64,000 nt of DNA, from NCBI RefSeq assembly GCF_000383675.1, contig NZ_KB911823.1, positions 311,095 through 375,094 on the forward strand, written 5' to 3'. This stretch comes from Terracoccus sp. 273MFTsu3.1 (GTDB lineage: Bacteria > Actinomycetota > Actinomycetes > Actinomycetales > Dermatophilaceae). A program made the position numbers and the translations under genes. Positions 1 to 64,000 of this stretch are shown piece after piece. The notes below the pieces were generated by a model. That model did no database searches. It was not told where the DNA came from and was given only the letters and a program-made list of their open reading frames with translations. Every line of letters starts with the position of its first letter. Position 1 is the first letter of the stretch.

Positions 1-639
1 TTCGAGAGCCTGCGGGTCGCCGGCATCCGGTATGCCGACCTGCGCGGCTACTCCTACGACCGCACCGACGTCACGGCGCGGGCCCTCGCCAACACGTACG
101 CCCAGACGCTCGGCGCAGTGTTCACCCAGGAGTCAAAGCCGTTCGAGATCGAGATCGTCGTGGCCGAGGTCGGGGTCGACAGCGACACCGACCAGATCTT
201 CCGGCTCACCTACGACGGGTCGGTCGCCGACGAGCAGGGCTTCGTGGCCATGGGTGGCGCCAGCGACGCCGCCGAGGAGCGTCTCGGCACCGGCTGGCGG
301 CCGGGCATGACCCTGGCCGAGGTCCTGCGACTGGCCGTCGACGTGCTCGGCGCCGGCGAGAACGGCGAGCGCCGTGCCCTCGACGAGGGCCAGCTCGAGG
401 TGGCGGTGCTCGACCGCGACCGTCCCCGGCGCTCGTTCCGACGCATCGTCGGCCCGTTGCTGACGCGGCTGCTGGGGGAGACGCCCGCGCCCACTGAGGC
501 ACCCGCACCCACCGAGGCACCCGCACCCACCGAGGCGGCCGCCGGCGCAGATGACGCGGAGCCCGCTGCAGGAGAAGGCGGTCCGGCGAGCGCGGGCGGA
601 TCCGTGGACGGTCCCGGAGCTGCGACACCACCCGCCTGA
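1..639 (+). CDS. prcA: Proteasome subunit alpha, C-terminal part (5' end outside window)
   Basis: The frame is open from base 1 and gives 212 residues before TGA. The visible part matches the second half of bacterial 20S proteasome alpha subunits: an LRVAGIRYADLRGYSYDR segment, an ALANTYAQTLG helix and the KPFEIEIVVAEVG strand. The alpha ring gates the proteolytic chamber and docks the Mpa/ARC ATPase that delivers Pup-tagged proteins. After about residue 157 the protein becomes a disordered Pro/Thr/Glu/Ala tail with three PAPTEA repeats, as is usual for the variable alpha tail. pafA lies downstream on the same strand, beyond an oppositely oriented gene. The assignment is firm; the start is not in the window. 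Confidence 0.95.
   Translation, partial: FESLRVAGIRYADLRGYSYDRTDVTARALANTYAQTLGAVFTQESKPFEIEIVVAEVGVDSDTDQIFRLTYDGSVADEQGFVAMGGASDAAEERLGTGWRPGMTLAEVLRLAVDVLGAGENGERRALDEGQLEVAVLDRDRPRRSFRRIVGPLLTRLLGETPAPTEAPAPTEAPAPTEAAAGADDAEPAAGEGGPASAGGSVDGPGAATPPA
484..537 (+). repeat. Three tandem 18-bp repeats inside prcA
   Basis: Three nearly identical 18-base units (484-501, 502-519, 520-537) encode PAPTEA three times in the disordered tail of the proteasome alpha subunit. Units 2 and 3 differ only at the last base. In-frame copy-number change would alter only the length of the flexible tail. Confidence 0.85.
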
Positions 640-669
640 CGACCAGGGCACCGCGCCGCGGTGCACACG

Positions 670-706
670 ACGAAGGCCGCCCACCGAGATGGTGGGCGGC
701 CTTCGT
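670..706. terminator. Bidirectional hairpin terminator between prcA and the DivIVA-like gene
   Basis: A perfect 15-bp stem (671-685 with 691-705, extended by A670-T706) closes a five-base loop. It sits between convergent genes, so it can serve both. There is no long T-run, as is common in GC-rich actinobacteria. Its outer arm resembles that of the terminator after the cold-shock gene at 14.2 kb. Confidence 0.75.
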
Positions 707-750
707 GTCGCGCGGTGCCGTGACCCCGGATCCGGGGCGACGACGGTGCG

Positions 751-1977
751 TCAGCGGCGGTTGGCGCCGACCCGGTCGCTCGAGGCGCTGCGCTGGTAGT
801 AGGACGACTGGTCCGAGCCGTACGACGGGCTCTCGCCCTCGGTGTCGTCCTGCTCCTCGTCGTCCTGCTCGACGTCTGCCTCGGCCGCCGGCTGAACGTC
901 CTCGTCGGCCTGCTGGGCCTGCTCGGCATCGGGCGAGACGGTCTCGGGTGAGGCCTGCTCAGCGCTCTCGTCGTCGGCGGCAGATGCCTCCTGGACGGCC
1001 GGGACGGGCTGCTGGACGTCGGCCACCTGGGGCGGCTGCGCCGGCTTGTCAGGGGCACCGAGCGTGTCCATGAGAGCGCCGCCACCGAGGGTGGCGAGCA
1101 TCTGACGGACGTTGCCGAGCTGCGCGGTGATGCTGTCGCGCTGGGCCGTGGCCGCGGCGAGCTCGCGGTCGGACTCCTCGCGCAGGCGCGAGGCGTGGTC
1201 GCGCGCCTCGGACACGATCTGGTCGGACTGGGCCTGGGCGTTCTCGAGCAGGCGCTCGGCCTTGGCGCGCATCTCGTGCGCGTCGTGCTCGGCGCGCTCG
1301 GTCAGCTGACGCAGGCGCGACTCGCTCTCGTTGAGCGCGGCCTCCTGCTGCTGGCGACGAGCCTCGAACTCGGCGTCGGCCGACTCGCGGCGCGCGGCGA
1401 GCTTGACCTCGAGCTCGGCGGAGGCGGTGGAGGCCTTGAGGCGGTGCGACTCGTACTCCGCCGCGGCCTCCTGGCGCTGGGCTGCGGTGACGCTCTGGGC
1501 CTCGGCCACGATGGCCTGGGCCTCGCGGTTGGCCTGCGCGATGATGCGGACGGCTTCCTCGTCGGCGCGGGCGCGGGCCTGCTCGGCGTACGTCGCGGTC
1601 GTGGCCTTGAGCTCGGCGGCGGCACGGTTGGCACGCTCGCGGATCTCGTCGGCCTCGCCGTTGGCGCGCGTGCGCATCTCACCGGCCTCCTGGTCGGCGA
1701 GCGACAGGATCTGGGCGATGCGCTCACCGAGGTCGGCGAACGTCTGGGCGGGGGCGGGCGAGCTGTTCTTCTTGAGGTCGGCCATGACCCGCGACTGCTG
1801 CCCCAGCTGTCCCCGCAGGTCGGTGAGGGCCGCGTTGAGCTTGGTCAGTTCGACGCTCCGCTCGGCGGCATCCTTCTTGGCCGCCTGCAGGGTGCGGTTC
1901 TGCGACTCGATGAAGGAGTCAACCTCTTCGGGCTCGTAGCCGCGGCGGGAGAACTTGAAGTGCGGTCTGTCGATCAT
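751..1977 (-). CDS. DivIVA-domain coiled-coil protein
   Basis: 408 aa. The first 45 residues (FKFSRRGYEPEEVDSFI) match the N-terminal DivIVA/Wag31 domain that senses curved membrane at poles and septa. Residues of about 50-310 are a long Ala/Glu/Arg-rich coiled coil, and the last 90 are acidic and disordered. It is likely a cytoskeletal scaffold for polar growth or division, but it is not a close copy of Wag31, so its exact role is unknown. The ATG at 1977 was chosen because the DivIVA domain begins there; sequence further upstream does not look like protein. It lies convergent to prcA and divergent from pafA, splitting the usual prcA-pafA order. Confidence 0.8.
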   Translation of the reverse strand: MIDRPHFKFSRRGYEPEEVDSFIESQNRTLQAAKKDAAERSVELTKLNAALTDLRGQLGQQSRVMADLKKNSSPAPAQTFADLGERIAQILSLADQEAGEMRTRANGEADEIRERANRAAAELKATTATYAEQARARADEEAVRIIAQANREAQAIVAEAQSVTAAQRQEAAAEYESHRLKASTASAELEVKLAARRESADAEFEARRQQQEAALNESESRLRQLTERAEHDAHEMRAKAERLLENAQAQSDQIVSEARDHASRLREESDRELAAATAQRDSITAQLGNVRQMLATLGGGALMDTLGAPDKPAQPPQVADVQQPVPAVQEASAADDESAEQASPETVSPDAEQAQQADEDVQPAAEADVEQDDEEQDDTEGESPSYGSDQSSYYQRSASSDRVGANRR

Positions 1978-2260
1978 TTCCGTCCAATGCAGGGGATCGT
2001 GGAGGGGTACGGCAAGAGGGGACAGCGGCCATTGTGACAGCCACACGAGACTGACTATCACAGACGTCGGCCTGTGGGACACCGTGCCGGACGATCGTCG
2101 CGACACCGAGACACGGAGCGGACGCGCGACCCCCGGGAGGAGTCCTGGAGGGTCGGCCGGGGTCCCGAGCACGAGCGCCCGCACGTCTGTTCGCACCCGG
2201 GCGCGCGCGGCCAGCCGCGCCGATGCGTGGTCGTGCCCGACGGCCACGGGACCCGCCGCC

Positions 2261-2266
2261 TAGAGT
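2261..2266 (+). promoter_or_regulatory. -10 box for leaderless pafA transcript
   Basis: TAGAGT ends six bases before the pafA ATG at 2273, so the expected transcription start is the A of the start codon. No Shine-Dalgarno-like sequence is present upstream. Confidence 0.5.
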
Positions 2267-2272
2267 TGGTTC

Positions 2273-3664
2273 ATGGAGCGGCGGATCTTCGGGATCGAGA
2301 ACGAGTACGGCGTCACCTGCACGACGCAGGGCCAACGGCGCCTGACTCCGGACGAGGTCGCCCGCTACCTCTTCCGCCGTGTCGTCGCCTGGGGCCGGTC
2401 GAGCAACGTCTTCCTCGGCAACGGCGCCCGGCTCTACCTCGACGTGGGGTCCCACCCGGAGTACGCCACGGCCGAGTGCGACTCCGTGCGCGAGCTCGTC
2501 ATCCAGGACAAGGCGGGGGAGCGCATCCTCGAGGGCCTCGTCGAGGACGCCCAGGGCAGGCTGCGAGACGACGGCGTCGAGGGCGAGATCTTCGTCTTCA
2601 AGAACAACACCGACTCCGCCGGCAACTCCTACGGCTGCCACGAGAACTACCTCTACGGGCGCTCCGGGGACTTCCAGCGCGTCTCCGACATGTTCATCCC
2701 GTTCCTCATCAGTCGCCAGATCATCTGCGGGGCGGGCAAGGTCGTGGCCACCGCCCACGGCGCGAGCTTCGCCGTGAGCCAGCGCGCCGACCACATCTGG
2801 GAGGGCGTGTCGTCGGCGACGACCCGCAGCCGGCCCATCATCAACACCCGCGACGAGCCGCACGCCGACGCCGAGAAGTACCGCCGCCTGCACGTCATCG
2901 TCGGCGACTCCAACATGTCCGAGACGACCAACCTGCTCAAGGTGGGCAGCGCCGACCTCGTCCTGCGGATGATCGAGTCGGGCGTGGTCATGCGCGACCT
3001 CTCCATGGAGAACCCCATCCGAGCGATCCGCACGATGAGCCACGACCCGACGGGACGGGCCACCGTCCGGCTCGCCAACGGCCGCGAGCTGTCGGCCCTC
3101 GACATGCAGCGCGAGTACCTCGACAAGGCCATCGAGTTCGTCGACCGCGAGGGGATGGACAGCCCCGACACGAAGCAGGTCATCGACCTGTGGGGCCGGG
3201 CCCTCGACGCGATCGGGTCGGGTGACCTCGACGCGATCGAGACCGAGATCGACTGGGTCATCAAGTACCGCCTCATCGAGCGCTACCGCGCGAAGCACGG
3301 GCTCGCGCTCACCGACGCCCGGATCCAGCAGATCGACCTCGCCTACCACGACATCAACCGGCGGCGCGGCCTCTTCTACCTGCTCCAGCGCCACGGGCGG
3401 ACGGCCCGCGTCTCCTCCGACGTCGAGGTCTTCGAGGCCAAGGTGCGCCCGCCGCAGACGACCCGGGCCAAGCTGCGCGGCGACTTCATCCGCGCCGCGC
3501 AGGCCCACGGCCGGGACTTCACGGTCGACTGGGTGCACCTCAAGCTCAACGACCAGGCGCAGCGCACCGTGCTGTGCAAGGACCCGTTCCGCTCGGTGGA
3601 CGAGCGGGTCGAGCGCCTCATGGAGACCATCGACCGGTCGCCCACGATCCAGCGCCCGCTCTGA
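2273..3664 (+). CDS. pafA: Pup--protein ligase PafA
   Basis: 463 aa, full length. PafA uses ATP to activate the C-terminal glutamate of Pup and join it to substrate lysines, marking them for the proteasome. The N-terminus [11 protein letters not shown] carries Glu9 of the metal site, and [13 protein letters not shown] carries the catalytic base at Asp57, the position known from mycobacterial PafA. The carboxylate-amine ligase fold is followed by the C-terminal domain ending TIQRPL. The Pup-deamidase insertion of Dop is absent, so this is the ligase. It probably has a leaderless mRNA. prcA is upstream and FKBP genes follow. Confidence 0.97.
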
Positions 3665-3798
3665 CCCGGAGGTGCCGGCCGGACCTGTGCGGACCTGTCA
3701 GTGCGCTGTGAAGCGCGCACAAGGGTGAGCGTTACAGTGGCTGGGATTTGCCCTGCGGGACCTCCACGCCCGCCCGCCCCGACCGAAAGTCTTCCCCT
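3665..3798 (+). promoter_or_regulatory. Intergenic region with hairpin and probable promoter of the FKBP lipoprotein
   Basis: A small inverted repeat (GTGCGC at 3701-3706, GCGCAC at 3715-3720) may end the pafA transcript. A TACAGT hexamer at 3733-3738 is a plausible -10 box and would give a leader of about 55 bases before the GTG at 3799. No convincing -35 was found. Confidence 0.35.
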
Positions 3799-4794
3799 GT
3801 GCGTCCCAACCGTCCGGCCGCTCGCACGGCCGTTGCCCTGATCGCTGCCCTCGGCCTGACCACCCTCGCCGCGTGCGGGTCCGGCTCGTCCGGCTCCTCC
3901 GGCTCCGCCACGACGACCGTCGCGGCCTCGGCCGCCCTCAAGGGCGTCACCGCGACCGGCGCCGTCGACCTCAAGACGGCACCCAAGGTCACCCTCGGTG
4001 CGACGCCGATCAGCTCGAAGGCCGTCGAGCACAAGGTCCTGACGCCGGGCACCGGCAAGGCCGCGACCAAGGCCGACACCGTGCGCCTGCGCGCCCAGAT
4101 CTACAACGGCACGAGCGGCAAGCTCATCGACGACGGTTACGCCGCCGGTCGCTCCGCGGAGGCCTACCGCCTCGGCCGCACCGACATCGTCGCGGGCTTC
4201 ACCGAGGGCCTCGTCGGCGCCACCAAGGGCGGCCGGATCGCCTTCACGATCCCGCCCGAGAAGGGCTTCGGCACCGCCGGCAACGACCAGCTCGGCGTCA
4301 AGGGCACCGACACCATCGTCGTCGTCGCCGACATCGAGGACGTCCACACGCCCCTGACGCAGGTCGACGGGACCCAGACGGCCGCACCGGCGGGCCTGCC
4401 CACCGTCGAGTTCAAGAACGGCCCGACCAAGGAGCCGACCGTCACGGTGCCCAAGACGGCCGCCCCGACGACGACGCAGCAGGCCACGCTCATCCAGGGC
4501 ACCGGCGCGACGGTCCAGAAGGGCCAGACCATCAGCGCCCAGTACCACGGCGTCCTCTGGAAGGACGGCAGCGTCTTCGACTCCTCGTGGCAGCGTGGCG
4601 CGGCAGCGGACTTCCCGATCGGCGTCGGCGGCGTCATCCCCGGTTGGGACAAGACGCTCGTGGGCAAGAAGGTGGGTAGCCGCGTGCTGCTCGTCATCCC
4701 CCCGGCAGACGGCTACGGCAAGGCCGGCAGCGCGCCCAAGATCTCCGGCACCGACACGCTCGTCTTCGTCGTCGACATCCTCGACGCGTACTGA
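3799..4794 (+). CDS. Lipoprotein FKBP-type peptidyl-prolyl isomerase with two FKBP domains
   Basis: 331 aa. A typical lipoprotein signal (RPNRPAARTAVALIAALG, then lipobox LAAC) puts the lipidated cysteine at residue 26. A Gly/Ser linker follows, then a degenerate FKBP domain (about 80-190) and a canonical one (about 235-330) with YHG, FDSSW, VIPGWD and IPPADGYG motifs. It should catalyse cis-trans prolyl isomerisation of secreted proteins at the outer membrane face. The GTG at 3799 is preferred over a TTG 51 bases upstream because it starts directly at the signal peptide. A single-domain cytoplasmic paralogue follows. Confidence 0.9.
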   Translation: MRPNRPAARTAVALIAALGLTTLAACGSGSSGSSGSATTTVAASAALKGVTATGAVDLKTAPKVTLGATPISSKAVEHKVLTPGTGKAATKADTVRLRAQIYNGTSGKLIDDGYAAGRSAEAYRLGRTDIVAGFTEGLVGATKGGRIAFTIPPEKGFGTAGNDQLGVKGTDTIVVVADIEDVHTPLTQVDGTQTAAPAGLPTVEFKNGPTKEPTVTVPKTAAPTTTQQATLIQGTGATVQKGQTISAQYHGVLWKDGSVFDSSWQRGAAADFPIGVGGVIPGWDKTLVGKKVGSRVLLVIPPADGYGKAGSAPKISGTDTLVFVVDILDAY

Positions 4795-4849
4795 CCGAGG
4801 CACCCACCGCACCACCGACCGAGTTCACGAACGAAAGGGAACACGCAGC

Positions 4850-5236
4850 ATGGCACTCGACCCGAACCGCACGAAGCCCGAGATCGACTTCCCGGAGGGC
4901 GACGCGCCCGCCGACCTCGTCGTCGAGGACCTCATCGAGGGTGACGGCCGCGAGGCGAAGGCCGGTGACACGGTCAGCGCCCACTACGTCGGCGTCGCGC
5001 ACTCGACGGGCGAGGAGTTCGACTCGTCGTGGAACCGCGGCAGCGCCCTCGACTTCCGTCTCGGCGTCGGCATGGTCATCCCCGGCTGGGACAAGGGCAT
5101 CGAGGGCATGAAGGTCGGCGGTCGGCGCAAGCTGACGATCCCGGCCCACCTCGCCTACGGCGAGCGTGGCGCGGGCGCTGCCATCAAGCCCGGTGAGACG
5201 CTGATCTTCGTCGTCGACCTCGACGACGTCAGATAG
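4850..5236 (+). CDS. FKBP-type peptidyl-prolyl cis-trans isomerase, cytoplasmic
   Basis: 128 aa with one FKBP domain and no signal peptide. Key motifs are HYVGV, EFDSSWNRG, MVIPGWDKGIEGMKVGG and LAYGERGAG, which together line the active site. It resembles the small actinobacterial FkbP proteins encoded beside pafA. The ATG at 4850 follows an AAAGGGA ribosome site at good distance. It lies 55 bases after the two-domain lipoprotein paralogue and probably shares its transcript, ending at the strong hairpin just downstream. Confidence 0.93.
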   Translation: MALDPNRTKPEIDFPEGDAPADLVVEDLIEGDGREAKAGDTVSAHYVGVAHSTGEEFDSSWNRGSALDFRLGVGMVIPGWDKGIEGMKVGGRRKLTIPAHLAYGERGAGAAIKPGETLIFVVDLDDVR

Positions 5237-5244
5237 TCGCGGCC

Positions 5245-5276
5245 CAGGTGGCTCGCCGGGTTCGGCGAGCCACCTG
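5245..5276. terminator. Hairpin terminator between convergent FKBP and DUF3866 genes
   Basis: A perfect 13-bp stem (5245-5257 with 5264-5276) with a six-base loop begins nine bases after the FKBP stop. It lies between convergent genes. Confidence 0.75.
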
Positions 5277-5324
5277 ACCTCCCGCCGTCGCTCCTCGACT
5301 CGCTCGCTGCGCTCCCGTCGCTCG

Positions 5325-6437
5325 TCAGTCCAGGTGTGACGCGCCCCGAACCAATCGGGCGGCATACCGCCCCGCGACGGCCGCGCCGAGGAATCCGGCG
5401 CGGTCGTCGTCGTACCCGCGCCCCATCGTGCGCAGGGGCACCGGCGTGTCGCGCAGCGCCGCGTCGAGCCCGTCGGTCGCCACCTCACGGAGCGTCAGCC
5501 GTCCCCGACTCGCGGCGCACAGGGCCTGAGCCTGCTCGAGCACCCGCACGCCCACCTCGCCGGCAAGCAGCGGCACCGGCACGTCGCCGGGCACGAGCGC
5601 CACGCGGCCGTATGCCGTGAGGCTGTGGTGGGAGACCCCGCGGTGCCGCTCGCGTGGGTCGGCCTCCGAGATCCGCAGGGAGCAGACGGGGCGGCCGCCG
5701 AGGGTCCCCGCAGCGTTGACGGCCTCGCCCGCCGAGGTGCCGGAGAAGCCCCACCGCGTGCCGGTGCCGAGGTTGCCGGGCCCCTGCGAGACGACGACGA
5801 CGTCGGCCCCGACGACGTGGTGCGCGGCCAGCAGGCCGGTGTGGACGTTGACCGCCTCGAGGTCGCCGCCGAAGGCCTGCCCGACCGTGATCGCAGCCTC
5901 GAGCCAGCCGGCCTCGCGCAGGCCGGCCACCGTCCGGGAGAAGTCGATGGGCAACGCGCCGCCGTCGGTCATGACGTAGGCGATCCGCAGGGAGGGGGCG
6001 GCGTCCCGCATCCCGGCGAGCACCGCGGGAAGGGCCGAGTGGAGGTCGGCCACGACGACGGGAAGGCCGGCGACGTCGTCGGCATCGGCGAGCACCGCGT
6101 GGTGCTCGCTGTCCTGCTCGTCGACGCCGAGGACCATCGTCTGGGAGGGCGTGTAGCGCGCCTTGACGACGTGGCCCGGCACGGCCGTGACGTCGTCGAC
6201 GGGACGGGGGAGCGCGTCGGGCGCGGCGACGACGATGGCCAGGCCGCCGGTACCCAGCCCTCGCTCGAGGGCGGTCGTGTTGAGCAGCACGGCGGTCCCG
6301 GGGGTGAGGTCGCCGACGACGTCGACGTAGCCGAGCGCCCGGACGACGTCACCAGACGGAAGCCGGACGGCATACTCGACCGCGCGCGCCCAGCGGGAGC
6401 GCACCTCGACCACGACACCCCGGCGCCACTGGATCAT
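5325..6437 (-). CDS. DUF3866 family protein
   Basis: 370 aa. The sequence matches the actinobacterial DUF3866 family: an N-terminal segment for a small beta barrel (VVEVRSRWARAVEYAVRL) and a longer alpha/beta domain with conserved blocks VVADLHSALPAV, MTDGGALP, GQAFGGDLEAVNV, SQGPGNLGTGT and HHSLTAYGRV. The function is unknown; repeated glycine loops suggest ligand binding, which is inference. Genes of this family commonly sit next to pafBC. It diverges from pafB. The TAGGGT at 6444-6449 ends six bases before its ATG, so the mRNA is probably leaderless. Confidence 0.85.
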   Translation of the reverse strand: MIQWRRGVVVEVRSRWARAVEYAVRLPSGDVVRALGYVDVVGDLTPGTAVLLNTTALERGLGTGGLAIVVAAPDALPRPVDDVTAVPGHVVKARYTPSQTMVLGVDEQDSEHHAVLADADDVAGLPVVVADLHSALPAVLAGMRDAAPSLRIAYVMTDGGALPIDFSRTVAGLREAGWLEAAITVGQAFGGDLEAVNVHTGLLAAHHVVGADVVVVSQGPGNLGTGTRWGFSGTSAGEAVNAAGTLGGRPVCSLRISEADPRERHRGVSHHSLTAYGRVALVPGDVPVPLLAGEVGVRVLEQAQALCAASRGRLTLREVATDGLDAALRDTPVPLRTMGRGYDDDRAGFLGAAVAGRYAARLVRGASHLD

Positions 6438-6443
6438 GGGGTG

Positions 6444-6473
6444 ACCCTATTCGATCGCATGTTCGGGTAGCGT
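6444..6473. promoter_or_regulatory. Divergent -10 boxes for DUF3866 gene and pafB
   Basis: On the minus strand TAGGGT (6444-6449) lies exactly six bases before the DUF3866 ATG. On the plus strand TAGCGT (6468-6473) would give pafB a leader of about 35 bases containing its AGGAAGG ribosome site. The two promoters overlap back to back within 77 bases. Confidence 0.45.
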
Positions 6474-6514
6474 CGGACTGCCCCCACGCGCCGCGCCCCT
6501 TCAGGAAGGTCTCG

Positions 6515-7546
6515 ATGAGCCCTGCGTCTGCCTCGGCCGACAAGACCGAACGGCTGCTCAACCTCATCCTCGCGCTGAAGTCCGCGCGGCGACCGGTCTC
6601 GAAGCAGAAGATCCGCGAGTCGCTGCCGGCCTACGCCGCCGCGACCTCCGACGAGGCCTTCGACCGGATGTTCGAGCGGGACAAGGACGAGCTGCGCGAG
6701 ATGGGCATCCCCATCACGACGACGGTCCTCGACGTCCTCTTCGACGACGAGGTCGGCTACCGCATCGACGCGAGCGAGACCACGCTGCCGGCGATCAGCT
6801 TCGAGGCCGACGAGGTCGCCGCCCTGGCGCTGGCCGCGCGCGCGTGGTCCACCGCGAGCATCTCCGGCGCCGCGTCCGCAGGCCTGCGCAAGCTGCGCCT
6901 CTCGGGCGTCGAGATCGACGAGTCCGTGGCCGCGGGTGCCGAGCCGCGCATCCGCACCAAGGAGCCGGCCTTCGAGGCCGTCCACGCCGCGGTGTCGGCC
7001 CTGCAGCCCATCACCTTCGACTACCGCAAGAACGACGGCGAGCTCACGACCCGCCACGTGCAGCCGTGGGCGCTGAAGAACTGGCACGGACGCTGGTACC
7101 TCACCGGCTTCGACGTCGACCGCGGCGACGAGCGCGCCTTCCGCCTGAGCCGCTTCGAGGGCACCGTGCGTCGCAAGGGACGGGCAGGTTCGTATGCCGT
7201 CCCGTCCGACCACGTGCCCGAGGTGGCCCTCGAGGCGCAGCTGCCCGAGCCCGAGGGCACCGCTGTCGTGCGGGTGCGGCACGGGAGGGGCCACACCCTG
7301 CGCCGGCACGCCCAGCGCACGACCGAGGTCGACGAGCGGTGGGCCGAGATCGAGGTGCCCTACCGCCGCGGCACGACCGAGCGCGACGTCGTCGCCCTCG
7401 GCACGCACGCCGTCGCCGTCTCGCCACCCGAGCTCGTCGCCGGGGTGAGGTCCGCGCTGCGGGCCGTGCTGGACGCGCAGGCGGGGCCGGCAGGGCTGGC
7501 GGGGCAGTCCGATGACGTGCAGGTGCGGACGGAGGAGCACGCATGA
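6515..7546 (+). CDS. pafB: WYL-domain transcriptional regulator PafB
   Basis: 343 aa. An N-terminal winged helix (residues about 10-75) is followed by a WYL domain (about 145-230) with the conserved WHGRWYLTGFD and FRLSRFEG stretches, and a C-terminal WCX-type domain. In mycobacteria PafB and PafC together activate the LexA-independent DNA-damage regulon; they do not ligate Pup despite the name. The stop codon overlaps the pafC start (ATGA), so the partners are translationally coupled. Confidence 0.93.
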   Translation: MSPASASADKTERLLNLILALKSARRPVSKQKIRESLPAYAAATSDEAFDRMFERDKDELREMGIPITTTVLDVLFDDEVGYRIDASETTLPAISFEADEVAALALAARAWSTASISGAASAGLRKLRLSGVEIDESVAAGAEPRIRTKEPAFEAVHAAVSALQPITFDYRKNDGELTTRHVQPWALKNWHGRWYLTGFDVDRGDERAFRLSRFEGTVRRKGRAGSYAVPSDHVPEVALEAQLPEPEGTAVVRVRHGRGHTLRRHAQRTTEVDERWAEIEVPYRRGTTERDVVALGTHAVAVSPPELVAGVRSALRAVLDAQAGPAGLAGQSDDVQVRTEEHA

Positions 7547-8535
7547 GCGCCACCCGACGCACGCCGGCACGCCGGGTGCCCGAGACGGCCACGCAGCGCC
7601 TGGGACGGCTGCTCGACATGGTGCCGTGGCTGCTCCAGCACCGGGGCGTCTCGATCGCCGAGGCGGCGCAGGAGTTCGGGGTCGACGAGCACCAGGTCGT
7701 CGAGGACCTTGAGCTGCTCTTCGTGTGCGGGACCCCCGGCTACGGCCATGCCGAGCTCATCGACGCGCAGTGGGACAGCGGCCACATCTACCTCGACAAC
7801 GCCGACGACATCGCCGCTCCGATGCGCCTGACGCGTGACGAGGCCGTCACCCTGACCGCCGGCCTGCAGGCCCTGGGATCGACGCTCGTCGGCTCCGACG
7901 TCGCCGAGCGCACCCTCGAGAAGATCCGCGCCGCGGCCGCGACGACCGTCGGCGAGCCCACCGGCCGGATCGACCTCGACCTCGACGACGGGAGCCAGCA
8001 CCCGGCCATGGCGACCCTCAAGGACGCCTTCGCCCGCGGTCGTCGGGTCCACCTGCGCTACTACGTCGCGACGCGTGACGAGTCGACCGAGCGTGACGTC
8101 GACATCATGCGGATCCTCAACCTCGACGCCCAGTGGTACGTCGAGGGCTACTGCCACCGCGCCGAGGACGTCCGGCTCTTCCGGCTCGACCGCATCGAGG
8201 ACGCCGCGGTGCTCGACGTCGACGGCACGCCGCCCGCGGACGCCCGTCCGCGCGACCTCGACGACGTCTTCGTCCCGGGCGAGAACGACGTCACCGTCGT
8301 CATCGAGGCCAGCCGGTGGGCGGCGTGGATCGCCGACTACTACCCGAACGAAGGCGTGGAGCGCGGCCCCGACGGGTCGCTCCGGGTCACGCTCAAGGTG
8401 GCCGACCCCGCGCTCGTGCGACGGCTCGTGCTGCGTCTCGCGGGTGAGGCCCGGGTGCTCGAGCCGCCCGAGCTCGTCGACGCCGTGGCCGTCGAGGCCC
8501 GGTCCGCGCTGGCCGCCTACGGCCCGAACGGCTGA
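7543..8535 (+). CDS. pafC: WYL-domain transcriptional regulator PafC
   Basis: 330 aa, paralogous to PafB: N-terminal winged helix (RLLDMVPWLLQHRGVSIAEA), central WYL domain with AQWYVEGYCHRA and VRLFRLDRI, and C-terminal WCX domain. It is expected to form the PafBC heterodimer that recruits RNA polymerase to DNA-damage promoters. It overlaps pafB by four bases. tatA follows after 205 bases with its own promoter region, so co-transcription with tat is uncertain. Confidence 0.93.
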   Translation: MSATRRTPARRVPETATQRLGRLLDMVPWLLQHRGVSIAEAAQEFGVDEHQVVEDLELLFVCGTPGYGHAELIDAQWDSGHIYLDNADDIAAPMRLTRDEAVTLTAGLQALGSTLVGSDVAERTLEKIRAAAATTVGEPTGRIDLDLDDGSQHPAMATLKDAFARGRRVHLRYYVATRDESTERDVDIMRILNLDAQWYVEGYCHRAEDVRLFRLDRIEDAAVLDVDGTPPADARPRDLDDVFVPGENDVTVVIEASRWAAWIADYYPNEGVERGPDGSLRVTLKVADPALVRRLVLRLAGEARVLEPPELVDAVAVEARSALAAYGPNG

Positions 8536-8740
8536 CCACTTCGACGCGCCGACGGCGTCGGGGCTGTGCAAGAGGTGTCCACCAGGTGACCACAGGTGCC
8601 CACATGGCGGTCAGTTGGCCGTTCTCACTGGCGCCGCACGGTCCAGGTTCACCGGGCGCACGTATGCTGGACACCTGCAGCACCGAGGCTGCACCATGAC
8701 GGTTCGGATCCGGACCGGCTTTCGACGAGGAGACGTAACC

Positions 8741-9106
8741 ATGCCCAACCTGGGTGCCCCCGAACTCATCATCATCGCGGTCGTGCTCATCGCCCTGTTC
8801 GGCTGGAAGAAGCTCCCCGACATGGCCCGCAGCCTCGGCCGCTCCGCCCGGGTCTTCAAGTCCGAGGTCGACGAGCTGAAGAAGGACGGCAAGCCCGTCC
8901 CGAGCGACGCGTCGCAGACGACCGTGCCGGGTGACGTCGTGGACGCCGAGGCAGAGCGCCGTGCCGCCGAGGCCCGTCTCGCCGATGCCGAGCGTCGCGC
9001 CGCCGAGGCCCGCGCCGAGGCCGACCGCCTCCGTGCCGCGGCCCCGAGCCCCACGACGACGCCGACGTCGGGCACCGACGACGTCCGCCGCGACACGACG
9101 TTCTGA
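8741..9106 (+). CDS. tatA: Sec-independent protein translocase TatA
   Basis: 121 aa. A short N-terminal membrane helix (about 6-20) ending FGWKKLPDMARSLG, then an amphipathic helix, is the TatA signature (Phe-Gly hinge). TatA oligomers form the pore that passes folded twin-arginine substrates. The acidic/Ala-Arg tail contains repeated RRAAEAR units likely to be helical. A GAGGAGA ribosome site at 8727-8733 supports the ATG at 8741. The 205 bases upstream hold a TATGCT hexamer (8663-8668) that could be a -10 box, but no good -35 is seen. tatC follows after 39 bases. Confidence 0.94.
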   Translation: MPNLGAPELIIIAVVLIALFGWKKLPDMARSLGRSARVFKSEVDELKKDGKPVPSDASQTTVPGDVVDAEAERRAAEARLADAERRAAEARAEADRLRAAAPSPTTTPTSGTDDVRRDTTF

Positions 9107-9145
9107 GTGGGTCGGATCCCGAACCCATCACACGGAGCTCCCTGA

Positions 9146-9952
9146 ATGCCGTCACTGCGACGCCAGCGCGACCCCGAGGGGCGGATGTCGCTCGGCGATC
9201 ACCTCCGTGAGCTGCGCAACCGCATCACCATCAGCGCCATCGCCATCATCATCGGCGGCGTCGTCGGCTGGATCTACTACAACCAGGTCATCAACGCGCT
9301 GACCAAGCCGCTGCGTGAGCTGCAGGCCGGTCGCGAGGGCGTCGTCAACATCAACTTCGCCGGCATGACGGACGCGTTCGCGCTCCAGCTGACGACGTCG
9401 CTCTTCGTCGGGCTCATCCTCGCGTCGCCGGTGTGGCTCTTCCAGATCTGGGGCTTCATCGTCCCGGGACTGACGAAGAAGGAGAAGCTCATCGCGCGGC
9501 TCTTCGTCGTCGCCGCGGTGCCGCTCTTCCTCGCCGGGTGCTTCTTCGCGTTCATCATGGTGCCCAAGGCCGTCGCGGTCCTGCTCGGCTTCACGCCGGA
9601 GGGCGCCTACAACCTCCAGGACGGGTCGCAGTACCTCAACTTCGTCCTCAAGTTCATCGTCGCCTTCGGCTGCGCGTTCCTGCTCCCGGTGTTCCTCGTG
9701 GCGCTCAACCTCGTCGGCATCCTGCCGGCGCAGGCGATGCTCAAGGGTTGGCGGCCGGCCGTCATGATCATCCTCGTCTTCGCGGCGATCATGACCCCGA
9801 CGCCCGACGCGTACACCATGCTCTTCCTCGCCAGTCCCATGGTGCTGCTCTACTTCGCCTCGGTCGGCATCGCCTTCCTGCTCGACCGGCGCAAGGCGGA
9901 GCACAAGCCCGACTGGCTGGACGTCCCCGACGACCAGGCCTCTGCCCTGTAG
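9146..9952 (+). CDS. tatC: Sec-independent protein translocase TatC
   Basis: 268 aa with six predicted membrane helices. The N-terminal MSLGDHLRELRNR stretch (signal-recognition loop), the PVWLFQIWGFIVPGLTKKEK loop and a TPTPD periplasmic turn are TatC signatures. TatC binds the twin-arginine signal peptide and recruits TatA. It follows tatA in the usual order, and the kinase and helY genes come next. Confidence 0.96.
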   Translation: MPSLRRQRDPEGRMSLGDHLRELRNRITISAIAIIIGGVVGWIYYNQVINALTKPLRELQAGREGVVNINFAGMTDAFALQLTTSLFVGLILASPVWLFQIWGFIVPGLTKKEKLIARLFVVAAVPLFLAGCFFAFIMVPKAVAVLLGFTPEGAYNLQDGSQYLNFVLKFIVAFGCAFLLPVFLVALNLVGILPAQAMLKGWRPAVMIILVFAAIMTPTPDAYTMLFLASPMVLLYFASVGIAFLLDRRKAEHKPDWLDVPDDQASAL

Positions 9953-9961
9953 CGTTCGGGT

Positions 9962-10867
9962 GTGTCCCAGCGTGTCGCCCTGATCGTCAACCCCACGTCG
10001 GGAAAGGGCGTCGGCCGAGCGATGGGCGAGGAGACGCGCAGGCTGCTCCACGCGGCAGGTCATGACGTCGTCGACGTGTCGGGCAGCGACTACCAGCAGG
10101 CCCGCATGCGGGCCCGCGAGGCCGTCGCCGACGGCGTCGACACGGTGGTCGTCGTCGGGGGTGATGGCATGGTCCACCTCGGGGTCAACCTCTGTGCGGG
10201 CACACCGTCGCGTCTCGCCGTCGTGGCGGCCGGGACGGGCAACGACTTCGCCCGCAACCTCGGCCTGCCGGTGCGTGACGCCCGGGCTGCCGTCGCACTG
10301 CTCGCCGAAGGACGCACGCGCGACATCGACCTCGGTCGGGTCAGCCACGGCGTGGCCGGCGAGAAGTGGTTCGGCGGGGTCCTCGGCGCCGGTTTCGACG
10401 CCGTCGTCAACGCTCGCGCCCAGCGCATGACGTGGCCGCGGGGGCAGATGCGCTACAACCTGGCAGTGCTGCGTGAGCTCCCCGTCTTCCGTCCCATCCC
10501 GTATGCCGTCGAGCTCGACGGGCGCCGGCTCGAGACGCGGGCGATGCTCGTCGCCGTCGCCAACACGACCTCCTTCGGCGGGGGCATGCGCGTGTGTCCC
10601 GACGCCGACGTCACCGACGGTCTCTTCGACGTCATGATCGTCCACGCGCTGTCGATCCCGTCGTTCCTCCGGGTCTTCCCCAAGGTCTACTCCGGAACGC
10701 ACACCACCCACCCGGCCGTCGAGATCCATCGCGCCCGGCGAGTTCGCTTGGAGGCGAGCGGTATCCACTCACAGGCCGATGGCGAGACGTTCGCCGACCT
10801 ACCGATCGACGCCGAGGTCGTGCCCGGTGCCCTGCACGTCGTGACCCCGATGGAGGTGCCTGCGTGA
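9962..10867 (+). CDS. Diacylglycerol kinase family lipid kinase
   Basis: 301 aa. The N-terminal VALIVNPTSGKG, the GGDGM catalytic loop and AAGTGNDFAR are the DAGK/sphingosine-kinase signatures, followed by the C-terminal beta-sandwich with DVTDGLFDVM and HSQADGE. It phosphorylates a lipid, most likely diacylglycerol, to feed phosphatidate back into phospholipid synthesis. The GTG start at 9962 has TAGCGT (9950-9955) exactly six bases upstream, so an internal leaderless transcript may start here, although read-through from tatC is also likely. It overlaps helY by four bases (GTGA). Confidence 0.92.
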   Translation: MSQRVALIVNPTSGKGVGRAMGEETRRLLHAAGHDVVDVSGSDYQQARMRAREAVADGVDTVVVVGGDGMVHLGVNLCAGTPSRLAVVAAGTGNDFARNLGLPVRDARAAVALLAEGRTRDIDLGRVSHGVAGEKWFGGVLGAGFDAVVNARAQRMTWPRGQMRYNLAVLRELPVFRPIPYAVELDGRRLETRAMLVAVANTTSFGGGMRVCPDADVTDGLFDVMIVHALSIPSFLRVFPKVYSGTHTTHPAVEIHRARRVRLEASGIHSQADGETFADLPIDAEVVPGALHVVTPMEVPA

Positions 10868-13743
10868 TCGCCACGTGGCCGAAGCTCGCGGAGTTCGCCG
10901 CCCGTCTCGACTTCCCGCTCGACGACTTCCAGACCGAGGCCTGTCGGGCGGTCGAGGAGGGCCGCGGCGTCCTCGTGGCGGCACCCACGGGAGCCGGCAA
11001 GACGATCGTCGGCGAGTTCGCGGTGCACCTGGCCCTCGCGACGGGGCGCAAGGCGTTCTACACGACCCCGATCAAGGCCCTGTCCAACCAGAAGTACACC
11101 GACCTCGTGCGCGTCCACGGCGCCGACCGGGTCGGCCTGCTGACCGGTGACGCCTCCATCAACGGCGAGGCCCCGATCGTCGTCATGACGACCGAGGTCC
11201 TGCGCAACATGATGTACGCGGGGTCGACGACCCTGCGCGGGCTCGGCTGGGTCGTCATGGACGAGGTCCACTACCTCGCCGACCGTTTCCGCGGGGCGGT
11301 GTGGGAGGAGGTCATCATCCACCTGCCCCCGGACGTCAGCGTCGTGTCACTGTCGGCGACGGTGAGCAACGCCGAGGAGTTCGGCGCGTGGCTCGGGGAG
11401 GTGCGCGGCGACACCGAGGTCATCGTCTCGGAGCACCGTCCGGTGCCGCTGTGGCAGCACATGATGGTCGGCCAGACGCTCTTCGACCTCTTCGTCGAGG
11501 AGCGCGACGGCCGCGAGGACGACGAGCACTTCGTGGCCGCACCGGGGCGCTACTCGGTGAGCGTCAACCCCGACCTCGTCCACGCCATCCGCGGCACCGA
11601 GGGTCGGGGTGCGTGGGACTCGCACTGGGTCAGCTCGCGCGGAGGCCGCGACAAGGGCCGTCCGCGCGGCAAGGGCGCGCGCGGCGGGTCCGGGGGCGGC
11701 GGACGCGGCGGACGGGACGACTGGGCCGGGCGGGGCCGTCGTGGCGCCGACGCGCCGGCCGGACGCGGGCCCGGCGGCGGCGACGGCGGACGCGGCTTCG
11801 CCCGTGGTGGTCGTCCCGGTGGCGGGGCGACCCGCGCGGAGGTCATCGAGCGCCTCGAGCGCGAGGGCCTGCTGCCGGCGATCACCTTCATCTTCAGCCG
11901 CGCAGGTTGCGACGGCGCCGTCGGGCAGCTGCTGTCGAGCGGCATGCGCCTCATCCCCGAGTCGGAGGGTGAGGCGAACCGTCGCCTCGTCGAGGAGCGC
12001 ATCCAGGGCCTCGCCGAGGAGGACCTGTCGGTGCTCGGCTACTGGGACTTCGTCGACGGCCTCTCGCGTGGGTTCGCCGCCCACCACGCCGGCATGCTGC
12101 CGACGTTCCGCGAGATCGTCGAGGAGCTGTTCACGGCCGGCCGGGTCAGGGCCGTCTTCGCGACGGAGACCCTGGCGCTGGGCATCAACATGCCAGCGCG
12201 GACCGTCGTGCTCGAGAAGCTCGTGAAGTTCAACGGCGAGAACCACGTCGACATCTCGCCCGCCGAGTACACCCAGCTCACCGGACGTGCCGGTCGCCGC
12301 GGCATCGACATCGAAGGTCATGCCGTCGTCCTCTGGAACCGTGGTCTCGACCCCGCCGGGGTCGCGGGCCTCGCGTCGACGCGCACGTACCCGCTGCGCT
12401 CGAGCTTCCGGCCGACCTACAACATGGCCGTCAACCTCGTGCGCCAGTTCGGCCGCGAGAGCGCCCGCGAGATCCTCGAGACGTCGTTCGCCCAGTTCCA
12501 GGCAGACCGGGCCGTCGTGGGCTTCGTCCGCACGGTGCGCCGCAACGAGGAGGCCCTCGCCGGCTACGCCGAGCAGATGACCTGCCACCTCGGCGACTTC
12601 TCCGAGTACGCCGCGATCCGCAACGAGATCCGCGACGTCGAGAAGGAGGGGGCCAAGGCCCGGTCGGCGTCGATGCGCACGGCAGCGGCGATCTCCTTGG
12701 AGTCGCTGAAGATCGGCGACATCGTGCGCATCCCCGCCGGACGTCACAGCGGCCTGGCCGTCGTCGTCATGCCCAACCGCGGCGGCAAGGGGGAGTCGGC
12801 GTCGCCCGCCGTCGTCACCGAGGACCACCAGCTGCGCCGGCTGACGCTGCACGACGTCCCGACACCCCTGGAGCCACTCGGCTCGATGCGCGTGCCCAAG
12901 CAGTTCAACGCCCGCAACCCCAAGGCTCGTCGTGACCTGGCGGCGACCCTGCGCGCGACGATGCCGCACGACCCGCCGCCGCGTCACCGTCAGGCCGACG
13001 GCGACCCGACGGACGACCGCGTCGACGAGCTGCGTCGGCGGATGAAGGCGCACCCCTGCCACCGCTGCCCCGACCGCGAGAACCACGCCCGTTGGGCTGA
13101 GCGCTGGTGGCGCCTCCGGCGCGAGACCGACGGCATCCAGCGCAAGATCGACGGCCGCACGAACTCCGTCGCCAAGACGTTCGACCGCATCTGCGAGCTG
13201 CTCGTCGAGATGGGCTACCTCGGGGTCGGCGGTCAGACGGTCACGCCTGACGGCGACCGCCTTCGCCAGCTCTACACCGAGAAGGACCTGCTCGCCGCCG
13301 AGTCGCTGCGCGAAGGGGTCTGGCGCCGGCTCGACCCGCCGTCGCTCGCCGCCATCGTGTCGACGCTCGTGCACGAGCCGCGCCGGGAGGAGACCGGACT
13401 CACGCCGCGGTGGCCCAACGACGACGTGCGCGAGGCGTACGACCGGATGATCCGGATCTGGTCCGACCTCGAGGACGCCGAGGGCGCCCTGACGCTCCCA
13501 CGCACGGGTATGCCGGACGGTGGCCTCGCGTGGGCCATGCACCGGTGGGCGAGCGGGCAGCGCCTCGAGGACGTGCTCCGGGGGACCGACCTCGCTGCCG
13601 GTGACTTCGTGCGTCGGTGCAAGCAGGTCATCGACCTGCTGGGTCAGCTGACCGACGCGGCGGACCCGGACCTGGCGACGACGGCCCGTCGGGCCAGTGA
13701 CGGCGTCCTGCGCGGGGTCGTGGCGGCCGACCGGCTCGACTGA
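10864..13743 (+). CDS. helY: DEVH-box RNA helicase HelY
   Basis: 959 aa, Ski2/Mtr4-like superfamily 2. Walker A APTGAGKT is at 40-47, the DEVH box at 133-136 and SAT at about 164-166. The second RecA domain has the ATETLALGINMPA and QLTGRAGRRGID motifs, followed by the winged-helix and helical bundle. It is predicted to unwind structured RNA or RNA-DNA hybrids using ATP. Residues about 258-322, between the two RecA domains, are an insertion made almost entirely of Gly, Arg and Asp with RGG repeats, likely disordered and RNA-binding. The GTG start overlaps the kinase stop; an upstream extension would not be protein-like. Confidence 0.94.
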   Translation: MIATWPKLAEFAARLDFPLDDFQTEACRAVEEGRGVLVAAPTGAGKTIVGEFAVHLALATGRKAFYTTPIKALSNQKYTDLVRVHGADRVGLLTGDASINGEAPIVVMTTEVLRNMMYAGSTTLRGLGWVVMDEVHYLADRFRGAVWEEVIIHLPPDVSVVSLSATVSNAEEFGAWLGEVRGDTEVIVSEHRPVPLWQHMMVGQTLFDLFVEERDGREDDEHFVAAPGRYSVSVNPDLVHAIRGTEGRGAWDSHWVSSRGGRDKGRPRGKGARGGSGGGGRGGRDDWAGRGRRGADAPAGRGPGGGDGGRGFARGGRPGGGATRAEVIERLEREGLLPAITFIFSRAGCDGAVGQLLSSGMRLIPESEGEANRRLVEERIQGLAEEDLSVLGYWDFVDGLSRGFAAHHAGMLPTFREIVEELFTAGRVRAVFATETLALGINMPARTVVLEKLVKFNGENHVDISPAEYTQLTGRAGRRGIDIEGHAVVLWNRGLDPAGVAGLASTRTYPLRSSFRPTYNMAVNLVRQFGRESAREILETSFAQFQADRAVVGFVRTVRRNEEALAGYAEQMTCHLGDFSEYAAIRNEIRDVEKEGAKARSASMRTAAAISLESLKIGDIVRIPAGRHSGLAVVVMPNRGGKGESASPAVVTEDHQLRRLTLHDVPTPLEPLGSMRVPKQFNARNPKARRDLAATLRATMPHDPPPRHRQADGDPTDDRVDELRRRMKAHPCHRCPDRENHARWAERWWRLRRETDGIQRKIDGRTNSVAKTFDRICELLVEMGYLGVGGQTVTPDGDRLRQLYTEKDLLAAESLREGVWRRLDPPSLAAIVSTLVHEPRREETGLTPRWPNDDVREAYDRMIRIWSDLEDAEGALTLPRTGMPDGGLAWAMHRWASGQRLEDVLRGTDLAAGDFVRRCKQVIDLLGQLTDAADPDLATTARRASDGVLRGVVAADRLD

Positions 13744-13779
13744 CGGGCTGGGGCCCTCGCCTCCAGCGCCGCCGGACGA

Positions 13780-13973
13780 TTGTCGTCGCGAGCACCCGGT
13801 CGGCTATGGTTGGGGCACCGGTCGACGTTTTTGGTGCTCGTGTCTTCACACGCTCGCAAGGAACGCCATTGCGAGCGCAACTGTTTCTTCAGGGTTTCTG
13901 GAAAGTGGTCGCGTCTCTGCCGACCGGGGGTCGCTGACAAGCAACGGCTCACTTCCACCCAAAGGAGAAAAAC
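13780..13973 (+). promoter_or_regulatory. Promoter and long 5' leader of the cold-shock gene
   Basis: TTGTCG (13780-13785) and TATGGT (13805-13810), 19 bases apart, are a possible promoter. The leader would be about 155 bases and includes a local hairpin (CTTCAG ... CTGGAAAG near 13888-13905). Long structured leaders that melt or refold at low temperature are typical of csp genes; a thermosensor role here is inference. Confidence 0.4.
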
Positions 13974-14174
13974 ATGGCACAGGGAACCGTCAAGTGGTTC
14001 AACTCGGAGAAGGGCTTCGGCTTCATCGCCCCGACCGAGGGTCCCGACGTCTTCGTCCACTACTCGGAGATCACGGGCAACGGCTACCGCAGCCTCGAGG
14101 AGAACCAGGCCGTCGAGTTCGACGTCGAGCAGGGCCCCAAGGGCCCGCAGGCGATGCGCGTCCGCGCTCTCTGA
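13974..14174 (+). CDS. CspA-family cold shock protein
   Basis: 66 aa, a single cold-shock OB-fold domain. RNP1 (KGFGFI) and RNP2 (VFVHY) are both intact, so it should bind single-stranded RNA and DNA and prevent secondary structure. Length and sequence match the major actinobacterial CspA. A perfect AAAGGAG ribosome site lies eight bases before the ATG. The gene is monocistronic, bounded by a long leader and a strong terminator. Confidence 0.97.
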
Positions 14175-14210
14175 TCGCTCGCTGATCTCGTCGGACCCAC
14201 AGTCCGCACG

Positions 14211-14243
14211 ACGAAGGCCGGTCCCCTCGGGGACCGGCCTTTC
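14211..14243 (+). terminator. Intrinsic terminator of the cold-shock gene
   Basis: A 10-bp GC stem (14216-14225 with 14230-14239) with a CTCG loop is followed by TTT and flanked by short A- and T-containing arms. Confidence 0.8.
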
Positions 14244-14408
14244 GTCATGCCAGCGGTGAGTCGTGCCACACCTGCTGGGCGCTGCTGAGGACCTCGAGGC
14301 ACCTGGACCGCCCGTGTCGTGCCCGAGTGCCTGCCGGTGAAGCGTAGGCCGGACGTGGGGACGAGCGTCGCGCTCAGGGACTGCTCAGGTGGGCCCGGGG
14401 CCGGTGGC

Positions 14409-14633
14409 TCAGAGCCGGGTCACGCGCTCGAACGGGGTGTTGACGCGGACCACGCCGGACTCGAAGCGGAGGGTCAGGGTGGCGGGGCTGCACGAGACGA
14501 CGACGCCGAGCCCGTGGCGCAGGTGGGAGACCCGGTCTCCGACCGAGAACTCCTCGATGTCCGGCGCGGGGGCCGGCCTGAACGGGCTGCTGGAGAGGTG
14601 GCGACGGCGGTCGGGCGTTCCATGGGTGGGCAC
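14409..14633 (-). CDS. Small CarD/UvrD-C-terminus-like protein (hypothetical)
   Basis: 74 aa. The core FSVGDRVSHLRHGLGVVV, then LRFESGVVRVNTPFERVTRL, resembles the small Tudor-like barrel found in CarD and at the C-terminus of UvrD/PcrA helicases, where it contacts RNA polymerase. Here it stands alone after about 26 disordered residues. A link to transcription or repair is inference. The start is a GTG at 14633 with AAAGG about 12 bases upstream. About 170 bases between it and the csp terminator show no other feature. Confidence 0.6.
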   Translation of the reverse strand: MPTHGTPDRRRHLSSSPFRPAPAPDIEEFSVGDRVSHLRHGLGVVVSCSPATLTLRFESGVVRVNTPFERVTRL

Positions 14634-14763
14634 CCTTCAGTATGCGCCTTTGCGGGGCCCCGTGGTGACCCGCGGGTGGCCGTCGGACGCTCACGGACGC
14701 GTCACGTCGGTCGAAAGGTGACCGTACCGTGACGTCTCGGACGGCCTTTCGAGGGCTCGTGGG

Positions 14764-15705
14764 TCAGTCGATCCCGAGGGCGGAGATGACCCGGTCGAAG
14801 GACGACGTGAGGCCGTGCTCGACGGCCAGGCGTGACATCAGGGCGGGGTCGGCGACGGCCGACGGGGCGGCGAGGTCGATGTCGGGCACCGCGGCGTCCT
14901 TGGCCACCGCCACGACGCGTGGCGCGGCGTCGAGGTAGTCGCTCGCGGCCTCGAGCCGTGCGCGCTGGGCGCCCTTGATGGCGGGGTCGCCGGCGTCGAT
15001 GGCGGCCCGGATCGCCTCGAGCGTGCCGTAGGTGGTGATGAGCTTCGCCGCGGTCTTCTCGCCGATCCCGGCCACGCCGGGCAGGCCGTCGCTCGTGTCG
15101 CCCCGCAGGACTGCCATGTCGCCGTAGGCGGGCCCGCTGGAGACGCCGTACTTCTCCGCCAGGAACGCCTCGTCGACGAGGTCGGGGGAGCGCACGCCGC
15201 CACGGGCCGTGTAGACGACGCGTACCTGGTTCGCGTCGTCGACGAGCTGGAAGAGGTCGCGGTCGCCGGTGACGATGTCGACCGGCATCCGGCCGCTGAA
15301 CTCGGTGGCCAGCGTGCCGATGACGTCGTCGGCCTCGTAGCCGTCGACGCCGACCCGGGCGATGCCGAGTGCCGTCAGCGCGTCGACGATGATCGGTACC
15401 TGGACGCCGAGGGCCTCCGGCACGGTCTCGCCGGCGAGCTCGTCGGGCCCGGGCTCGGCGACGCGGTGGGCCTTGTAGGACGGGATGGCCTCGACCCGGA
15501 ACGCCGGGCGCCAGTCGTTGTCCCAGCAGGCGACGAGGTGCGTCGGGCGACCCCGCTCGACGAGCGAGGCGATCATGTCGAGCAGCCCGCGGACCGCGTT
15601 GGTCGGCACGCCGCTCGGCCCGATCACCTCGGGCACGCCGAAGAAGGCGCGGAAGTAGAGCGAGGCGGAGTCGAGCAGGAGCATCCTGGGGGCTCGGGAC
15701 GGCAT
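14764..15705 (-). CDS. 5'-3' exonuclease (FEN/PolA-type)
   Basis: 313 aa. It matches the stand-alone homologue of the 5' nuclease domain of DNA polymerase I: MLLLDSASLYFRAFFG at the N-terminus, DGYEADDVIGTLA and VTGDRDLFQLVDD acidic metal-binding clusters, and the LPGVAGIGEKTAAKLI helix-hairpin-helix. It should remove RNA primers or flaps. The ATG at 15705 has TACCCT seven bases upstream (15713-15718), so it is probably leaderless; the start codon itself lies in a GTATGCCG word. It diverges from the secreted beta-helix gene. Confidence 0.92.
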   Translation of the reverse strand: MPSRAPRMLLLDSASLYFRAFFGVPEVIGPSGVPTNAVRGLLDMIASLVERGRPTHLVACWDNDWRPAFRVEAIPSYKAHRVAEPGPDELAGETVPEALGVQVPIIVDALTALGIARVGVDGYEADDVIGTLATEFSGRMPVDIVTGDRDLFQLVDDANQVRVVYTARGGVRSPDLVDEAFLAEKYGVSSGPAYGDMAVLRGDTSDGLPGVAGIGEKTAAKLITTYGTLEAIRAAIDAGDPAIKGAQRARLEAASDYLDAAPRVVAVAKDAAVPDIDLAAPSAVADPALMSRLAVEHGLTSSFDRVISALGID

Positions 15706-15823
15706 ACGCGAGAGGGTACCGGGCCACGACGGGAGCGCACCTTGCCGAGGCCCCCCGGGGCCACGATGATGGCGTGAGAGCGCGACCACCCGGAGCGCAG
15801 CCCATCGTGGAGAGTCGACGACG

Positions 15824-17665
15824 ATGACGTCTCGCAGTGCTGGCCCCCTGTCCACTCCCGCCCGCGGAGGCTGGGCGCGTCGCGCCTCGGCCGTCGTCGT
15901 CGCGATCGCCGCCGCGGTCGCCCTCGTGGGTCCCGGCAGCGCGTCGGCGGCACCACCGCCGCCACCCGCCCCGGATCTCGGCCCGAACGTGCGGGTCTAC
16001 GACCCGAGCATGTCGGTGGCCGCCATCCGCGCGAGCGTCGACGCCGTCTACGCCGAGCAGGTCGACAACGAGATGGGCGCCTCGCGCTACACGTTGCTCT
16101 TCAAGCCCGGGACGTACGGCTCGGCCGCCGACCCGCTCATCGTGCGCGTCGGCTACTACACCGAGGTTGCGGGCCTCGGCGCCCTGCCGACCGATGTCGT
16201 CATCAACGGCCACGTCGACGTCTACAACCGCTGCCTCGCGCCCGACAACTGCATCGCCCTCGACAACTTCTGGCGGTCGCTGTCCAACGTCACGATCAAC
16301 GTCACGGGCCTGTCCGACTGCCGGTCCTCGGGCAACTTCTGGGCCGCGTCGCAGGCATCCCCGATGCGTCGGGTCAACATCGTCGGCGGCAACCTGACGC
16401 TCATGGACTACTGCACGGCGGGACCGCAGTACGCCAGCGGCGGCTTCATCGCCGACTCACGCACCGGCTTCGTCATCAACGGCTCGCAGCAGCAGTACCT
16501 CGTGCGCAACAGCCAGATCGGCGGCTGGTCCAACGGCGTCTGGAACCAGGTCTTCTCCGGGGTCCAGGGTGCACCGGCGACGTCGTTCCCCGACCCGACC
16601 TACACGACGCTCGACACGACTCCGGTGAGCCGCGAGCGTCCCTTCCTCTACGTCGACGACGCGGGCAGGTGGCAGGTGCGCGTCCCCTCGGCCACGACCG
16701 AGTCGTCCGGAGTGTCGTGGGCGAACGGCCAGACGCCGGGGCGCTCGGTCCCGCTCTCCGACTTCTACGTCGCCCGGCCGTCCGACTCCGTCACGACGAT
16801 CAACAGCCAGCTGGCCCGAGGCAAGCACCTCCTGCTCACACCCGGTGTCTACGACGTCGACCGCAGCATCACGGTGCGCCGCGCCGACACCGTCGTCCTG
16901 GCGATGGGACTCGCCAGCCTCACGGCCCGCGGGGGAGCGGTCCCGCTCGTCATCGGTGACGTGCCCGGTGTCGTCGTCGCCGGCCTCATGGTCGACGCCG
17001 GCCCGGTGAACTCGCCGGCGCTCGTCCGGGTCGGCACCGGGCGCCCGGCGACCCGGTCGGACGCCGGCAACCCCACGACCCTGCTCGACGTCTTCCTCCG
17101 CGTCGGTGGCCCGTTCGCGGGCCGCGCCACCGTGGGCCTCGAGGTCAACAGCGACCACGCCCTGCTCGACGACATCTGGGCCTGGCGCGCCGACCACGGG
17201 CGGGGCGTCGGGTGGACCGTCAACCCGGCGGAGAACGGAGTCGTCGTCAACGGCGACGACGTGACCGCCACCGGCCTCTTCTCCGAGCACTTCCGGGCCT
17301 ACAACACCGTGTGGAACGGCGAGCGCGGGCGCACGGTGTTCTACCAGAACGAGCTGCCCTACGACGCACCGAACCAGGCGGCCTGGCAGCACGACGGCGT
17401 CCTCGGGTGGGCCGGCTACAAGGTCGCCGACTCGGTGCGCACCCACGAGCTCTGGGGCGGCGGCAGCTACATCTTCACGAACGTCGACCCGACGATCCAC
17501 GCGACGCGGGGCTTCGAGGTGCCCGTCACTCCGGGTGTCCGTCTGCACTCCCTGCTCACCGTCCAGCTGGGCGCGGGGACGCTCGACCACGTCGTCAACG
17601 ACACCGGTGCTCCGGTCAGCGCGGCCACCGTCGGGGTGCCGAGCACCGTCACGACGTTCCCCTGA
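15824..17665 (+). CDS. Secreted parallel beta-helix protein (Streptomyces-type 'adenylyl cyclase/F5-8C' annotated family)
   Basis: 613 aa. A Sec signal peptide (SAVVVAIAAAVALV ... ASA, cleaved near residue 42) is followed by a Pro-rich linker and a large domain with VRVYDPSM, YTLLFKPGTYG, VGYYTEVAGLG and NFWRSLSNVTI blocks, then right-handed beta-helix-like rungs. Many Streptomyces homologues are labelled adenylyl cyclase or coagulation factor 5/8, but no cyclase residues are visible. The fold and secretion suggest polysaccharide binding or cleavage in the manner of GH55 or pectate-lyase folds; that is inference. It is monocistronic with its own terminator. Confidence 0.75.
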   Translation: MTSRSAGPLSTPARGGWARRASAVVVAIAAAVALVGPGSASAAPPPPPAPDLGPNVRVYDPSMSVAAIRASVDAVYAEQVDNEMGASRYTLLFKPGTYGSAADPLIVRVGYYTEVAGLGALPTDVVINGHVDVYNRCLAPDNCIALDNFWRSLSNVTINVTGLSDCRSSGNFWAASQASPMRRVNIVGGNLTLMDYCTAGPQYASGGFIADSRTGFVINGSQQQYLVRNSQIGGWSNGVWNQVFSGVQGAPATSFPDPTYTTLDTTPVSRERPFLYVDDAGRWQVRVPSATTESSGVSWANGQTPGRSVPLSDFYVARPSDSVTTINSQLARGKHLLLTPGVYDVDRSITVRRADTVVLAMGLASLTARGGAVPLVIGDVPGVVVAGLMVDAGPVNSPALVRVGTGRPATRSDAGNPTTLLDVFLRVGGPFAGRATVGLEVNSDHALLDDIWAWRADHGRGVGWTVNPAENGVVVNGDDVTATGLFSEHFRAYNTVWNGERGRTVFYQNELPYDAPNQAAWQHDGVLGWAGYKVADSVRTHELWGGGSYIFTNVDPTIHATRGFEVPVTPGVRLHSLLTVQLGAGTLDHVVNDTGAPVSAATVGVPSTVTTFP

Positions 17666-17681
17666 GCCTCCCCTCGGGTCG

Positions 17682-17718
17682 CCGGTGCGCCCGCCCCGTC
17701 CCGGGGTGGGCGTACCGG
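17682..17718 (+). terminator. Hairpin terminator after the beta-helix gene
   Basis: A long, nearly perfect stem (CCGGT...GCCCC at 17682-17697 with GGGGTGGGCG...ACCGG ending 17718) lies just after the stop codon. Confidence 0.7.
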
Positions 17719-17755
17719 CATGAGGAATGGACCACCCGTCCGGTGACCCCTGGTC

Positions 17756-17761
17756 TACCCT
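17756..17761 (+). promoter_or_regulatory. -10 box for leaderless lrp-type gene
   Basis: TACCCT ends exactly six bases before the ATG at 17768. No ribosome site is present. Confidence 0.45.
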
Positions 17762-17767
17762 TCGGCC

Positions 17768-18226
17768 ATGGAAGAACTCGACCGTCGCCTCGTCGGCCTG
17801 CTGCTCGCGGACGGACGGATGAGCTACACGGACCTCGGCAAGGCCACGGGCCTGTCGACGTCCGCGGTGCACCAGCGCGTCCGGCGGCTCGAGGAGCGTG
17901 GCGTCGTGACGGGCTACACGGCCCAGGTGTCCCCGGAGTCGCTCGGACTGCCGCTCACGGCGCTCATCTCGGTCACGCCCTTCGACCCGAGCGCGCCCGA
18001 CGACGTGCCCGAGCGGCTGCGGCACATCACCGAGATCGAGGACTGCCACTCGGTCGCCGGGGTCGAGAGCTACATCCTCAAGGTGCGGGTCGCCACCCCG
18101 GGCAACCTCGAGGACCTCCTCGCGCGCATCCGATCGGCCGCCAACGTCGCGACCCGCACGACCGTCGTGCTGTCGACGCCGTGGGAAGCCCGCAGCGCGT
18201 CGGCCATGCCGCGCGAGACCCCCTGA
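17768..18226 (+). CDS. Lrp/AsnC family transcriptional regulator
   Basis: 152 aa. An N-terminal helix-turn-helix (LDRRLVGLLLADGRMSYTDLGKATGLSTSAVHQRVRRLEERGVV) leads into the RAM ligand-binding domain (about 68-140) with VAGVESYILKVRV. The family senses amino acids and forms octamers on DNA. The target cannot be deduced; the nearby lysine cluster at 21.6 kb is a candidate only by proximity. It is convergent with the MFS operon. Confidence 0.9.
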   Translation: MEELDRRLVGLLLADGRMSYTDLGKATGLSTSAVHQRVRRLEERGVVTGYTAQVSPESLGLPLTALISVTPFDPSAPDDVPERLRHITEIEDCHSVAGVESYILKVRVATPGNLEDLLARIRSAANVATRTTVVLSTPWEARSASAMPRETP

Positions 18227-18280
18227 CGACAGCCTCGACACCAGGAGTGCGGCCCGCGGTCGACGAGTCGGGCGGACCGC

Positions 18281-19582
18281 TCAGAGCTGCTCGATCGGCT
18301 CCGGAGCGGGTGACGGGACGACGACGTCGTCCGGTGCGTGGGCAGCGCCGGCGCGGGCACGCATACGCCGTCGGTGCCACGCCCAGAGCACGAGCGCGGA
18401 GAGCGTCAGGCACCCAGCCACGACGGCGAGGGTCGTCAGCGAGCCGCTCACGAGCGGTGAGACCATCCCGGCCACGAGCGCGTTGACGCACGTGCTGAGG
18501 AAGGACTGGAACGAGGAGACGGCGCCACGTTCGCGCGGTCGCAGGTCGAGCAGCGCGATCGTCAGGATCGGGAAGACGAGGGACACCCCGAGCGAGGCGG
18601 CCGCCACGGGCACGACGGTCCACGGCAGCGTGGGCTCGTCGACGAACGCCTGGTAGGCGACCGCGAACACGCCGCCGGCGAGGGCCACGAGGAAGCCGGC
18701 GAGGACGAAGGCCCCCTGTCGCACGCGGCCGGCGAGACGTCCGGTGAGGTACGAGCCGATCATCATCGTGACGACGAGCGGGACGAAGAGCACGCCGAAG
18801 TCGCGCTCGCCGAGCCCGAGGTGGTCGACGACGATCGCGGGCGCCGAGGAGATGTAGAGGAAGAGGGCGCCGAAGTTGAGGGCGATCGCGGCGCTGAGGC
18901 GCAGCACCGCGCCGTCCCCCGCCACGGAGGTGAACGACGCGAGCAGCGGCCGAGGCCGGAACGGCACGCGCTCGGCGGTCGGGTGCGTCTCGGGCAGCGA
19001 CGTCAGCGTCAGCACCACGAGGAGCACCCCGTAGGCCGCGAGCACCCAGAAGATCGTGCGCCACGACCCCCAGCCGAGGATGGCGCCGCCGACGATCGGC
19101 GCGAGCGCCGGGGCGATGGCGAAGATCATCGAGATGTGGCTCATGAACCGCTGCGCGTGCGCCCCGTCGAAGAGGTCGCGCACCACCGTGCGCCCGACGA
19201 TCATCCCGGCCCCGGCGACGAGGCCCTGGGCGCCGCGGGCGCACAGCAGGAGCGGCATGCTCGGCGCCAGCGCGCACAGCGCGCTGGTGACGGCGTAGAG
19301 GGCGCAGCCCGCGAGGATGACGGGGCGACGGCCGAGGGCATCGGACAGCGACCCGTGGAAGAGGCTGGCGACCGCGAAGGCGACGAGGTAGACGCTGACG
19401 GTCTGCTGCATCGCGACCTTGTCGACACCGAGGTCGCGGGTCATCACCTCGAACGCCGGGAAGATCGCGTCGATGGTGAACGGTCCGACCATCGTCAGCG
19501 CCGCGAGGACGAGGACGAGCTGCAGCTGGGGCACGCGCGCTCGCGCCGGCGCGTCGCGGGACGCGTCGTGGGTCAGGGTCAT
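18281..19582 (-). CDS. Bcr/CflA-type MFS multidrug exporter
   Basis: 433 aa with 12 predicted membrane helices. The MFS motif A loop (GSLSDALGRRPVIL), motif C-like GPFTIDAIFPAF and PALAPIVGGAI place it in the DHA1 Bcr/CflA drug:H+ antiporters. It is the last gene of a four-gene minus-strand operon and overlaps the YbaK gene by four bases (ATGA). A TetR gene in the same operon may control it. The substrate is unknown. Confidence 0.88.
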   Translation of the reverse strand: MTLTHDASRDAPARARVPQLQLVLVLAALTMVGPFTIDAIFPAFEVMTRDLGVDKVAMQQTVSVYLVAFAVASLFHGSLSDALGRRPVILAGCALYAVTSALCALAPSMPLLLCARGAQGLVAGAGMIVGRTVVRDLFDGAHAQRFMSHISMIFAIAPALAPIVGGAILGWGSWRTIFWVLAAYGVLLVVLTLTSLPETHPTAERVPFRPRPLLASFTSVAGDGAVLRLSAAIALNFGALFLYISSAPAIVVDHLGLGERDFGVLFVPLVVTMMIGSYLTGRLAGRVRQGAFVLAGFLVALAGGVFAVAYQAFVDEPTLPWTVVPVAAASLGVSLVFPILTIALLDLRPRERGAVSSFQSFLSTCVNALVAGMVSPLVSGSLTTLAVVAGCLTLSALVLWAWHRRRMRARAGAAHAPDDVVVPSPAPEPIEQL

Positions 19583-20076
19583 GCGCGACCGATCCGGGCA
19601 CGGCGGGCTCGGGTGACCGACGCGAGGTCCTCGGGCGCCAGACCGATGTCGAAGCCGCGTCGGCCGCCGGACACGTAGACCGTCCCGAAGCCGTATGCCG
19701 TCTCGTCGAGGACCGTGGGCAGCGCGCGCCTCTGTCCGACCGGGGAGATGCCGCCGACGACGTAGCCGGTGCTGCGCTCGGCCGCTGCGGGGTCGGCCAT
19801 GGTGACGCTCTTGACGCCGAGCGCCGCGGCGACGGCCTTGAGGTCGAGCTGGCCGTCGACGGGCACGACGCCCACCGCCAGCGTCGTGCCGGTGTCGACG
19901 AGCAGGGTCTTGAAGACGCGGGAGGGCTCGACACCGAGCGCGGCCGCGGCCTCGAGGCCGTAGCTCGTCGCCGCAGGGTCGTGCTCGTAGGGGTGGCGGG
20001 AGTACGAGACCCCCGCGCGGTCGAGGGCGACGGTGGCTGGTGTCGACGGACCGTCGGCCTGGCGTTGCCTCGCCAT
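19579..20076 (-). CDS. ybaK: YbaK/EbsC-type aminoacyl-tRNA deacylase
   Basis: 165 aa. The YbaK fold is shown by HPYEHDP, SRVFKTLLVDT, LAVGVVPVDGQLDLKAVAAALG and the YVVGGISPVGQRR loop, which contains the catalytic-site Lys/Gly/Pro region typical of Cys-tRNA(Pro) hydrolases. It would edit misacylated tRNA. Start and stop overlap both neighbours (one base with TetR, four with MFS), implying translational coupling in an unusual gene set. Confidence 0.9.
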   Translation of the reverse strand: MARQRQADGPSTPATVALDRAGVSYSRHPYEHDPAATSYGLEAAAALGVEPSRVFKTLLVDTGTTLAVGVVPVDGQLDLKAVAAALGVKSVTMADPAAAERSTGYVVGGISPVGQRRALPTVLDETAYGFGTVYVSGGRRGFDIGLAPEDLASVTRARRARIGRA

Positions 20077-20696
20077 CAGGCGTCGCCGACGAACGCGAGC
20101 CCGTCCCAGATCGTCGTGACGACGAGGTCGGTGGCCTCGTCGGCCGTCGTGCCCGGGTGCGTGCTGCGCCAGACGGCGAGACGCTCGCACCCGCCGATGA
20201 GGATCTCGGCCATGACCGTGACCCGGCGCGGCTCGAGGGCCTCGAACGCCGGCAGGGTCCGCAGGCCCTCGGCGAACGCCTTGGCGGTCTGCTGGCGGAT
20301 GCGTTCGACGGACGCCGAGGCCTCGCCGATGAGGGCTCCCTCGGTGCGCAGCAGCGCGAACGCCTGGTCGTGCTCGTCGATGAACGAGAAGAACGCGTGG
20401 ACGACGCCGCGCACCCGGTCGCGGGCGGGTGCGGCCGGCTGGGCCACCCACGAGTCGATGAGCGCGGCGAGCAGCTGCCCGCGGGCCCGCTCGATCGTCG
20501 CCGCCAGCAGGCCCTCCTTCGACCCGAAGTAGTCGTAGATGAGGGGCTTGGTGACGCCGACGAGCTCGGCGATCTCGTCCATCGTGGCGGCCTGGATGCC
20601 GCGGGCCGAGAAGACCTGCTCGGCCACGGCCAGCATCTGCGCCTCCCGCTCGGCGCGAGGCATGCGGACGCGGGTGCCGGGGGAGCGGGAAGTCAC
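20076..20696 (-). CDS. TetR family transcriptional regulator
   Basis: 206 aa. The N-terminal helix-turn-helix (AEQVFSARGIQAATMDEIAELVGVTKPLIYDYFGSKEGL) is canonical; the C-terminal helical ligand domain is variable. It starts with GTG and overlaps the VOC gene by four bases (GTGA). It probably regulates its own operon, which ends in an MFS exporter. Confidence 0.92.
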   Translation of the reverse strand: MTSRSPGTRVRMPRAEREAQMLAVAEQVFSARGIQAATMDEIAELVGVTKPLIYDYFGSKEGLLAATIERARGQLLAALIDSWVAQPAAPARDRVRGVVHAFFSFIDEHDQAFALLRTEGALIGEASASVERIRQQTAKAFAEGLRTLPAFEALEPRRVTVMAEILIGGCERLAVWRSTHPGTTADEATDLVVTTIWDGLAFVGDA

Positions 20697-21430
20697 CGCC
20701 GCAGTCTACGGGTGCCCTCGCGGAGGTCCTGGACGCAGAACTCGTTGCCGTCGGGGTCGGCGAGCGGGACCCCGCAGCCGTCCACGTGGCCGGTGTCGAG
20801 CCGCGTGGCTCCGAGCGAGAGGAGGCGTGCGACCTCGGCGTCGAGGTCGTCCGGTGTCGTCGGGCTCACGTGGAGGTGCATGACGTTGCGCCCCGACCTC
20901 GGACGCAGGGGTGGGCCTCCCCAGGCGATCTTCGCGCCGCCGCGGGGTGACTGGATGGCCGTCTCCCCGTCGTGGTCCCAGACGAGCGGCCAGTCCAGGG
21001 CCTCGCTCCAGAAGAGACCGACCTCGCGGGTCCCGTCGCAGGCGAGCTCCCCGAGGAACGCCGTGTCGGCGAGGAAGGCGTTGCCCGCCTCGATGACGCA
21101 CAATTCGTTGCCCTCCGGGTCCGCGAGCACGACGTGAGCCTCCTCCGGCCGCTGTCCGACGTCGAGGTGTCGGGCACCGAGCCGGAGCGCCCGGTCGACG
21201 GTCGACTGCTGCTCGTCCGGCGTGGCGCTCGTCAGGTGCAGGTGGATCTGGTTCGGGCCGGTGCTGCGCACCGTCGCCGGCAGGAACCGGATCGCGAACT
21301 CGGGTTCCTCACCCGGCGGCAGGACGACGCCGTCGGCGTCGGTCTCGCGGTCCAGCAGCCCGGCCCAGAAGTCCGCGAGGCGCGCCGGGTCGTTCGCGTC
21401 AATGCAGAGCTCGAGCAGGCGGCAGGTCAT
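20693..21430 (-). CDS. Two-domain VOC (glyoxalase-like) protein
   Basis: 245 aa with two tandem vicinal-oxygen-chelate domains (about 1-117 and 118-240). Each ends in the typical LADPEGNELCVIE or LADPDGNEFCVQD strand, whose Glu is a metal ligand in the superfamily. Such two-domain VOC proteins are often dioxygenases, isomerases or antibiotic-binding proteins; the substrate here is unknown. It is the first gene of the overlapping VOC-TetR-YbaK-MFS operon. Confidence 0.85.
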   Translation of the reverse strand: MTCRLLELCIDANDPARLADFWAGLLDRETDADGVVLPPGEEPEFAIRFLPATVRSTGPNQIHLHLTSATPDEQQSTVDRALRLGARHLDVGQRPEEAHVVLADPEGNELCVIEAGNAFLADTAFLGELACDGTREVGLFWSEALDWPLVWDHDGETAIQSPRGGAKIAWGGPPLRPRSGRNVMHLHVSPTTPDDLDAEVARLLSLGATRLDTGHVDGCGVPLADPDGNEFCVQDLREGTRRLRR

Positions 21431-21540
21431 CGGGCCTCGTCTCGGGTCTGGTGCACGGAAGCACGGTCCCGAGCCACGCTAGGTGGCGCAGGGTCGGGCC
21501 ACAACGGGATAGACGCCCGGCGACCGGGTCCGGACGCCGG

Positions 21541-21573
21541 CGTGGCCCGGGACCTCGACGGTCCCGGGCCACG
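21541..21573 (-). terminator. Terminator of kamA
   Basis: A perfect 12-bp stem (21541-21552 with 21562-21573) with a nine-base loop lies 40 bases beyond the kamA stop. A GTATGCCG word on the minus strand abuts it. The rest of 21431-21614 shows only a short GTGCTTGTC direct repeat near 21582-21600. Confidence 0.75.
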
Positions 21574-21614
21574 CGGCATACGTGCTTGTCGTGCTTGTCG
21601 TGCTGTCTTCTGTG

Positions 21615-23060
21615 TCAGACGAGCAGCTGCGACTCGGCGGCGGCGCGGCTCGTGGCGGCCTGCTCGGTCGCCTCGGCCAGGACCGACTCGTGGTCCACCG
21701 ACTGGTGCCACCACTGCTGCCCGGCCTCGGGCAGCGTGTAGATCGGGTCGTAGTAGACGTACTCGCGCGAGAGCGCCTCGGTGTCGTCGCCCTCGATGGA
21801 GGTGCGGTAGTTCTTGCGCCAGTAGGAGATGCCGCGCTCGGTGTCGTACTCCTCGACCTGGTGGACCCAGCGCTTGCCGACGAACGGCACGTCGCAGACG
21901 ATGCGCGGCGTCGAGAAGCCGGGGAGGTAGCCCATCATCGAGTGCTGGAGGTGCTGGGCCTCGGCGAGCGAGAGCCGCCAGTGCTCGGCGAACGGGATCA
22001 TGTCGCACATGTAGAAGTAGTACGGCGTGATCTGGGCGCCGTCGGCGAGGCCGAAGCAGAGGTCGAGCAGCTGCTCGGTCGTGTCGTTGACGCCGCGCAT
22101 GAGGACACCCTGGTTGCGGACGTCGCGGACGCCGGCGTCGAGCATGGCCTTGGACGCGCGGGCGACGGACGGCGTCAGCGACTGGGCGTTGTTGACGTGC
22201 GTGTGGATCGCGAGCGAGACACCGCGCGAGCGGGCCTTGGCCGAGACGCGGGCCACGCCCTCGACGACGTCCTCGGCGAACCAGTGCTGGGGCAGACCCA
22301 TGAGCGCCTTGGTCGCGAGGCGGATGTCGCGGATGTTCTCGATGTCGAGGAGCTGGTCGATGAACGCCTCGAGGTTCTTCCACGGCATGTTGGCGACGTC
22401 GCCACCCGAGACGACGACGTCGCGCACGACCGGGGAGGTGCGCAGGTAGTCGAGCATCGCGGCGTAGCGGTCGACCGGCTTGAGGTCGAACTTCAGCTTG
22501 GCGACCTGCGGCGTCGAGTTGCCGACGAGGTCCATGCGCGTGCAGTGGCCGCAGTACTGCGGGCAGGTGGGCAGCAGCTCCGCGAGCACCTTGGTGGGGT
22601 AGCGGTGCGTCAGTCCCTCGGCGACCCACATGTCGTGCTCGTGCAGCGAGTCGCGCGACGCGTGCGGGTGCGACGGCCAGTCGGTGCGACGGTCGGAGAA
22701 GACCGGCAGCATGTAGTTGCGGATCGGGTCGGCGTAGAAGGCCTCGGTGAAGTCGTGCCCGGCCGACGGCATCGGCGAGTCGGTCGACGGGACCATCGTG
22801 TTGAGCATCTGCGGCGGGACGAGCATCGACATCGTCGCCCGCTCGCTCTGGTCCTTGGCGAGGTCGTCGTAGAAGCGGTCGTCGAGCAGGTCGCCCATGA
22901 GGGCTCGCAACTGCTTGATGTTCCTGACACAGTTGACCCGCTGCCACTGTGCGCTGTCCCAGTCGGCCTGGGTGATGCTCGCCCAGCCCGGGAAACGCGT
23001 CCAGTCGGGCTCGACGAGCTCGCGTCGGCGGTACGCGTAGGGCTGCTCAACCTTGCTCAT
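21615..23060 (-). CDS. kamA: L-lysine 2,3-aminomutase
   Basis: 481 aa. The radical-SAM cluster motif is CPQYCGHC (CX3CX2C). VVVSGGDVANMPW, RDIRLATKALMGLP, NQGVLMRGVND and YYFYMCDMIPFAEHWRLSLAEA match KamA-type enzymes, which use SAM, a 4Fe-4S cluster and PLP to convert lysine into beta-lysine. It is divergent from kdd-kamD-kamE-kal, which continue the same pathway. TACTGT seven bases before the ATG with TTGAGC 17 bases further up gives a strong leaderless promoter. Upstream in-frame codons look non-coding, so 23060 is the start. Confidence 0.93.
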   Translation of the reverse strand: MSKVEQPYAYRRRELVEPDWTRFPGWASITQADWDSAQWQRVNCVRNIKQLRALMGDLLDDRFYDDLAKDQSERATMSMLVPPQMLNTMVPSTDSPMPSAGHDFTEAFYADPIRNYMLPVFSDRRTDWPSHPHASRDSLHEHDMWVAEGLTHRYPTKVLAELLPTCPQYCGHCTRMDLVGNSTPQVAKLKFDLKPVDRYAAMLDYLRTSPVVRDVVVSGGDVANMPWKNLEAFIDQLLDIENIRDIRLATKALMGLPQHWFAEDVVEGVARVSAKARSRGVSLAIHTHVNNAQSLTPSVARASKAMLDAGVRDVRNQGVLMRGVNDTTEQLLDLCFGLADGAQITPYYFYMCDMIPFAEHWRLSLAEAQHLQHSMMGYLPGFSTPRIVCDVPFVGKRWVHQVEEYDTERGISYWRKNYRTSIEGDDTEALSREYVYYDPIYTLPEAGQQWWHQSVDHESVLAEATEQAATSRAAAESQLLV

Positions 23061-23067
23061 GCGGAGA

Positions 23068-23096
23068 ACAGTAACGCCAGGGGCGGTCTCGCTCAA
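23068..23096 (-). promoter_or_regulatory. kamA promoter
   Basis: On the minus strand TTGAGC (23091-23096), a 17-base spacer and TACTGT (23068-23073) fit the housekeeping consensus well. The predicted start falls at or one base from the kamA ATG. Confidence 0.6.
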
Positions 23097-23196
23097 ACAC
23101 GTCCGGCTCACGAAATTGTGAAGATACCGCCGGTGTGCCCCTATGCTGACGCAAGATCTTCGGTTTCCGTCCGTACATACAGAAGGATTTGTGAAC

Positions 23197-24324
23197 GTGT
23201 CAGACCCGACGTCGGCCGCCCCGGATCGCACGGGGGCCGCCCGCGTGTCGTCGCCCGTCGGCCTGCACCGCGTGCTCGAGCCCACCGGCGACGCCATCAC
23301 CCTCCCGCAGGCGGCCCGGCGACTCGACGCGAGCCCGCAGCTGTGGCCCGACGAGGTCCGCATCGCGGTCGAGACGCTCAACCTCGACGCGGCGTCCTAC
23401 CGGCAGCTCGCGGAGAAGCACAGCACCGACGGCGCCGTCGACGGGGGAGCCGTGCGTGCCGAGGTCCTCGACATCGTCGCGACGCGCGGCAAGATGCAGA
23501 ACCCCGTGACCGGCTCGGGCGGCATGCTCATCGGCACGGTCGAGGAGGTCGGGCCGGACAGCACGCTCGGTCTCGCGGTCGGCGACCGCGTCGCGACCCT
23601 CGTGTCGCTGTCCCTGACCCCCCTGGCCATCACCGACGGACTGTCCCGCTGGGACGGTCTCTCCGAGCAGGTGCCGGCCGACGGCCACGCGATCCTCTTC
23701 GGCCGCAGCATCGCGGCCACCCTCCCCACCGACCTCGACCCGCACCTGGCGCTCATGGTCATGGACGTGTGCGGCGCGCCGGCGCTCGTCGAGCGCGTCG
23801 TGGGGGAGTACGCCGCCCGCGGCGTCGCGCCGACCGTGGCGGTCCTCGGCGGGGCCGGCAAGTCCGGCTCGCTGTCCCTGGCAGCCGCTCGCGCCGCGGG
23901 CGCCGGCCGGACCATCGGCGTCGTCCCGGTGGAGCGCGAGCGGACGGTTCTCGAGTCGAGCGGGCTCGCCGACGCCGTCGTCCTGGCCGACGCGCGGTCG
24001 CCCCTCGGCCTCGCGGCAGCCGTCGAGTCTGCCGGGGGACCGGCCGACGTGACCGTCGTCTGCGTCGACGTCCCCGGCTGCGAGCAGCCCGCGATCCTCG
24101 CGACCGCGCAGGGCGGCACCATCATCTTCTTCAGCATGGCCACGAACTTCGCCGCGGCCGCGCTCGGCGCCGAGGGCCTCGCCGCCGACGTGCGGATGCT
24201 CGTCGGCAACGGCTACGTCCCCGGCCACGCCGAGACGGCGCTGCGCCTCGTCCGCGACGTCCCGGCCGTGCGGGCGCTCTTCGAGGGCCGCCTCGCCACC
24301 GAGAAGGCAGGATCTGACGCATGA
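23197..24324 (+). CDS. kdd: L-erythro-3,5-diaminohexanoate dehydrogenase
   Basis: 375 aa. Sequence and context match KDD: LHRVLEP at the N-terminus, MQNPVTGSGGMLIGTVEEVG and a Rossmann segment VAVLGGAGKSGSLSLAAAR. The enzyme oxidatively deaminates 3,5-diaminohexanoate to 5-amino-3-oxohexanoate with NAD+. The start is uncertain between GTG 23191 and GTG 23197; the AGAAGGA ribosome site at 23181-23187 is best placed for 23197. An ATG at 23143 lacks a ribosome site. It overlaps kamD by four bases. Confidence 0.9.
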   Translation: MSDPTSAAPDRTGAARVSSPVGLHRVLEPTGDAITLPQAARRLDASPQLWPDEVRIAVETLNLDAASYRQLAEKHSTDGAVDGGAVRAEVLDIVATRGKMQNPVTGSGGMLIGTVEEVGPDSTLGLAVGDRVATLVSLSLTPLAITDGLSRWDGLSEQVPADGHAILFGRSIAATLPTDLDPHLALMVMDVCGAPALVERVVGEYAARGVAPTVAVLGGAGKSGSLSLAAARAAGAGRTIGVVPVERERTVLESSGLADAVVLADARSPLGLAAAVESAGGPADVTVVCVDVPGCEQPAILATAQGGTIIFFSMATNFAAAALGAEGLAADVRMLVGNGYVPGHAETALRLVRDVPAVRALFEGRLATEKAGSDA

Positions 24325-25934
24325 CCCGCCCCGACGCCATGCTCGAGCTCGACCCGGCCGTCGTGCGCCGGGCCCGCGCGCTCGCCCGCAAGGCCGCCGC
24401 CCCCGTCGTGAAGATCGCCCGCAGCCACACGACGGTGTCGGTCGAGCGCGCGACCCTGCGCCTCGCCGGTCTCGCCGGCGCGGACCACGAGCGCGTGCCG
24501 TGGGTCAACCACCTCGTCACCGCGGTCCGCGACGAGGTCGGCCTCGAGCACGGCGTCACGACGCCGGTCTACGACGCGCTGCTCCGCGGCGAGGCGCCCG
24601 ACCTCACGACGTTGGCGCAGAAGGCCGCGAGCGGCAACGTCTCCTTCCGGATGCCCACGGGTCGCGAGGCCACGGCGGCCCGCCGCGCCGCCGCGAAGGG
24701 GGTGGGCGCGGGACTGCGCACCATCGACCGGTCGCGCGCCACCCGTGACCGCCTCATCAAGCGCCACGGCGACCCGAAGACCAAGCCGTGGATCTACCTC
24801 ATCGTCGCGACCGGCGACATCTACGAGGACATCCCGCAGGCCCAGGCGGCCGCGCGTGAGGGCGCCGACATCATCGCCGTGATCCGCTCCACGGGTCAGT
24901 CCCTGCTCGACTACGTCCCCGAGGGGGCGACCCGCGAAGGCTTCGCCGGGACGTACGCGACGCAGGAGAACTTCCGCCTCATGCGTGCCGCGCTCGACGA
25001 CGTGAGCAAGGAGCTCGGTCGCTACGTCCGGCTGACGAACTACGCCTCGGGACTGTGCATGCCCGAGATCGCGGCCCTCGCCGGCATGGAACGCCTCGAC
25101 ATGATGCTCAACGACTCGATGTACGGCATCCTCTTCCGCGACATCAACCCGATCCGCACCTTCGTCGACCAGCGCTTCTCGCGCCAGGTGCACGCCCGGG
25201 CCGGCATCATCATCAACACCGGTGAGGACAACTACCTCACGACCGCCGACGCCGTCGAGGCCGCCCACACCGTCACCGTGAGCCAGCTGCTCAACGAGCG
25301 CTTCGCCAAGGAGGCGGGCCTCGAGGACTGGCAGCTCGGGCTCGGACACGCCTTCGAGATCAACCCCGACATCCCCGACAGCTTCCGGATGGAGCTCGCC
25401 CACGCGATGCTCGCCCGCCAGCTCTTCCCGGACGCGCCGCTGAAGTGGATGCCGCCGACGAAGCACATGACGGGCGACGTCTTCCGCGGCTACCTGCTCG
25501 ACGGGTTCTTCAACCTCGTGGGCGCCATGACCGGTCAGGGCATCCTGCTCGTCGGCATGATGACCGAGGCCGTCGTGACGCCGTTCCTCTCCGACCGCGA
25601 CCTCGCGCTGCAGAACGTCCGCTACGTCATGAACGCGGCGAGCGGGCTGACCGAGGACTTCCACCCACCGCGCGACGGCTACATCCAGACCCGCGCTCGC
25701 CAGGTGCTCTCCGAAGCGGTCGACCTGCTCGACCGCATCGTCAGCGACACCGACGCCGCCGGCGACGCGCCGCTCCTCGCGGCCATCGCCGACGGCACCT
25801 TCGGCCTCATGAAGCGGCCGGCGACGGGAGGCAAGGGCCTCGACGGCGTCAGCGAGCGCGCCGACGACTACGACAACCCGGCGACCACCGCCCTCGACGC
25901 GTGGACCCCGCCGGCGAAGATGGCCGGCCGATGA
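24321..25934 (+). CDS. kamD: Lysine 5,6-aminomutase alpha subunit
   Basis: 537 aa, matching the large subunit of the adenosylcobalamin- and PLP-dependent D-lysine/beta-lysine 5,6-aminomutase. It forms the TIM-barrel catalytic subunit; conserved blocks include IVATGDIYEDIPQAQAAAREGADIIAVIRSTGQS (in shorter pieces), TREGFAGTYATQENF and HMTGDVFRGY. The heterodimer moves the 6-amino group of beta-lysine to C5. ATGA overlaps on both sides (kdd, kamE) indicate tight coupling and fixed stoichiometry. Confidence 0.95.
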   Translation: MTRPDAMLELDPAVVRRARALARKAAAPVVKIARSHTTVSVERATLRLAGLAGADHERVPWVNHLVTAVRDEVGLEHGVTTPVYDALLRGEAPDLTTLAQKAASGNVSFRMPTGREATAARRAAAKGVGAGLRTIDRSRATRDRLIKRHGDPKTKPWIYLIVATGDIYEDIPQAQAAAREGADIIAVIRSTGQSLLDYVPEGATREGFAGTYATQENFRLMRAALDDVSKELGRYVRLTNYASGLCMPEIAALAGMERLDMMLNDSMYGILFRDINPIRTFVDQRFSRQVHARAGIIINTGEDNYLTTADAVEAAHTVTVSQLLNERFAKEAGLEDWQLGLGHAFEINPDIPDSFRMELAHAMLARQLFPDAPLKWMPPTKHMTGDVFRGYLLDGFFNLVGAMTGQGILLVGMMTEAVVTPFLSDRDLALQNVRYVMNAASGLTEDFHPPRDGYIQTRARQVLSEAVDLLDRIVSDTDAAGDAPLLAAIADGTFGLMKRPATGGKGLDGVSERADDYDNPATTALDAWTPPAKMAGR

Positions 25935-26725
25935 GCGCAGCGAAGCAGCCTGGCCAGGCAACCCCCTCCTCGGCCGCGTCGGGCAGCATCATCCGGCCCT
26001 ACGGCGACACGACCGGCGACGGCATGGTGCAGATGTCGTTCACCCTGCCGCTGCCCCACGACAAGAAGGCCGAGGGCGCCGCGCTCCAGCTCGCCCGGAA
26101 GATGGGCCTGGACCCAGCCCTGCTCGTGCACGCGAAGGCCATGGGTCCCGACTTCACGTTCTTCGTCGTCTACGGCAGCTCGACGCACCTCGTCAACCTC
26201 GACGACGTCCACGTCGTCGAGCGCGAGTACCCCCTGCTGTCCGCCAAGGACGCCAACCTGACGATCAAGAAGCAGCTCCGCCGCAAGCTCGTCGTCGTCG
26301 GTGCCTGCATCGGCACCGACGCCCACACCGTCGGCATCGACGCGATCCTCAACATCAAGGGCTTCGCCGGCGAGAAGGGCCTCGAGTACTACCGCGAGAT
26401 CAAGGTCGTCAACCTCGGCGCCCAGGTGCTCGTGCCCGAGCTCGTCGCCCGGGCCCGCGCCGAGAAGGCCGACGCCGTGCTCGTCAGCCAGGTCGTCACC
26501 CAGAAGGACGCCCACATCCACAACACCACCCAGATGTCCGCGGCCTTCCGCGAGGCCTACCCGGCCGGGCAGGTGCCGATCCTCATCGCCGGCGGCCCGC
26601 GCTTCGAGGACGGGTCCGAGAAGGCCCTCGGCGTCGACCGGATCTTCGGCCGGGGCACGACCCCCGGCGAGGTCGCCAGCTACCTGGTCCATGAGATCGG
26701 CCTCCGGAAGGGGAAGAAGCCATGA
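25931..26725 (+). CDS. kamE: Lysine 5,6-aminomutase beta subunit (cobalamin-binding)
   Basis: 264 aa. An N-terminal dimerisation region is followed by a Rossmann-like B12 domain with the DxHxxG motif (GTDAHTVGID), whose His replaces the lower axial base of adenosylcobalamin. In the family this subunit also supplies the lysine that binds PLP. LVSQVVTQKDAHIHNTTQM and IAGGPRFEDG are conserved. It overlaps kamD and kal by four bases each. Confidence 0.95.
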   Translation: MSAAKQPGQATPSSAASGSIIRPYGDTTGDGMVQMSFTLPLPHDKKAEGAALQLARKMGLDPALLVHAKAMGPDFTFFVVYGSSTHLVNLDDVHVVEREYPLLSAKDANLTIKKQLRRKLVVVGACIGTDAHTVGIDAILNIKGFAGEKGLEYYREIKVVNLGAQVLVPELVARARAEKADAVLVSQVVTQKDAHIHNTTQMSAAFREAYPAGQVPILIAGGPRFEDGSEKALGVDRIFGRGTTPGEVASYLVHEIGLRKGKKP

Positions 26726-27195
26726 GCGAGACCACCGAACCCACGGTGCCCGAGCCCCTCTCGGCCACCGCGCCCACGACGCCGGCGACGGCCTCGGCCA
26801 CCCCGGCGAAGCTGACCCGGGCCAAGGTCGGGCTGCGCATCACGCACCGCCGCTACGTGCCCTACGGTCACGCCCACTACGCCGGCAACCTCGTCGACGG
26901 GGCCTACTCGATGGCCGCCTTCGGCGACGTCGCCACCGAGATGTGCATCGTCACCGACGGCGACGAGGGGCTCTTCGCGTCCTACAGCGACGTCCAGTTC
27001 CGCTCGCGGATCACGGCCGGTGACGTCATCGAGATCTCGGCCGAGATCGTCCGGGTCGGCACCCGCTCGAGGGAGATGGACTTCGAGGTGCGCGTCGTCG
27101 GACGGGGCAACCAGGAGCGTGGGGAGTCCGCGGCCGAGATGCTCGACCCGCCGATCGTCGCCACGACCGCCCGTGGCGTCGTCGTCGTGCCCTGA
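26722..27195 (+). CDS. kal: 3-aminobutyryl-CoA ammonia-lyase
   Basis: 157 aa. After a Thr/Pro-rich N-terminal extension of about 30 residues, the hot-dog domain reads HAHYAGNLVDGAYSMAAFGDVATE and DGDEGLFASYSDVQF, matching Kal of the lysine fermentation pathway. It removes ammonia from 3-aminobutyryl-CoA to give crotonyl-CoA. The extension is not usual in clostridial Kal. It is the last gene of the kdd-kamD-kamE-kal operon; the cleavage enzyme Kce that should act just before it is not in the window. Confidence 0.88.
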   Translation: MSETTEPTVPEPLSATAPTTPATASATPAKLTRAKVGLRITHRRYVPYGHAHYAGNLVDGAYSMAAFGDVATEMCIVTDGDEGLFASYSDVQFRSRITAGDVIEISAEIVRVGTRSREMDFEVRVVGRGNQERGESAAEMLDPPIVATTARGVVVVP

Positions 27196-27251
27196 GCGCC
27201 CTGAGCGCCCTGCTCGCTGACGTCCCGGCCGCACGGCATACGGTGAACCCC

Positions 27252-28838
27252 GTGCGGCGTCTCCTCGTGTCCCTGCTCGGCGGTGGACTGCTCTGCCTCG
27301 CGTTCCCGACCTTCGACGTCTGGGTGGCCGCACCGGTGGCCCTCGCGCTGTGGGCGTGGTCCTGGGCCGGCGCCGGGGGGCGACGCGGCTTCCTGCTCGG
27401 ACTCGCCGGCGGTCTCGTCTTCTTCGTGCCGACGCTCAGCTGGTCGGGTATCTACGTGGGCTCGCTGCCGTGGATCGCGCTCGCGACCCTGCAGGCCCTG
27501 TTCGTCGGGGTGGCGGGCGGGCTCTACGGCTGGCTGAGCCGGCGCGGGAGCGTCCGCCCGTGGGCGTTCGCCCTCGTGTGGGTCGTCGCCGAGGGCTTCC
27601 GCGCCCGCGCCCCCTACGGTGGCTTCCCCTGGCTCAAGCTCGCCTTCGGCCAGGCCGACTCGCCGTTCGGTCGGCTCGTGGCACTCGGTGGCGCGCCGTT
27701 CGTCGGCTTCGTCATCGCTCTCAGCGGTGGCCTGCTCGCGCTCGCCGCCCAGCATGCCCTGTCGGCCGTGGCCGAGCGCCGGGGGAGCGGCGCCACCGCC
27801 ACGCCGCGCTTGCGTATGCCGCCCCGTGGCCTCGCGCTGCCCGCCGCGGGAGCGCTCGTGCTCGGCCTCGTGGGTCTCGCGGTCCCGTTGCCGACCGACG
27901 GCCCGAGCGCCCAGTTCCTCGGCGTCCAGGGCAATGTGGCGCGGCCCGGTCTCGACTTCAACGCCGAGCGCCGCCAGGTCCTCGACAACCACGTCGCGGC
28001 GACGCTCAAGGCCCAGGACGACGTCGACGCCGGGCGCGCGCCGGCCCCGGACCTCGTCGTCTGGCCCGAGAACGCCTCGGACATCGACCCGCTGCGCAAC
28101 GCCGACGCCAAGGACCTCATCCTGGAGACCGTCGACGCGCTGAAGCGACCTCTCATCGTCGGGGGCCTGCTCGAGGAACCTGTCGGGTTCGTCTCCAACG
28201 TGGCCCTGCTCTTCGAGCCCGGCAAGGGCAACACCGACCGCTACGTCAAGCGCCACCCGGTGCCGTTCGCCGAGTACATCCCGAACCGGTCCTTCTGGCG
28301 GACCTTCAGCAAGGAGGTCGACCTCGTCACGCGTGACTTCGTCCAGGGCCCCTCGCCCGGCGTCTTCCGCGTCACGACGGCCTCGGGCCAGCAGATCCGG
28401 GCCGGCCTCGCGATCTGCTTCGAGGTGGCCTACGACGACATCATGCGAGACGCCGTGCAGACCGGTGCCAACGTCCTCGTGGTCCAGACGAACAACGCGA
28501 CCTTCGGCTACACCGCCGAGTCGCCCCAGCAGCTGGCGATCAGCCGGTTGCGGGCCATGGAGTTCGGGCGCTCCGTCGTGCACGTGTCGACGGTCGGCCA
28601 GAGCGCCCTCATCACGCCCGACGGAACCGCTCACCAGGTGACGTCGTTGTTCACACAGGCGGTGGTCAGAGGACCACTACCCTTGCGGGACGCCACGACG
28701 CTGGCGACCCGGGTGGGTGAGGCCCCCGAGTGGGTCGCCGCCGCCGCACTGCTGACGATGCTCGCCCTGGGTCTTCGCAGCGGCCGCCCGGCAGCGCCGG
28801 AGACAACGAAGGAAGAGGATGACGACGACGCAGCGTGA
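27252..28838 (+). CDS. lnt: Apolipoprotein N-acyltransferase
   Basis: 528 aa from the GTG at 27252 (a GTG nine bases upstream is also open). Several N-terminal membrane helices (about 1-215) precede a nitrilase-type domain with the catalytic triad Glu273 (VVWPENASD), Lys333 ([11 protein letters not shown]) and Cys389 ([10 protein letters not shown]), and a final membrane helix near 496-510. It adds the third acyl chain to lipoproteins. TACGGT (27239-27244) lies seven bases before GTG 27252, suggesting a leaderless start. Its end overlaps ppm by 20 bases; in M. tuberculosis the two domains are fused. Confidence 0.93.
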
Positions 28839-29610
28839 GCCGGTGACCCGAGTGGCCGTGCTCATCCCGACGTACAACGAGCGGGACAACCTGCCCGGCA
28901 TCGTCGCGCGAGTGCGCGCGAACGTGCCCGCCGCCGATGTCTTCGTGCTCGACGACGGTTCTCCCGACGGCACCGGCCAGGTCGCCGACGACCTCGCGTC
29001 CGCGGACCCGCAGGTGCACGTCGTGCACCGCTCCGCCAAGGAGGGCCTCGGCAAGGCCTACCTCGCCGGCTTCGCCATCGCCCTCGAGCGCGGCTACGAC
29101 GCCGTCGTCGAGATGGACGCCGACGGCTCGCACCTCCCGGAGCAGCTGCCGTCGCTGCTGGCCGCACTCGGTGAGGCAGACCTCGTCATCGGTGCCCGGT
29201 GGGTCAAGGGCGGCGAGGTGCGCAACTGGCCGGTCCGCCGCAAGGTGCTCTCGGTCGGTGCCAACCTCTACACCAAGGTGCTGCTCGGAATGTCGGTCAA
29301 CGACGCGACGGCGGGCTACCGCGTCTACCGCGCGAGCGCGCTGCGGGCCATGGGGCTCCAGGGCGTCGAGTCGCAGGGCTACTGCTTCCAGATCGACCTG
29401 ACGCTGCGTGCCGTGCGCGCGGGGCTCACGGTCGTCGAGGTGCCGATCACGTTCGTCGAGCGGGAGGTCGGCGTGTCGAAGATGGGCCAGGACATCGTGC
29501 GCGAGGCGCTGACCAGTGTCACGAGGTGGGGCGTGGAGCACCGCGTGGGCCAGCTGCGCTCCGTCGCCGGCCGGGTGCGTGGGAGCGAGCCGGTCGGGGA
29601 CCGGTCATGA
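28819..29610 (+). CDS. ppm1: Polyprenol-monophosphomannose synthase (DPM1-like)
   Basis: 263 aa, family 2 glycosyltransferase. [14 protein letters not shown], the DDGSPDGTG loop and the metal-binding [14 protein letters not shown] segment are intact, and VSKMG near the C-terminus is typical of DPM1 enzymes. It transfers mannose from GDP-mannose to polyprenyl phosphate, the donor for lipomannan, lipoarabinomannan and protein mannosylation. It overlaps lnt (20 bases) and fxsA (ATGA). Confidence 0.95.
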
Positions 29611-30170
29611 GCGGCCCCGCCGGCCCGGCTCGCGGTCCGTCACGCGTCAGACGGGTGCGCCTGACCCGTCTGGCGGTCGTCGCGCTCCTGCTCCTGCCGA
29701 TCATCGAGATCCTCGTCATCGTCGCCGTCGGTCAGGCCATCGGCGGCTGGCCGACCTTCCTGCTGCTCGTCGGGACCTCGCTCCTCGGGGCATGGCTCAT
29801 CCGCCGCGAGGGCGGCCGGGCCTGGCGCGCCCTCGAGCAGGCCGTGCGCAGCGGGCGGATGCCCGCCCGCGAGATCGCCGACGGTGTCGTCGTGCTCGTC
29901 GGCGGCAGCCTGCTCGTCCTGCCGGGGTTCGTCACCGACGTGCTCGGTCTCGTCCTCGTGCTCCCGTTCACGCGGCCCGTCGCGCGCAGCATGCTCGCCG
30001 CCGTCATCTCGCGCCGCCTGCTCGCCCAGACCGAGCGGTTCGCCGGGCCCACGGTGTCCGGACAGCCCGCGACGTCAGCCTGGGAGCAGGAGCAGACACC
30101 CCAGGGCCCGCAGCGCTCGTCGACGAGCGACGAGGTCGTCGAGGGCGAGATCATCGACGACCAGGACTGA
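29607..30170 (+). CDS. fxsA: FxsA family membrane protein
   Basis: 187 aa. Two to three membrane helices ([63 protein letters not shown] in parts) with the conserved LVLPGF(V/I)TD and RREGGRAW motifs define FxsA, a family first noted for relieving phage exclusion; its normal role is unclear. An Arg-rich N-terminus and acidic disordered tail flank the core. It is the last gene of lnt-ppm-fxsA. Confidence 0.88.
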
Positions 30171-30253
30171 TCCCGCTCTCATCGCCTCATCTCGTTCGAG
30201 GTGATCCCGGCCCGCGCCGGGCTGCCGTGACCATCGCGAACCGGACATGCGAA

Positions 30254-30282
30254 GAGCCCGCCTCCACGAACGGGGCGGGCTC
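30254..30282. terminator. Terminator between convergent fxsA and rbpA
   Basis: A 9-bp GC stem (30254-30262 with 30274-30282) with an 11-base loop lies between the two convergent stop codons. Confidence 0.65.
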
Positions 30283-30305
30283 CTCGGTGGTGCGCTCTGA
30301 GGAGG

Positions 30306-30668
30306 TCAGGCGGTCTTGCGGCGGCGTGGCTTCTCGCCACGCGACTCACGCAGGAGCGTCAGGCGCTCCTCGAGGAGCTCCTCGAGCTCGGGGATGGAAC
30401 GACGCTCGAGGAGCATGTCCCAGTGCGTGCGCTGGTGCTTGACCGGCTTGGCCTCCGGCTCGGGTCCGCCGCCCTGGAGCTTCGCGTCGAGTCCGCAGCG
30501 GCACTCCCAGGTGGGAGGCACGTCGGCCTCGATCGAGAAGGGGAGCTCGGTGCGGTGCCCGTCGGCGCAGACGTAGACGGTGAGCTGACGCTCACTCGGT
30601 ACGACGTTCTCGTCGGACTCCATGCTCCTCGCGCCGAGGTTGGAACCGCGTAGTGCTCGATCGGCCAT
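30306..30668 (-). CDS. rbpA: RNA polymerase-binding protein RbpA
   Basis: 120 aa. RbpA binds the housekeeping sigma factor and the RNA polymerase beta' clamp and stabilises the open complex. Visible parts are the N-terminal tail (MADRALRGSNLGARS), the core with a CADG ... WECRCG metal-like knuckle, the basic linker (KPVKHQRTHWDMLLERRS) and the sigma-interacting helices. A strong GGAGGGG ribosome site precedes the ATG. A SigR-type promoter lies upstream. It is transcribed alone. Confidence 0.96.
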   Translation of the reverse strand: MADRALRGSNLGARSMESDENVVPSERQLTVYVCADGHRTELPFSIEADVPPTWECRCGLDAKLQGGGPEPEAKPVKHQRTHWDMLLERRSIPELEELLEERLTLLRESRGEKPRRRKTA

Positions 30669-30733
30669 GTGGACCCCTCCAAGACGTATGCCCTTGTGAC
30701 ACCTCGCTGGTGTCTTACCCTCACAGACGCTTG

Positions 30734-30759
30734 AACGAGCGGAACGGTTGACTTGTTCC
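30734..30759 (-). promoter_or_regulatory. SigR/SigH-type promoter of rbpA
   Basis: On the minus strand GGAAC (30755-30759, within GGGGAAC), exactly 18 bases, then GTT (30734-30736) fit the GGAAT-N18-GTT-type consensus of thiol-oxidative-stress ECF sigma factors. rbpA of Streptomyces coelicolor is a known SigR target. The leader would be about 58 bases. Confidence 0.65.
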
Positions 30760-30787
30760 CCGGTGGGCGGCGAATTGTAAGCGTTTC

Positions 30788-32164
30788 TCAGATCACGGCG
30801 GGAACCGGGTTGCCGGCCTGCTCGATGCCCTCTCGCATCCGCACCTTCGACAGGAGCACGCCGCCGATGGCGAAGAAGACGATGAGGGCGATGATCGCCC
30901 AGCGGTAGCTGAGGGTGAACTGGTAGACGAGACCGAAGATGAGCGTCCCGAACCAGCTGGTGCCGCGCTCCATGGCCTGGTAGAGGCTGAAGTACTCCGC
31001 CTCGCGGCCGCGGGGGATCAGCTGGCTGTAGAGCGAGCGCGACAGGGCCTGGGTGCCGCCGAGCACGAGGCCGATGAGCAGGGCGAGCGCGAGGAAGATG
31101 ACGAGCGACTTCGACGGCAGGACGAAGGCGAAGACGACGACGACCGTCCAGAGTCCGATGCCGTAGAGGATCGTGCGCCAGGCCCCGATCGAGGCGGCCA
31201 CCCGGCCGAAGAGCCGCGCTCCCAGGAAGGCGACGAACTGCACGAAGAGGAACACGCCGAGCACGGTCGTCTCGGAGAAGCCGAGCTCCTTCGACCCGTA
31301 GACGCTCGAGCTGCCGATGACCGTCTGGATGCCGTCGTTGAAGAAGAGGTAGGCGACGAGGAACAGCTTCGTCTGCGGGTAGTTCGCGAGGTCGCGGAAC
31401 GTGCTGCGCAGCTGGGCGATGCTGCCGCGCACGACGCCGGCCGAGCGCTCGACGGGGGTCTCGACCGTGCCGGTCAGGTGGCGCAGGCCGAGGTACGGGA
31501 TGATCGTGAAGCCCGCCCACCAGAGACCCGCGGACAGGATGCTGATGCGCGTGGACAGGGCTCGGTCGAGCCCGAGGTCCTCGTGGAAGAAGTCGAGGGC
31601 GAAGTTGAGCGCGAGCAGGATGCCGCCGCCGAGGTAGCCGAACGCCCAGCCCTTCGAGGAGACCCGGTCGCGCTCGTTCTCGTTGGCGATCCGGCACAGG
31701 ATCGAGTCGTAGATCACGAGCGAGGACCCGAGGCAGATGCCGGCCACGACGACGAGGACGGCGCCGAGCTGCCAGTTCGTGCCGGCGACGAAGAACATGA
31801 GGCTCGCCGCCAGGGCGCCCGCCCACGCGAAGCCGGCGAAGAGCCGCGTCGGCCGGGGGCTGCGGTCGGCGATGGCGCCGATGAAGATGAGCACGATCGC
31901 CGACAGGATCGTCGTGAAGGTCACGGTGAAGAACCACAGCGAGCCGGGCGCCACGGGGATGCCGAGCACCGAGAGGTTCGTCGTGCAGTCCTGGCCGTCC
32001 GGCAGCCCGGGGCAGGCCGCCTGCTCTGCGACCGACGTGAGGTAGGGGCTCATGAGCACCGTCGCGGTGGTCGTGACGTAGGCCGAGTTGGCCCAGTCGT
32101 ACCAGTACCAGGCCCGCTGCTCCCGGGTCTCCGGTCGCGCGGCGTTGACGACGGCGTTCGACAT
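30788..32164 (-). CDS. MFS transporter, UMF1 (Atg22-like) family
   Basis: 458 aa with about 12 membrane helices. The N-terminal WYWYDWANSAYVTT motif is diagnostic of the UMF1/Atg22 family; FIGAIADRSPRPTR and GTQALSRSLYSQLIPRGREAEYFSLYQ (in parts) agree. Atg22 exports amino acids from yeast vacuoles; the bacterial substrate is unknown. The ATG at 32164 starts at the conserved N-terminus and has GACAGT six bases upstream as a weak -10. Confidence 0.88.
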   Translation of the reverse strand: MSNAVVNAARPETREQRAWYWYDWANSAYVTTTATVLMSPYLTSVAEQAACPGLPDGQDCTTNLSVLGIPVAPGSLWFFTVTFTTILSAIVLIFIGAIADRSPRPTRLFAGFAWAGALAASLMFFVAGTNWQLGAVLVVVAGICLGSSLVIYDSILCRIANENERDRVSSKGWAFGYLGGGILLALNFALDFFHEDLGLDRALSTRISILSAGLWWAGFTIIPYLGLRHLTGTVETPVERSAGVVRGSIAQLRSTFRDLANYPQTKLFLVAYLFFNDGIQTVIGSSSVYGSKELGFSETTVLGVFLFVQFVAFLGARLFGRVAASIGAWRTILYGIGLWTVVVVFAFVLPSKSLVIFLALALLIGLVLGGTQALSRSLYSQLIPRGREAEYFSLYQAMERGTSWFGTLIFGLVYQFTLSYRWAIIALIVFFAIGGVLLSKVRMREGIEQAGNPVPAVI

Positions 32165-32281
32165 GCGAGGACTGTCCCACACGGTCGGCGCGAGGGCAGG
32201 GGGAGAGGCCGAAACACGCCGCGACGTCGGGCGCCCGTGGTCGGCAGACGGCATACGCCCCCGTCGATCCTCCTCGACTGA

Positions 32282-32812
32282 TCAGTCGGTGGTGGGGGAG
32301 GGGAGGGGGCGCTGCTGGACGTCGGGGGTCGTCGTCAGCAGCTCCCACGCCAGACCGTGGGCGAGCACGACGAGGCAGACGACGGCGAGGGCGGCCGCCT
32401 GCAGGCCGCTGAGCCCGACGGCACTGCCCACCTCGGGCGCAGCGGCGACCACGACGATGACGGCGTAGAGCACCGCGACGAGCCAGCGGTGCCGCCGGAA
32501 GGGGCCCCGAAGCCTGGCGCCGTCCGGACCGAGGGGGCCGCGGTCGGCGCGGACGAGTCGCAGCGTCGACCAGGCGCCGACGAGGGCGACGAGCCCGAAG
32601 GTCGTGCGCCAGAGCCAGGGCTGGGTGGGTGCGACCTGGGCGAAGAGGCCCATCAGGCCGGGCAGGAGGAAGGTGAGGTAGACGCCGCCCACGAGACGAC
32701 GGGTCTCGTCGCCGGCGAGCAGCTCCCGGCGCCGGTCGAGGGCGGACCACCACAGGCCGACGAGCGTGAAGCACGTGGCCGAGACCACGGCATAGAACGT
32801 GGAGAGGTCCAT
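32282..32812 (-). CDS. Hypothetical integral membrane protein
   Basis: 176 aa with four or five predicted helices (FYAVVSATCFTLVGLWW, GVYLTFLLPGLMGLFA, TFGLVALVGAWSTL, WLVAVLYAVIVVVAAA, ALAVVCLVVLAHGLAW). No family or catalytic motif is recognised. It diverges from a MarR gene with a shared operator-like palindrome between them, so it is a likely MarR target. An AGGGAAAGGAA stretch before the ATG is a good ribosome site. Confidence 0.7.
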   Translation of the reverse strand: MDLSTFYAVVSATCFTLVGLWWSALDRRRELLAGDETRRLVGGVYLTFLLPGLMGLFAQVAPTQPWLWRTTFGLVALVGAWSTLRLVRADRGPLGPDGARLRGPFRRHRWLVAVLYAVIVVVAAAPEVGSAVGLSGLQAAALAVVCLVVLAHGLAWELLTTTPDVQQRPLPSPTTD

Positions 32813-32868
32813 GCGGCTTCCTTTCCCTCACGGAATCGTCCCACCGCCGATCGGTGCGGAGCGGCTCG

Positions 32869-32882
32869 TTTAGCCCTAAAGT
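32869..32882. promoter_or_regulatory. MarR operator overlapping a -10 box
   Basis: TTTAGCCCTAAA (32869-32880) is an inverted repeat with arms TTTAG/CTAAA. It overlaps TAAAGT (32877-32882), which ends exactly six bases before the MarR ATG. Binding here would block the regulator's own leaderless promoter and probably the divergent membrane gene. Confidence 0.6.
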
Positions 32883-32888
32883 ATTGGG

Positions 32889-33461
32889 ATGGCAAGCACC
32901 TCGCGGGACCAGGTCGGCCGGATCATCGAGGCCTGGCACCGGGAGAGGCCAGACGTCGACGTGTCGTCGATCGGGATCATCACCCCGATCGTGCGGCTCG
33001 CCGCGCTCGTCACGGACCACCGGGCCCACGTGCTGGCGACCCATGGCCTCGAGCAGAGCCACCTCGACGTCCTGGCGACGCTGAGACGCAGTGGCGCGCC
33101 GTTCCGGCTCACCGCCGGCGAGCTGTCCCGGCGGTGCCGAGTCACGGCCGGCGCGACGACGCAGCGCGTGCAGGCCATGGAGGCTCTCGGCCTCGTCGAG
33201 CGCGTCCGGGAGGAGCCGGACCGGCGCACCGTGCACGTGCAGCTCACCCCGGAAGGCCTGGCCCGGCTCGACGGGCTCTTCGCGGACGTCATGGCCGGCG
33301 ACGAGTCCCTGCTGGCCGGCCTCGACCCTCGGCAGCGCGCCGCGTTGGAGGAGCTGCTGCGCGCGTGGCTCACCGTGCTCGAGCCGGGCGGCCGGACCGT
33401 CCCGGCGGACGCGGCGGCCCCGGCCGTCCCGGCCGTCCTGCGCGACGTCACCCCTGGGTGA
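32889..33461 (+). CDS. MarR family transcriptional regulator
   Basis: 190 aa. The winged helix (about 55-115) has the usual LTAGELSRRCRVTAGATTQRVQAMEALGLVERV recognition region (in pieces) and the DRRTVHVQLTPEG wing. It is expected to autorepress through the TTTAGCCCTAAA site at its promoter and to regulate the divergent membrane protein. Its last 14 bases overlap the 3' end of the convergent helR. Confidence 0.9.
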   Translation: MASTSRDQVGRIIEAWHRERPDVDVSSIGIITPIVRLAALVTDHRAHVLATHGLEQSHLDVLATLRRSGAPFRLTAGELSRRCRVTAGATTQRVQAMEALGLVERVREEPDRRTVHVQLTPEGLARLDGLFADVMAGDESLLAGLDPRQRAALEELLRAWLTVLEPGGRTVPADAAAPAVPAVLRDVTPG

Positions 33462-35628
33462 GGACGACGAGCTGCTGGGTCGCGCGTGTCATGGCGACAT
33501 AGCGGTCGACCACACCCTCGATGCCGTCGCCGAAGGCCTCCTGACCGACGAGCACGACGAGGTCGAACTCGAGCCCCTTGGACAGCGCCGGGCTGAGCGA
33601 CCGCACCCGCGGCCGCTCCTCGAAGCCGGGGGCGCCGATGACGCAGGCCGTTCCGTCGGGGTGCGCGTCGAGCCACGTCTCGAGGATCGTCTCGAGGTCG
33701 GCGGCGGAGCCGTGCTGAACGGGCACGCGGCTCTCCCGGATCGAGGTGGGCACGTTCGCGTCCGGGAGAGCGGCGCGGATGACGGGCTCGGCCTCGAGCA
33801 TGACCTCGTGCGGGGTGCGGTAGTTGATGGTCAGTGACGACAGCGTGACCCGGTCGAGGCCCACGCGGCCCAGGCGCTCCTGCCACGTCTCCGTGAACCC
33901 GTGCCGCGCCTGGGCGCGGTCGCCGACGATGGTGAGACTCCGCGACGGACAGCGGGCCAGGAGCATCTGCCACTCGGCATCGGTCAGCTCCTGCGCCTCG
34001 TCCACGACGACGTGGGCGAACGGGCCGGCCAGCAGGTCGGGGTCGGCACCCGGCCCCGAGTCCTCGTCGAGGGCGCTCCGGAGGTCGTCACCGCGGAGCA
34101 TCGACATGACGTGCATGTCGGAGTCGTCCGAGGCGATGAGGTGCTCGACGACCCGGGTCCGTTCCGCGCGCTCCGCCGCGAGGGCCGCCTCACGCTGTCG
34201 TCGCCGTCGCGAGAGCTCCGGGTCACCGAGCCGCATCCGGGCCGCGTCGAGCAGGGGGAGGTCCGACACCGTCCACGCGGTCGGCTCGGCGCGCTGGAGC
34301 CGGCGCACCTGATCGACCGTCAGGGCCGGGGCGCACCGACGCAGGTAGGCAGGGACGGTCCAGAGGTCGCCGACGAGGTCCGCGGCGTCGAGGAGCGGCC
34401 AGGTCCGGTCGAACGCGGTGCGCAGCTCCCGGTTCTGCTCGAGCGATCGCCGCACCATGGCGGGCGTGGCTTCGAGCTCGACGTCGGCGCCGTCGTCGTC
34501 GATCCGGTCCTCGAGGTCGTGCCGCTCGACGAGGATCGTCAGCAGCGCCTCCCACACGTCGTCGCGGGCCTCGTTGTGCGGGGTGCCGAGGCCGTCGGTG
34601 CAGGCCTCGGCCCAGTCGGCGGGGGAGAGCCACACGTCCGCCCACGGCGTCACGACCTCCATGCCGCGGGTAGGCGGCTCCTCGTAGAGCGCCACAGCCG
34701 GCTCGATGGCGCGGACGAGGTCCATGGACGCCTTGAGGCGGGCCACCTCCGGGTCGGTCTCCGGGGCCGCCGCGTCACCCTCGGGGACGAGGTCGCGCAG
34801 CGTGCACGTCTGCACACCCTCCTCGCCGAGACTGGGCAGCACGTCGGAGACGTAGGCGAGGTAGGGCTCGTGCGGGCCGACGAAGAGCACGCCGCCCCGT
34901 CGGTGGCCGAGGCGCGGGTCGGAGTAGAGCAGGTATGCCGTCCGGTGGAGCGCGACGACCGTCTTGCCCGTGCCCGGGCCACCGTCGACGACGTGCGCAC
35001 CGCGGGAGCCCGCGCGGATGATGGCGTCCTGGTCGGCCTGGATGGTGCTCAGGACGTCCCGCATGCGCGGCGAGCGGCTGGCGCCGAGTGACGCGATGAA
35101 GGCGGACTCGTCGTCGAGGGCCACGCGCCCGTCGAGACCGTCCGTGGTGAACACCTCGTCCCAGTAGTCCGTGACGCGTCCCCGGGTCCAGCGGTAGCGG
35201 CGGCGGCTCGCCAGACCCATGGGGTTGCCGTGGGTGGCGCCGAAGAACGGTTCGGCCGCAGGGGAGCGCCAGTCCAGGAGCAGCCGACGTCCGGAGCCGT
35301 CGGTGAGCCCGAGGCGACCGATGTACACCGGCTGAGAATCGTTCTCAGGGACGATGTGGCCGAGGCAGAGGTCGATGCCGTAGCGGCGCAGCGTCCGCAG
35401 ACGGCCGGTGAGGCGGTGGACCTCCTGGTCACGGTCGAGCGCGGCCTGCCCGGTGCGTGCCGGTGAACGACGGGCGGCGTCGAGACGGTCGGACAGCTCG
35501 GCGATCGTCGCGTCGAGGGTCTCGGCGACAGCGGCGAAGTGGATGTCGTCGTGGGCGATGAGGGCCGGGTCGGCCTTGGGCGTCAGGTGGCCGCGAAGGT
35601 CGAAGGCGCTGGTCGTCAGCGGGTTCAC
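33448..35628 (-). CDS. helR: HelR-like RNA polymerase recycling ATPase (HelD/UvrD superfamily 1)
   Basis: 726 aa. An N-terminal antiparallel coiled-coil (about 25-80) precedes a split SF1 helicase core with Walker A GGPGTGKT (216-223), VVVDEAQELTD (Walker B), IVGDRAQ and INYRTP motifs, and a VDRYVAMTRATQQLVVL end. Size and layout match HelR, which pulls RNA polymerase off rifamycins and stalled complexes and gives rifampicin tolerance, rather than the smaller HelD. A palindrome resembling the rifamycin-associated element lies 59 bases upstream, which strongly supports HelR. Expected regulation is induction by rifamycins. Confidence 0.87.
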   Translation of the reverse strand: MNPLTTSAFDLRGHLTPKADPALIAHDDIHFAAVAETLDATIAELSDRLDAARRSPARTGQAALDRDQEVHRLTGRLRTLRRYGIDLCLGHIVPENDSQPVYIGRLGLTDGSGRRLLLDWRSPAAEPFFGATHGNPMGLASRRRYRWTRGRVTDYWDEVFTTDGLDGRVALDDESAFIASLGASRSPRMRDVLSTIQADQDAIIRAGSRGAHVVDGGPGTGKTVVALHRTAYLLYSDPRLGHRRGGVLFVGPHEPYLAYVSDVLPSLGEEGVQTCTLRDLVPEGDAAAPETDPEVARLKASMDLVRAIEPAVALYEEPPTRGMEVVTPWADVWLSPADWAEACTDGLGTPHNEARDDVWEALLTILVERHDLEDRIDDDGADVELEATPAMVRRSLEQNRELRTAFDRTWPLLDAADLVGDLWTVPAYLRRCAPALTVDQVRRLQRAEPTAWTVSDLPLLDAARMRLGDPELSRRRRQREAALAAERAERTRVVEHLIASDDSDMHVMSMLRGDDLRSALDEDSGPGADPDLLAGPFAHVVVDEAQELTDAEWQMLLARCPSRSLTIVGDRAQARHGFTETWQERLGRVGLDRVTLSSLTINYRTPHEVMLEAEPVIRAALPDANVPTSIRESRVPVQHGSAADLETILETWLDAHPDGTACVIGAPGFEERPRVRSLSPALSKGLEFDLVVLVGQEAFGDGIEGVVDRYVAMTRATQQLVVLTQG

Positions 35629-35686
35629 GCAGTGGGCTCCGTCCCGAGGTTTCTGGTGTCGGCCAGTGATTCTCGGTGACGACGAG

Positions 35687-35703
35687 GGTCTTGCCGCAAG
35701 ACC
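35687..35703. promoter_or_regulatory. Rifamycin-associated-element-like palindrome upstream of helR
   Basis: GGTCTTGCCGCAAGACC is a perfect 17-bp palindrome about a single central base. The CTTGC-G/C-GCAAG core is as I recall for the RAE found upstream of rifamycin-resistance genes in actinomycetes. It lies 59 bases before the helR start. Confidence 0.7.
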
Positions 35704-35727
35704 GGGGGTGCGCTATACGTTGGGAGT

Positions 35728-35759
35728 GGAAGGAAGCGCCCGGCGTTTCCTTCCTTTTT
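35728..35759 (+). terminator. Intrinsic terminator facing away from helR
   Basis: A 12-bp stem (35728-35739 with 35743-35754, one G-T pair) with a three-base loop is followed by TTTTT on the plus strand. No plus-strand gene lies upstream, so it must end a short transcript started in the helR leader region. Confidence 0.7.
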
Positions 35760-35809
35760 GATGTGTCGGCGCGGGGTGAGCTGCTCTCGTCGCTTACCCC
35801 ATAACGCCG

Positions 35810-35824
35810 ATAATCGACATTATG
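35810..35824. repeat. ATAAT-CGAC-ATTAT palindrome, copy 1
   Basis: ATAATCGACATTATG with arms ATAAT/ATTAT. An identical 15-base sequence in the opposite orientation occurs at 38817-38832. The two flank the rlmC-DUF664-DUF2332 block. Confidence 0.75.
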
Positions 35825-35909
35825 TCACTTTGGGTGAACGAGCCCCTCCCCGAAGGCGGACTCCACCCGTGGTCCTGGACGGTGACACCGCGCCGTAGCC
35901 TTGCCCGTG

Positions 35910-37112
35910 ATGCAGTGCGACTACTTCGACGCCGGCCGCTGCCGCTCCTGTGCCCTCATGGGCGTGCCGTATGCCGTCCAGCTCGCCGACAAGGACGAGC
36001 GCTGCCGGCACGCCCTGGCCGACGTCGCCCCGGACCTCACCTGGCTCGACCCCTTCCCCAGCGCTGAGTCGGCCTTCCGCAACAAGGCCAAGCTCGTCGT
36101 CGGTGGTGTCACCGGCGCCGTGACCGTCGGCATCCTCGACGCCGACGCCAACGGCGTGGACCTGCGTGACTGCGGACTGTACGAGCTGCCGCTGCAGCGC
36201 CTCATCCCTCGGCTCGCGTCCGTCGTCGACGAGATCGGTCTGGAGCCGTACGACGTGGCCGCCCGCCGTGGCGAGCTCAAGCACCTCATCCTCACCCTCT
36301 CCCCCACCGGAGACGTCATGCTCCGGCTCGTCCTGCGATCCCGGCGCCATCTGGCCCTGCTCGAGTCTCGCCTGTCGTCGCTCCTGGCCCGGCTGCCTGA
36401 GGTGTCGGTCGTCACGGTGAACCTCCAGCCGGAGCACAAGGCCGTTCTCGAAGGTGACACCGAGATCGTCCTGACCGAGAACGATGACCTCGCGATGCCT
36501 GTCGGCGACGTCGTCCTCCACCTGCGTCCCAACAGCTTCTTCCAGACCAACACCACCGTCGCCGCCGGCCTCTACCACCAGGCGCAGGCCTGGACGCGCA
36601 CTGTGGGCCCCACCACGGTCCTCGACCTCTACTGCGGCGTGGGCGGATTCGCGCTGCACTGCGCACGGGCCGGCGCTTCCCACGTCATCGGTGTCGAGGT
36701 CTCGGCCGCGGCCGTGCGCAGTGCCGAGACCAGTGCCTCCCGGTTGCGCACCGAACACCCTGAGCTCGGCCGGCTCGAGTTCCGTGCGGGCGACGCCACG
36801 GACGTCCGCGCGCTCGATCGGGACCTGCCGGGATCCGGCCGGACGATGGTCGTCGTCAACCCGCCGCGTCGCGGGATCGGCCCTGACCTGGCCCGCTGGC
36901 TCGAGGGCTGCGGCGCCGCGCACGTCACCTACTCGAGCTGCAACGTCGACAGCCTGGCCCGTGACCTGGGCCGCCTGCCGTCCTACCGGGCTCGCGAGGC
37001 ACGTCTCTTCGACATGTTCCCCCAGACGTCGCACCATGAGGTCATCGTCCTGCTGGAACGTGAATCACCCTCGCAGTACAGCGATTCCGCGAAAGGAGCA
37101 GTGCCGACATGA
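35910..37112 (+). CDS. rlmC: 23S rRNA (uracil-C5)-methyltransferase RlmC
   Basis: 400 aa. The 4Fe-4S cysteines appear at the N-terminus (MQCDYFDAGRCRSC, with a further Cys at RCRHAL), followed by a central beta domain and the SAM domain with VLDLYCGVGGFALHCA, VVVNPPRRGIG and the catalytic YSSCNVDSLARDL. It methylates U747 of 23S rRNA or a close position. ATG 35910 or GTG 35907 may start the protein; TAGCCT at 35896-35901 suggests a leaderless mRNA. It overlaps the DUF664 gene by four bases. Confidence 0.92.
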   Translation: MQCDYFDAGRCRSCALMGVPYAVQLADKDERCRHALADVAPDLTWLDPFPSAESAFRNKAKLVVGGVTGAVTVGILDADANGVDLRDCGLYELPLQRLIPRLASVVDEIGLEPYDVAARRGELKHLILTLSPTGDVMLRLVLRSRRHLALLESRLSSLLARLPEVSVVTVNLQPEHKAVLEGDTEIVLTENDDLAMPVGDVVLHLRPNSFFQTNTTVAAGLYHQAQAWTRTVGPTTVLDLYCGVGGFALHCARAGASHVIGVEVSAAAVRSAETSASRLRTEHPELGRLEFRAGDATDVRALDRDLPGSGRTMVVVNPPRRGIGPDLARWLEGCGAAHVTYSSCNVDSLARDLGRLPSYRAREARLFDMFPQTSHHEVIVLLERESPSQYSDSAKGAVPT

Positions 37113-37642
37113 CTCACGCACCCGACACTCCCTGGACGGCGCCCGACGTCGAGCGCCCGGGAGGCTCTCTCGTGGCGCCCGAGGCGCAGATGTTGCCCGA
37201 GATGCTCGCCTGGCACCGCTCGACGCTGCTCTCCAAGTGCTCCGGACTGACGGGCGAGCAGCTGGCCGAGCGCTCGGTCGCTCCCTCGGCCCTCAGTCTG
37301 CTCGGCCTGCTGCGTCACCTGCGCAAGGTGGAGCGGATCTGGTTGCGCCAGCGGGTGGCTCGCGAGGAGGTCGAGTCCCTGCACGGCTTCGGGAGCGGAC
37401 GGGATCTCGACTTCGAGGACCTCGACCCCGCGGCCGCCCGGGCCGACTACGAGGCGCTGCTCGACGAGTGGGTGCTGGCCGACCGGGCCGTCGCGGGACG
37501 CAGCCTGGACGACGTCGTCGAGTCCGGCGGCGACCCCTTCTCGCTGCGCTTCGTCTACCTCCACCTCATCGGTGAGTACGCCCGACACAACGGCCACGCC
37601 GACCTCGTGCGCGAGCACGTCGACGGTGCCACCGGTGCCTGA
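37109..37642 (+). CDS. DUF664 (DinB-superfamily) protein
   Basis: 177 aa. The DinB-like four-helix bundle is recognisable by MLAWHRSTLLSKCSGLTGEQLAERSVAPSALSLLGLLRHL and the terminal LIGEYARHNGHADLVREHVDG segment with its conserved His residues, likely metal ligands (runs given in parts). DUF664 relatives include mycothiol-dependent enzymes, but many are uncharacterised. It is translationally coupled to rlmC (ATGA) and overlaps the DUF2332 gene by eight bases. Confidence 0.85.
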   Translation: MTHAPDTPWTAPDVERPGGSLVAPEAQMLPEMLAWHRSTLLSKCSGLTGEQLAERSVAPSALSLLGLLRHLRKVERIWLRQRVAREEVESLHGFGSGRDLDFEDLDPAAARADYEALLDEWVLADRAVAGRSLDDVVESGGDPFSLRFVYLHLIGEYARHNGHADLVREHVDGATGA

Positions 37643-38786
37643 CCCGGTGCAATCGTCACCGGACCCCGTCCGGCTTGCGAGGATCCAGCGGCGCTTCAGC
37701 GAGTTCGCGACGGAGTATGCCGCTCTCCCGCTCTACTCGACCGTCTGCCGACGCGTCGCCGGCGACGACGAGACCGCGTCGCTGCTGCTCGCGGCCAGGC
37801 CCGGTCAGGCTCGGCCGGTGCTCTGGCTCGCCGCCCTGCACCACCTGGTCCTGTCCCGCCCGGATCTGCCTGCGGCACGGTGGTACCCGAGTGTCATCGG
37901 GGCGGCGACCGTACCGCCGGGCGACCCCTGGCCTGACGTGCGGCGCACGGTCCTCGACCACGCCGACGAGCTGACCCGGCTCATCGCGACGCACGGGACC
38001 CAGACCAACGAGGTGAACCGGGCCGTCTACGTCGCCGTGGGACTCGCTGCTGCGGCGGCCGACTCCGGCGCGGCCCCCCTCGCCGTCGTCGAGCTCGGTG
38101 CGAGCGCAGGTCTGCTGCTCGGCGTCGACCACTACGCCGTCGAGCTGTCGTCGCCCACCGGACCAGTGCTCCTGGGCGACGGCGCCTCTCCGGTCCGGTG
38201 CTCGGGCGAGGACCGGACCGGCGTCGGGACGCTGCTCATGGCCTCGGGTGCTGCCCTGCCGGCCGTGCGTGGCCGCGTCGGAGTGGACCTCGACCCCGTC
38301 GACCTCGCAGCCGTCGACGAGGTGCGCTGGCTCGAGTCCTGCCTGTGGCCGGAGGTGCCGGGCCGCGTGGAGCGCTTCCGTGCCGCTGTCGACCTGCTTC
38401 GCGGCGACCCTCCCACGGTGCTTCGGGGCGACATGGTCGACCGTCTGACCGAGGCGGTGGACCTCGCCCGCGCTGATGCCGGCGACGGCGCGCACGTCGT
38501 GGTCCTCAGCTCGTGGGCGATGACCTACCTCCCCGCACCGCGTCGTCGTGACCTGGCCGCGGTCCTCGACGGGCTGGCCGGAACCGTCTCGCACCTGTCG
38601 TGGCTCACGGCCGAGCCGCCCGGCTGCGTTCCGGGACTCGACGGGCCCGAGGTCCCGGTGGAGGGAGGCACCGTGCTCGGCCTGCAGCGCTGGCGCCACG
38701 GACACGCGCTGCCTGCAGCGGTCCTCGGGACCTGCCACCCGCACGGGGCGTGGATCGATGTGTCACTACCGCCGTCAGCGCCGTGA
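37635..38786 (+). CDS. DUF2332 family protein
   Basis: 383 aa from the GTG at 37635. It matches the DUF2332 family by LARIQRRFSEFATEYAALPLYSTVCRRVAGD, TQTNEVNR and VVELGASAGLLL; the last resembles a methyltransferase glycine loop, and DUF2332 is thought to have a SAM-methyltransferase-like fold, though no activity is established. It overlaps DUF664 and ends the rlmC operon. Convergent to fic. Confidence 0.82.
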   Translation: MPDPVQSSPDPVRLARIQRRFSEFATEYAALPLYSTVCRRVAGDDETASLLLAARPGQARPVLWLAALHHLVLSRPDLPAARWYPSVIGAATVPPGDPWPDVRRTVLDHADELTRLIATHGTQTNEVNRAVYVAVGLAAAAADSGAAPLAVVELGASAGLLLGVDHYAVELSSPTGPVLLGDGASPVRCSGEDRTGVGTLLMASGAALPAVRGRVGVDLDPVDLAAVDEVRWLESCLWPEVPGRVERFRAAVDLLRGDPPTVLRGDMVDRLTEAVDLARADAGDGAHVVVLSSWAMTYLPAPRRRDLAAVLDGLAGTVSHLSWLTAEPPGCVPGLDGPEVPVEGGTVLGLQRWRHGHALPAAVLGTCHPHGAWIDVSLPPSAP

Positions 38787-38816
38787 CCCAGCAAACGCCC
38801 CGCAGGCGACGCATTG

Positions 38817-38832
38817 CATAATGTCGATTATG
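38817..38832. repeat. CATAAT-GTCG-ATTATG palindrome, copy 2
   Basis: A 16-base sequence with perfect 6-base arms, the reverse complement of copy 1 at 35810-35824. It lies in an unusually AT-rich 77-base gap between the convergent DUF2332 and fic genes. Confidence 0.75.
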
Positions 38833-38863
38833 GGCGAAGTGTATTGTGCTGCAAGCGAATTCA

Positions 38864-40051
38864 TCACCGCATGCGACGGCCCAGACCTGCGGCGTACGCG
38901 TCGAGCGCGCGGAGCACCGTCGGTGCGCGGTAGACGCGGTTGCGTCGGTGCCCGGTCGACTCGAGCAGGATGCCGTCGTCGACGAGCCGCTGCAGGGCGG
39001 CTTGTGCCGTGGGGGCCGAGACCCCGAGCTCGCGCACGACGACCCGCGCCGTGACGACGGGCTGGCGGAGCAGCAGGTCGAGCATCGACCAGGCCGCGGA
39101 ACCGGCTCTGGCCGTGACCCTCGCCGCCCAGTCGGCGCGCACCTGTCGAAGCGTCCCCACGAGCCCCTCGCCGATGTGGGTGCCGTTGCGCGCGGCTTCG
39201 GCCACGCACCTCAGGATGGGCTCCACCTCTCCCCCGCGGTAGGCCGTCAGTGCCGCGAAGTAGTCGTCGCGGATGGCGAGCAGCCCGGCGGAGATGGGCA
39301 CGGTGACCCGACGGATCGCGCCGGTGTGGAGCAGGACCGAGTGGAGCAGTGCCCGACCGGTGCGGCCGTTGCCGTCGGTGAAGGGGTGGATGGTCTCGAA
39401 CTGGGCGTGCGCGAGTGCGGCGTGGGCGAGCGGCGGCAGGTCGTCGCGGTCCATGAAGGTCACGAGGTCGGCCATCAGTGCCGGCACGTCGGAGGCCACG
39501 GGCGGTACGTACTGCGCCTCCCCCGGGTGGAGGGGGGACCCACCCACCCAGACCTGCTGCTCGCGCCAGCGGCCGGCCGGGTGCAGCGACTGCTGCGCCA
39601 TGAGAGCCCGGTGCATCGCGAGCACGGCGTCCTCGTCGAGGCGCCCGGCGAGGTCGAGCGCGGCCTGCATGGTGCGCACGTTGCCGAGGATGACGGCGGC
39701 GTTGGCGCGGTTGCCCTCGCCGATCTCGGCCTCGGCGAGGGCCCGTGCGGACGAGGTGAGGTTCTCGATCTGCGAGCTCGCGGCACTCTCGGACCTCAGC
39801 AGCACCGAGGCGAACGGGGCGATCTCCCCGGCTCCCCCCGCGTCGAAGGTGGCGAGCATCCGGGTGGCCTCGTCGAGGTCGGCGGCGAGGTCTCCGGGTA
39901 GGACGAGCTCGGCACCGGCGATGTGGGGCACGACGGCTGCCTCGAAGGTGGCGGGCGTGGAGCGCTGGGCGCGTCGGGAGAGGTCGAGCAGGCCCTCGAC
40001 GGGCTGCCAGGGGACCGTCGTCGAGCCGAGCACGGGCCACGTGGTTTCCAT
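38864..40051 (-). CDS. Fic-domain protein with C-terminal winged helix (AMPylase, class II)
   Basis: 395 aa. The Fic core motif HPFTDGNGRTGR is complete, with catalytic His. An N-terminal helix carries SSQIEN, fitting the (S/T)xxxE(G/N) inhibitory motif whose Glu blocks ATP binding, so the enzyme is likely autoinhibited. The C-terminus (about 330-385) is a winged helix (VVARVVVRELGVSAPTAQAALQRL-type; first residues differ) that may bind DNA. The ATG at 40051 has a strong AAGGAGG site. A palindromic operator directly upstream suggests autoregulation. Targets are unknown; no antitoxin gene is adjacent. Confidence 0.9.
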   Translation of the reverse strand: METTWPVLGSTTVPWQPVEGLLDLSRRAQRSTPATFEAAVVPHIAGAELVLPGDLAADLDEATRMLATFDAGGAGEIAPFASVLLRSESAASSQIENLTSSARALAEAEIGEGNRANAAVILGNVRTMQAALDLAGRLDEDAVLAMHRALMAQQSLHPAGRWREQQVWVGGSPLHPGEAQYVPPVASDVPALMADLVTFMDRDDLPPLAHAALAHAQFETIHPFTDGNGRTGRALLHSVLLHTGAIRRVTVPISAGLLAIRDDYFAALTAYRGGEVEPILRCVAEAARNGTHIGEGLVGTLRQVRADWAARVTARAGSAAWSMLDLLLRQPVVTARVVVRELGVSAPTAQAALQRLVDDGILLESTGHRRNRVYRAPTVLRALDAYAAGLGRRMR

Positions 40052-40065
40052 GTCGATGACACCTC

Positions 40066-40098
40066 CTTGGTTAAGGTTAACGCACAACCTTTACCAAG
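40066..40098. promoter_or_regulatory. Operator-like inverted repeat upstream of fic
   Basis: CTTGGTTAAGGTT (40066-40078) and AACCTTTACCAAG (40086-40098) form 13-base arms with one mismatch around a seven-base spacer. It covers the fic promoter region and lies 12 bases from the end of the amylosucrase gene. Confidence 0.6.
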
Positions 40099-40110
40099 AG
40101 GGCTCCGCTG

Positions 40111-42072
40111 TCAGGCGTGCACGACGTCCACCGGGGCCTCGACGATCCACCACGCGGCATACGGACTCAACGACGCCAGCCCGTCCGCCCCACCGAAGAC
40201 GGGATAGCCGCCGAGCGCGTCGAAGGGATGCACGATGCCGACGTCGGCGAAGTGGCGGACCTCGACCGTCTGCCACGACGTCGTGACGTTGTACACGCAG
40301 ACCATCGAGCCGCTCGGGTGCGTGCGGACGACCGCCAGCACCCCGTCGTCGGTCTGGAGGATCACCCTCGTCTGCGCGGAGGCGTGCAGCTGCGGCAGAC
40401 CCGCGCGCACGCCCGCAAGGTGGCGCAGTCCCTGGAAGACCTTCCCGGAGACGGTGTCGAGGTCGCCGCGCCGGGCCGCGACGGCCCAGTCCAGACGCTC
40501 CCGGTGCGCCCACCGGTTGTCGTCCTCGTGACCGGGCTCGCGCGCCCAGTCCGGGTCGTTGGGCAGGCCGAGCTCGTCGCCACTCCACACGACGGGGATG
40601 CCTCCCCAGCCGGCGACGACCGCGTGGGCCAGGAAGAGGCGCGCCAGTCCCTGACCGATCCCGTCCTCGTCGGCGCGTGCCTCCGCGTCGGCCAGCCCCG
40701 TCAGCGATGCTGCCGTGCCGCTGATCCGCTTGTCGCCGGTCGCCGGGTTGTGCTGGAAGACGAGACCGTGCGCCCACGACCCCGGGTGGTCGCCGGAGTA
40801 CCAGTTCGACAGGAACCGGCGGTGCGCATAGCCGTCGAGACCTGCTGAGGCCGCGTCCCCGTCGTCGATGGCCCACCCGATGTCGTCGTGGCACCGGACG
40901 TAGCAGATCCACGTGCCGCTCGGCGGGGTCGTCGGGAGCGCCGAGAGCGCCTGCTTGGTGAGTCCGCTGCTGCCCGTCGCGAGCATCGACCAGACCTGCA
41001 CCATGAGGCTGTTGTGGTACGCGAGATCGCTGACCCGGCCGGCGTGCTCGCCCTGCCCGAGGTACTGCACGAGGTCACGCGGACCGACGATCGCCTCGGC
41101 CTTGAACGCGAGCGCCGGGCACGCGATGCGCGCCACCGTGCGCAGTGCCCGCGTGACGGCGTGGACCTCCGGCTGGTTCTGGCAGCTCGTGCCGAGCCGC
41201 TTCCACGTGAAGGCGATGGCGTCGAGCCGAAGCACCTCGACACCGAGGTTGGCCAGGTACAGGACGATGTCGGCGTACTCGACGAGGACGTCGGGGTTGG
41301 CCCAGTTGACGTCCCACTGCCATTCGTTGAAGGTCGTCCACGCCCAGCCACCGAGCTCCTCGTCCCACGTGAAGTTGCCCGGCGCGAAGTCCGGGAACAC
41401 CTCGGGCAGCGTGCGCTCGTAGGCGTCTGGCATGACGCGGTCGGGGTAGACGTGGAAGTAGTCCCGGTAGTGCGACTCCCCCGCCCGGGCGCGTCGGGCC
41501 CACTCGTGCTCGCGCGCCACGTGGTTGAGCACGAGGTCGAGCACGAGCGAGATGCCCTGCCCCCGAAGGTGGCTCGCGAGTCGGCGCAGGTCGTCGACGT
41601 CCCCGAGGTCCGAGCGGACCGTGCGGTAGTCCTGGACAGCGTAGCCGCCGTCGTTGTCCCCCTCTCGGGGCCGGAGCAACGGCATGAGGTGCAGGTAGCT
41701 GACACCGAGGTCGCGGAGGTAGCCCACTCGTTCCTGCAGTCCGTCGAGGTTGCCGGCGAACCGGTCGGTGTAGCAGGCGTAGCCGAACATGTCGGGCTGC
41801 TGGAGCCAGTCCGGCCGGAGCAGCCGGCGCTGGTCGAGGCGTCGCAGCTCGGGCGAGCGCTGCCGGTAGCCGGCGACGGCGCTCTCGACGAGGCGCAGGG
41901 CGAGCGCCGAGACGTCGTGCTCGGGGTAGAGGACCATGAGTGCGGCGACGAGGTCGTCGGACCACCGCTCGAGCCTCAGCTCGATCGTCTCGCGGTCGTG
42001 GTCGTCGAGGCCCGCGAGCAGCGAGGTCACCGAATCCGTCGTCGGTCGGACGTCGTGCGCAGCGTCGCTCAT
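40111..42072 (-). CDS. Amylosucrase (GH13)
   Basis: 653 aa. A helical N-terminal domain (about 1-95) precedes the (beta/alpha)8 barrel with [28 protein letters not shown] (nucleophile Asp), FKAEAIVG (acid/base Glu) and CHDDIGWA (stabilising Asp). These are the amylosucrase signatures; the family splits sucrose and builds an alpha-1,4-glucan with release of fructose. Trehalose synthase and sucrose hydrolase are close alternatives, but the [12 protein letters not shown] block favours amylosucrase. The ATG at 42072 has TTCAAT six bases upstream. Confidence 0.85.
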
Positions 42073-42135
42073 GGCCCGATTGAACAGCACCCGGCGCCCG
42101 CGCGACAGGGGCACGCTGGCGTCAGCGCCGACACC

Positions 42136-42756
42136 TCACTCGAACGGGCTGGGGTCCCCTGCCCCGACGCGGGTCACGACGGGGAAGCCGTCGGAGTAGT
42201 CGACGACCGTCGTCGGCTCCAGGCCGCACTCCCCCGAGTCGATGACGGCGTCGATGACGTGGTCGAGGCGGTCCTTGATCTCCCAGCCCTCGGTCATCGG
42301 CTCGTCGTCGTCGGGCATGAGCAGCGTGCTGGAGAGGATCGGCTCACCCATCTCCCGGAGCAGCTCGCGGACGACGGGGTGTTCCGGGATGCGCACACCC
42401 ACGGTCTTCTTCTTCGCGTGGAGCAGGCGCCGCGGCACCTCCTTCGTCGCGGGCAGGATGAAGGTGTACGGCCCGGGGGTCACCGCCTTGATGGCACGGA
42501 ACACCGAGTTGTCGAGGTGGACGAACTGGCCGAGCTGGGCGAAGTCCGAGCACACGAGCGTGAAGTGGTGCTTCTCGTCGAGGTGCCGGATCCGCAGGAT
42601 GCGCTCCTTGCCCTCGGGGTTGTCGAGGGAGCAGCCGAGCGCGAAGCACGAGTCGGTGGGGTAGGCGATGAGCCCACCGGACCGCAGGATGTCGACCGCC
42701 TGCCCGATCGCCCGCGGCTGAGGGTCCACCGGGTGCACGTCGAAGTACTTCGCCAT
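42136..42756 (-). CDS. yciO: YciO/YrdC/Sua5-family protein (L-threonylcarbamoyladenylate synthase-like)
   Basis: 206 aa, a single YrdC domain without the Sua5 C-terminal extension. GLIAYPTDSCFALGCSLDN, FTLVCSDFAQLGQFV, PGPYTFILPATKEVPRRL and KKKTVGVRIPEHP match YciO, a paralogue of TsaC that can support t6A-type tRNA modification weakly; its own role is unsettled. Divergent from a GNAT gene by only 25 bases. Confidence 0.88.
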   Translation of the reverse strand: MAKYFDVHPVDPQPRAIGQAVDILRSGGLIAYPTDSCFALGCSLDNPEGKERILRIRHLDEKHHFTLVCSDFAQLGQFVHLDNSVFRAIKAVTPGPYTFILPATKEVPRRLLHAKKKTVGVRIPEHPVVRELLREMGEPILSSTLLMPDDDEPMTEGWEIKDRLDHVIDAVIDSGECGLEPTTVVDYSDGFPVVTRVGAGDPSPFE

Positions 42757-42781
42757 GGGGCCACCCTGCCATGCTGGGCCC

Positions 42782-43189
42782 ATGACCGAGCAGACGGGTG
42801 AGGGCCGGATCGTGGCCGGCGACGGCGCGCACGACGGGATCGAGGTGTCGGACAACCCCGACCGCGGGCGCTTCGAGCTGCGCGACGGGGACCGCGTCAT
42901 CGGGGTGGCGAGCTACGCCGTCGTCCCGGGTGCCACACCCGACGGGCCCGCCCGCGTCGTCTTCTTCCACACGGAGGTCAGTCCCGCGTACGAAGGCCGC
43001 GGGCTCGCCGGGCGCCTCGCCGCATACGCCCTCGACGCCACGCTCGCCTCGGGCCGCTCCATCGTCGCGCTGTGCCCGTACATCAAGGTCTACCTCCGCC
43101 GGCACCCGGAGCCGTATGCCGCCCACGTGCTCGCGCCGACTCGGGAGGACGTCGCCGCGGCCGAGCGAGCGGCGGCCGCAGCGGGGTGA
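42782..43189 (+). CDS. GNAT N-acetyltransferase (YidJ-like, COG2388)
   Basis: 135 aa. FELRDGDRVIGVASYAVV, FFHTEVSPAYEGRGLAGRLAAYAL and the acetyl-CoA loop EGRGLAGRL identify the short GNAT family that includes YjdJ-like proteins; HPEPYAAHV at the end is typical. The substrate is unknown. CATGCT (42770-42775) six bases before the ATG may be the -10 of a leaderless mRNA. lhgO follows after seven bases, likely co-transcribed. Confidence 0.85.
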   Translation: MTEQTGEGRIVAGDGAHDGIEVSDNPDRGRFELRDGDRVIGVASYAVVPGATPDGPARVVFFHTEVSPAYEGRGLAGRLAAYALDATLASGRSIVALCPYIKVYLRRHPEPYAAHVLAPTREDVAAAERAAAAAG

Positions 43190-43196
43190 CGTCTCG

Positions 43197-44396
43197 GTGA
43201 CGCGCCCGCACGTCGTCGTCGTGGGTGGTGGCATCGTCGGCTCGGCGGTGGCCCGCAGGTTGAGCCTCGCGACGCCGCGCCCGGAGGTGACCGTCGTCGA
43301 GAAGGAGGCCTCGCCCGGCCGGCACCAGACGGGACGCAACAGCGGTGTCGTCCATGCCGGCCTCTACTACGAACCCGGCTCGGCCAGGGCCACGCTCTCG
43401 CGCGAGGGCGTCCGGCGCCTGCGCCGGTACTGCACCGAGCGGGCGCTGCCCTACGACGAGGTGGGCAAGCTCGTCGTCGCGCTCGACGAGGCGCAGGAGG
43501 AGCGACTACGCGCCCTCGAGGTCCGTGCCCGGGCCAACGGCGTGCCGGGGCTGCGCTGGCTCGGGCCTGAGGGGCTGCGCGAGGTGGAGCCGCACGCCGT
43601 GGGCCGCGCCGCCCTGCACTCCCCCACGACGGCCATCACCGACTTCGCCGTTGTCGCCGCGGCCCTGCTCGCGGACGCGGCGTCCGCCGGGACCGAGGTC
43701 GTCACGGGCTTCGAGGTCTCGGGACTCGACCACCGCGGCAGTCGCGTCGAGGTGCGTGCTGCAGACGGGCGGCGCCTTTTCGCCGACCGCGTGGTCCTCG
43801 CGGGCGGGCTGCACGCCGACCGGCTCGCCAGACTGGCCGGAGACGGTCCCGACCCGGCGATCGTGCCGTTCCGCGGCGAGTACCACCGGCTCGCGCCGTC
43901 GGCCGAGCACCTCGTGCGGGGGCTTCTCTACCCGGTACCCGACCCCCGCTACCCGTTCCTCGGGGTCCATCTGACGAGGCGCGTCGACGGCGGCGTGCTG
44001 CTCGGTCCGAACGCCGTCCTCGCCACCGCCCGCGAGGGCTACCGACGACGGGACGTCGACCTGGGCGTCGTCCGAGAGCTCGTCTCCTCCCGCGGGTTCC
44101 TGCGGTTCGCCCGTGCCAACCTGCGGACGGGCGTGCACGAGGTCCTGGGGTCGTTGAGCCGCCACGCCTTCGTCGAGCGGGTGCGGTCCTACGTCCCCGA
44201 GATCAGGCACGCAGATGTGCTGCCGGCCGCTGCCGGGGTCCGGGCGCAGGCGATGGACCGGGACGGTGCGCTCGTCGAGGACTTCCGGTTCAGTCGCGTC
44301 GGCCCCGTCCTGTGCATCCGCAACGCGCCGTCGCCGGCAGCGACCGCATCGCTCGCCATCGCGGACCTCGTCGTCGACCGGCTCGACCTCGGATGA
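43197..44396 (+). CDS. lhgO: L-2-hydroxyglutarate oxidase
   Basis: 399 aa. An N-terminal FAD dinucleotide fold (VVVVGGGIVGSAVARRL) and the GRHQTGRNSGVVHAGLYY segment are diagnostic for LhgO/YgaF. The C-terminal substrate domain ends GPVLCIRNAPSPAATASLAIA. It oxidises L-2-hydroxyglutarate to 2-oxoglutarate; in other bacteria this ends the glutarate branch of lysine degradation, so it could serve lysine catabolism here, though the kam genes are 16 kb away. The GTG start follows the GNAT stop by seven bases. Confidence 0.93.
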   Translation: MTRPHVVVVGGGIVGSAVARRLSLATPRPEVTVVEKEASPGRHQTGRNSGVVHAGLYYEPGSARATLSREGVRRLRRYCTERALPYDEVGKLVVALDEAQEERLRALEVRARANGVPGLRWLGPEGLREVEPHAVGRAALHSPTTAITDFAVVAAALLADAASAGTEVVTGFEVSGLDHRGSRVEVRAADGRRLFADRVVLAGGLHADRLARLAGDGPDPAIVPFRGEYHRLAPSAEHLVRGLLYPVPDPRYPFLGVHLTRRVDGGVLLGPNAVLATAREGYRRRDVDLGVVRELVSSRGFLRFARANLRTGVHEVLGSLSRHAFVERVRSYVPEIRHADVLPAAAGVRAQAMDRDGALVEDFRFSRVGPVLCIRNAPSPAATASLAIADLVVDRLDLG

Positions 44397-44427
44397 AGGG
44401 CCGCCGTCCCCGCTCGGCGGTCGTCGG

Positions 44428-45612
44428 TCACTGCTTGCCGAAGTAGGTGCTCGCCTCCATGGCGTCGACGACGGAGTCGCCTCCGTGGGCGTCCTTGGAC
44501 CAGCCGATGACGTCGAGGCCCGCATCGATGCCGACGACAGCCGGCGCGAACGTGCCGGCGAGCCCGGCCCACCTCGAGACCCTGATCTCGGGGCCGTGGG
44601 TGGGGTCGACCGCGATCTGCGTGCCCAAGGCGTTGGGCAGCGGGTCGTCGCCGACGAAGGGCACGTGGTCGACGAAGGAGCCGAGGGGGTTCTGGAGCGT
44701 CGTGAGCATCTCTCCGCGCACGTGGTAGTTGCGGATCTGTCCCGGGGAGTAGCCTGCGTCGCCCTGTCCGAGCGCGCCCGCCGCCAGGACGGTGTTGGGG
44801 TGAACGCCCGCGGCGTTGAAGGTCACGGCCGGGATGTCGGTCGCGACCGAGGCGGTGCTCGCGAGCCCACCACCGAGCGAGTGTCCGGTGATCACCATGT
44901 TCTCGTGGCCCACGGCACCCGAGAGGCTCTGGGCGAGGGCGATCGCCTGCAGGTGCTGCCCGCTCAGCGCGCCGACGCCCTGCTGGAGGTTCGTACCCCA
45001 GTCCGTGAGCGAGGACGTCCCCGCGAAGGCGAGGACGTACTGACCGGCGTCGTTGCGGTAGACCGCCGCGTCGAAGCCGTCCCCTCGGTGCAGGCCGGCG
45101 GGGTCGATGCCGAGGTCCGCCAGGGCTTCGCCGTCGAGCGGGGTCCAGCCGTCGACCTCGCTGGGGTGGTAGACGTTGTCGGCCACGTGGGCGAGCTCGA
45201 GGTCGATGTCCTGCGGGGACGTCCCGCGCACCTGCTCGCCGAGCGGCATCGGCTCGGGGACGGCCTCGCCGCCCAGTGCTCCCGACCCACCGAGCCCCGG
45301 GAAGAGCCCTGGTAGTCCCGGGAGGGCCACCAGCGACACACCGTCGCTGCTCGTGCTGCGCTGGGCCCGGGCGTTGTCGGTGAGGCGGCGCGACATCGTC
45401 TCCAGGGTCGATCCGAGGGCCACGAGGGCGGCCGAGGTCGACCGCCAGCTCTCCTGTGCCGACTGGGCGTCGTCGCCACCCCACGAGCGGCCGATGGCCG
45501 CGAGCGCGCGGGTTCCCGCCGCCCGGATGCCGTCCACCTCGCCGGCGCACGCGGTCAGCTCGCGTGCGGCGCGCTCGAGGGCTTCGGGGTCTGCACCCTT
45601 GCGGTAGAGCAC
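44428..45612 (-). CDS. WXG100-like N-terminal domain fused to lipase-type alpha/beta hydrolase
   Basis: 394 aa. The first 95 residues form a helical hairpin with a central WGG turn at 44-46, resembling WXG100/ESX proteins. After a Gly/Pro linker the rest is a class-3-lipase-like hydrolase with the nucleophile elbow GHSLGGG, preceded by YVLAFAGTSSLTDWGTNLQQ. This arrangement is known for type VII secretion substrates; export and phospholipase activity are inference, and no ESX machinery or immunity gene is adjacent. The GTG start follows AGGAGG. Residues upstream are not protein-like. Confidence 0.75.
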   Translation of the reverse strand: MLYRKGADPEALERAARELTACAGEVDGIRAAGTRALAAIGRSWGGDDAQSAQESWRSTSAALVALGSTLETMSRRLTDNARAQRSTSSDGVSLVALPGLPGLFPGLGGSGALGGEAVPEPMPLGEQVRGTSPQDIDLELAHVADNVYHPSEVDGWTPLDGEALADLGIDPAGLHRGDGFDAAVYRNDAGQYVLAFAGTSSLTDWGTNLQQGVGALSGQHLQAIALAQSLSGAVGHENMVITGHSLGGGLASTASVATDIPAVTFNAAGVHPNTVLAAGALGQGDAGYSPGQIRNYHVRGEMLTTLQNPLGSFVDHVPFVGDDPLPNALGTQIAVDPTHGPEIRVSRWAGLAGTFAPAVVGIDAGLDVIGWSKDAHGGDSVVDAMEASTYFGKQ

Positions 45613-45710
45613 GTGGGCCTCCTGTCGACGGTGTGGCCCACGGTAGGTGGGCCCCTGCCGACGGTCCATGGGGAGCACTCCCCCGCGTGTCGCGACCCGG
45701 ACGTGCGACA

Positions 45711-45763
45711 GGACCCGGTCGGACCCGAGGTCCGACCGGGTCCGACCGGGTCCGACCGGGTCC
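45711..45763 (-). terminator. Terminator with three interchangeable 3' arms (10-bp tandem repeat)
   Basis: GGACCCGGTCGGA (45711-45723) can pair with any of three overlapping copies of TCCGACCGGGTCC starting at 45731, 45741 and 45751; TCCGACCGGG is repeated three times in tandem. It lies just downstream of the FMN reductase gene on the minus strand. Confidence 0.65.
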
Positions 45764-45770
45764 TGGCTGG

Positions 45771-46382
45771 TCAGGCCCGGAGGTCGGTGAGCATCGACTC
45801 GAAGGGTGTGACCTGCTCGAACGGGTCGACCCGGTCACGTCGCGGCGAACCGTTGACGAGGCCCGCGAAGGCCGCGCCCGCGCGATCGATGCGCTCCCCC
45901 AGTCGACCTGCGTCGACGCTGCCCCAGTCCTCGCTGGCGGCGAAGACGGCCACCGGCGCGACGAGCGCGCCCAGGTGGGCGAAGAGCGGGCGGAGCGCGT
46001 GGTCGATCGCGAGCGAGTGACGGGCCGTGCCGCCGGTCGCGCCGAGCAGGACCGGGGTGTCGCGCAGGGCGTCCTTGGGCAGCACGTCGACGAGCATCTT
46101 GAACAGCCCGCTGTACGACGCGGCATACACCGGGGTGGCGACGATGACGGCGTCCGCCTCGGTGATCGCGTCGAGACGCACCTGCAGGTCGGGCGACGCG
46201 AAGCCGGTGAGGACGTTGTTCGTCAGGTCGTGGGCGACGTCGCGGACGTCGACGACCTCGACGACGACCTCGTGGGGCGCCAGCGCCCGGACCGTGGCCT
46301 CGGTGAGGCGGTCGGCGAGCAGGCGCGTCGACGACGGCTGCGTGATGCCGGCGGTGATGACCGCGATGTGGAAGGGGGTCAC
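45771..46382 (-). CDS. CE1759-family FMN reductase
   Basis: 203 aa. A flavodoxin-like NADPH-dependent FMN reductase: ITAGITQPSSTRLLADRL binds the FMN phosphate, VIVATPVYAASYSGLFKMLVD and LLGATGGTARHSL complete the site. It supplies reduced flavin to the LLM monooxygenase encoded just upstream; the two genes overlap by four bases (GTGA) and always pair in this family (CE1758/CE1759 of Corynebacterium). Confidence 0.9.
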   Translation of the reverse strand: MTPFHIAVITAGITQPSSTRLLADRLTEATVRALAPHEVVVEVVDVRDVAHDLTNNVLTGFASPDLQVRLDAITEADAVIVATPVYAASYSGLFKMLVDVLPKDALRDTPVLLGATGGTARHSLAIDHALRPLFAHLGALVAPVAVFAASEDWGSVDAGRLGERIDRAGAAFAGLVNGSPRRDRVDPFEQVTPFESMLTDLRA

Positions 46383-47542
46383 TTCGTCACCTCCAGGGTG
46401 GCTGCGGTGGTGGGCTCGGGCGAGGCACCGGTCACGTCGTCGACGGCGTGGACCGTGGCGTCGTGGGCGCCGCCCGCGACGGCGAGCCGGCTCGCGTGGG
46501 TCGGAGCGTCGGGGACGTGGGCGGGCTTGAGGGCGGCGAACTCCTTGCGGAGGACGGGGACGACCTCCTCGCCGAGGATGTCGAGCTGCTCGAGGACGGT
46601 CTTGAGGGGCAGGCCCGCGTGGTCGAGCAGCCACAGCTGACGCTGGTAGTCGCCGGCGTACTCGCGGAAGCCGAGCGTCCTCTCGATGACCTCCTGGGGG
46701 CTGCCGACGGTGAGCGGGGTCTGGCTCGTGAACTCCTCGAGCGAGGGGCCGTGGCCGTAGACGGGTGCGTTGTCGAAGTACGGACGGAACTCTCGCACCG
46801 CGTCCTGGCTGTTCTTGCGCATGAAGACCTGCCCGCCGAGCCCGACGATCGCCTGGTCGGCGCTGCCGTGGCCGTAGTGCTCGAAGCGGCGGCGGTAGAG
46901 CTGGACCATCTGCTTCGTGTGGCTGGCCGGCCAGAAGATGTGGTTGGAGAAGAAGCCGTCGCCGTAGTAGGCCGCCTGCTCGGCGATCTCGGGGCTGCGG
47001 ATCGAGCCGTGCCAGACGAAGGGCGGTATGCCGTCGAGCGGGCGCGGCGTCGACGTGAAGCCCTGGAGCGGGGTGCGGTACTTGCCCTGCCAGTCGACGA
47101 CGTCCTCGCGCCACAGCCGGTGGAGCAGCGCGTAGTTCTCGATCGCGAGCGGGATGCCGTCTCGGATGTCCTTGCCGAACCACGGGTAGACCGGGCCGGT
47201 GTTGCCGCGGCCCATCATGAGGTCCATGCGCCCGTTGCTCAGGTGCTGCAGCGTGGCGTAGTCCTCCGCGATCCGCACGGGGTCGGTCGTCGTGATGAGG
47301 GTCGTCGACGTCGACAGGATGATCCGCTCCGTCTGAGCGGCGATGTAGGCGAGCGTCGTCGTCGGGGCCGACGGGATGAACGGCGGGTTGTGGTGCTGTC
47401 CGGTCGCGAAGACGTCGAGGCCGACCTCCTCCGCCTTCTTGGCGATGGCGACGGTGGCCTCGATCCGCTCGTGCTCGGTCGGCGTACGGCCCGTCGTGGG
47501 GTCGGTGGTCACGTCGCCGACGGTGAAGATCCCGAACTGCAT
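46379..47542 (-). CDS. LLM-class flavin-dependent oxidoreductase, CE1758 family
   Basis: 387 aa, luciferase-like TIM barrel. FGIFTVGDVTTDPTTGRTP, GLDVFATGQHHNPPFIPSAP, STSTTLITTTDPVRIAEDYATLQHLSNGRMDLMMGRGN (in parts) define the CE1758 family. It likely oxygenates or desulfurises a small compound using FMNH2 from the partner reductase. A perfect inverted repeat (TGATTGA-CGAT-TCAATCA) sits immediately upstream, suggesting control by a MarR- or TetR-type regulator encoded elsewhere. An AAAAGGAG ribosome site precedes the ATG. Confidence 0.9.
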   Translation of the reverse strand: MQFGIFTVGDVTTDPTTGRTPTEHERIEATVAIAKKAEEVGLDVFATGQHHNPPFIPSAPTTTLAYIAAQTERIILSTSTTLITTTDPVRIAEDYATLQHLSNGRMDLMMGRGNTGPVYPWFGKDIRDGIPLAIENYALLHRLWREDVVDWQGKYRTPLQGFTSTPRPLDGIPPFVWHGSIRSPEIAEQAAYYGDGFFSNHIFWPASHTKQMVQLYRRRFEHYGHGSADQAIVGLGGQVFMRKNSQDAVREFRPYFDNAPVYGHGPSLEEFTSQTPLTVGSPQEVIERTLGFREYAGDYQRQLWLLDHAGLPLKTVLEQLDILGEEVVPVLRKEFAALKPAHVPDAPTHASRLAVAGGAHDATVHAVDDVTGASPEPTTAATLEVTK

Positions 47543-47558
47543 GTGTCCCAGCTCCTTT

Positions 47559-47576
47559 TGATTGACGATTCAATCA
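47559..47576. promoter_or_regulatory. Operator upstream of the LLM/FMN reductase operon
   Basis: TGATTGA (47559-47565), CGAT, TCAATCA (47570-47576): perfect seven-base arms in a GC-rich background, 16 bases from the start codon. Confidence 0.6.
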
Positions 47577-47732
47577 TACCGAACGTCGGTGGGGGCTCCC
47601 CCATTCCCGACCACGCCCACCCCCCGCCCGGGACCGGCCAACTCACCGTGGAGGTCGCAAACCACCGGGGTCCGACCGCGGCGAGTTGTGACCTTCTCGG
47701 TGTGTTGCGGGGGCACGTGGGATCCTGTCGCG

Positions 47733-48494
47733 GTGAGCGCTGAGATCTCCCCCAAGGACCGCTTCATCACGGTCTACGGACGCAACCCGGTCCACGAGGT
47801 GCTCCTCGACGGTGACCTCCACGTCGACAAGGTCGTCATCGCCGACGGTGCCCGGGGCAGCGGCCTGCGCGAGATCCAGCAGGCGGCTCGCCGCCGAGGT
47901 GTCGACGTGCAGTACGCGAGCGCCGAGCGGGTCAAGAAGCTCGCGGGCAACGGACGGCAGGACCAGGGTGTCTTCGCCGACGTCGTCGCGCCGCGGATGC
48001 GCCCCCTCGAGGCGGCGCTCGCCGAGGACGCCGGCTCGCTGCGCGCCGTGCTCGTGCTCGACGGTGTGACGACACCGGCCAACGTCGGCATGATCCTGCG
48101 CTCGGCCACGGCGGCCGGCGTCGACGGCATCGTCGTCCCGCGCAAGGGGGTCGCCTCGCTCGACCCGCTCGTCGTCAAGGCCTCGGCCGGCGTCGCGTTC
48201 CGGGCGCCCATCCTCAAGGCGTTCACCGCCGCCGACGCGGTGGACGACCTCAAGCGGGCCGGTTTCCACGTCGTCGGGCTCGATGCCGACGGCGACGACG
48301 ACCTCTTCGCAGCCCACCTGCCCGAGCCCGTCGCCTTCGTGCTCGGCAGCGAGACGGCGGGACTGACTCCCGAGGTGGCCGACCTCGTCGACACGTGGGT
48401 GTCGATCCCGATGGCCGCGGGTGTCGAGTCGCTCAACGTCTCGGCCGCCGCCGCGGTCGTCTGCTTCGAGCTCGTCCGCCGCGCGCGGCTCTGA
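47733..48494 (+). CDS. SpoU/TrmH-family RNA 2'-O-methyltransferase (RlmB-like)
   Basis: 253 aa. An N-terminal L30e-like substrate domain (VYGRNPVHEVLLDGDLHVDKVVIADGA region) precedes the SPOUT knot with the three SpoU motifs: TTPANVGMILRSATAAG, FVLGSETAGL and IPMAAGVESLNVSAAAAV. It methylates a ribose 2'-OH in rRNA or tRNA; the target (for example G2251 of 23S rRNA, or the TsnR site) cannot be decided. The GTG start at 47733 is where the conserved domain begins. The 137 bases after the gene hold nothing clear. Confidence 0.88.
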   Translation: MSAEISPKDRFITVYGRNPVHEVLLDGDLHVDKVVIADGARGSGLREIQQAARRRGVDVQYASAERVKKLAGNGRQDQGVFADVVAPRMRPLEAALAEDAGSLRAVLVLDGVTTPANVGMILRSATAAGVDGIVVPRKGVASLDPLVVKASAGVAFRAPILKAFTAADAVDDLKRAGFHVVGLDADGDDDLFAAHLPEPVAFVLGSETAGLTPEVADLVDTWVSIPMAAGVESLNVSAAAAVVCFELVRRARL

Positions 48495-48631
48495 GCCGCC
48501 GCACGGACCCGACGGACTGCCACGAGGTGTGCCGTCCGGCACGGTTCGCGCCCGACCGCACCGTCCGCCGTGGTCGGTGGCGGTCCGTCGGCGCGTCGGC
48601 CCGGCGTCTGCCCGCTCGTCATCGGCGTGCG

Positions 48632-49171
48632 TCAGTCGCCCCACTTCTCGGCGAGGGCCCGGACGACGGTGATGTTGCGCGCCGTGCCCACCGCGCCCGT
48701 CAGCTTCTCGATGCGGGCGTTGGACAGCTTGGCCGCCTGCACGCCGTCGGAGAGGAAGAGCACGATGTCGTTGCCGACGACGCGGGCGCCCTCGGTGGCG
48801 ACGTCCCACTCGTGCAGCGCGGCGACGCCCTCGGGGTCCAGGTCGCCGGTCATGAACGTCACGTAGCGCTTCGCGTCCGCGGCGATGGGTGACTCGAGGG
48901 CGTCGGCCTCGTCGGCCAGCGTCCGCAGCTGCGCCGGCGTGCGCACGACGACCGGCACGTCGAAACCGAACTCGGCGCTGATGGCCCGGCGCAGGTCGGC
49001 CTCGACCTTGGCCGCGCTGCGCGTGGACGAGCGGACCTTGAGGTTGCCGCTCTGGATGTGCGTCTCGACGTCCTCGTAGCCCTCCGCCTCGAGCAGCGTG
49101 CGCAGCGACGCCATGCGCACCTGCCGCTTGCCGACGTTGACGGCGCGGAGGAACCCGATCCAGACCGGCAC
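48632..49171 (-). CDS. DUF1697 family protein
   Basis: 179 aa. WIGFLRAVNVGKRQVRMASLRTLLEAEGYEDVETHIQSGNLKV (in parts) is the DUF1697 hallmark, an alpha/beta protein found widely without known function. It starts with GTG one base after the phzF stop, so it is probably translated from the phzF mRNA. Convergent with the SpoU methylase. Confidence 0.85.
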   Translation of the reverse strand: MPVWIGFLRAVNVGKRQVRMASLRTLLEAEGYEDVETHIQSGNLKVRSSTRSAAKVEADLRRAISAEFGFDVPVVVRTPAQLRTLADEADALESPIAADAKRYVTFMTGDLDPEGVAALHEWDVATEGARVVGNDIVLFLSDGVQAAKLSNARIEKLTGAVGTARNITVVRALAEKWGD

Positions 49172-49172
49172 G

Positions 49173-50045
49173 TCAGGCCCCGACCACGCCGAGCGAGCAG
49201 GTGCCGCGGCCGACGGTCTCGACGCGCCCTCCCACGTGGACCGCTCCGTCGGCGTCGATGTCGAGCAGCAGGCGCGAGGGGCGTCCCACGGCCGTGCCCT
49301 GGCTGACGACCACCGAGACGTCGCGGGCGCCCTGGGAGACGAGCCAGCCGCCGAGGTTGGCGCACGCCGACCCGGTCGCCGGGTCCTCGAGGACCGCCTG
49401 GCCCTGGGTGTAGAAGAGCCTGGCCTCGATGCTCTTGGGCCCGGTCCAGGCCCACACGTACACGTGCGGTGCCCGTGGCGGGGACGTCATGTGCGCGGCC
49501 ATGAGGTGCGCGTCGGGGTCGCAGGCCCGCACGGCGTCGACGGAGTCGAGGCGCACGAGCAGCTGCTCGACGCCGGCGTCGACCCAGGACGCGTCGGAGC
49601 GCACGACGAGCATGCGGTCGATGCCGAGGGCCTCGGCCAGCTCGGCGCCGCTCGACGTCACCTCGCGCACCGTCGCCGGCCGAGCCGCGAGACGCCAGCC
49701 ACCGTCGACCCGCCCGACGGGGATGCGTCCGGCCGGCATGCTGAGGTGCACGCGGTCGAGGCCTCCACCGAGCGTCGCGACGACCTCCGCGGTGCCGAGG
49801 GTCGGGTGCCCGGCGAAAGGCATCTCGTGGCCCGGGGTGAAGATGCGCACGGCTGCGTCACCCGTCGTGGCGCCCTCGCCGAGCGACGTCACGAAGGTCG
49901 ACTCACTGAGGTTGAACTGTCGCGCCCACGCGAGCATCTCGTCGTCGGAGAGTCCACCCGCCTCGGGGAAGACGCACAGCGGGTTGCCCGAGAAGGGCTC
50001 TCCCTCGATGGAGAAGACGTTGAGCAGGTGGAAGGGCAGGTCCAT
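49173..50045 (-). CDS. PhzF family isomerase
   Basis: 290 aa. LNVFSIEGEPFSGNPLCVF, the catalytic Glu within FNLSESTFV, RIFTPGHEMPFAGHPTLGTA and EDPATGSACANLGGWL match PhzF/DapF-fold isomerases. The founding member isomerises a phenazine precursor; most relatives have unknown substrates, and no phenazine genes are present. It forms a two-gene unit with DUF1697 and diverges from the histidine phosphatase. Confidence 0.88.
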   Translation of the reverse strand: MDLPFHLLNVFSIEGEPFSGNPLCVFPEAGGLSDDEMLAWARQFNLSESTFVTSLGEGATTGDAAVRIFTPGHEMPFAGHPTLGTAEVVATLGGGLDRVHLSMPAGRIPVGRVDGGWRLAARPATVREVTSSGAELAEALGIDRMLVVRSDASWVDAGVEQLLVRLDSVDAVRACDPDAHLMAAHMTSPPRAPHVYVWAWTGPKSIEARLFYTQGQAVLEDPATGSACANLGGWLVSQGARDVSVVVSQGTAVGRPSRLLLDIDADGAVHVGGRVETVGRGTCSLGVVGA

Positions 50046-50117
50046 GCACCCGAGTGTGCCCGAGCGCCGGCCCGGACGGCAGGGTCGAGGGGCCTGCCAC
50101 GCCGATACTGTGGCGGC

Positions 50118-50744
50118 ATGGCCTCCCCCGACGGTGTCGTCCCCGGCAACATCTACCTCTTCCGGCACGGCGAGACCGAGTGGTCGCTGAGCGGGCAGCA
50201 CACCGGCACGACCGACCTCCCGCTCCTGCCCGAGGGCGAGGCCGCGGCCCGCGAGCTCGCCGACGTGCTGCGCAAGCACCGCTTCGAGCGCGTCCTCGTC
50301 TCCCCCCTCCAGCGCGCCAAGCGCACGGCCGAGCTCGCCGGGCTCGGGGACTTCGAGGTCGAGCCGCTGCTGCGGGAGTGGGACTACGGCGCCTACGAGG
50401 GCATCACGACGACGCAGATCAGCGCCGAGATCGGCCACCCGTGGGAGGTGTTCGTCGACGGCGTGCAGCCAGGCGTCACCCCCGGTGAGACGGTCGAGCA
50501 GGTGTCGGCGCGGGCCCAGCAGGTCATCGACAAGGTGTGGCCGGACCTCGAGCACGGCGACGTCGCGCTCTTCGGCCACGGCCACGCGCTGCGCGTCCTC
50601 ACCGCGACCTACCTCGGGCTCGACCCACGGTTCGGCCAGCAGCTCATCCTCGACGCTGGCTCGATGAGCGTGCTGACGCACCACCGGTCCACCCGGTGCC
50701 TCGGGATGTACAACCTCTCCCCGTGGCGCCTGCTGACCGACTGA
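50118..50744 (+). CDS. Histidine phosphatase family protein
   Basis: 208 aa. The catalytic LFRHGETEWS (phospho-His) and FGHGHALRVL motifs are present, with the acidic REWDYGAYEG segment usual for this phosphoglycerate-mutase-like group. It hydrolyses a phosphate ester of unknown identity; acid phosphatase or glucosyl-3-phosphoglycerate phosphatase are candidates. TACTGT (50106-50111) ends six bases before the ATG, so it is likely leaderless. Confidence 0.88.
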   Translation: MASPDGVVPGNIYLFRHGETEWSLSGQHTGTTDLPLLPEGEAAARELADVLRKHRFERVLVSPLQRAKRTAELAGLGDFEVEPLLREWDYGAYEGITTTQISAEIGHPWEVFVDGVQPGVTPGETVEQVSARAQQVIDKVWPDLEHGDVALFGHGHALRVLTATYLGLDPRFGQQLILDAGSMSVLTHHRSTRCLGMYNLSPWRLLTD

Positions 50745-50760
50745 GCCCCGTACGAGGAGG

Positions 50761-50794
50761 GCGTATGCCGTGACCGGCGGCACGCGGCATACGC
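50761..50794. terminator. Terminator whose arms are two GTATGCCG words
   Basis: GCGTATGCCGTG (50761-50772) pairs with CACGCGGCATACGC (50781-50794) apart from a two-base bulge. It lies between the convergent phosphatase and glutamate-cysteine ligase genes. Confidence 0.65.
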
Positions 50795-50832
50795 GGGTTG
50801 CGCCGTGGCACAGGGGGACCCGCAGCAGCCGG

Positions 50833-52320
50833 TCAGTCCCGGGGAAGCTCCCACGTGTGCACGGGCTCGTTGGCCATCATGCCCTCGATGTAGTGACGCA
50901 GCATCTCGCGCAGGGCCTTGTCACGCGTCAGGCCGCGCGCCTCGAGTCGGGCCACGCACTCGGTCTGCCACGAGGCCCCGTTGACGCCCAGGAGGCAGCG
51001 CTGCTCGATGATCGTGAGGAAGCGGTCGCGCACGGCGGCCGACACGCCCCACCGCTCGAGGCCCTCGTGGGCCATCGGGAGCAGTCGGCGCAGGACGAGC
51101 TCGGTGGAGGGCACGTCGCCGAGGCCGGGCCAGTAGGTGCGGGCGTCGATGCCGAGGCGGGCGCCCTCCTCGAAGTTCGACTCGGCGGCGGAGAAGCTCA
51201 TCCGGGTCCACACCGGACGGTCCTCCTCGGCGAGCACGCGCATCGTGCCGTAGTAGAACGCGGCGTTGGCCATGACGTCGGCGATGCTCGGACCCGCCGG
51301 CAGGACGCGGTTCTCGACGCGCAGGTGCGGGCGGCCGCCGACGATGTCGTAGATGGGGCGGTTCCAGCGGTAGACGGTCCCGTTGTGCAGGCGCAGCTCC
51401 TTGAGCTCAGGCACCTCGCCCCGCTCGAAGACCTCCTCGGGCTCCTCGTCGTAGAGCTCGGGCAACAGGGCCGGGAAGTAGCGGACGTTCTCCTCGAAGA
51501 GGTCGAAGATCGAGGTGATCCACCGCTCGCCGAACCAGACGCGGGGGCGCACGCCCTGGTTCTTCAGCTCGACCGACCGGGTGTCGGTGGCTTGGGTGAA
51601 GAGCGGGATGCGCGTCTCGGCCCACAGCTGCTGGCCGAGGAAGAAGGGCGAGTTGGCGCCGAGGGCGAGCTGGGGTCCGGCGAGGACCTGGGCGGCGTTC
51701 CAGTGGTCGGCGAAGCGCTCCGGCTGGACCTGAAGGTGCAGCTGGATCGACGTGCACGCCGACTCGGGTGCGAGGCTGTCGGAGTAGCGGGCGATCCGCT
51801 CGCCCGTCGGGCCCTCGAGCTCGAGCCAGACGTCCTCACCGCGGGCGTCGAGGACGGCGTTGTTGAGGGCGGCGTAGCGGATGTTCTCGCTGATCCAGTC
51901 GCCCTCGAAGTGCTCGGGCATGACCGTCGGCAGGATGCCGATGGCGACGATGCCCGCGTGGGCCTCGGCGGCCTTGGCGGAGGCGCGGTTGAGGGACTCG
52001 CGCAGCAGCTGCTCGAGCTCGATGGCCGAGTCGCCCGGCAGCGGGCGCGGGTGGACGTTGAGCTCGATGTTGTAGCGCGCGAGCTCGGTCTGGTAGTCCT
52101 CGTCGGCGATCTGCTCGAGCACCGTCTTGTTGTCGAGCTTGGGACCGAGGTCCTCGTTGACGAGGTTGAGCTCGATCTCGAGACCCGTCATGGGCCGGTC
52201 GAACTCGAACTCGCTCTTGCCGAGCATGCGTTCGAACACGTCGAGGTCGCGGCGCACCTTCTCCCGGTACTGCTGCCGCTGCTCGCGTGTGTACCTGGCC
52301 TGCTCGACGTCGGCTCCCAC
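50833..52320 (-). CDS. Glutamate--cysteine ligase-like protein (GCS2 superfamily)
   Basis: 495 aa. RPMTGLEIELNLV, YNIELNVHPRPL and CTSIQLHLQV are the ATP-grasp-like strands of carboxylate-amine ligases, with Glu residues for metal binding. The family is common in actinobacteria as 'glutamate--cysteine ligase', about 500 residues. These organisms use mycothiol rather than glutathione, so the true product (for example an ergothioneine intermediate) is uncertain. The GTG at 52320 (GADVEQ...) aligns with the usual N-terminus; a GTG 18 bases further up is also open. Confidence 0.78.
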   Translation of the reverse strand: MGADVEQARYTREQRQQYREKVRRDLDVFERMLGKSEFEFDRPMTGLEIELNLVNEDLGPKLDNKTVLEQIADEDYQTELARYNIELNVHPRPLPGDSAIELEQLLRESLNRASAKAAEAHAGIVAIGILPTVMPEHFEGDWISENIRYAALNNAVLDARGEDVWLELEGPTGERIARYSDSLAPESACTSIQLHLQVQPERFADHWNAAQVLAGPQLALGANSPFFLGQQLWAETRIPLFTQATDTRSVELKNQGVRPRVWFGERWITSIFDLFEENVRYFPALLPELYDEEPEEVFERGEVPELKELRLHNGTVYRWNRPIYDIVGGRPHLRVENRVLPAGPSIADVMANAAFYYGTMRVLAEEDRPVWTRMSFSAAESNFEEGARLGIDARTYWPGLGDVPSTELVLRRLLPMAHEGLERWGVSAAVRDRFLTIIEQRCLLGVNGASWQTECVARLEARGLTRDKALREMLRHYIEGMMANEPVHTWELPRD

Positions 52321-52369
52321 GTGCCGAGACAACCACACTCACGGTCTCGACGCGAGAGGCGCGCACGGA

Positions 52370-52410
52370 CTGGTCACCACCGGACCGGTGCCCGGCCGGG
52401 TGGTGACCAG
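52370..52410 (-). terminator. Terminator of gcvP
   Basis: CTGGTCACCACCGG (52370-52383) pairs with the segment ending CCAG at 52410, with one bulged base. It starts 18 bases after the gcvP stop. Confidence 0.65.
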
Positions 52411-52427
52411 TCGTCGTGCGGGGCCGC

Positions 52428-55355
<2,928 letters not shown>

Positions 55356-55409
55356 GCGGGCTCCTGACGGGTTCGAGCGGACGACACACGCTCCCCGTCT
55401 GTCGAGCAC

Positions 55410-55526
55410 CGTGGGAGTGCCTCCAGAGTTGCCTCGCCCGCGTGGTCCTGGCGCCTGAGAGGTTCCGGGGATGTTGCCCCTTCGGCGCCTCGCAGGTGCT
55501 GGGCACCCCGAGGACTCTCCCACGCA
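55410..55526 (-). ncRNA. Glycine riboswitch (single aptamer) in gcvP leader
   Basis: Read on the minus strand, P1 forms between GTGGGAG (55519-55525) and CTCCCAC (55411-55417). The conserved blocks GGGAGAG, GCGCCGAAGGGGCAA, CCTCTCAGGC, CAGGACCA and GAGGCAACTCTGGAGG occur in the canonical order and spacing. Type I single-aptamer glycine riboswitches like this usually turn gcv genes on when glycine is high. Confidence 0.92.
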
Positions 55527-55583
55527 GGGTCGATCGGCACCTCCAAATCTACCAGCAGGTCGCCGATGCCCCGGCACGGACAA

Positions 55584-55610
55584 GGCCCGGCCGGAGTGTC
55601 CGGTCGGGCC
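55584..55610 (-). terminator. Terminator of the ResR-like MerR gene
   Basis: A 12-bp stem (55584-55595 with 55599-55610, one G-T pair) and GTG loop lie 31 bases after the stop, separating it from the gcvP riboswitch. Confidence 0.7.
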
Positions 55611-55640
55611 GTGTCGAACGTCGTCGGAGCGGTGCTCGGG

Positions 55641-56225
55641 TCAGGCCAGTCGCCGGGCCTGGCGGCGCGCGTTGAGCTCGTCGTCGGGGTGGTCGGCCGG
55701 TGCATCGTCGTCGGCCCGCTCGCTCGGCAGCAGGGCGAGCTCGCCCTCGACCTCGCGCCACACCCGACCGACGGCGATGCCGAAGACCCCCTGGCCGCCC
55801 TGGACGAGGTCGATGACCTCGTCGGCGGACGTGCACTCGTAGACCGAGGCACCGTCGCTCATCAGGGTGATCTGGGCGAGGTCCTCGACGCCGCGCTCGC
55901 GGAGGTAGCTGATGGCGACGCGGATCTGCTGGAGCGACACACCGGTGTCGAGCAGGCGCTTGACGACCTTGAGCACGAGGATGTCGCGGAAGCCGTAGAG
56001 GCGCTGGGTGCCGGAGCCGGTGGCGCTGCGGACCGACGGCTCGACGAGACCCGTGCGGGCCCAGTAGTCGAGCTGTCGGTAGGTGATGCCGGCGGCCTTG
56101 CAGGCGGTCGGACCGCGGTAGCCGGTGTCCTCGGACAGCTCGGGCAGGTCGTCGGTGAACAGCAGGCCCTGGGACCCGGCGGGCATGACCCGACCGGCGT
56201 CGTGCGCGTCCTCGATGGCGGCCAT
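55641..56225 (-). CDS. MerR family regulator, Rv1830 (ResR/McdR)-like
   Basis: 194 aa. The MerR winged helix covers about residues 35-110 (TACKAAGITYRQLDYWARTGLV, RLYGFRDILVLKVVKRLLDTGVSLQQIR in parts), and GVFGIAVGRVWREVEGELALLP closes the C-terminal part. By synteny it corresponds to M. tuberculosis Rv1830, a regulator of growth and cell division linked to antibiotic tolerance. The ATG at 56225 has a strong GGAGGAGG site; a possible upstream ATG (56282) has none. A good promoter and a MerR-type inverted repeat lie upstream. Confidence 0.85.
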   Translation of the reverse strand: MAAIEDAHDAGRVMPAGSQGLLFTDDLPELSEDTGYRGPTACKAAGITYRQLDYWARTGLVEPSVRSATGSGTQRLYGFRDILVLKVVKRLLDTGVSLQQIRVAISYLRERGVEDLAQITLMSDGASVYECTSADEVIDLVQGGQGVFGIAVGRVWREVEGELALLPSERADDDAPADHPDDELNARRQARRLA

Positions 56226-56312
56226 GCCGTCCTCCTCCTGCTCAGGCTGCGGGCCGCGGTGGTGCGTGCGCGCAGACGACATCCGGATAACTACAGTCAC
56301 GTCGTTCTCCTG

Positions 56313-56341
56313 ACGGTAGGCCGCGACCCCCGTTCGGTCAA
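56313..56341 (-). promoter_or_regulatory. Promoter of the ResR-like gene
   Basis: On the minus strand TTGACC (56336-56341), 17 bases, TACCGT (56313-56318) fit the housekeeping consensus. The leader would be about 80 bases. Confidence 0.55.
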
Positions 56342-56384
56342 TCACCACGGGCCCGAGTCGACGGCGTGTCGAGGCGTCGGAGAA

Positions 56385-56413
56385 ACCTTCAGGTACTACG
56401 TGAACGTGAAGGT
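56385..56413. promoter_or_regulatory. MerR-type inverted repeat between DUF151 gene and ResR-like gene
   Basis: ACCTTCA (56385-56391) and TGAAGGT (56407-56413) are perfect seven-base arms 15 bases apart, typical of MerR operators. It lies about 45 bases upstream of the -35 box of the ResR-like gene, next to the DUF151 stop. Confidence 0.5.
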
Positions 56414-56426
56414 ATGGCGGGTCCGG

Positions 56427-56945
56427 TCAGTCCGGGCGGTCCGGCACGTCAGGACGGTCACCCGGTTCGGCCTCGGGCGCCGGGCCCTCGAAGTCCTCGG
56501 CGGACACGTGGTCGAGGAACTCCTTGAAGCGCTCGACCTCGTCGTCCTCCTCGGAGGAGACGACGATGGCCGCCTCGTCGAGGATGCCCGGCTCGACGAG
56601 CACCTTGGCGCCCGTGCGCAGGGCGAGGGCGATGGCGTCGCTGGCTCGCGAGCTCACCTCGGCCTTGCCGTCGATGATGAGTGCCGCGTGGAAGACGGAG
56701 TCCTTGAGGGCGACGATCCGCACCTCCGTCAGCTCGTGACCGAGGACCGAGAGGAGGTCGCGCATCAGGTCGTGGGTCAGTGGCCGCGGGGGCACGACAC
56801 CCTGCTGGGCGTAGGTGATCGCAGCAGCCTCGGCCGCGCCGATCCAGATCGGCAGGTAGCGCCCGCCGTCCCGCTCACGCAGCAGGACGATCGGCTGGTT
56901 CGTGGGCATCTCGACGCGGACGCCCAGGACATCGACCTCTCTCAC
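56427..56945 (-). CDS. Bifunctional nuclease family protein (DUF151), Rv1829-like
   Basis: 172 aa. MREVDVLGVRVEMPTNQPIVLL, LPIWIGAAEAAAI and AEVSSRASDAIALALRTG identify DUF151, reported as a nuclease acting on DNA and RNA in some plants and bacteria; its bacterial role is unclear. The tail is acidic and Pro-rich. The GTG at 56945 has TACGGT (56952-56957) six bases upstream, so it may be leaderless although ftsR is just upstream. Synteny with Rv1829 is exact. Confidence 0.88.
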   Translation of the reverse strand: MREVDVLGVRVEMPTNQPIVLLRERDGGRYLPIWIGAAEAAAITYAQQGVVPPRPLTHDLMRDLLSVLGHELTEVRIVALKDSVFHAALIIDGKAEVSSRASDAIALALRTGAKVLVEPGILDEAAIVVSSEEDDEVERFKEFLDHVSAEDFEGPAPEAEPGDRPDVPDRPD

Positions 56946-56986
56946 TCCTCCACCGTACCCCGGCGCGTGGACGGTGGGGACGGGCC

Positions 56987-57712
56987 TCAGCGAGACAGGC
57001 CCGCGCGGACCAGCGCGACGTGCAACGCGATGCAGGCAGAGGCGATCTCGCCCGCCCGCTCCTCCCTCGTGCCGCTCCCGGAACGCGTCGCCAGGACCTG
57101 CTCGACGAGGCCGATCTCGCGGTCGGCGGCGGTGCGGAACGGACGCAGGTGACGGGGCTCGAGTCCGTGTCCGGCGAGGGTCCGGGCTGCGGCGGCGACC
57201 GCCAGCGCGTCGTGGCCGAAGTGGCCCTTCTCGTCGGGCTGGAGCAGACCGTACGTCTCGAGGGCGAGCATCGTGTCGCGGTCGATGCCGGTCGCCTCAC
57301 GCAGCTCCGGGCCCGTGAGCCACACGTCTCGTCGAGCCACCAGGTCGTGCGGTGCCGGGACCTCGGGGTCGGCCGACGGCGCGGGCGGCCGGGGCCTGCC
57401 ACCCGCCTCGCCTCCGGGGTCCGACAGACCACGATCGAGCGCGTCGAGCGCCTCCCGGATCACCTTCAGCGGCCAGTAGCGGTCCCGCTGCGCGGTCAGG
57501 ATGTAGTGCAGCCGACGCACGTCGTCGTCGGTGTAGGTGCGGTAGCCCGAGGCGGTGCGGTGCGGGGTCACGAGGCCCTCGGCCTCGAGGAAGCGGATCT
57601 TCGACGCGGTGACGTCGGGGAAGTCCTCGGAGAGGGCCGCGAGCACCTTGCCGATCGTCAGACGGCGAGGTGCCGGCGCTCCCCCGTCGCCGGCCACCGT
57701 GGCTGCGGTCAT
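56987..57712 (-). CDS. ftsR: MerR family regulator FtsR, Rv1828-like
   Basis: 241 aa. The N-terminal MerR domain (TIGKVLAALSEDFPDVTASKIRFLEAEGLVTPHRTASGYRTY, in parts) matches FtsR, which in corynebacteria activates ftsZ and in mycobacteria is Rv1828. A Pro/Gly-rich linker (about 97-125) separates a helical C-terminal domain likely to sense a ligand. Overlaps garA by four bases (ATGA), so garA-ftsR is one transcript. Confidence 0.88.
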   Translation of the reverse strand: MTAATVAGDGGAPAPRRLTIGKVLAALSEDFPDVTASKIRFLEAEGLVTPHRTASGYRTYTDDDVRRLHYILTAQRDRYWPLKVIREALDALDRGLSDPGGEAGGRPRPPAPSADPEVPAPHDLVARRDVWLTGPELREATGIDRDTMLALETYGLLQPDEKGHFGHDALAVAAAARTLAGHGLEPRHLRPFRTAADREIGLVEQVLATRSGSGTREERAGEIASACIALHVALVRAGLSR

Positions 57713-58179
57713 GCGGGTGATTGCTGGGGCGCTCCGGACGAGTAGTAGACGAGGCGGAACTTGCCGATCTGGACCTCGTCACCCTGGTGCAGGGGCGCCT
57801 CGTCGATCCGCTCGCGGTTGACGTAGGTGCCGTTGAGGGAGCCCGCGTCGCGCACGACGTAGCCGCCACCCTGCGAGACGAAAGCCGCGTGCTTGCGCGA
57901 CACGGTGACGTCGTCGAGGAAGATGTCGGAGTCGGGGTGGCGGCCGGCGGCCACCTCCTGGTCGTCGAGCAGGAAGCGGGCACCCGTGTTGGGACCGCGG
58001 AGCACGACGAGCAGGGCGGTCCCGGGTCGCAGGGCCTCGATGGTGGCCTGGTCCTCGGCCGTGAGGCCCCGGGCGTCGACGGTGTCGACGTGGTCGCTGT
58101 CCAGCGACGGCACGCCTTGGAACCGCATGGTGCGGGGTTCGACGTTCATGTCGTCGGGGTCGGGCAGGTCGCTCGACAT
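57709..58179 (-). CDS. garA: FHA-domain protein GarA/OdhI-like
   Basis: 156 aa. The FHA domain (about 68-145) keeps GRHPDSDIFLDDVTVSRKHAAF and SLNGTYVNRERID, which bind phosphothreonine; GDEVQIGKFRLV closes the fold. GarA/OdhI inhibits 2-oxoglutarate dehydrogenase and tunes glutamate enzymes unless phosphorylated by PknB/PknG on an N-terminal ETT motif. That ETT motif is not visible here, so control may differ. The ATG at 58179 follows GGAGG; TAGAGT at 58220-58225 is the likely -10. Confidence 0.9.
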   Translation of the reverse strand: MSSDLPDPDDMNVEPRTMRFQGVPSLDSDHVDTVDARGLTAEDQATIEALRPGTALLVVLRGPNTGARFLLDDQEVAAGRHPDSDIFLDDVTVSRKHAAFVSQGGGYVVRDAGSLNGTYVNRERIDEAPLHQGDEVQIGKFRLVYYSSGAPQQSPA

Positions 58180-58219
58180 GCGGTCCTCCTCTGTGGTGCG
58201 GGCGGATTCGGGTCCATCC

Positions 58220-58225
58220 ACTCTA
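58220..58225 (-). promoter_or_regulatory. -10 box of garA-ftsR
   Basis: TAGAGT on the minus strand, giving a leader of about 34 bases with the GGAGG site. The -35 is weak. Confidence 0.35.
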
Positions 58226-58284
58226 GTTGACCCGGGCGGGTCGGAGCCTGCCCGGCAACACGGTGGACAGGGTGGCGCGGGGCG

Positions 58285-58674
58285 TCAGGACAGCGACGCG
58301 GTGTAGGTCGCGGCGTCCATGAGCCCCTCGACGGCAGAGGCGTCGGCCAGGCGCAGCTCGAACATCCAGCCCTCACCGTAGGGGTCGGAGTTGATCAGCT
58401 CGGGTGAGGCGTCCAGGGCGGCGTTGGTGGCCGTCACCTCGCCCTCGAGGGGGGCGTAGACGTCGCTGACCGACTTCGTCGACTCGACCTCGCCGCACGA
58501 GTCCCCGGGCGTCACGGTGTCGCCGACGGCCGGCAGGGACACGTAGACGACGTCGCCGAGCGCGTCCTGGGCGAAGGACGTGATGCCGATGCGGACCACT
58601 CCGTCGTCGCCGACGCGGACCCACTCGTGGTCGCTGGTGTAGCGCAGGTCGGAGGGGTAGTCCAGGTCGCTCAT
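58285..58674 (-). CDS. gcvH: Glycine cleavage system H protein
   Basis: 129 aa. The lipoyl-lysine motif ESTKSVSDVYAP is intact, with SDHEWVR near the N-terminus and EGWMFEL near the end. GcvH shuttles the aminomethyl group from GcvP to GcvT. AAGGAG precedes the ATG. In the same order as Rv1826-garA-ftsR of mycobacteria. The 187-base leader contains a box resembling part of the glycine aptamer. Confidence 0.96.
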   Translation of the reverse strand: MSDLDYPSDLRYTSDHEWVRVGDDGVVRIGITSFAQDALGDVVYVSLPAVGDTVTPGDSCGEVESTKSVSDVYAPLEGEVTATNAALDASPELINSDPYGEGWMFELRLADASAVEGLMDAATYTASLS

Positions 58675-58861
58675 GTCGCTCCTTCGTCAGTGGACGGCCC
58701 CGGTCGGGGTCGTGGTGGATGCGCGTGCTGCTGGGCGCTGGTGTCGCCGGCGATGCGGTGGCACCTGAGAGGATGCCATGCCCGCGCGACGAGCGCAGGA
58801 AGTGGGCCTCGCCGAGTGCCACACCGGCTGGTCACGAGTCGCCGCCGGCAGCCCGGTGCCG
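58675..58861 (-). other. gcvH leader with partial glycine-aptamer-like box
   Basis: On the minus strand CCTCTCAGGTGCC (within 58760-58777) matches the conserved CCTCTCAGG block of the gcvP riboswitch, but the GCCGAAGG block is missing. It may be a degenerate aptamer or chance; the surrounding bases can form a GGCATC/GGTGCC hairpin. Confidence 0.3.
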
Positions 58862-59932
58862 TCACTCGACGGGCTTCGCGTGGGTCATCTCGGTGGGTCG
58901 GTGCAGCGAGGTGATCTCGACGAGGCTCGACTCGGTGACGCTGGCCTCCGCGCCCTTCTGCCGCACGGACTCGACGATGCCGCCGGGGATCGTCATCGCC
59001 GACGAGAGGGTCTTCGAGTCGCCGATCACCTTGATCACGAGAGGGCGAGTCACCTGAACCCCGTCGACGAGGATCTCGCCGCCCCGGTCGCCGACGAACG
59101 ACGAGGCGACGACGCGGACACCGCCGACGTCGATCGACTCGGCGCCGGCGTCCCGGAGCTCCTGGATGATGTCGAGGACGATCGGTCCCGTCACGGCATT
59201 GGTCGGGTCCGTGATGCGCAGCGTGATGCCGGGACCCTTGGCCGCGAGGGTGCCGGCCAGGATGCCGAGGGTGTCGACGCGCTTCTGAGCCTGCTCGAGG
59301 GCCTCGGCCGCCGTGCCCGTGCCGTTCTTGAGCCGGTCACGGGTGGACTCGAGCTCGCGCACCTGCTGGTCGAGGCGGGACGAGCGCAGCGAGATGTCGT
59401 CGAGGACCCGGACGAGATCGGTCTGGCTCAGCTCATCGAGTCCGCGCTGGTTGGTCAGCTGCACCTGGGCCGCGATGCCGGCACCGAGGAGCACGGCGAG
59501 CAGGGCCGCCAGCAGGTTGGCCCGGGTGGCGCGCGGTCGGCTCATCTTGAGCAGGCGGGTCCAGGCGGCCTGCCCCTCGACCGGCACCCGGCTCGTCCCG
59601 TTCTCGGGCGCGCCGGACCCCGTCGTCTCGGGTGTCGTCTCGGGTGTGGTCTGGGGCGACGGAGCCTCGGGCGGCGGCGCGTCGGACGACCGTGACTCTC
59701 CGGCCTCGGAGTCGAGCACCGGAGCCGAAGCCACGGCGGGCGACTCGAGCGCGGGCTCGATCGCGGGCTCGGTCGGCTTCTCGGTCGGCTTCTCAGAAGT
59801 CGACTCGGGAACCGGATCGGTCGGGGTCTCGGGCGCCGGCTCGATCTCGGGGGCCTCCCCCTGTGCGCCGACGAGCGCCTCCGGCCGGTCGACGGGAGGG
59901 GGTGCGGGACGACCCTTCTTGCGCTTGCCCAT
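58862..59932 (-). CDS. DUF881 family membrane protein (second of pair)
   Basis: 356 aa. A disordered Pro/Thr/Glu/Ser-rich cytoplasmic segment (about 1-120) precedes one membrane helix (LLAALLAVLLGAGIAAQVQL), a coiled coil and an extracytoplasmic DUF881 domain (GPGITLRITDP, ELRDAGAESIDVGGVRVV). Corresponds to Rv1823 or Rv1825 of mycobacteria; function unknown, probably in the cell envelope. The ATG at 59932 lies two bases after the sbp stop. Confidence 0.85.
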   Translation of the reverse strand: MGKRKKGRPAPPPVDRPEALVGAQGEAPEIEPAPETPTDPVPESTSEKPTEKPTEPAIEPALESPAVASAPVLDSEAGESRSSDAPPPEAPSPQTTPETTPETTGSGAPENGTSRVPVEGQAAWTRLLKMSRPRATRANLLAALLAVLLGAGIAAQVQLTNQRGLDELSQTDLVRVLDDISLRSSRLDQQVRELESTRDRLKNGTGTAAEALEQAQKRVDTLGILAGTLAAKGPGITLRITDPTNAVTGPIVLDIIQELRDAGAESIDVGGVRVVASSFVGDRGGEILVDGVQVTRPLVIKVIGDSKTLSSAMTIPGGIVESVRQKGAEASVTESSLVEITSLHRPTEMTHAKPVE

Positions 59933-59934
59933 GC

Positions 59935-60267
59935 TCAGGCCTTGAACAGGTGCCGGCGGATCGAGGCCACGTTGGAGAAGATCCGCACGCCGAGGACGAC
60001 GACGACACCGGTCGAGAGCTGCGAGCCGACGCCGAGCTGGTCCCCGAGGAAGACGATGAACGCGGCGACGACGACGTTGGACAGGAACGAGACGACGAAG
60101 ACCTTGTCGTTGAAGATGCCGTCGAGGATCGCGCGGATGGCGCCGAAGACCGCGTCGAGGGCGGCGATGACCGCGATCGGCAGGTAGGGCTGGAGCCACA
60201 CCGGCACCGACGGATCGAGGAAGAGCCCCACCGCGAGTCCGGCCAGAAGGCCGAGAACTGGGATCAC
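59935..60267 (-). CDS. sbp: Small basic protein (DUF1290)
   Basis: 110 aa with three predicted membrane helices. FLDPSVPVWLQPYLPIAVIAALDAVFGAIRA and FNDKVFVVSFLSNVVVAAFIVFLGDQLGVGS (in parts) match the Sbp/DUF1290 family, found next to ftsZ in Bacillus and between two DUF881 genes in actinobacteria. Function unknown. GTG start overlapping the previous gene by four bases. Confidence 0.92.
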   Translation of the reverse strand: MIPVLGLLAGLAVGLFLDPSVPVWLQPYLPIAVIAALDAVFGAIRAILDGIFNDKVFVVSFLSNVVVAAFIVFLGDQLGVGSQLSTGVVVVLGVRIFSNVASIRRHLFKA

Positions 60268-61313
60268 GAAGGGGTCTCCTCACTGGTCGGTGACGCCGGG
60301 CTGCCGGTGCCGGAGTCGGTGGTGCCGCTCGGGGTGTCCGAGGGCGAGCGCGTCGTCGACGCGCCGGTGCCGGTGGGGGCCACCCCCGCACCCGCGCTCC
60401 GCTTCGGGGTGGTCGTGCCCTGCTGCAGCGTCGTGGTGCCCGGCGCGGTCGAGCCTACGGGCGGACCGACGGGTTCGGCGACCTCGAGCCGCACGGCCGA
60501 GTCGCCGGGCACGGTCAGGGAGTCGCTCCCGGCCATGATCGAGCGGATCTTGTACTCGTCGGTCAGCTGCGAGAGGTAGAGCCCCGCGAACGAGGGTTCG
60601 AAGAGCTGCTGCATGCCCTGGGAGTCGCCGAGGGCGGTGATGACGTAGGGCCGTGACAGCGGTCGGAAGTCGACGATGATCGCCTGCCCCGCGAACCGGA
60701 TGGCCGCGGTGGAGCTGAGCCGGTGCCCGTTGATCGAGATGGCCTCGGCGCCGGCCCCCCAGAGGCCGTTGACGATGATCTGCAGGTCGCCGGAGGTCAC
60801 CCGGCCCTCCTGGAACCCGCTGCTCGGGCGGTTCCCTGCGTCGGCTCCGGCGTCCGTCGAGGCTGCGTCGTCGAGGGTCAGCGTGAGGCCGGGCCCGGTG
60901 AGGGGCACGGCGCCGGCCTGGACCTCGAGGTCCTTGATGGTGCTCGTGAGGTCGGTGCCGCCAGACTGCTGGAGGGCGAGGGCCTCGTAGTCACGCACCT
61001 GCTTGCCGAGGGCGGCCACCTTGGCCTCCTGGTCGGTCCCGTGCTTCTGCAGCGCCTCGATGCGCGTGACGAGCTCCTTCTTCACGGCCGCGGCAGCGGT
61101 CGGCTTCGGCCGGAGCGACTGCGCCGCCACGGCGAAGAGGAAGCCGGTGAGGATGGCCAGGACGACGACGAGGACGGTGCGCGTCGAGGTGGCTCCGGGC
61201 AGCCCGGCCGCGACCCGTCGGTCGGCGGCCTCCTGGTAACCCGCGTCGAGCGGCCGCTCCATCATCGTGGTCAGCAGCGTCATCGACTCGTCCGGACGTC
61301 GCTCGGGGCTCAT
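60264..61313 (-). CDS. DUF881 family membrane protein (first of pair)
   Basis: 349 aa. A cytoplasmic N-terminus (about 45 residues), one membrane helix (TVLVVVLAILTGFLFAVAAQ), a coiled coil (ELVTRIEALQKHGTDQEAKVAAL), the DUF881 domain (GPGLTLTLDD, GLWGAGAEAISINGHRL, FRPLSRPYVITALGD) and a Thr/Ser/Pro-rich tail. Envelope function is inferred. Overlaps pgsA and sbp by four bases each, so pgsA-DUF881-sbp-DUF881 is one coupled operon. Confidence 0.87.
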   Translation of the reverse strand: MSPERRPDESMTLLTTMMERPLDAGYQEAADRRVAAGLPGATSTRTVLVVVLAILTGFLFAVAAQSLRPKPTAAAAVKKELVTRIEALQKHGTDQEAKVAALGKQVRDYEALALQQSGGTDLTSTIKDLEVQAGAVPLTGPGLTLTLDDAASTDAGADAGNRPSSGFQEGRVTSGDLQIIVNGLWGAGAEAISINGHRLSSTAAIRFAGQAIIVDFRPLSRPYVITALGDSQGMQQLFEPSFAGLYLSQLTDEYKIRSIMAGSDSLTVPGDSAVRLEVAEPVGPPVGSTAPGTTTLQQGTTTPKRSAGAGVAPTGTGASTTRSPSDTPSGTTDSGTGSPASPTSEETPS

Positions 61314-61918
61314 GGGGTCACCACCCGAGGACGCTGCGCAAGCACGAGGCGCGCGTGGACGGCATATAGCACGGCGGCGAGCCAGTAGAGGACGACGCCC
61401 CACCACGCGAAGCCCCAGCCGATGGGGCGGGCGAGGTCGCCGAGCCAGTCGTCCCGGTGCGCGAGGAGCAGCAGGGGGAAGGCGTAGAGCAGGTTGAACG
61501 TGGCGGCCTTGCCGACGAAGTGAACGGGCAGGCCGAGCTGTCCCTTGGTGCGCAGGTAGAGCAGCATCAGGGCCATGACGACCTCGCGGGCAAGGAGCAC
61601 GACGACGAGCCAGACCGGGATGATCTCGCGCCACATGAGCCCGACCAGGGTCGTGAGGATGTAGAGCCGGTCGGCGATGGGGTCGAGGAACTGGCCGAGG
61701 CGGCTCTCCATGTTGAACCGGCGGGCGATCTTGCCGTCGAGGTAGTCGGTGACGCCCGAGAAGAGCAGCAGCAGGAAGGCCAGGCCGTCTCGCTCCGAGA
61801 CGATCGCCCAGAGGAAGACCGGCACGCCGAGAAGCCGGAGCACCGACAGCACGTTGGGGATCGTCAGCAGGCGCTCCGTCACGACGTGCTCGCGCTCCCC
61901 CGCTCTCTCGACCTCCAC
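61310..61918 (-). CDS. pgsA: CDP-alcohol phosphatidyltransferase (PgsA-like)
   Basis: 202 aa with about five membrane helices. The signature D(x)2DG(x)2AR(x)8G(x)3D(x)3D is complete: DYLDGKIAR, then GQFLDPIAD. It corresponds to PgsA2 (Rv1822) and likely makes phosphatidylglycerophosphate or cardiolipin. The GTG at 61918 has TAGGCT (61926-61931) seven bases upstream, fitting a leaderless start; an internal GTG at 61882 is possible. First gene of the pgsA-DUF881-sbp-DUF881 operon. Confidence 0.9.
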   Translation of the reverse strand: MEVERAGEREHVVTERLLTIPNVLSVLRLLGVPVFLWAIVSERDGLAFLLLLFSGVTDYLDGKIARRFNMESRLGQFLDPIADRLYILTTLVGLMWREIIPVWLVVVLLAREVVMALMLLYLRTKGQLGLPVHFVGKAATFNLLYAFPLLLLAHRDDWLGDLARPIGWGFAWWGVVLYWLAAVLYAVHARLVLAQRPRVVTP

Positions 61919-62076
61919 GGCGGCAAGCCTAACGGGCGTCCGGAGTGGTCGAGATGCGTCCCCGGCATCGATCCGGACACGACCCGTCGGCGGGCGGGAG
62001 TGGAGTCCGTGAGGAGCACTCGATGCTCGATGGCGCAGGTGCGTGCTCGCCGATCCGCTCTGGCACACTCGGCCCC

Positions 62077-63501
62077 ATGCCCGGCGGACACTCGCACAGC
62101 CATGCCCACGGATCCTCTGCAGCGTCCGGCACCGTCGAGGTCAGCACGCTGGCGCGGTTCGGCCTCACCCTCCTGATCGCGCTCGCCGCCGCGGCCACGA
62201 TCTTCGGTCTCGTGCGCTACTGGCCGGCGGAGTCGCAGGCGGCCGACCGGGTGGGCACGTCCGACTTCGCGGCTCCCGGGGTGACCTTCCCCGTCGCCGA
62301 GGTCCAGCGGGTCCTCCCGGCCTGCGAGGGTGCCGAGGCCGGCACCGGGGCCGCCCCTGCCGCCGGGCAGGGGGGTGACGTCGTCGACGGGAGCCCGACC
62401 TGCGGCGCGATCACGGTGCAGCTCGAACAACCCACCGCGACCTCGGGCGACGTGCGTCCGGTCGTGTCCGTCTCGGTGCCCCCCGCGGTCTCCACGTCGG
62501 GCCTGCGCGACGGCGACACCGTCATGCTGCTGCGGACCCCGCCCCAGGACACCCAGCCCGAGACCTACTCCTTCCTCCAGGTGCAGCGCGGCGCTCCCCT
62601 GTCGCTCATGCTCGCGCTCTTCCTCCTCGTCGTGGCGGTCGTCGCGCGTTGGCGCGGGATCCTGGCCCTCGTCGGTCTCGTCTTCGGCGGCTTCGTCGTC
62701 GTCAAGTTCATGCTGCCGGCCCTGCTCGAGGGCCAGTCCGGGCTGCTCGTGGCCCTCATCGGCTCCTCGGCGATCATGTTCGTCGTCCTCTACCTCGCCC
62801 ACGGGCTCTCGGTGCGGACGAGCACGGCCCTCGCCGGCACGCTCTTCGGCGTCGCGATCATTGCGGGTCTGGGTCTGCTCGCCGTCGACCTGGCACGCCT
62901 GAGCGGGGTCGCCAACGACGAGGGTGCCACCCTGGCCTCCTTCGTCACGACGATGAACCCGCGCGAGCTGCTGACGTGCGCGATCATCGTGGCCGGTCTG
63001 GGCGTCCTCAACGACGTGACGATCACCCAGTCCTCGGCCGTGTGGGAGCTGCGTGCGGCTGCCCCCTCGATGGGGCGACGGGCGCTCTTCCAGTCGGGCA
63101 TGCGCATCGGGCGCGACCACATCGCCTCGACCATCTACACGATCGTCTTCGCGTATGCCGGTGCCGCCCTCCCGGTGCTGCTCCTCCTCTTCCTCTACGA
63201 GCGCCCGGTGCTCGAGATGCTCCAGACGGAGTCGCTGTCGGAGGAGATCGTCCGCACGCTCGCCAGCGCCATCGGTCTCGTGCTCGCCGTCCCCGTCACG
63301 ACGGCGGTCGCCGCGCTCACCGTCGGTGCAGCGCGTCCGCCGGCGCCGGCGGACGGCGACGGACGCAGCCCCGGTCAGCCGCGAGCCCTCGACGAGCCGG
63401 AGCAGCATGGCCCCACGGCAGCTGACCTCGTCCGAGCTGCCAGCGGGCCGCCGGCTCCGTTGACGCGGGCCGAGGCACGCTCGAGGATGTCCTCCTCCTG
63501 A
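62077..63501 (+). CDS. YibE/F family membrane protein
   Basis: 474 aa. A His-rich N-terminus (GGHSHSHAHG, possible metal binding) precedes one helix (about 22-45), an extracytoplasmic beta domain (to about 165) and seven or so helices. FGGFVVVKFMLPALLEGQ, YLAHGLSVRTSTALAGTL and GVLNDVTITQSSAVWELRAA match YibE/F. Function unknown. Divergent from pgsA; ATG at 62077 has no ribosome site and a weak CACACT box seven bases upstream. Confidence 0.88.
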   Translation: MPGGHSHSHAHGSSAASGTVEVSTLARFGLTLLIALAAAATIFGLVRYWPAESQAADRVGTSDFAAPGVTFPVAEVQRVLPACEGAEAGTGAAPAAGQGGDVVDGSPTCGAITVQLEQPTATSGDVRPVVSVSVPPAVSTSGLRDGDTVMLLRTPPQDTQPETYSFLQVQRGAPLSLMLALFLLVVAVVARWRGILALVGLVFGGFVVVKFMLPALLEGQSGLLVALIGSSAIMFVVLYLAHGLSVRTSTALAGTLFGVAIIAGLGLLAVDLARLSGVANDEGATLASFVTTMNPRELLTCAIIVAGLGVLNDVTITQSSAVWELRAAAPSMGRRALFQSGMRIGRDHIASTIYTIVFAYAGAALPVLLLLFLYERPVLEMLQTESLSEEIVRTLASAIGLVLAVPVTTAVAALTVGAARPPAPADGDGRSPGQPRALDEPEQHGPTAADLVRAASGPPAPLTRAEARSRMSSS

Positions 63502-63631
63502 CCGTTTCGTGCCGCCGGCGAGGGCCTGGCACCCTCCACGACGGGCATCAGCGCAGGTCAGCTCGGGCATCGCATCAGCCGACACTCGTGGGGCTTTCAA
63601 CCACTTCTCAGCAACCACTAGGCTGCCCGCC

Positions 63632-64000
63632 ATGAACCGTGTGACGACCCTCGAGGCGTACGACGACGACCGGGGGAACCGCATCGAGTTCAGCGGGAGC
63701 GTCGAGAAGAACATCCGTGTGAAGTTCAAGGGACGCAACAACGTCCTGCGTGTCGCGGCCCAGCACAACATCGCCCAGCTCTTCGTCGACTTCGACTGCG
63801 ACGACGGCCTCGTGGAGATCGGCAGCAGCCGTGGCGTGCCGGGCCTGCGCGCGGCCATCCGCGTCGGGGACGGCTGCCAGGTGCGCATCGGCAAGAACGT
63901 GTCGTCGACGACGACGGTGGCCATGTCGACGGCGGAGGGCACGTCGATCACGATCGGCGACGACGTCATGATCGCGTCCGACATCCAGATCCGCGCCGAC
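63632..64000 (+). CDS. Left-handed beta-helix (hexapeptide) acyltransferase, truncated by window end
   Basis: 123 residues are visible and the frame is open to the last base. The pattern of VEIG, IRVGDGCQVRIGKNV, TSITIGDDVMIASDIQIRAD shows short turns of a left-handed parallel beta helix, as in capsule or LPS-type O-acetyltransferases. Substrate unknown. TAGGCT (63619-63624) lies seven bases before the ATG, with TTCAAC 17 bases further up, suggesting a leaderless promoter. The 130 bases upstream show nothing else. Confidence 0.8.
   Translation, partial: MNRVTTLEAYDDDRGNRIEFSGSVEKNIRVKFKGRNNVLRVAAQHNIAQLFVDFDCDDGLVEIGSSRGVPGLRAAIRVGDGCQVRIGKNVSSTTTVAMSTAEGTSITIGDDVMIASDIQIRAD

Follow-up and report, generated by a model that had tools for sequence, protein, structure and literature searches.

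Copies of the word in the window

The stretch analyzed here, referred to as the window, comprises 64 kb of the Terracoccus sp. 273MFTsu3.1 genome and contains 25 exact copies of the octamer GTATGCCG, 15 on the plus strand and 10 on the minus strand. The original prediction, in which this octamer was described as a selected DNA word, had listed 25 positions, each of which matches an exact copy. It had also expected only a few copies by chance, and 100 dinucleotide shuffles of the window gave a mean of 0.83 and a maximum of 4. The following base is mostly T or C, as had been stated (T 13, C 8, A 2, G 2), and both orientations are indeed frequent. Seventeen copies lie inside called genes and eight outside them; the word had likewise been reported in gaps. 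Genes were called with a simple purpose-written script, which misses atypical genes, instead of an established program. The word had also been reported in a terminator stem; the copies at 50763 and 50785 form an inverted repeat with an RNA fold of -22.7 kcal/mol. The copies are as follows, with intergenic positions defined by the script gene calls.

30..37, plus strand, window edge, outside called genes
5360..5367, minus strand, sense, CGG TAT GCC GCC
5610..5617, plus strand, antisense, ACG GCA TAC
6368..6375, minus strand, sense, GAG TAT GCC GTC
7192..7199, plus strand, sense, TCG TAT GCC GTC
10501..10508, plus strand, sense, CCG TAT GCC GTC
13508..13515, plus strand, sense, GGT ATG CCG, DSHCT/DEAD helicase gene
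15700..15707, minus strand, intergenic
19693..19700, plus strand, antisense, ACG GCA TAC
21574..21581, minus strand, intergenic
27234..27241, minus strand, intergenic
27814..27821, plus strand, sense, CGT ATG CCG
32249..32256, minus strand, intergenic
34933..34940, plus strand, antisense, ACG GCA TAC
35969..35976, plus strand, sense, CCG TAT GCC GTC
37715..37722, plus strand, intergenic
40155..40162, minus strand, sense, CCG TAT GCC GCG
43114..43121, plus strand, sense, CCG TAT GCC GCC
46121..46128, minus strand, sense, GTG TAT GCC GCG
47026..47033, plus strand, antisense, GGC ATA (rare Ile codon), luciferase-like monooxygenase gene
50763..50770, plus strand, left arm of an intergenic inverted pair (hairpin)
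50785..50792, minus strand, right arm, paired with the copy at 50763..50770
53921..53928, plus strand, antisense, GGC ATA (rare Ile codon), gcvP
54257..54264, minus strand, sense, ATG TAT GCC GTG, gcvP
63153..63160, plus strand, sense, GCG TAT GCC GGT

Enrichment and distribution among genomes

The Terracoccus genome (4.94 Mb) carries 2244 copies of the word, as opposed to 257 of the reversed word. Against an order-3 Markov background, counts lie far above expectation in Terracoccus's own sequence (140 observed, 1.83 expected) as well as in its relatives G068 (640 and 7.56) and G129 (251 and 4.04). The 24 words that differ by one mismatch reach 0 to 5.9 times expectation in Terracoccus, where counts are small, and 0 to 3.6 times in G068 and G129.

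The enrichment is confined to one actinobacterial family. Among its 130 nearly complete genomes (a set of 149 minus 19 less complete ones), 67 have at least 200 copies per Mb and 46 have at most 30, and the highest load in the family is 4724 copies in 4.2 Mb. Nearly complete genomes at or above 200 per Mb occur in 26 of the 53 sampled genera. Carriage is patchy, with carriers and non-carriers mixed within two genera, g26 and g36; an uncultured Tetrasphaera contig has 10 copies in 14.7 kb. In 184 genomes of the same order sampled outside the family, the density is at most about 65 per Mb. No substitute word of similar strength was found in low-word genomes, as judged from a small set of five 20-kb samples.

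Codon choice, conservation and foreign-looking islands

The word overrides synonymous codon choice, as seen in 200 kb of Terracoccus. Where Tyr is preceded by G and followed by GCCG, 52 of its 67 codons are TAT, compared with 31 of 1040 Tyr codons that are followed by a codon other than Ala. Similarly, an Ile codon that stands between CGGC and C is ATA in 10 of 39 cases, against 2 of 392 for the other Ile codons followed by C, and an Ala codon flanked by CG and TAC is GCA in 26 of 49 cases, against 0 of 82 for the other Ala codons that precede TAC. These counts agree with the earlier proposal that the word forces rare codons, including Ile ATA at 47026 and 53921 and Tyr TAT. The frame-independence proposed alongside it does not hold inside genes: in the same 200 kb, 52 of 53 sense copies read G TAT GCC G, and antisense genic copies read CG GCA TAC (26 of 36) or C GGC ATA C (10 of 36).

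Codon frames do not explain the enrichment, because synonymous codons are displaced in the word context only and because the intergenic density is higher (0.90 per kb, against 0.52 in coding sequence, in the 200 kb of Terracoccus). An origin in Tyr-Ala or Met-Pro codon pairs, which the original prediction had named as a possible refutation, is contradicted by the same codon displacement and intergenic density. Intergenic density also exceeds coding density in G068, and in G129 it is not above it (0.61 versus 0.63). The evidence strongly favours the description of the octamer as a selected DNA word.

The window copies are well conserved. In G113, where the mean 8-mer identity is 0.67, the word is kept at all 23 aligned places; in G130, with a mean of 0.46, it is kept at 19 of 20, counting the copy at 53921, which is followed by an insertion, as kept. 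The average extended word is S-GTATGCCG-Y-S-N-G-S, and its flanks are genus-specific: intergenic copies prefer C at -1 (0.75) and T at +9 (0.62) in Terracoccus, and G at -1 (0.60), C at +9 (0.59) and G at +10 (0.77) in G068.

The longest word-free gaps are low in GC (0.619 in Terracoccus and 0.650 in G068). The word is rare or missing in two foreign-looking islands, one formed by two neighbouring gaps in G068 and the other by the word-free end of a contig in G098, which carry relaxase, transposase, BREX, abortive-infection and restriction genes. The genes scanned in three further stretches with few copies (L010, L062 and L047, from Terracoccus, G068 and G129) look ordinary or have no recognised function.

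Spacing and orientation of copies

Within 1 kb, copies that share an orientation avoid each other, whereas copies on opposite strands do not, and this spacing is the new result. At distances of 8-1000 bp, same-orientation pairs number 15 in Terracoccus (37.0 expected), 126 in G068 (251.2), 42 in G129 (76.6) and 13 in three further genomes (32.1), giving ratios of 0.41-0.55. Opposite-orientation pairs number 41 (36.4 expected), 310 (251.0), 109 (75.7) and 34 (31.9), respectively, with ratios of 1.07-1.44. Close opposite pairs (8-60 bp) are 1.5-2.95 times as frequent as expected, as against 8.3 times in a Neisseriaceae uptake-sequence control. Beyond its hairpins, that control shows avoidance in both orientations over 60-1000 bp (ratios of 0.44-0.62 at 60-500 bp and 0.89 at 500-1000 bp), a range similar to that over which the word avoids itself. 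Chi of E. coli clusters in the same orientation, with 38 pairs against 22.3 expected.

A function in messenger RNA is rejected, since antisense copies avoid each other as sense copies do. Same-orientation pairs of antisense copies number 4 in G068 (31.3 expected), 1 in Terracoccus (4.2) and 5 in G129 (15.2), and those of sense copies 36 (73.5), 4 (10.5) and 12 (18.7), respectively. A rule of one site per gene is likewise rejected in G068, where pairs across two genes number 13 in the same and 44 in opposite orientation; the corresponding counts in Terracoccus, 4 and 4, are too small to judge.

Replication strand and candidate readers

Replication-strand bias is absent in G129, the only genome tested (126 leading versus 125 lagging copies), as the skew in G068 is too weak to place its origin. 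The lack of polarity in G129 and the patchy presence within one family disfavour the segregation site that had been suggested.

RecC was not found in the Terracoccus genome, and it occurs in 20 of 67 high-word and 26 of 46 low-word genomes (p 0.006, uncorrected for phylogeny). RecBCD is rejected as the reader, because RecC does not follow the word. Two adjacent large AdnAB-type open reading frames are present in all eight genomes read. The Terracoccus pair, which we take to be AdnAB, consists of UvrD-helicase and PDDEXK_1 proteins that match both chains of solved two-subunit helicases, for instance 6ppj, and a PDDEXK_1 match exists in 149 of 149 family genomes. No residue signature of carriers emerged between four carriers and four non-carriers, with three separating columns in AdnA and none in AdnB, where chance gives means of 2.7 and 2.6 over 70 splits. 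ComEA and ComEC equally showed no residues separating carriers from non-carriers among eight genomes, in which ComEA was missed by the search pattern at one of eight loci and two ComEC frames were over-long. In these eight-genome comparisons, kinship was taken from pairwise identities instead of a tree.

Competence and pilus genes yielded no correlate of the word. ComEC, found in 128 of 129 good family genomes, is rejected as a correlate, as it is nearly universal; low-word genomes have ComEA, ComEC and Tad as well. The Tad ATPase is above the cut-off in 135 of 149 family genomes and has some match in 129 of 129 good ones. It is rejected because it is nearly universal; an early hint that the word is lost where the match is missing failed on a wider check, and carriers G004, G032, G034, G072 and G115 have matches below the cut-off only. 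Classical type IV pilus genes are too rare to serve as correlates, with PilM in 5 of 149 genomes and near-full PilB matches in four. Transformation in M. luteus requires tad loci, according to the cited portion of PMC4322843. Among the literature matches listed, transformation in the word-carrying family was not found.

A possible signal for the exchange of self DNA

Its exact iteration, its hold over codon choice and its same-strand spacing over about 1 kb make the word look like a mark of self DNA with single-strand reading. The best explanation, to which we assign a probability of roughly 0.4, is that GTATGCCG is a highly iterated signal by which chromosomal DNA is labelled as self in gene exchange, similar to the uptake sequences of Neisseriaceae and Pasteurellaceae but read strand by strand. 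On meeting DNA, a machine for import or end processing would recognise the word on the strand being handled, and roughly 1 kb of that strand would then be favoured for import or recombination. The word would be spread and maintained by transformation or recombination, so that one copy per kb per strand would suffice. From the pattern of copies we infer both DNA import or exchange as the process and reading on a single strand. A role like that of the DNA uptake sequence (DUS), which the original prediction had not considered, fits more features than Chi-like, segregation or modification roles. The strand-specific spacing departs from an ordinary uptake sequence, because the Neisseriaceae control avoids in both orientations. 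The near-universal ComEC and Tad ATPase, together with the need for tad loci in M. luteus transformation, speak for an uptake role. Against it stand the presence of ComEA, ComEC and Tad in low-word genomes, the lack of separating residues in ComEA and ComEC, the five carriers with Tad matches below the cut-off only, the rarity of classical type IV pilus genes, the small number of close inverted pairs, the intergenic density in G129 and the ordinary or unrecognised genes of the other sparse stretches.

The main rival, although an unlikely one, is a Chi-like site, where AdnAB or another helicase-nuclease would read the single-stranded word at a double-strand break and direct repair, the word marking self against the nuclease. 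Of this earlier suggestion, the possibility in logic stands, since the word acts strand by strand and such spacing fits single-strand reading; the AdnAB-type genes throughout the genomes read, the universal PDDEXK_1 match and the scarcity in two foreign-looking islands are also in its favour. It is opposed by the lack of leading-strand bias in G129, AdnA and AdnB separating columns at chance level, a RecC distribution tilted towards word-poor genomes (before correction for phylogeny), and an E. coli Chi that clusters where the word avoids. The enrichment also lies above the level known for Chi.

It is doubtful that the word serves another directional process, be it the start of single-strand transfer in a conjugation-like or gene-transfer-agent-like system or the loading of a repair helicase or a protein that organises the chromosome. 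Strand-specific avoidance with a reach of 1 kb would suit such a process, as would patchy presence, also within g26 and g36, of the kind expected for a mobile or dispensable reader. On the other hand, the absence of replichore polarity in G129 speaks against replication or segregation roles, a packaging signal should have a reach of several kb, and the analysis turned up no candidate gene.

A DNA modification or restriction target, with enrichment as a consequence of modification, is highly improbable. The word is asymmetric and exact, and its length is known for some modification enzymes, but restriction sites are usually avoided rather than enriched, modification alone predicts no enrichment, and same-strand avoidance within 1 kb is not predicted either. 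Mutation bias, codon-pair bias or a sequencing artefact is already contradicted and hardly credible: the reverse complement of the word does sit within the Illumina P7 adapter and genic copies favour Tyr-Ala and Ala-Tyr frames, but intergenic density exceeds coding density in Terracoccus and G068, flanks are variable and unlike the adapter, different synonymous neighbours are all shifted towards the word, the word is conserved at homologous places in other species, and we know of no mutational cause for same-strand avoidance.

If the word is a mark for self-DNA exchange, it would be, to our knowledge, the first iterated uptake- or exchange-type signal in Actinobacteria; we know of iterated words of such strength only in Neisseriaceae, Pasteurellaceae and cyanobacteria. 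Its presence in 26 of 53 genera suggests frequent self-preferring gene exchange in a group where transformation has hardly been studied. More tentatively, the word might be a new kind of genome-wide signal, one that marks self DNA on each strand autonomously and is read in single-stranded form with a reach of about 1 kb, carried by about half of the sampled family genera and gained or lost more than once. The carriers beside non-carriers in g26 and g36 should make the putative reader gene findable by gene-content comparison. Additionally, the orientation-specific spacing test, usable for any iterated word, may separate signals read on double-stranded DNA from those read on single-stranded DNA.

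Comparison with known systems

The closest parallels are DUS of Neisseriaceae and the uptake signal sequence (USS) of Pasteurellaceae, compared here on the basis of the cited portions of PMC3630211, PMC2397512 and PMC1939737. Like the word, they occur in thousands of copies within one family, at about one per kb where densest, in both orientations and with no chromosome polarity (for the word, in G129). They are also scarce in foreign-looking islands (for the word, in two such islands), common in intergenic regions (for the word, in two of three genomes), present in some close inverted pairs and genus-specific variants, and subject to avoidance below 1 kb. Unlike DUS, the word avoids only copies in the same orientation and forms few close hairpin pairs, and, unlike DUS and USS hosts, its carriers are actinobacteria, most of which lack classical type IV pilus genes. 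A likeness to DUS through ATGCCGTCTG is rejected, because the common ATGCCG does not extend into TCTG, which follows the word in 3 of 140 copies in Terracoccus, 0 of 639 in G068 and 3 of 251 in G129.

Chi of E. coli (GCTGGTGG, read by RecBCD) is likewise an over-represented octamer that acts strand by strand, which for the word is seen in spacing only. The portion of PMC8022716 cited here describes Chi as commoner in the core genome, and its flanks are reported to matter. Unlike Chi, the word has neither leading-strand bias (G129) nor same-orientation clustering, RecC was not found in the Terracoccus genome, and conservation of the word is near-complete between two close species pairs.

HIP1 of cyanobacteria (GCGATCGC) resembles the word as a highly iterated octamer within one clade, and the cited part of PMC4390886 links this palindrome to methyltransferases. 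In contrast to the palindromic HIP1, the word is asymmetric, and its copies are spaced according to their orientation.

Abundance and exactness of the octamer

The octamer GTATGCCG is strongly over-represented in Terracoccus sp. 273MFTsu3.1. All 25 positions listed for it in the original prediction are exact copies, divided 15 to 10 between the strands, and the claimed excess is real, as 100 dinucleotide shuffles of the window gave a mean of 0.83 copies. The whole source genome (4,938,734 bases in 18 contigs) contains 1133 + 1111 copies of the word, and 116 + 141 copies of the control word, i.e., the same letters read backwards. Under an order-3 Markov background, the word also lies far above expectation in the source genome (140 copies vs. 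1.83 expected in 264 kb) and in two relatives, G068 (640 vs. 7.56 in 800 kb) and G129 (251 vs. 4.04 in 400 kb). Its 24 one-mismatch variants reach 0 to 5.9 times expectation in the source genome, where counts are small, and 0 to 3.6 times in the larger sets from G068 and G129; the word is therefore kept almost exactly.

The Illumina P7 adapter contains the reverse complement of the word. Through this overlap, adapter trimming might remove true sequence from genomes that bear it.

Strand-specific spacing of the copies

The main new result is the strand-specific spacing of the copies. Every pair with a spacing of 8 to 1000 bp was counted and compared with random placement, and the depletion affects pairs in the same orientation.

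Table. Copy pairs at spacings of 8 to 1000 bp, observed (expected)
Genome; same orientation; opposite orientation
Source genome; 15 (37.0); 41 (36.4)
G068; 126 (251.2); 310 (251.0)
G129; 42 (76.6); 109 (75.7)
G007, G065 and G043, pooled; 13 (32.1); 34 (31.9)

Beyond 1 kb, pairs of both kinds occur at 0.85 to 1.25 of expectation. In G068, same- vs. opposite-orientation pairs number 32/72 within genes, 13/44 between two genes and 31/61 where intergenic copies are involved; the corresponding counts in the source genome are 6/18, 4/4 and 5/12. The avoidance is seen for both sense and antisense copies, and convergent and divergent pairs closer than 1 kb are about equally frequent in G068 (89 and 88). 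Seven equally common words of this genome show no same-orientation avoidance (ratio 0.99 to 1.44). Replication-strand bias, a check named in the original prediction, is absent from G129, with 126 leading and 125 lagging copies; the GC skew of this genome shows two replichores, and its stretch L040, with negative skew, was assigned to the left arm.

Placement in genes and flanking bases

The word was expected to force rare codons, and in 200 kb of the source genome TAT, ATA and GCA are indeed all elevated in its context. There, TAT accounts for 52 of the 67 Tyr codons in G-Tyr-GCCG vs. 31 of 1040 when the next codon is not Ala; in G068, the corresponding counts are 155 of 168 vs. 347 of 1929. 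The accompanying claim of frame independence did not hold, as coding copies are frame-biased. Intergenic copies are denser than coding ones in the source genome (0.90 vs. 0.52 per kb) and in G068 (1.17 vs. 0.74), and G129 shows no intergenic excess (0.61 vs. 0.63).

Base preferences extend beyond the core and vary between genera, including in intergenic copies. In the source genome (32 intergenic copies), these are C at -1 (0.75), T at +9 (0.62) and G at +12 (0.66) and +13 (0.78); in G068 (148 copies), G at -1 (0.60), C at +9 (0.59) and G at +10 (0.77) and +12 (0.63); in G129 (52 copies), T or C at +9 (0.84) and G at +12 (0.71). At +9, A makes up no more than 0.03 of the bases in any of the three sets.

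Two other elements were observed in the window:
About 47639-47712: an element of 70-80 bp that recurs many times at 75-88% identity, on either strand, in the source genome and its congeners; it resembles a dispersed, REP-like palindrome of intergenic DNA
About 45709-45765: a 57-bp near-palindrome, with an 88% match to its own reverse complement

Conservation and distribution

Between species, the word is conserved. Of the window copies that could be aligned, G113 (94% identity) keeps 23 of 23 (mean 8-mer identity 0.67; chance 1e-4) and G130 (89% identity) 19 of 20 (mean 0.46; chance 4e-6). Six other congeners, with fewer aligned sites, offer weaker evidence from their alignments: G067, G142 and G136 each keep 3 of 5 copies, G094 6 of 8, G122 2 of 2 and G148 1 of 2. 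Copies present in a relative and missing from the source genome (4 in G113, 3 in G130, 2 each in G142 and G094) indicate turnover of word sites.

Across 149 genomes of the family, in 53 genera, counts range from 7 to 4724. Among the 130 that are at least 90% complete, 67 carry at least 200 copies per Mb (high), 46 carry at most 30 (low) and 17 lie between. A sample of 198 genomes from the order included 14 of the same family; the other 184, from 19 families, have at most about 65 copies per Mb; relative to the reversed-word control, they range from a deficit to an about fourfold excess. Other organisms yielded 26 copies in 1.6 Mb (79 named loci), with no locus holding three or more. A Tetrasphaera contig of 14.7 kb has 10 copies, which makes Intrasporangiaceae the probable family of the word-bearing genomes.

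High and low genomes are intermingled by kinship: genera g26 and g36 each contain both, and by pairwise identity in AdnA, AdnB and ComEC, the closest genome to high G096 is low G069, and the closest to high G068 is low G001. For high G099, low G125 comes first by a clear margin in ComEC and by a narrow one in AdnA, whereas in AdnB it ties with others. Repeated gain or loss of the word is therefore probable. Intermediate genomes G104, G124, G137 and G019 have 81-190 copies per Mb, with 404 copies in G104 vs. 1102-1901 in the seven congeners also sampled; in these four, the word may be decaying after loss of its recognizing protein.

The longest word-free gaps are GC-poorer in the source genome (11.9 kb, GC 0.619) and in G068 (13.9 kb, GC 0.650); in several other long gaps GC is not lowered. 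The G068 gap adjoins another of 9.0 kb, with a single copy between, and the pair holds genes for a TrwC relaxase, an AbiEi-type product, a SIR2-domain protein and type I restriction. The 20-kb contig start of G098 (L020, GC 0.652) has no copy and is a defence island with BREX BrxL, an Eco57I-type methylase, a Mu-type transposase, GmrSD and an AbiV-domain protein. Scanned genes of other sparse stretches (L010, L062, L047) look ordinary or uncharacterized, and the scarcity of the word in foreign-looking DNA is claimed for these two islands only.

Candidate recognizing proteins

Among the 149 family genomes, ComEC is found in 145, a Tad ATPase over the cut-off in 135 (carriers G004, G032, G034, G072 and G115 have matches below it) and PilM in 5; near-full PilB matches occur in four genomes, all word-rich. 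RecC is patchy (59 of 149) and more frequent in low (26 of 46) than in high genomes (20 of 67). A PDDEXK_1 match is present in all 149. Two large ORFs combining UvrD-helicase and PDDEXK_1 were taken as AdnA and AdnB; their best solved relatives are the two chains of 7sjr, 6ppj, 6ppr and 6ppu, which we take to be mycobacterial AdnAB. Alignment columns separating high from low genomes were no more numerous than for other splits in AdnA, AdnB and ComEC (four high and four low) or ComEA (four high and three low).

Interpretation and comparison with known systems

The saturation seen within 1 kb points to a single copy being enough for a stretch of about that length, and the independent behavior of the strands to an inability of opposite-strand copies to substitute for it. 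The simplest machine with both traits would handle single strands about 1 kb long, as might occur in single-stranded DNA import during transformation or in resection at DNA ends. An uptake-type signal, to which we tentatively give about two chances in five, is the better fit because of the strength, exactness and conservation of the word, its genus-specific flanks and its patchy presence in one family. A Chi-type signal, which the strand rule fits better than it fits an uptake-type signal, is rated less likely.

Among the literature matches listed for the word or its complement, mostly without subscription papers, there was no report of such a genomic word; those listed for uptake, Chi or iterated words in Actinobacteria contained none either, which does not imply absence from print. 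Excerpts of the following served as comparison literature: PMC1939737, PMC8022716, PMC2397512, PMC7811141, PMC3630211, PMC4322843, PMC7644769 and PMC2346458.

Each comparison system was represented by one genome, a narrow base: 550 kb of E. coli with 142 Chi sites, and 460 kb with 516 uptake sequences, assigned to Neisseriaceae from 1863 GCCGTCTGAA copies in 1.8 Mb. Chi pairs are in excess in the same orientation (38 vs. 22.3 expected) and near expectation in the opposite one (13 vs. 14.0). Uptake sequences stand at 0.49 (60-200 bp) and 0.58 (200-500 bp) of expectation for same-orientation pairs and at 0.62 and 0.44 for opposite ones, whose total is lifted to 316 vs. 286.7 expected by an excess of hairpin pairs at 8-60 bp (125 vs. 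15.0). The word is therefore like an uptake sequence in avoidance range and saturation, and its behavior differs from that of E. coli Chi; the Neisseriaceae-type sequence, however, avoids itself in both orientations, whereas the word is counted strand by strand.
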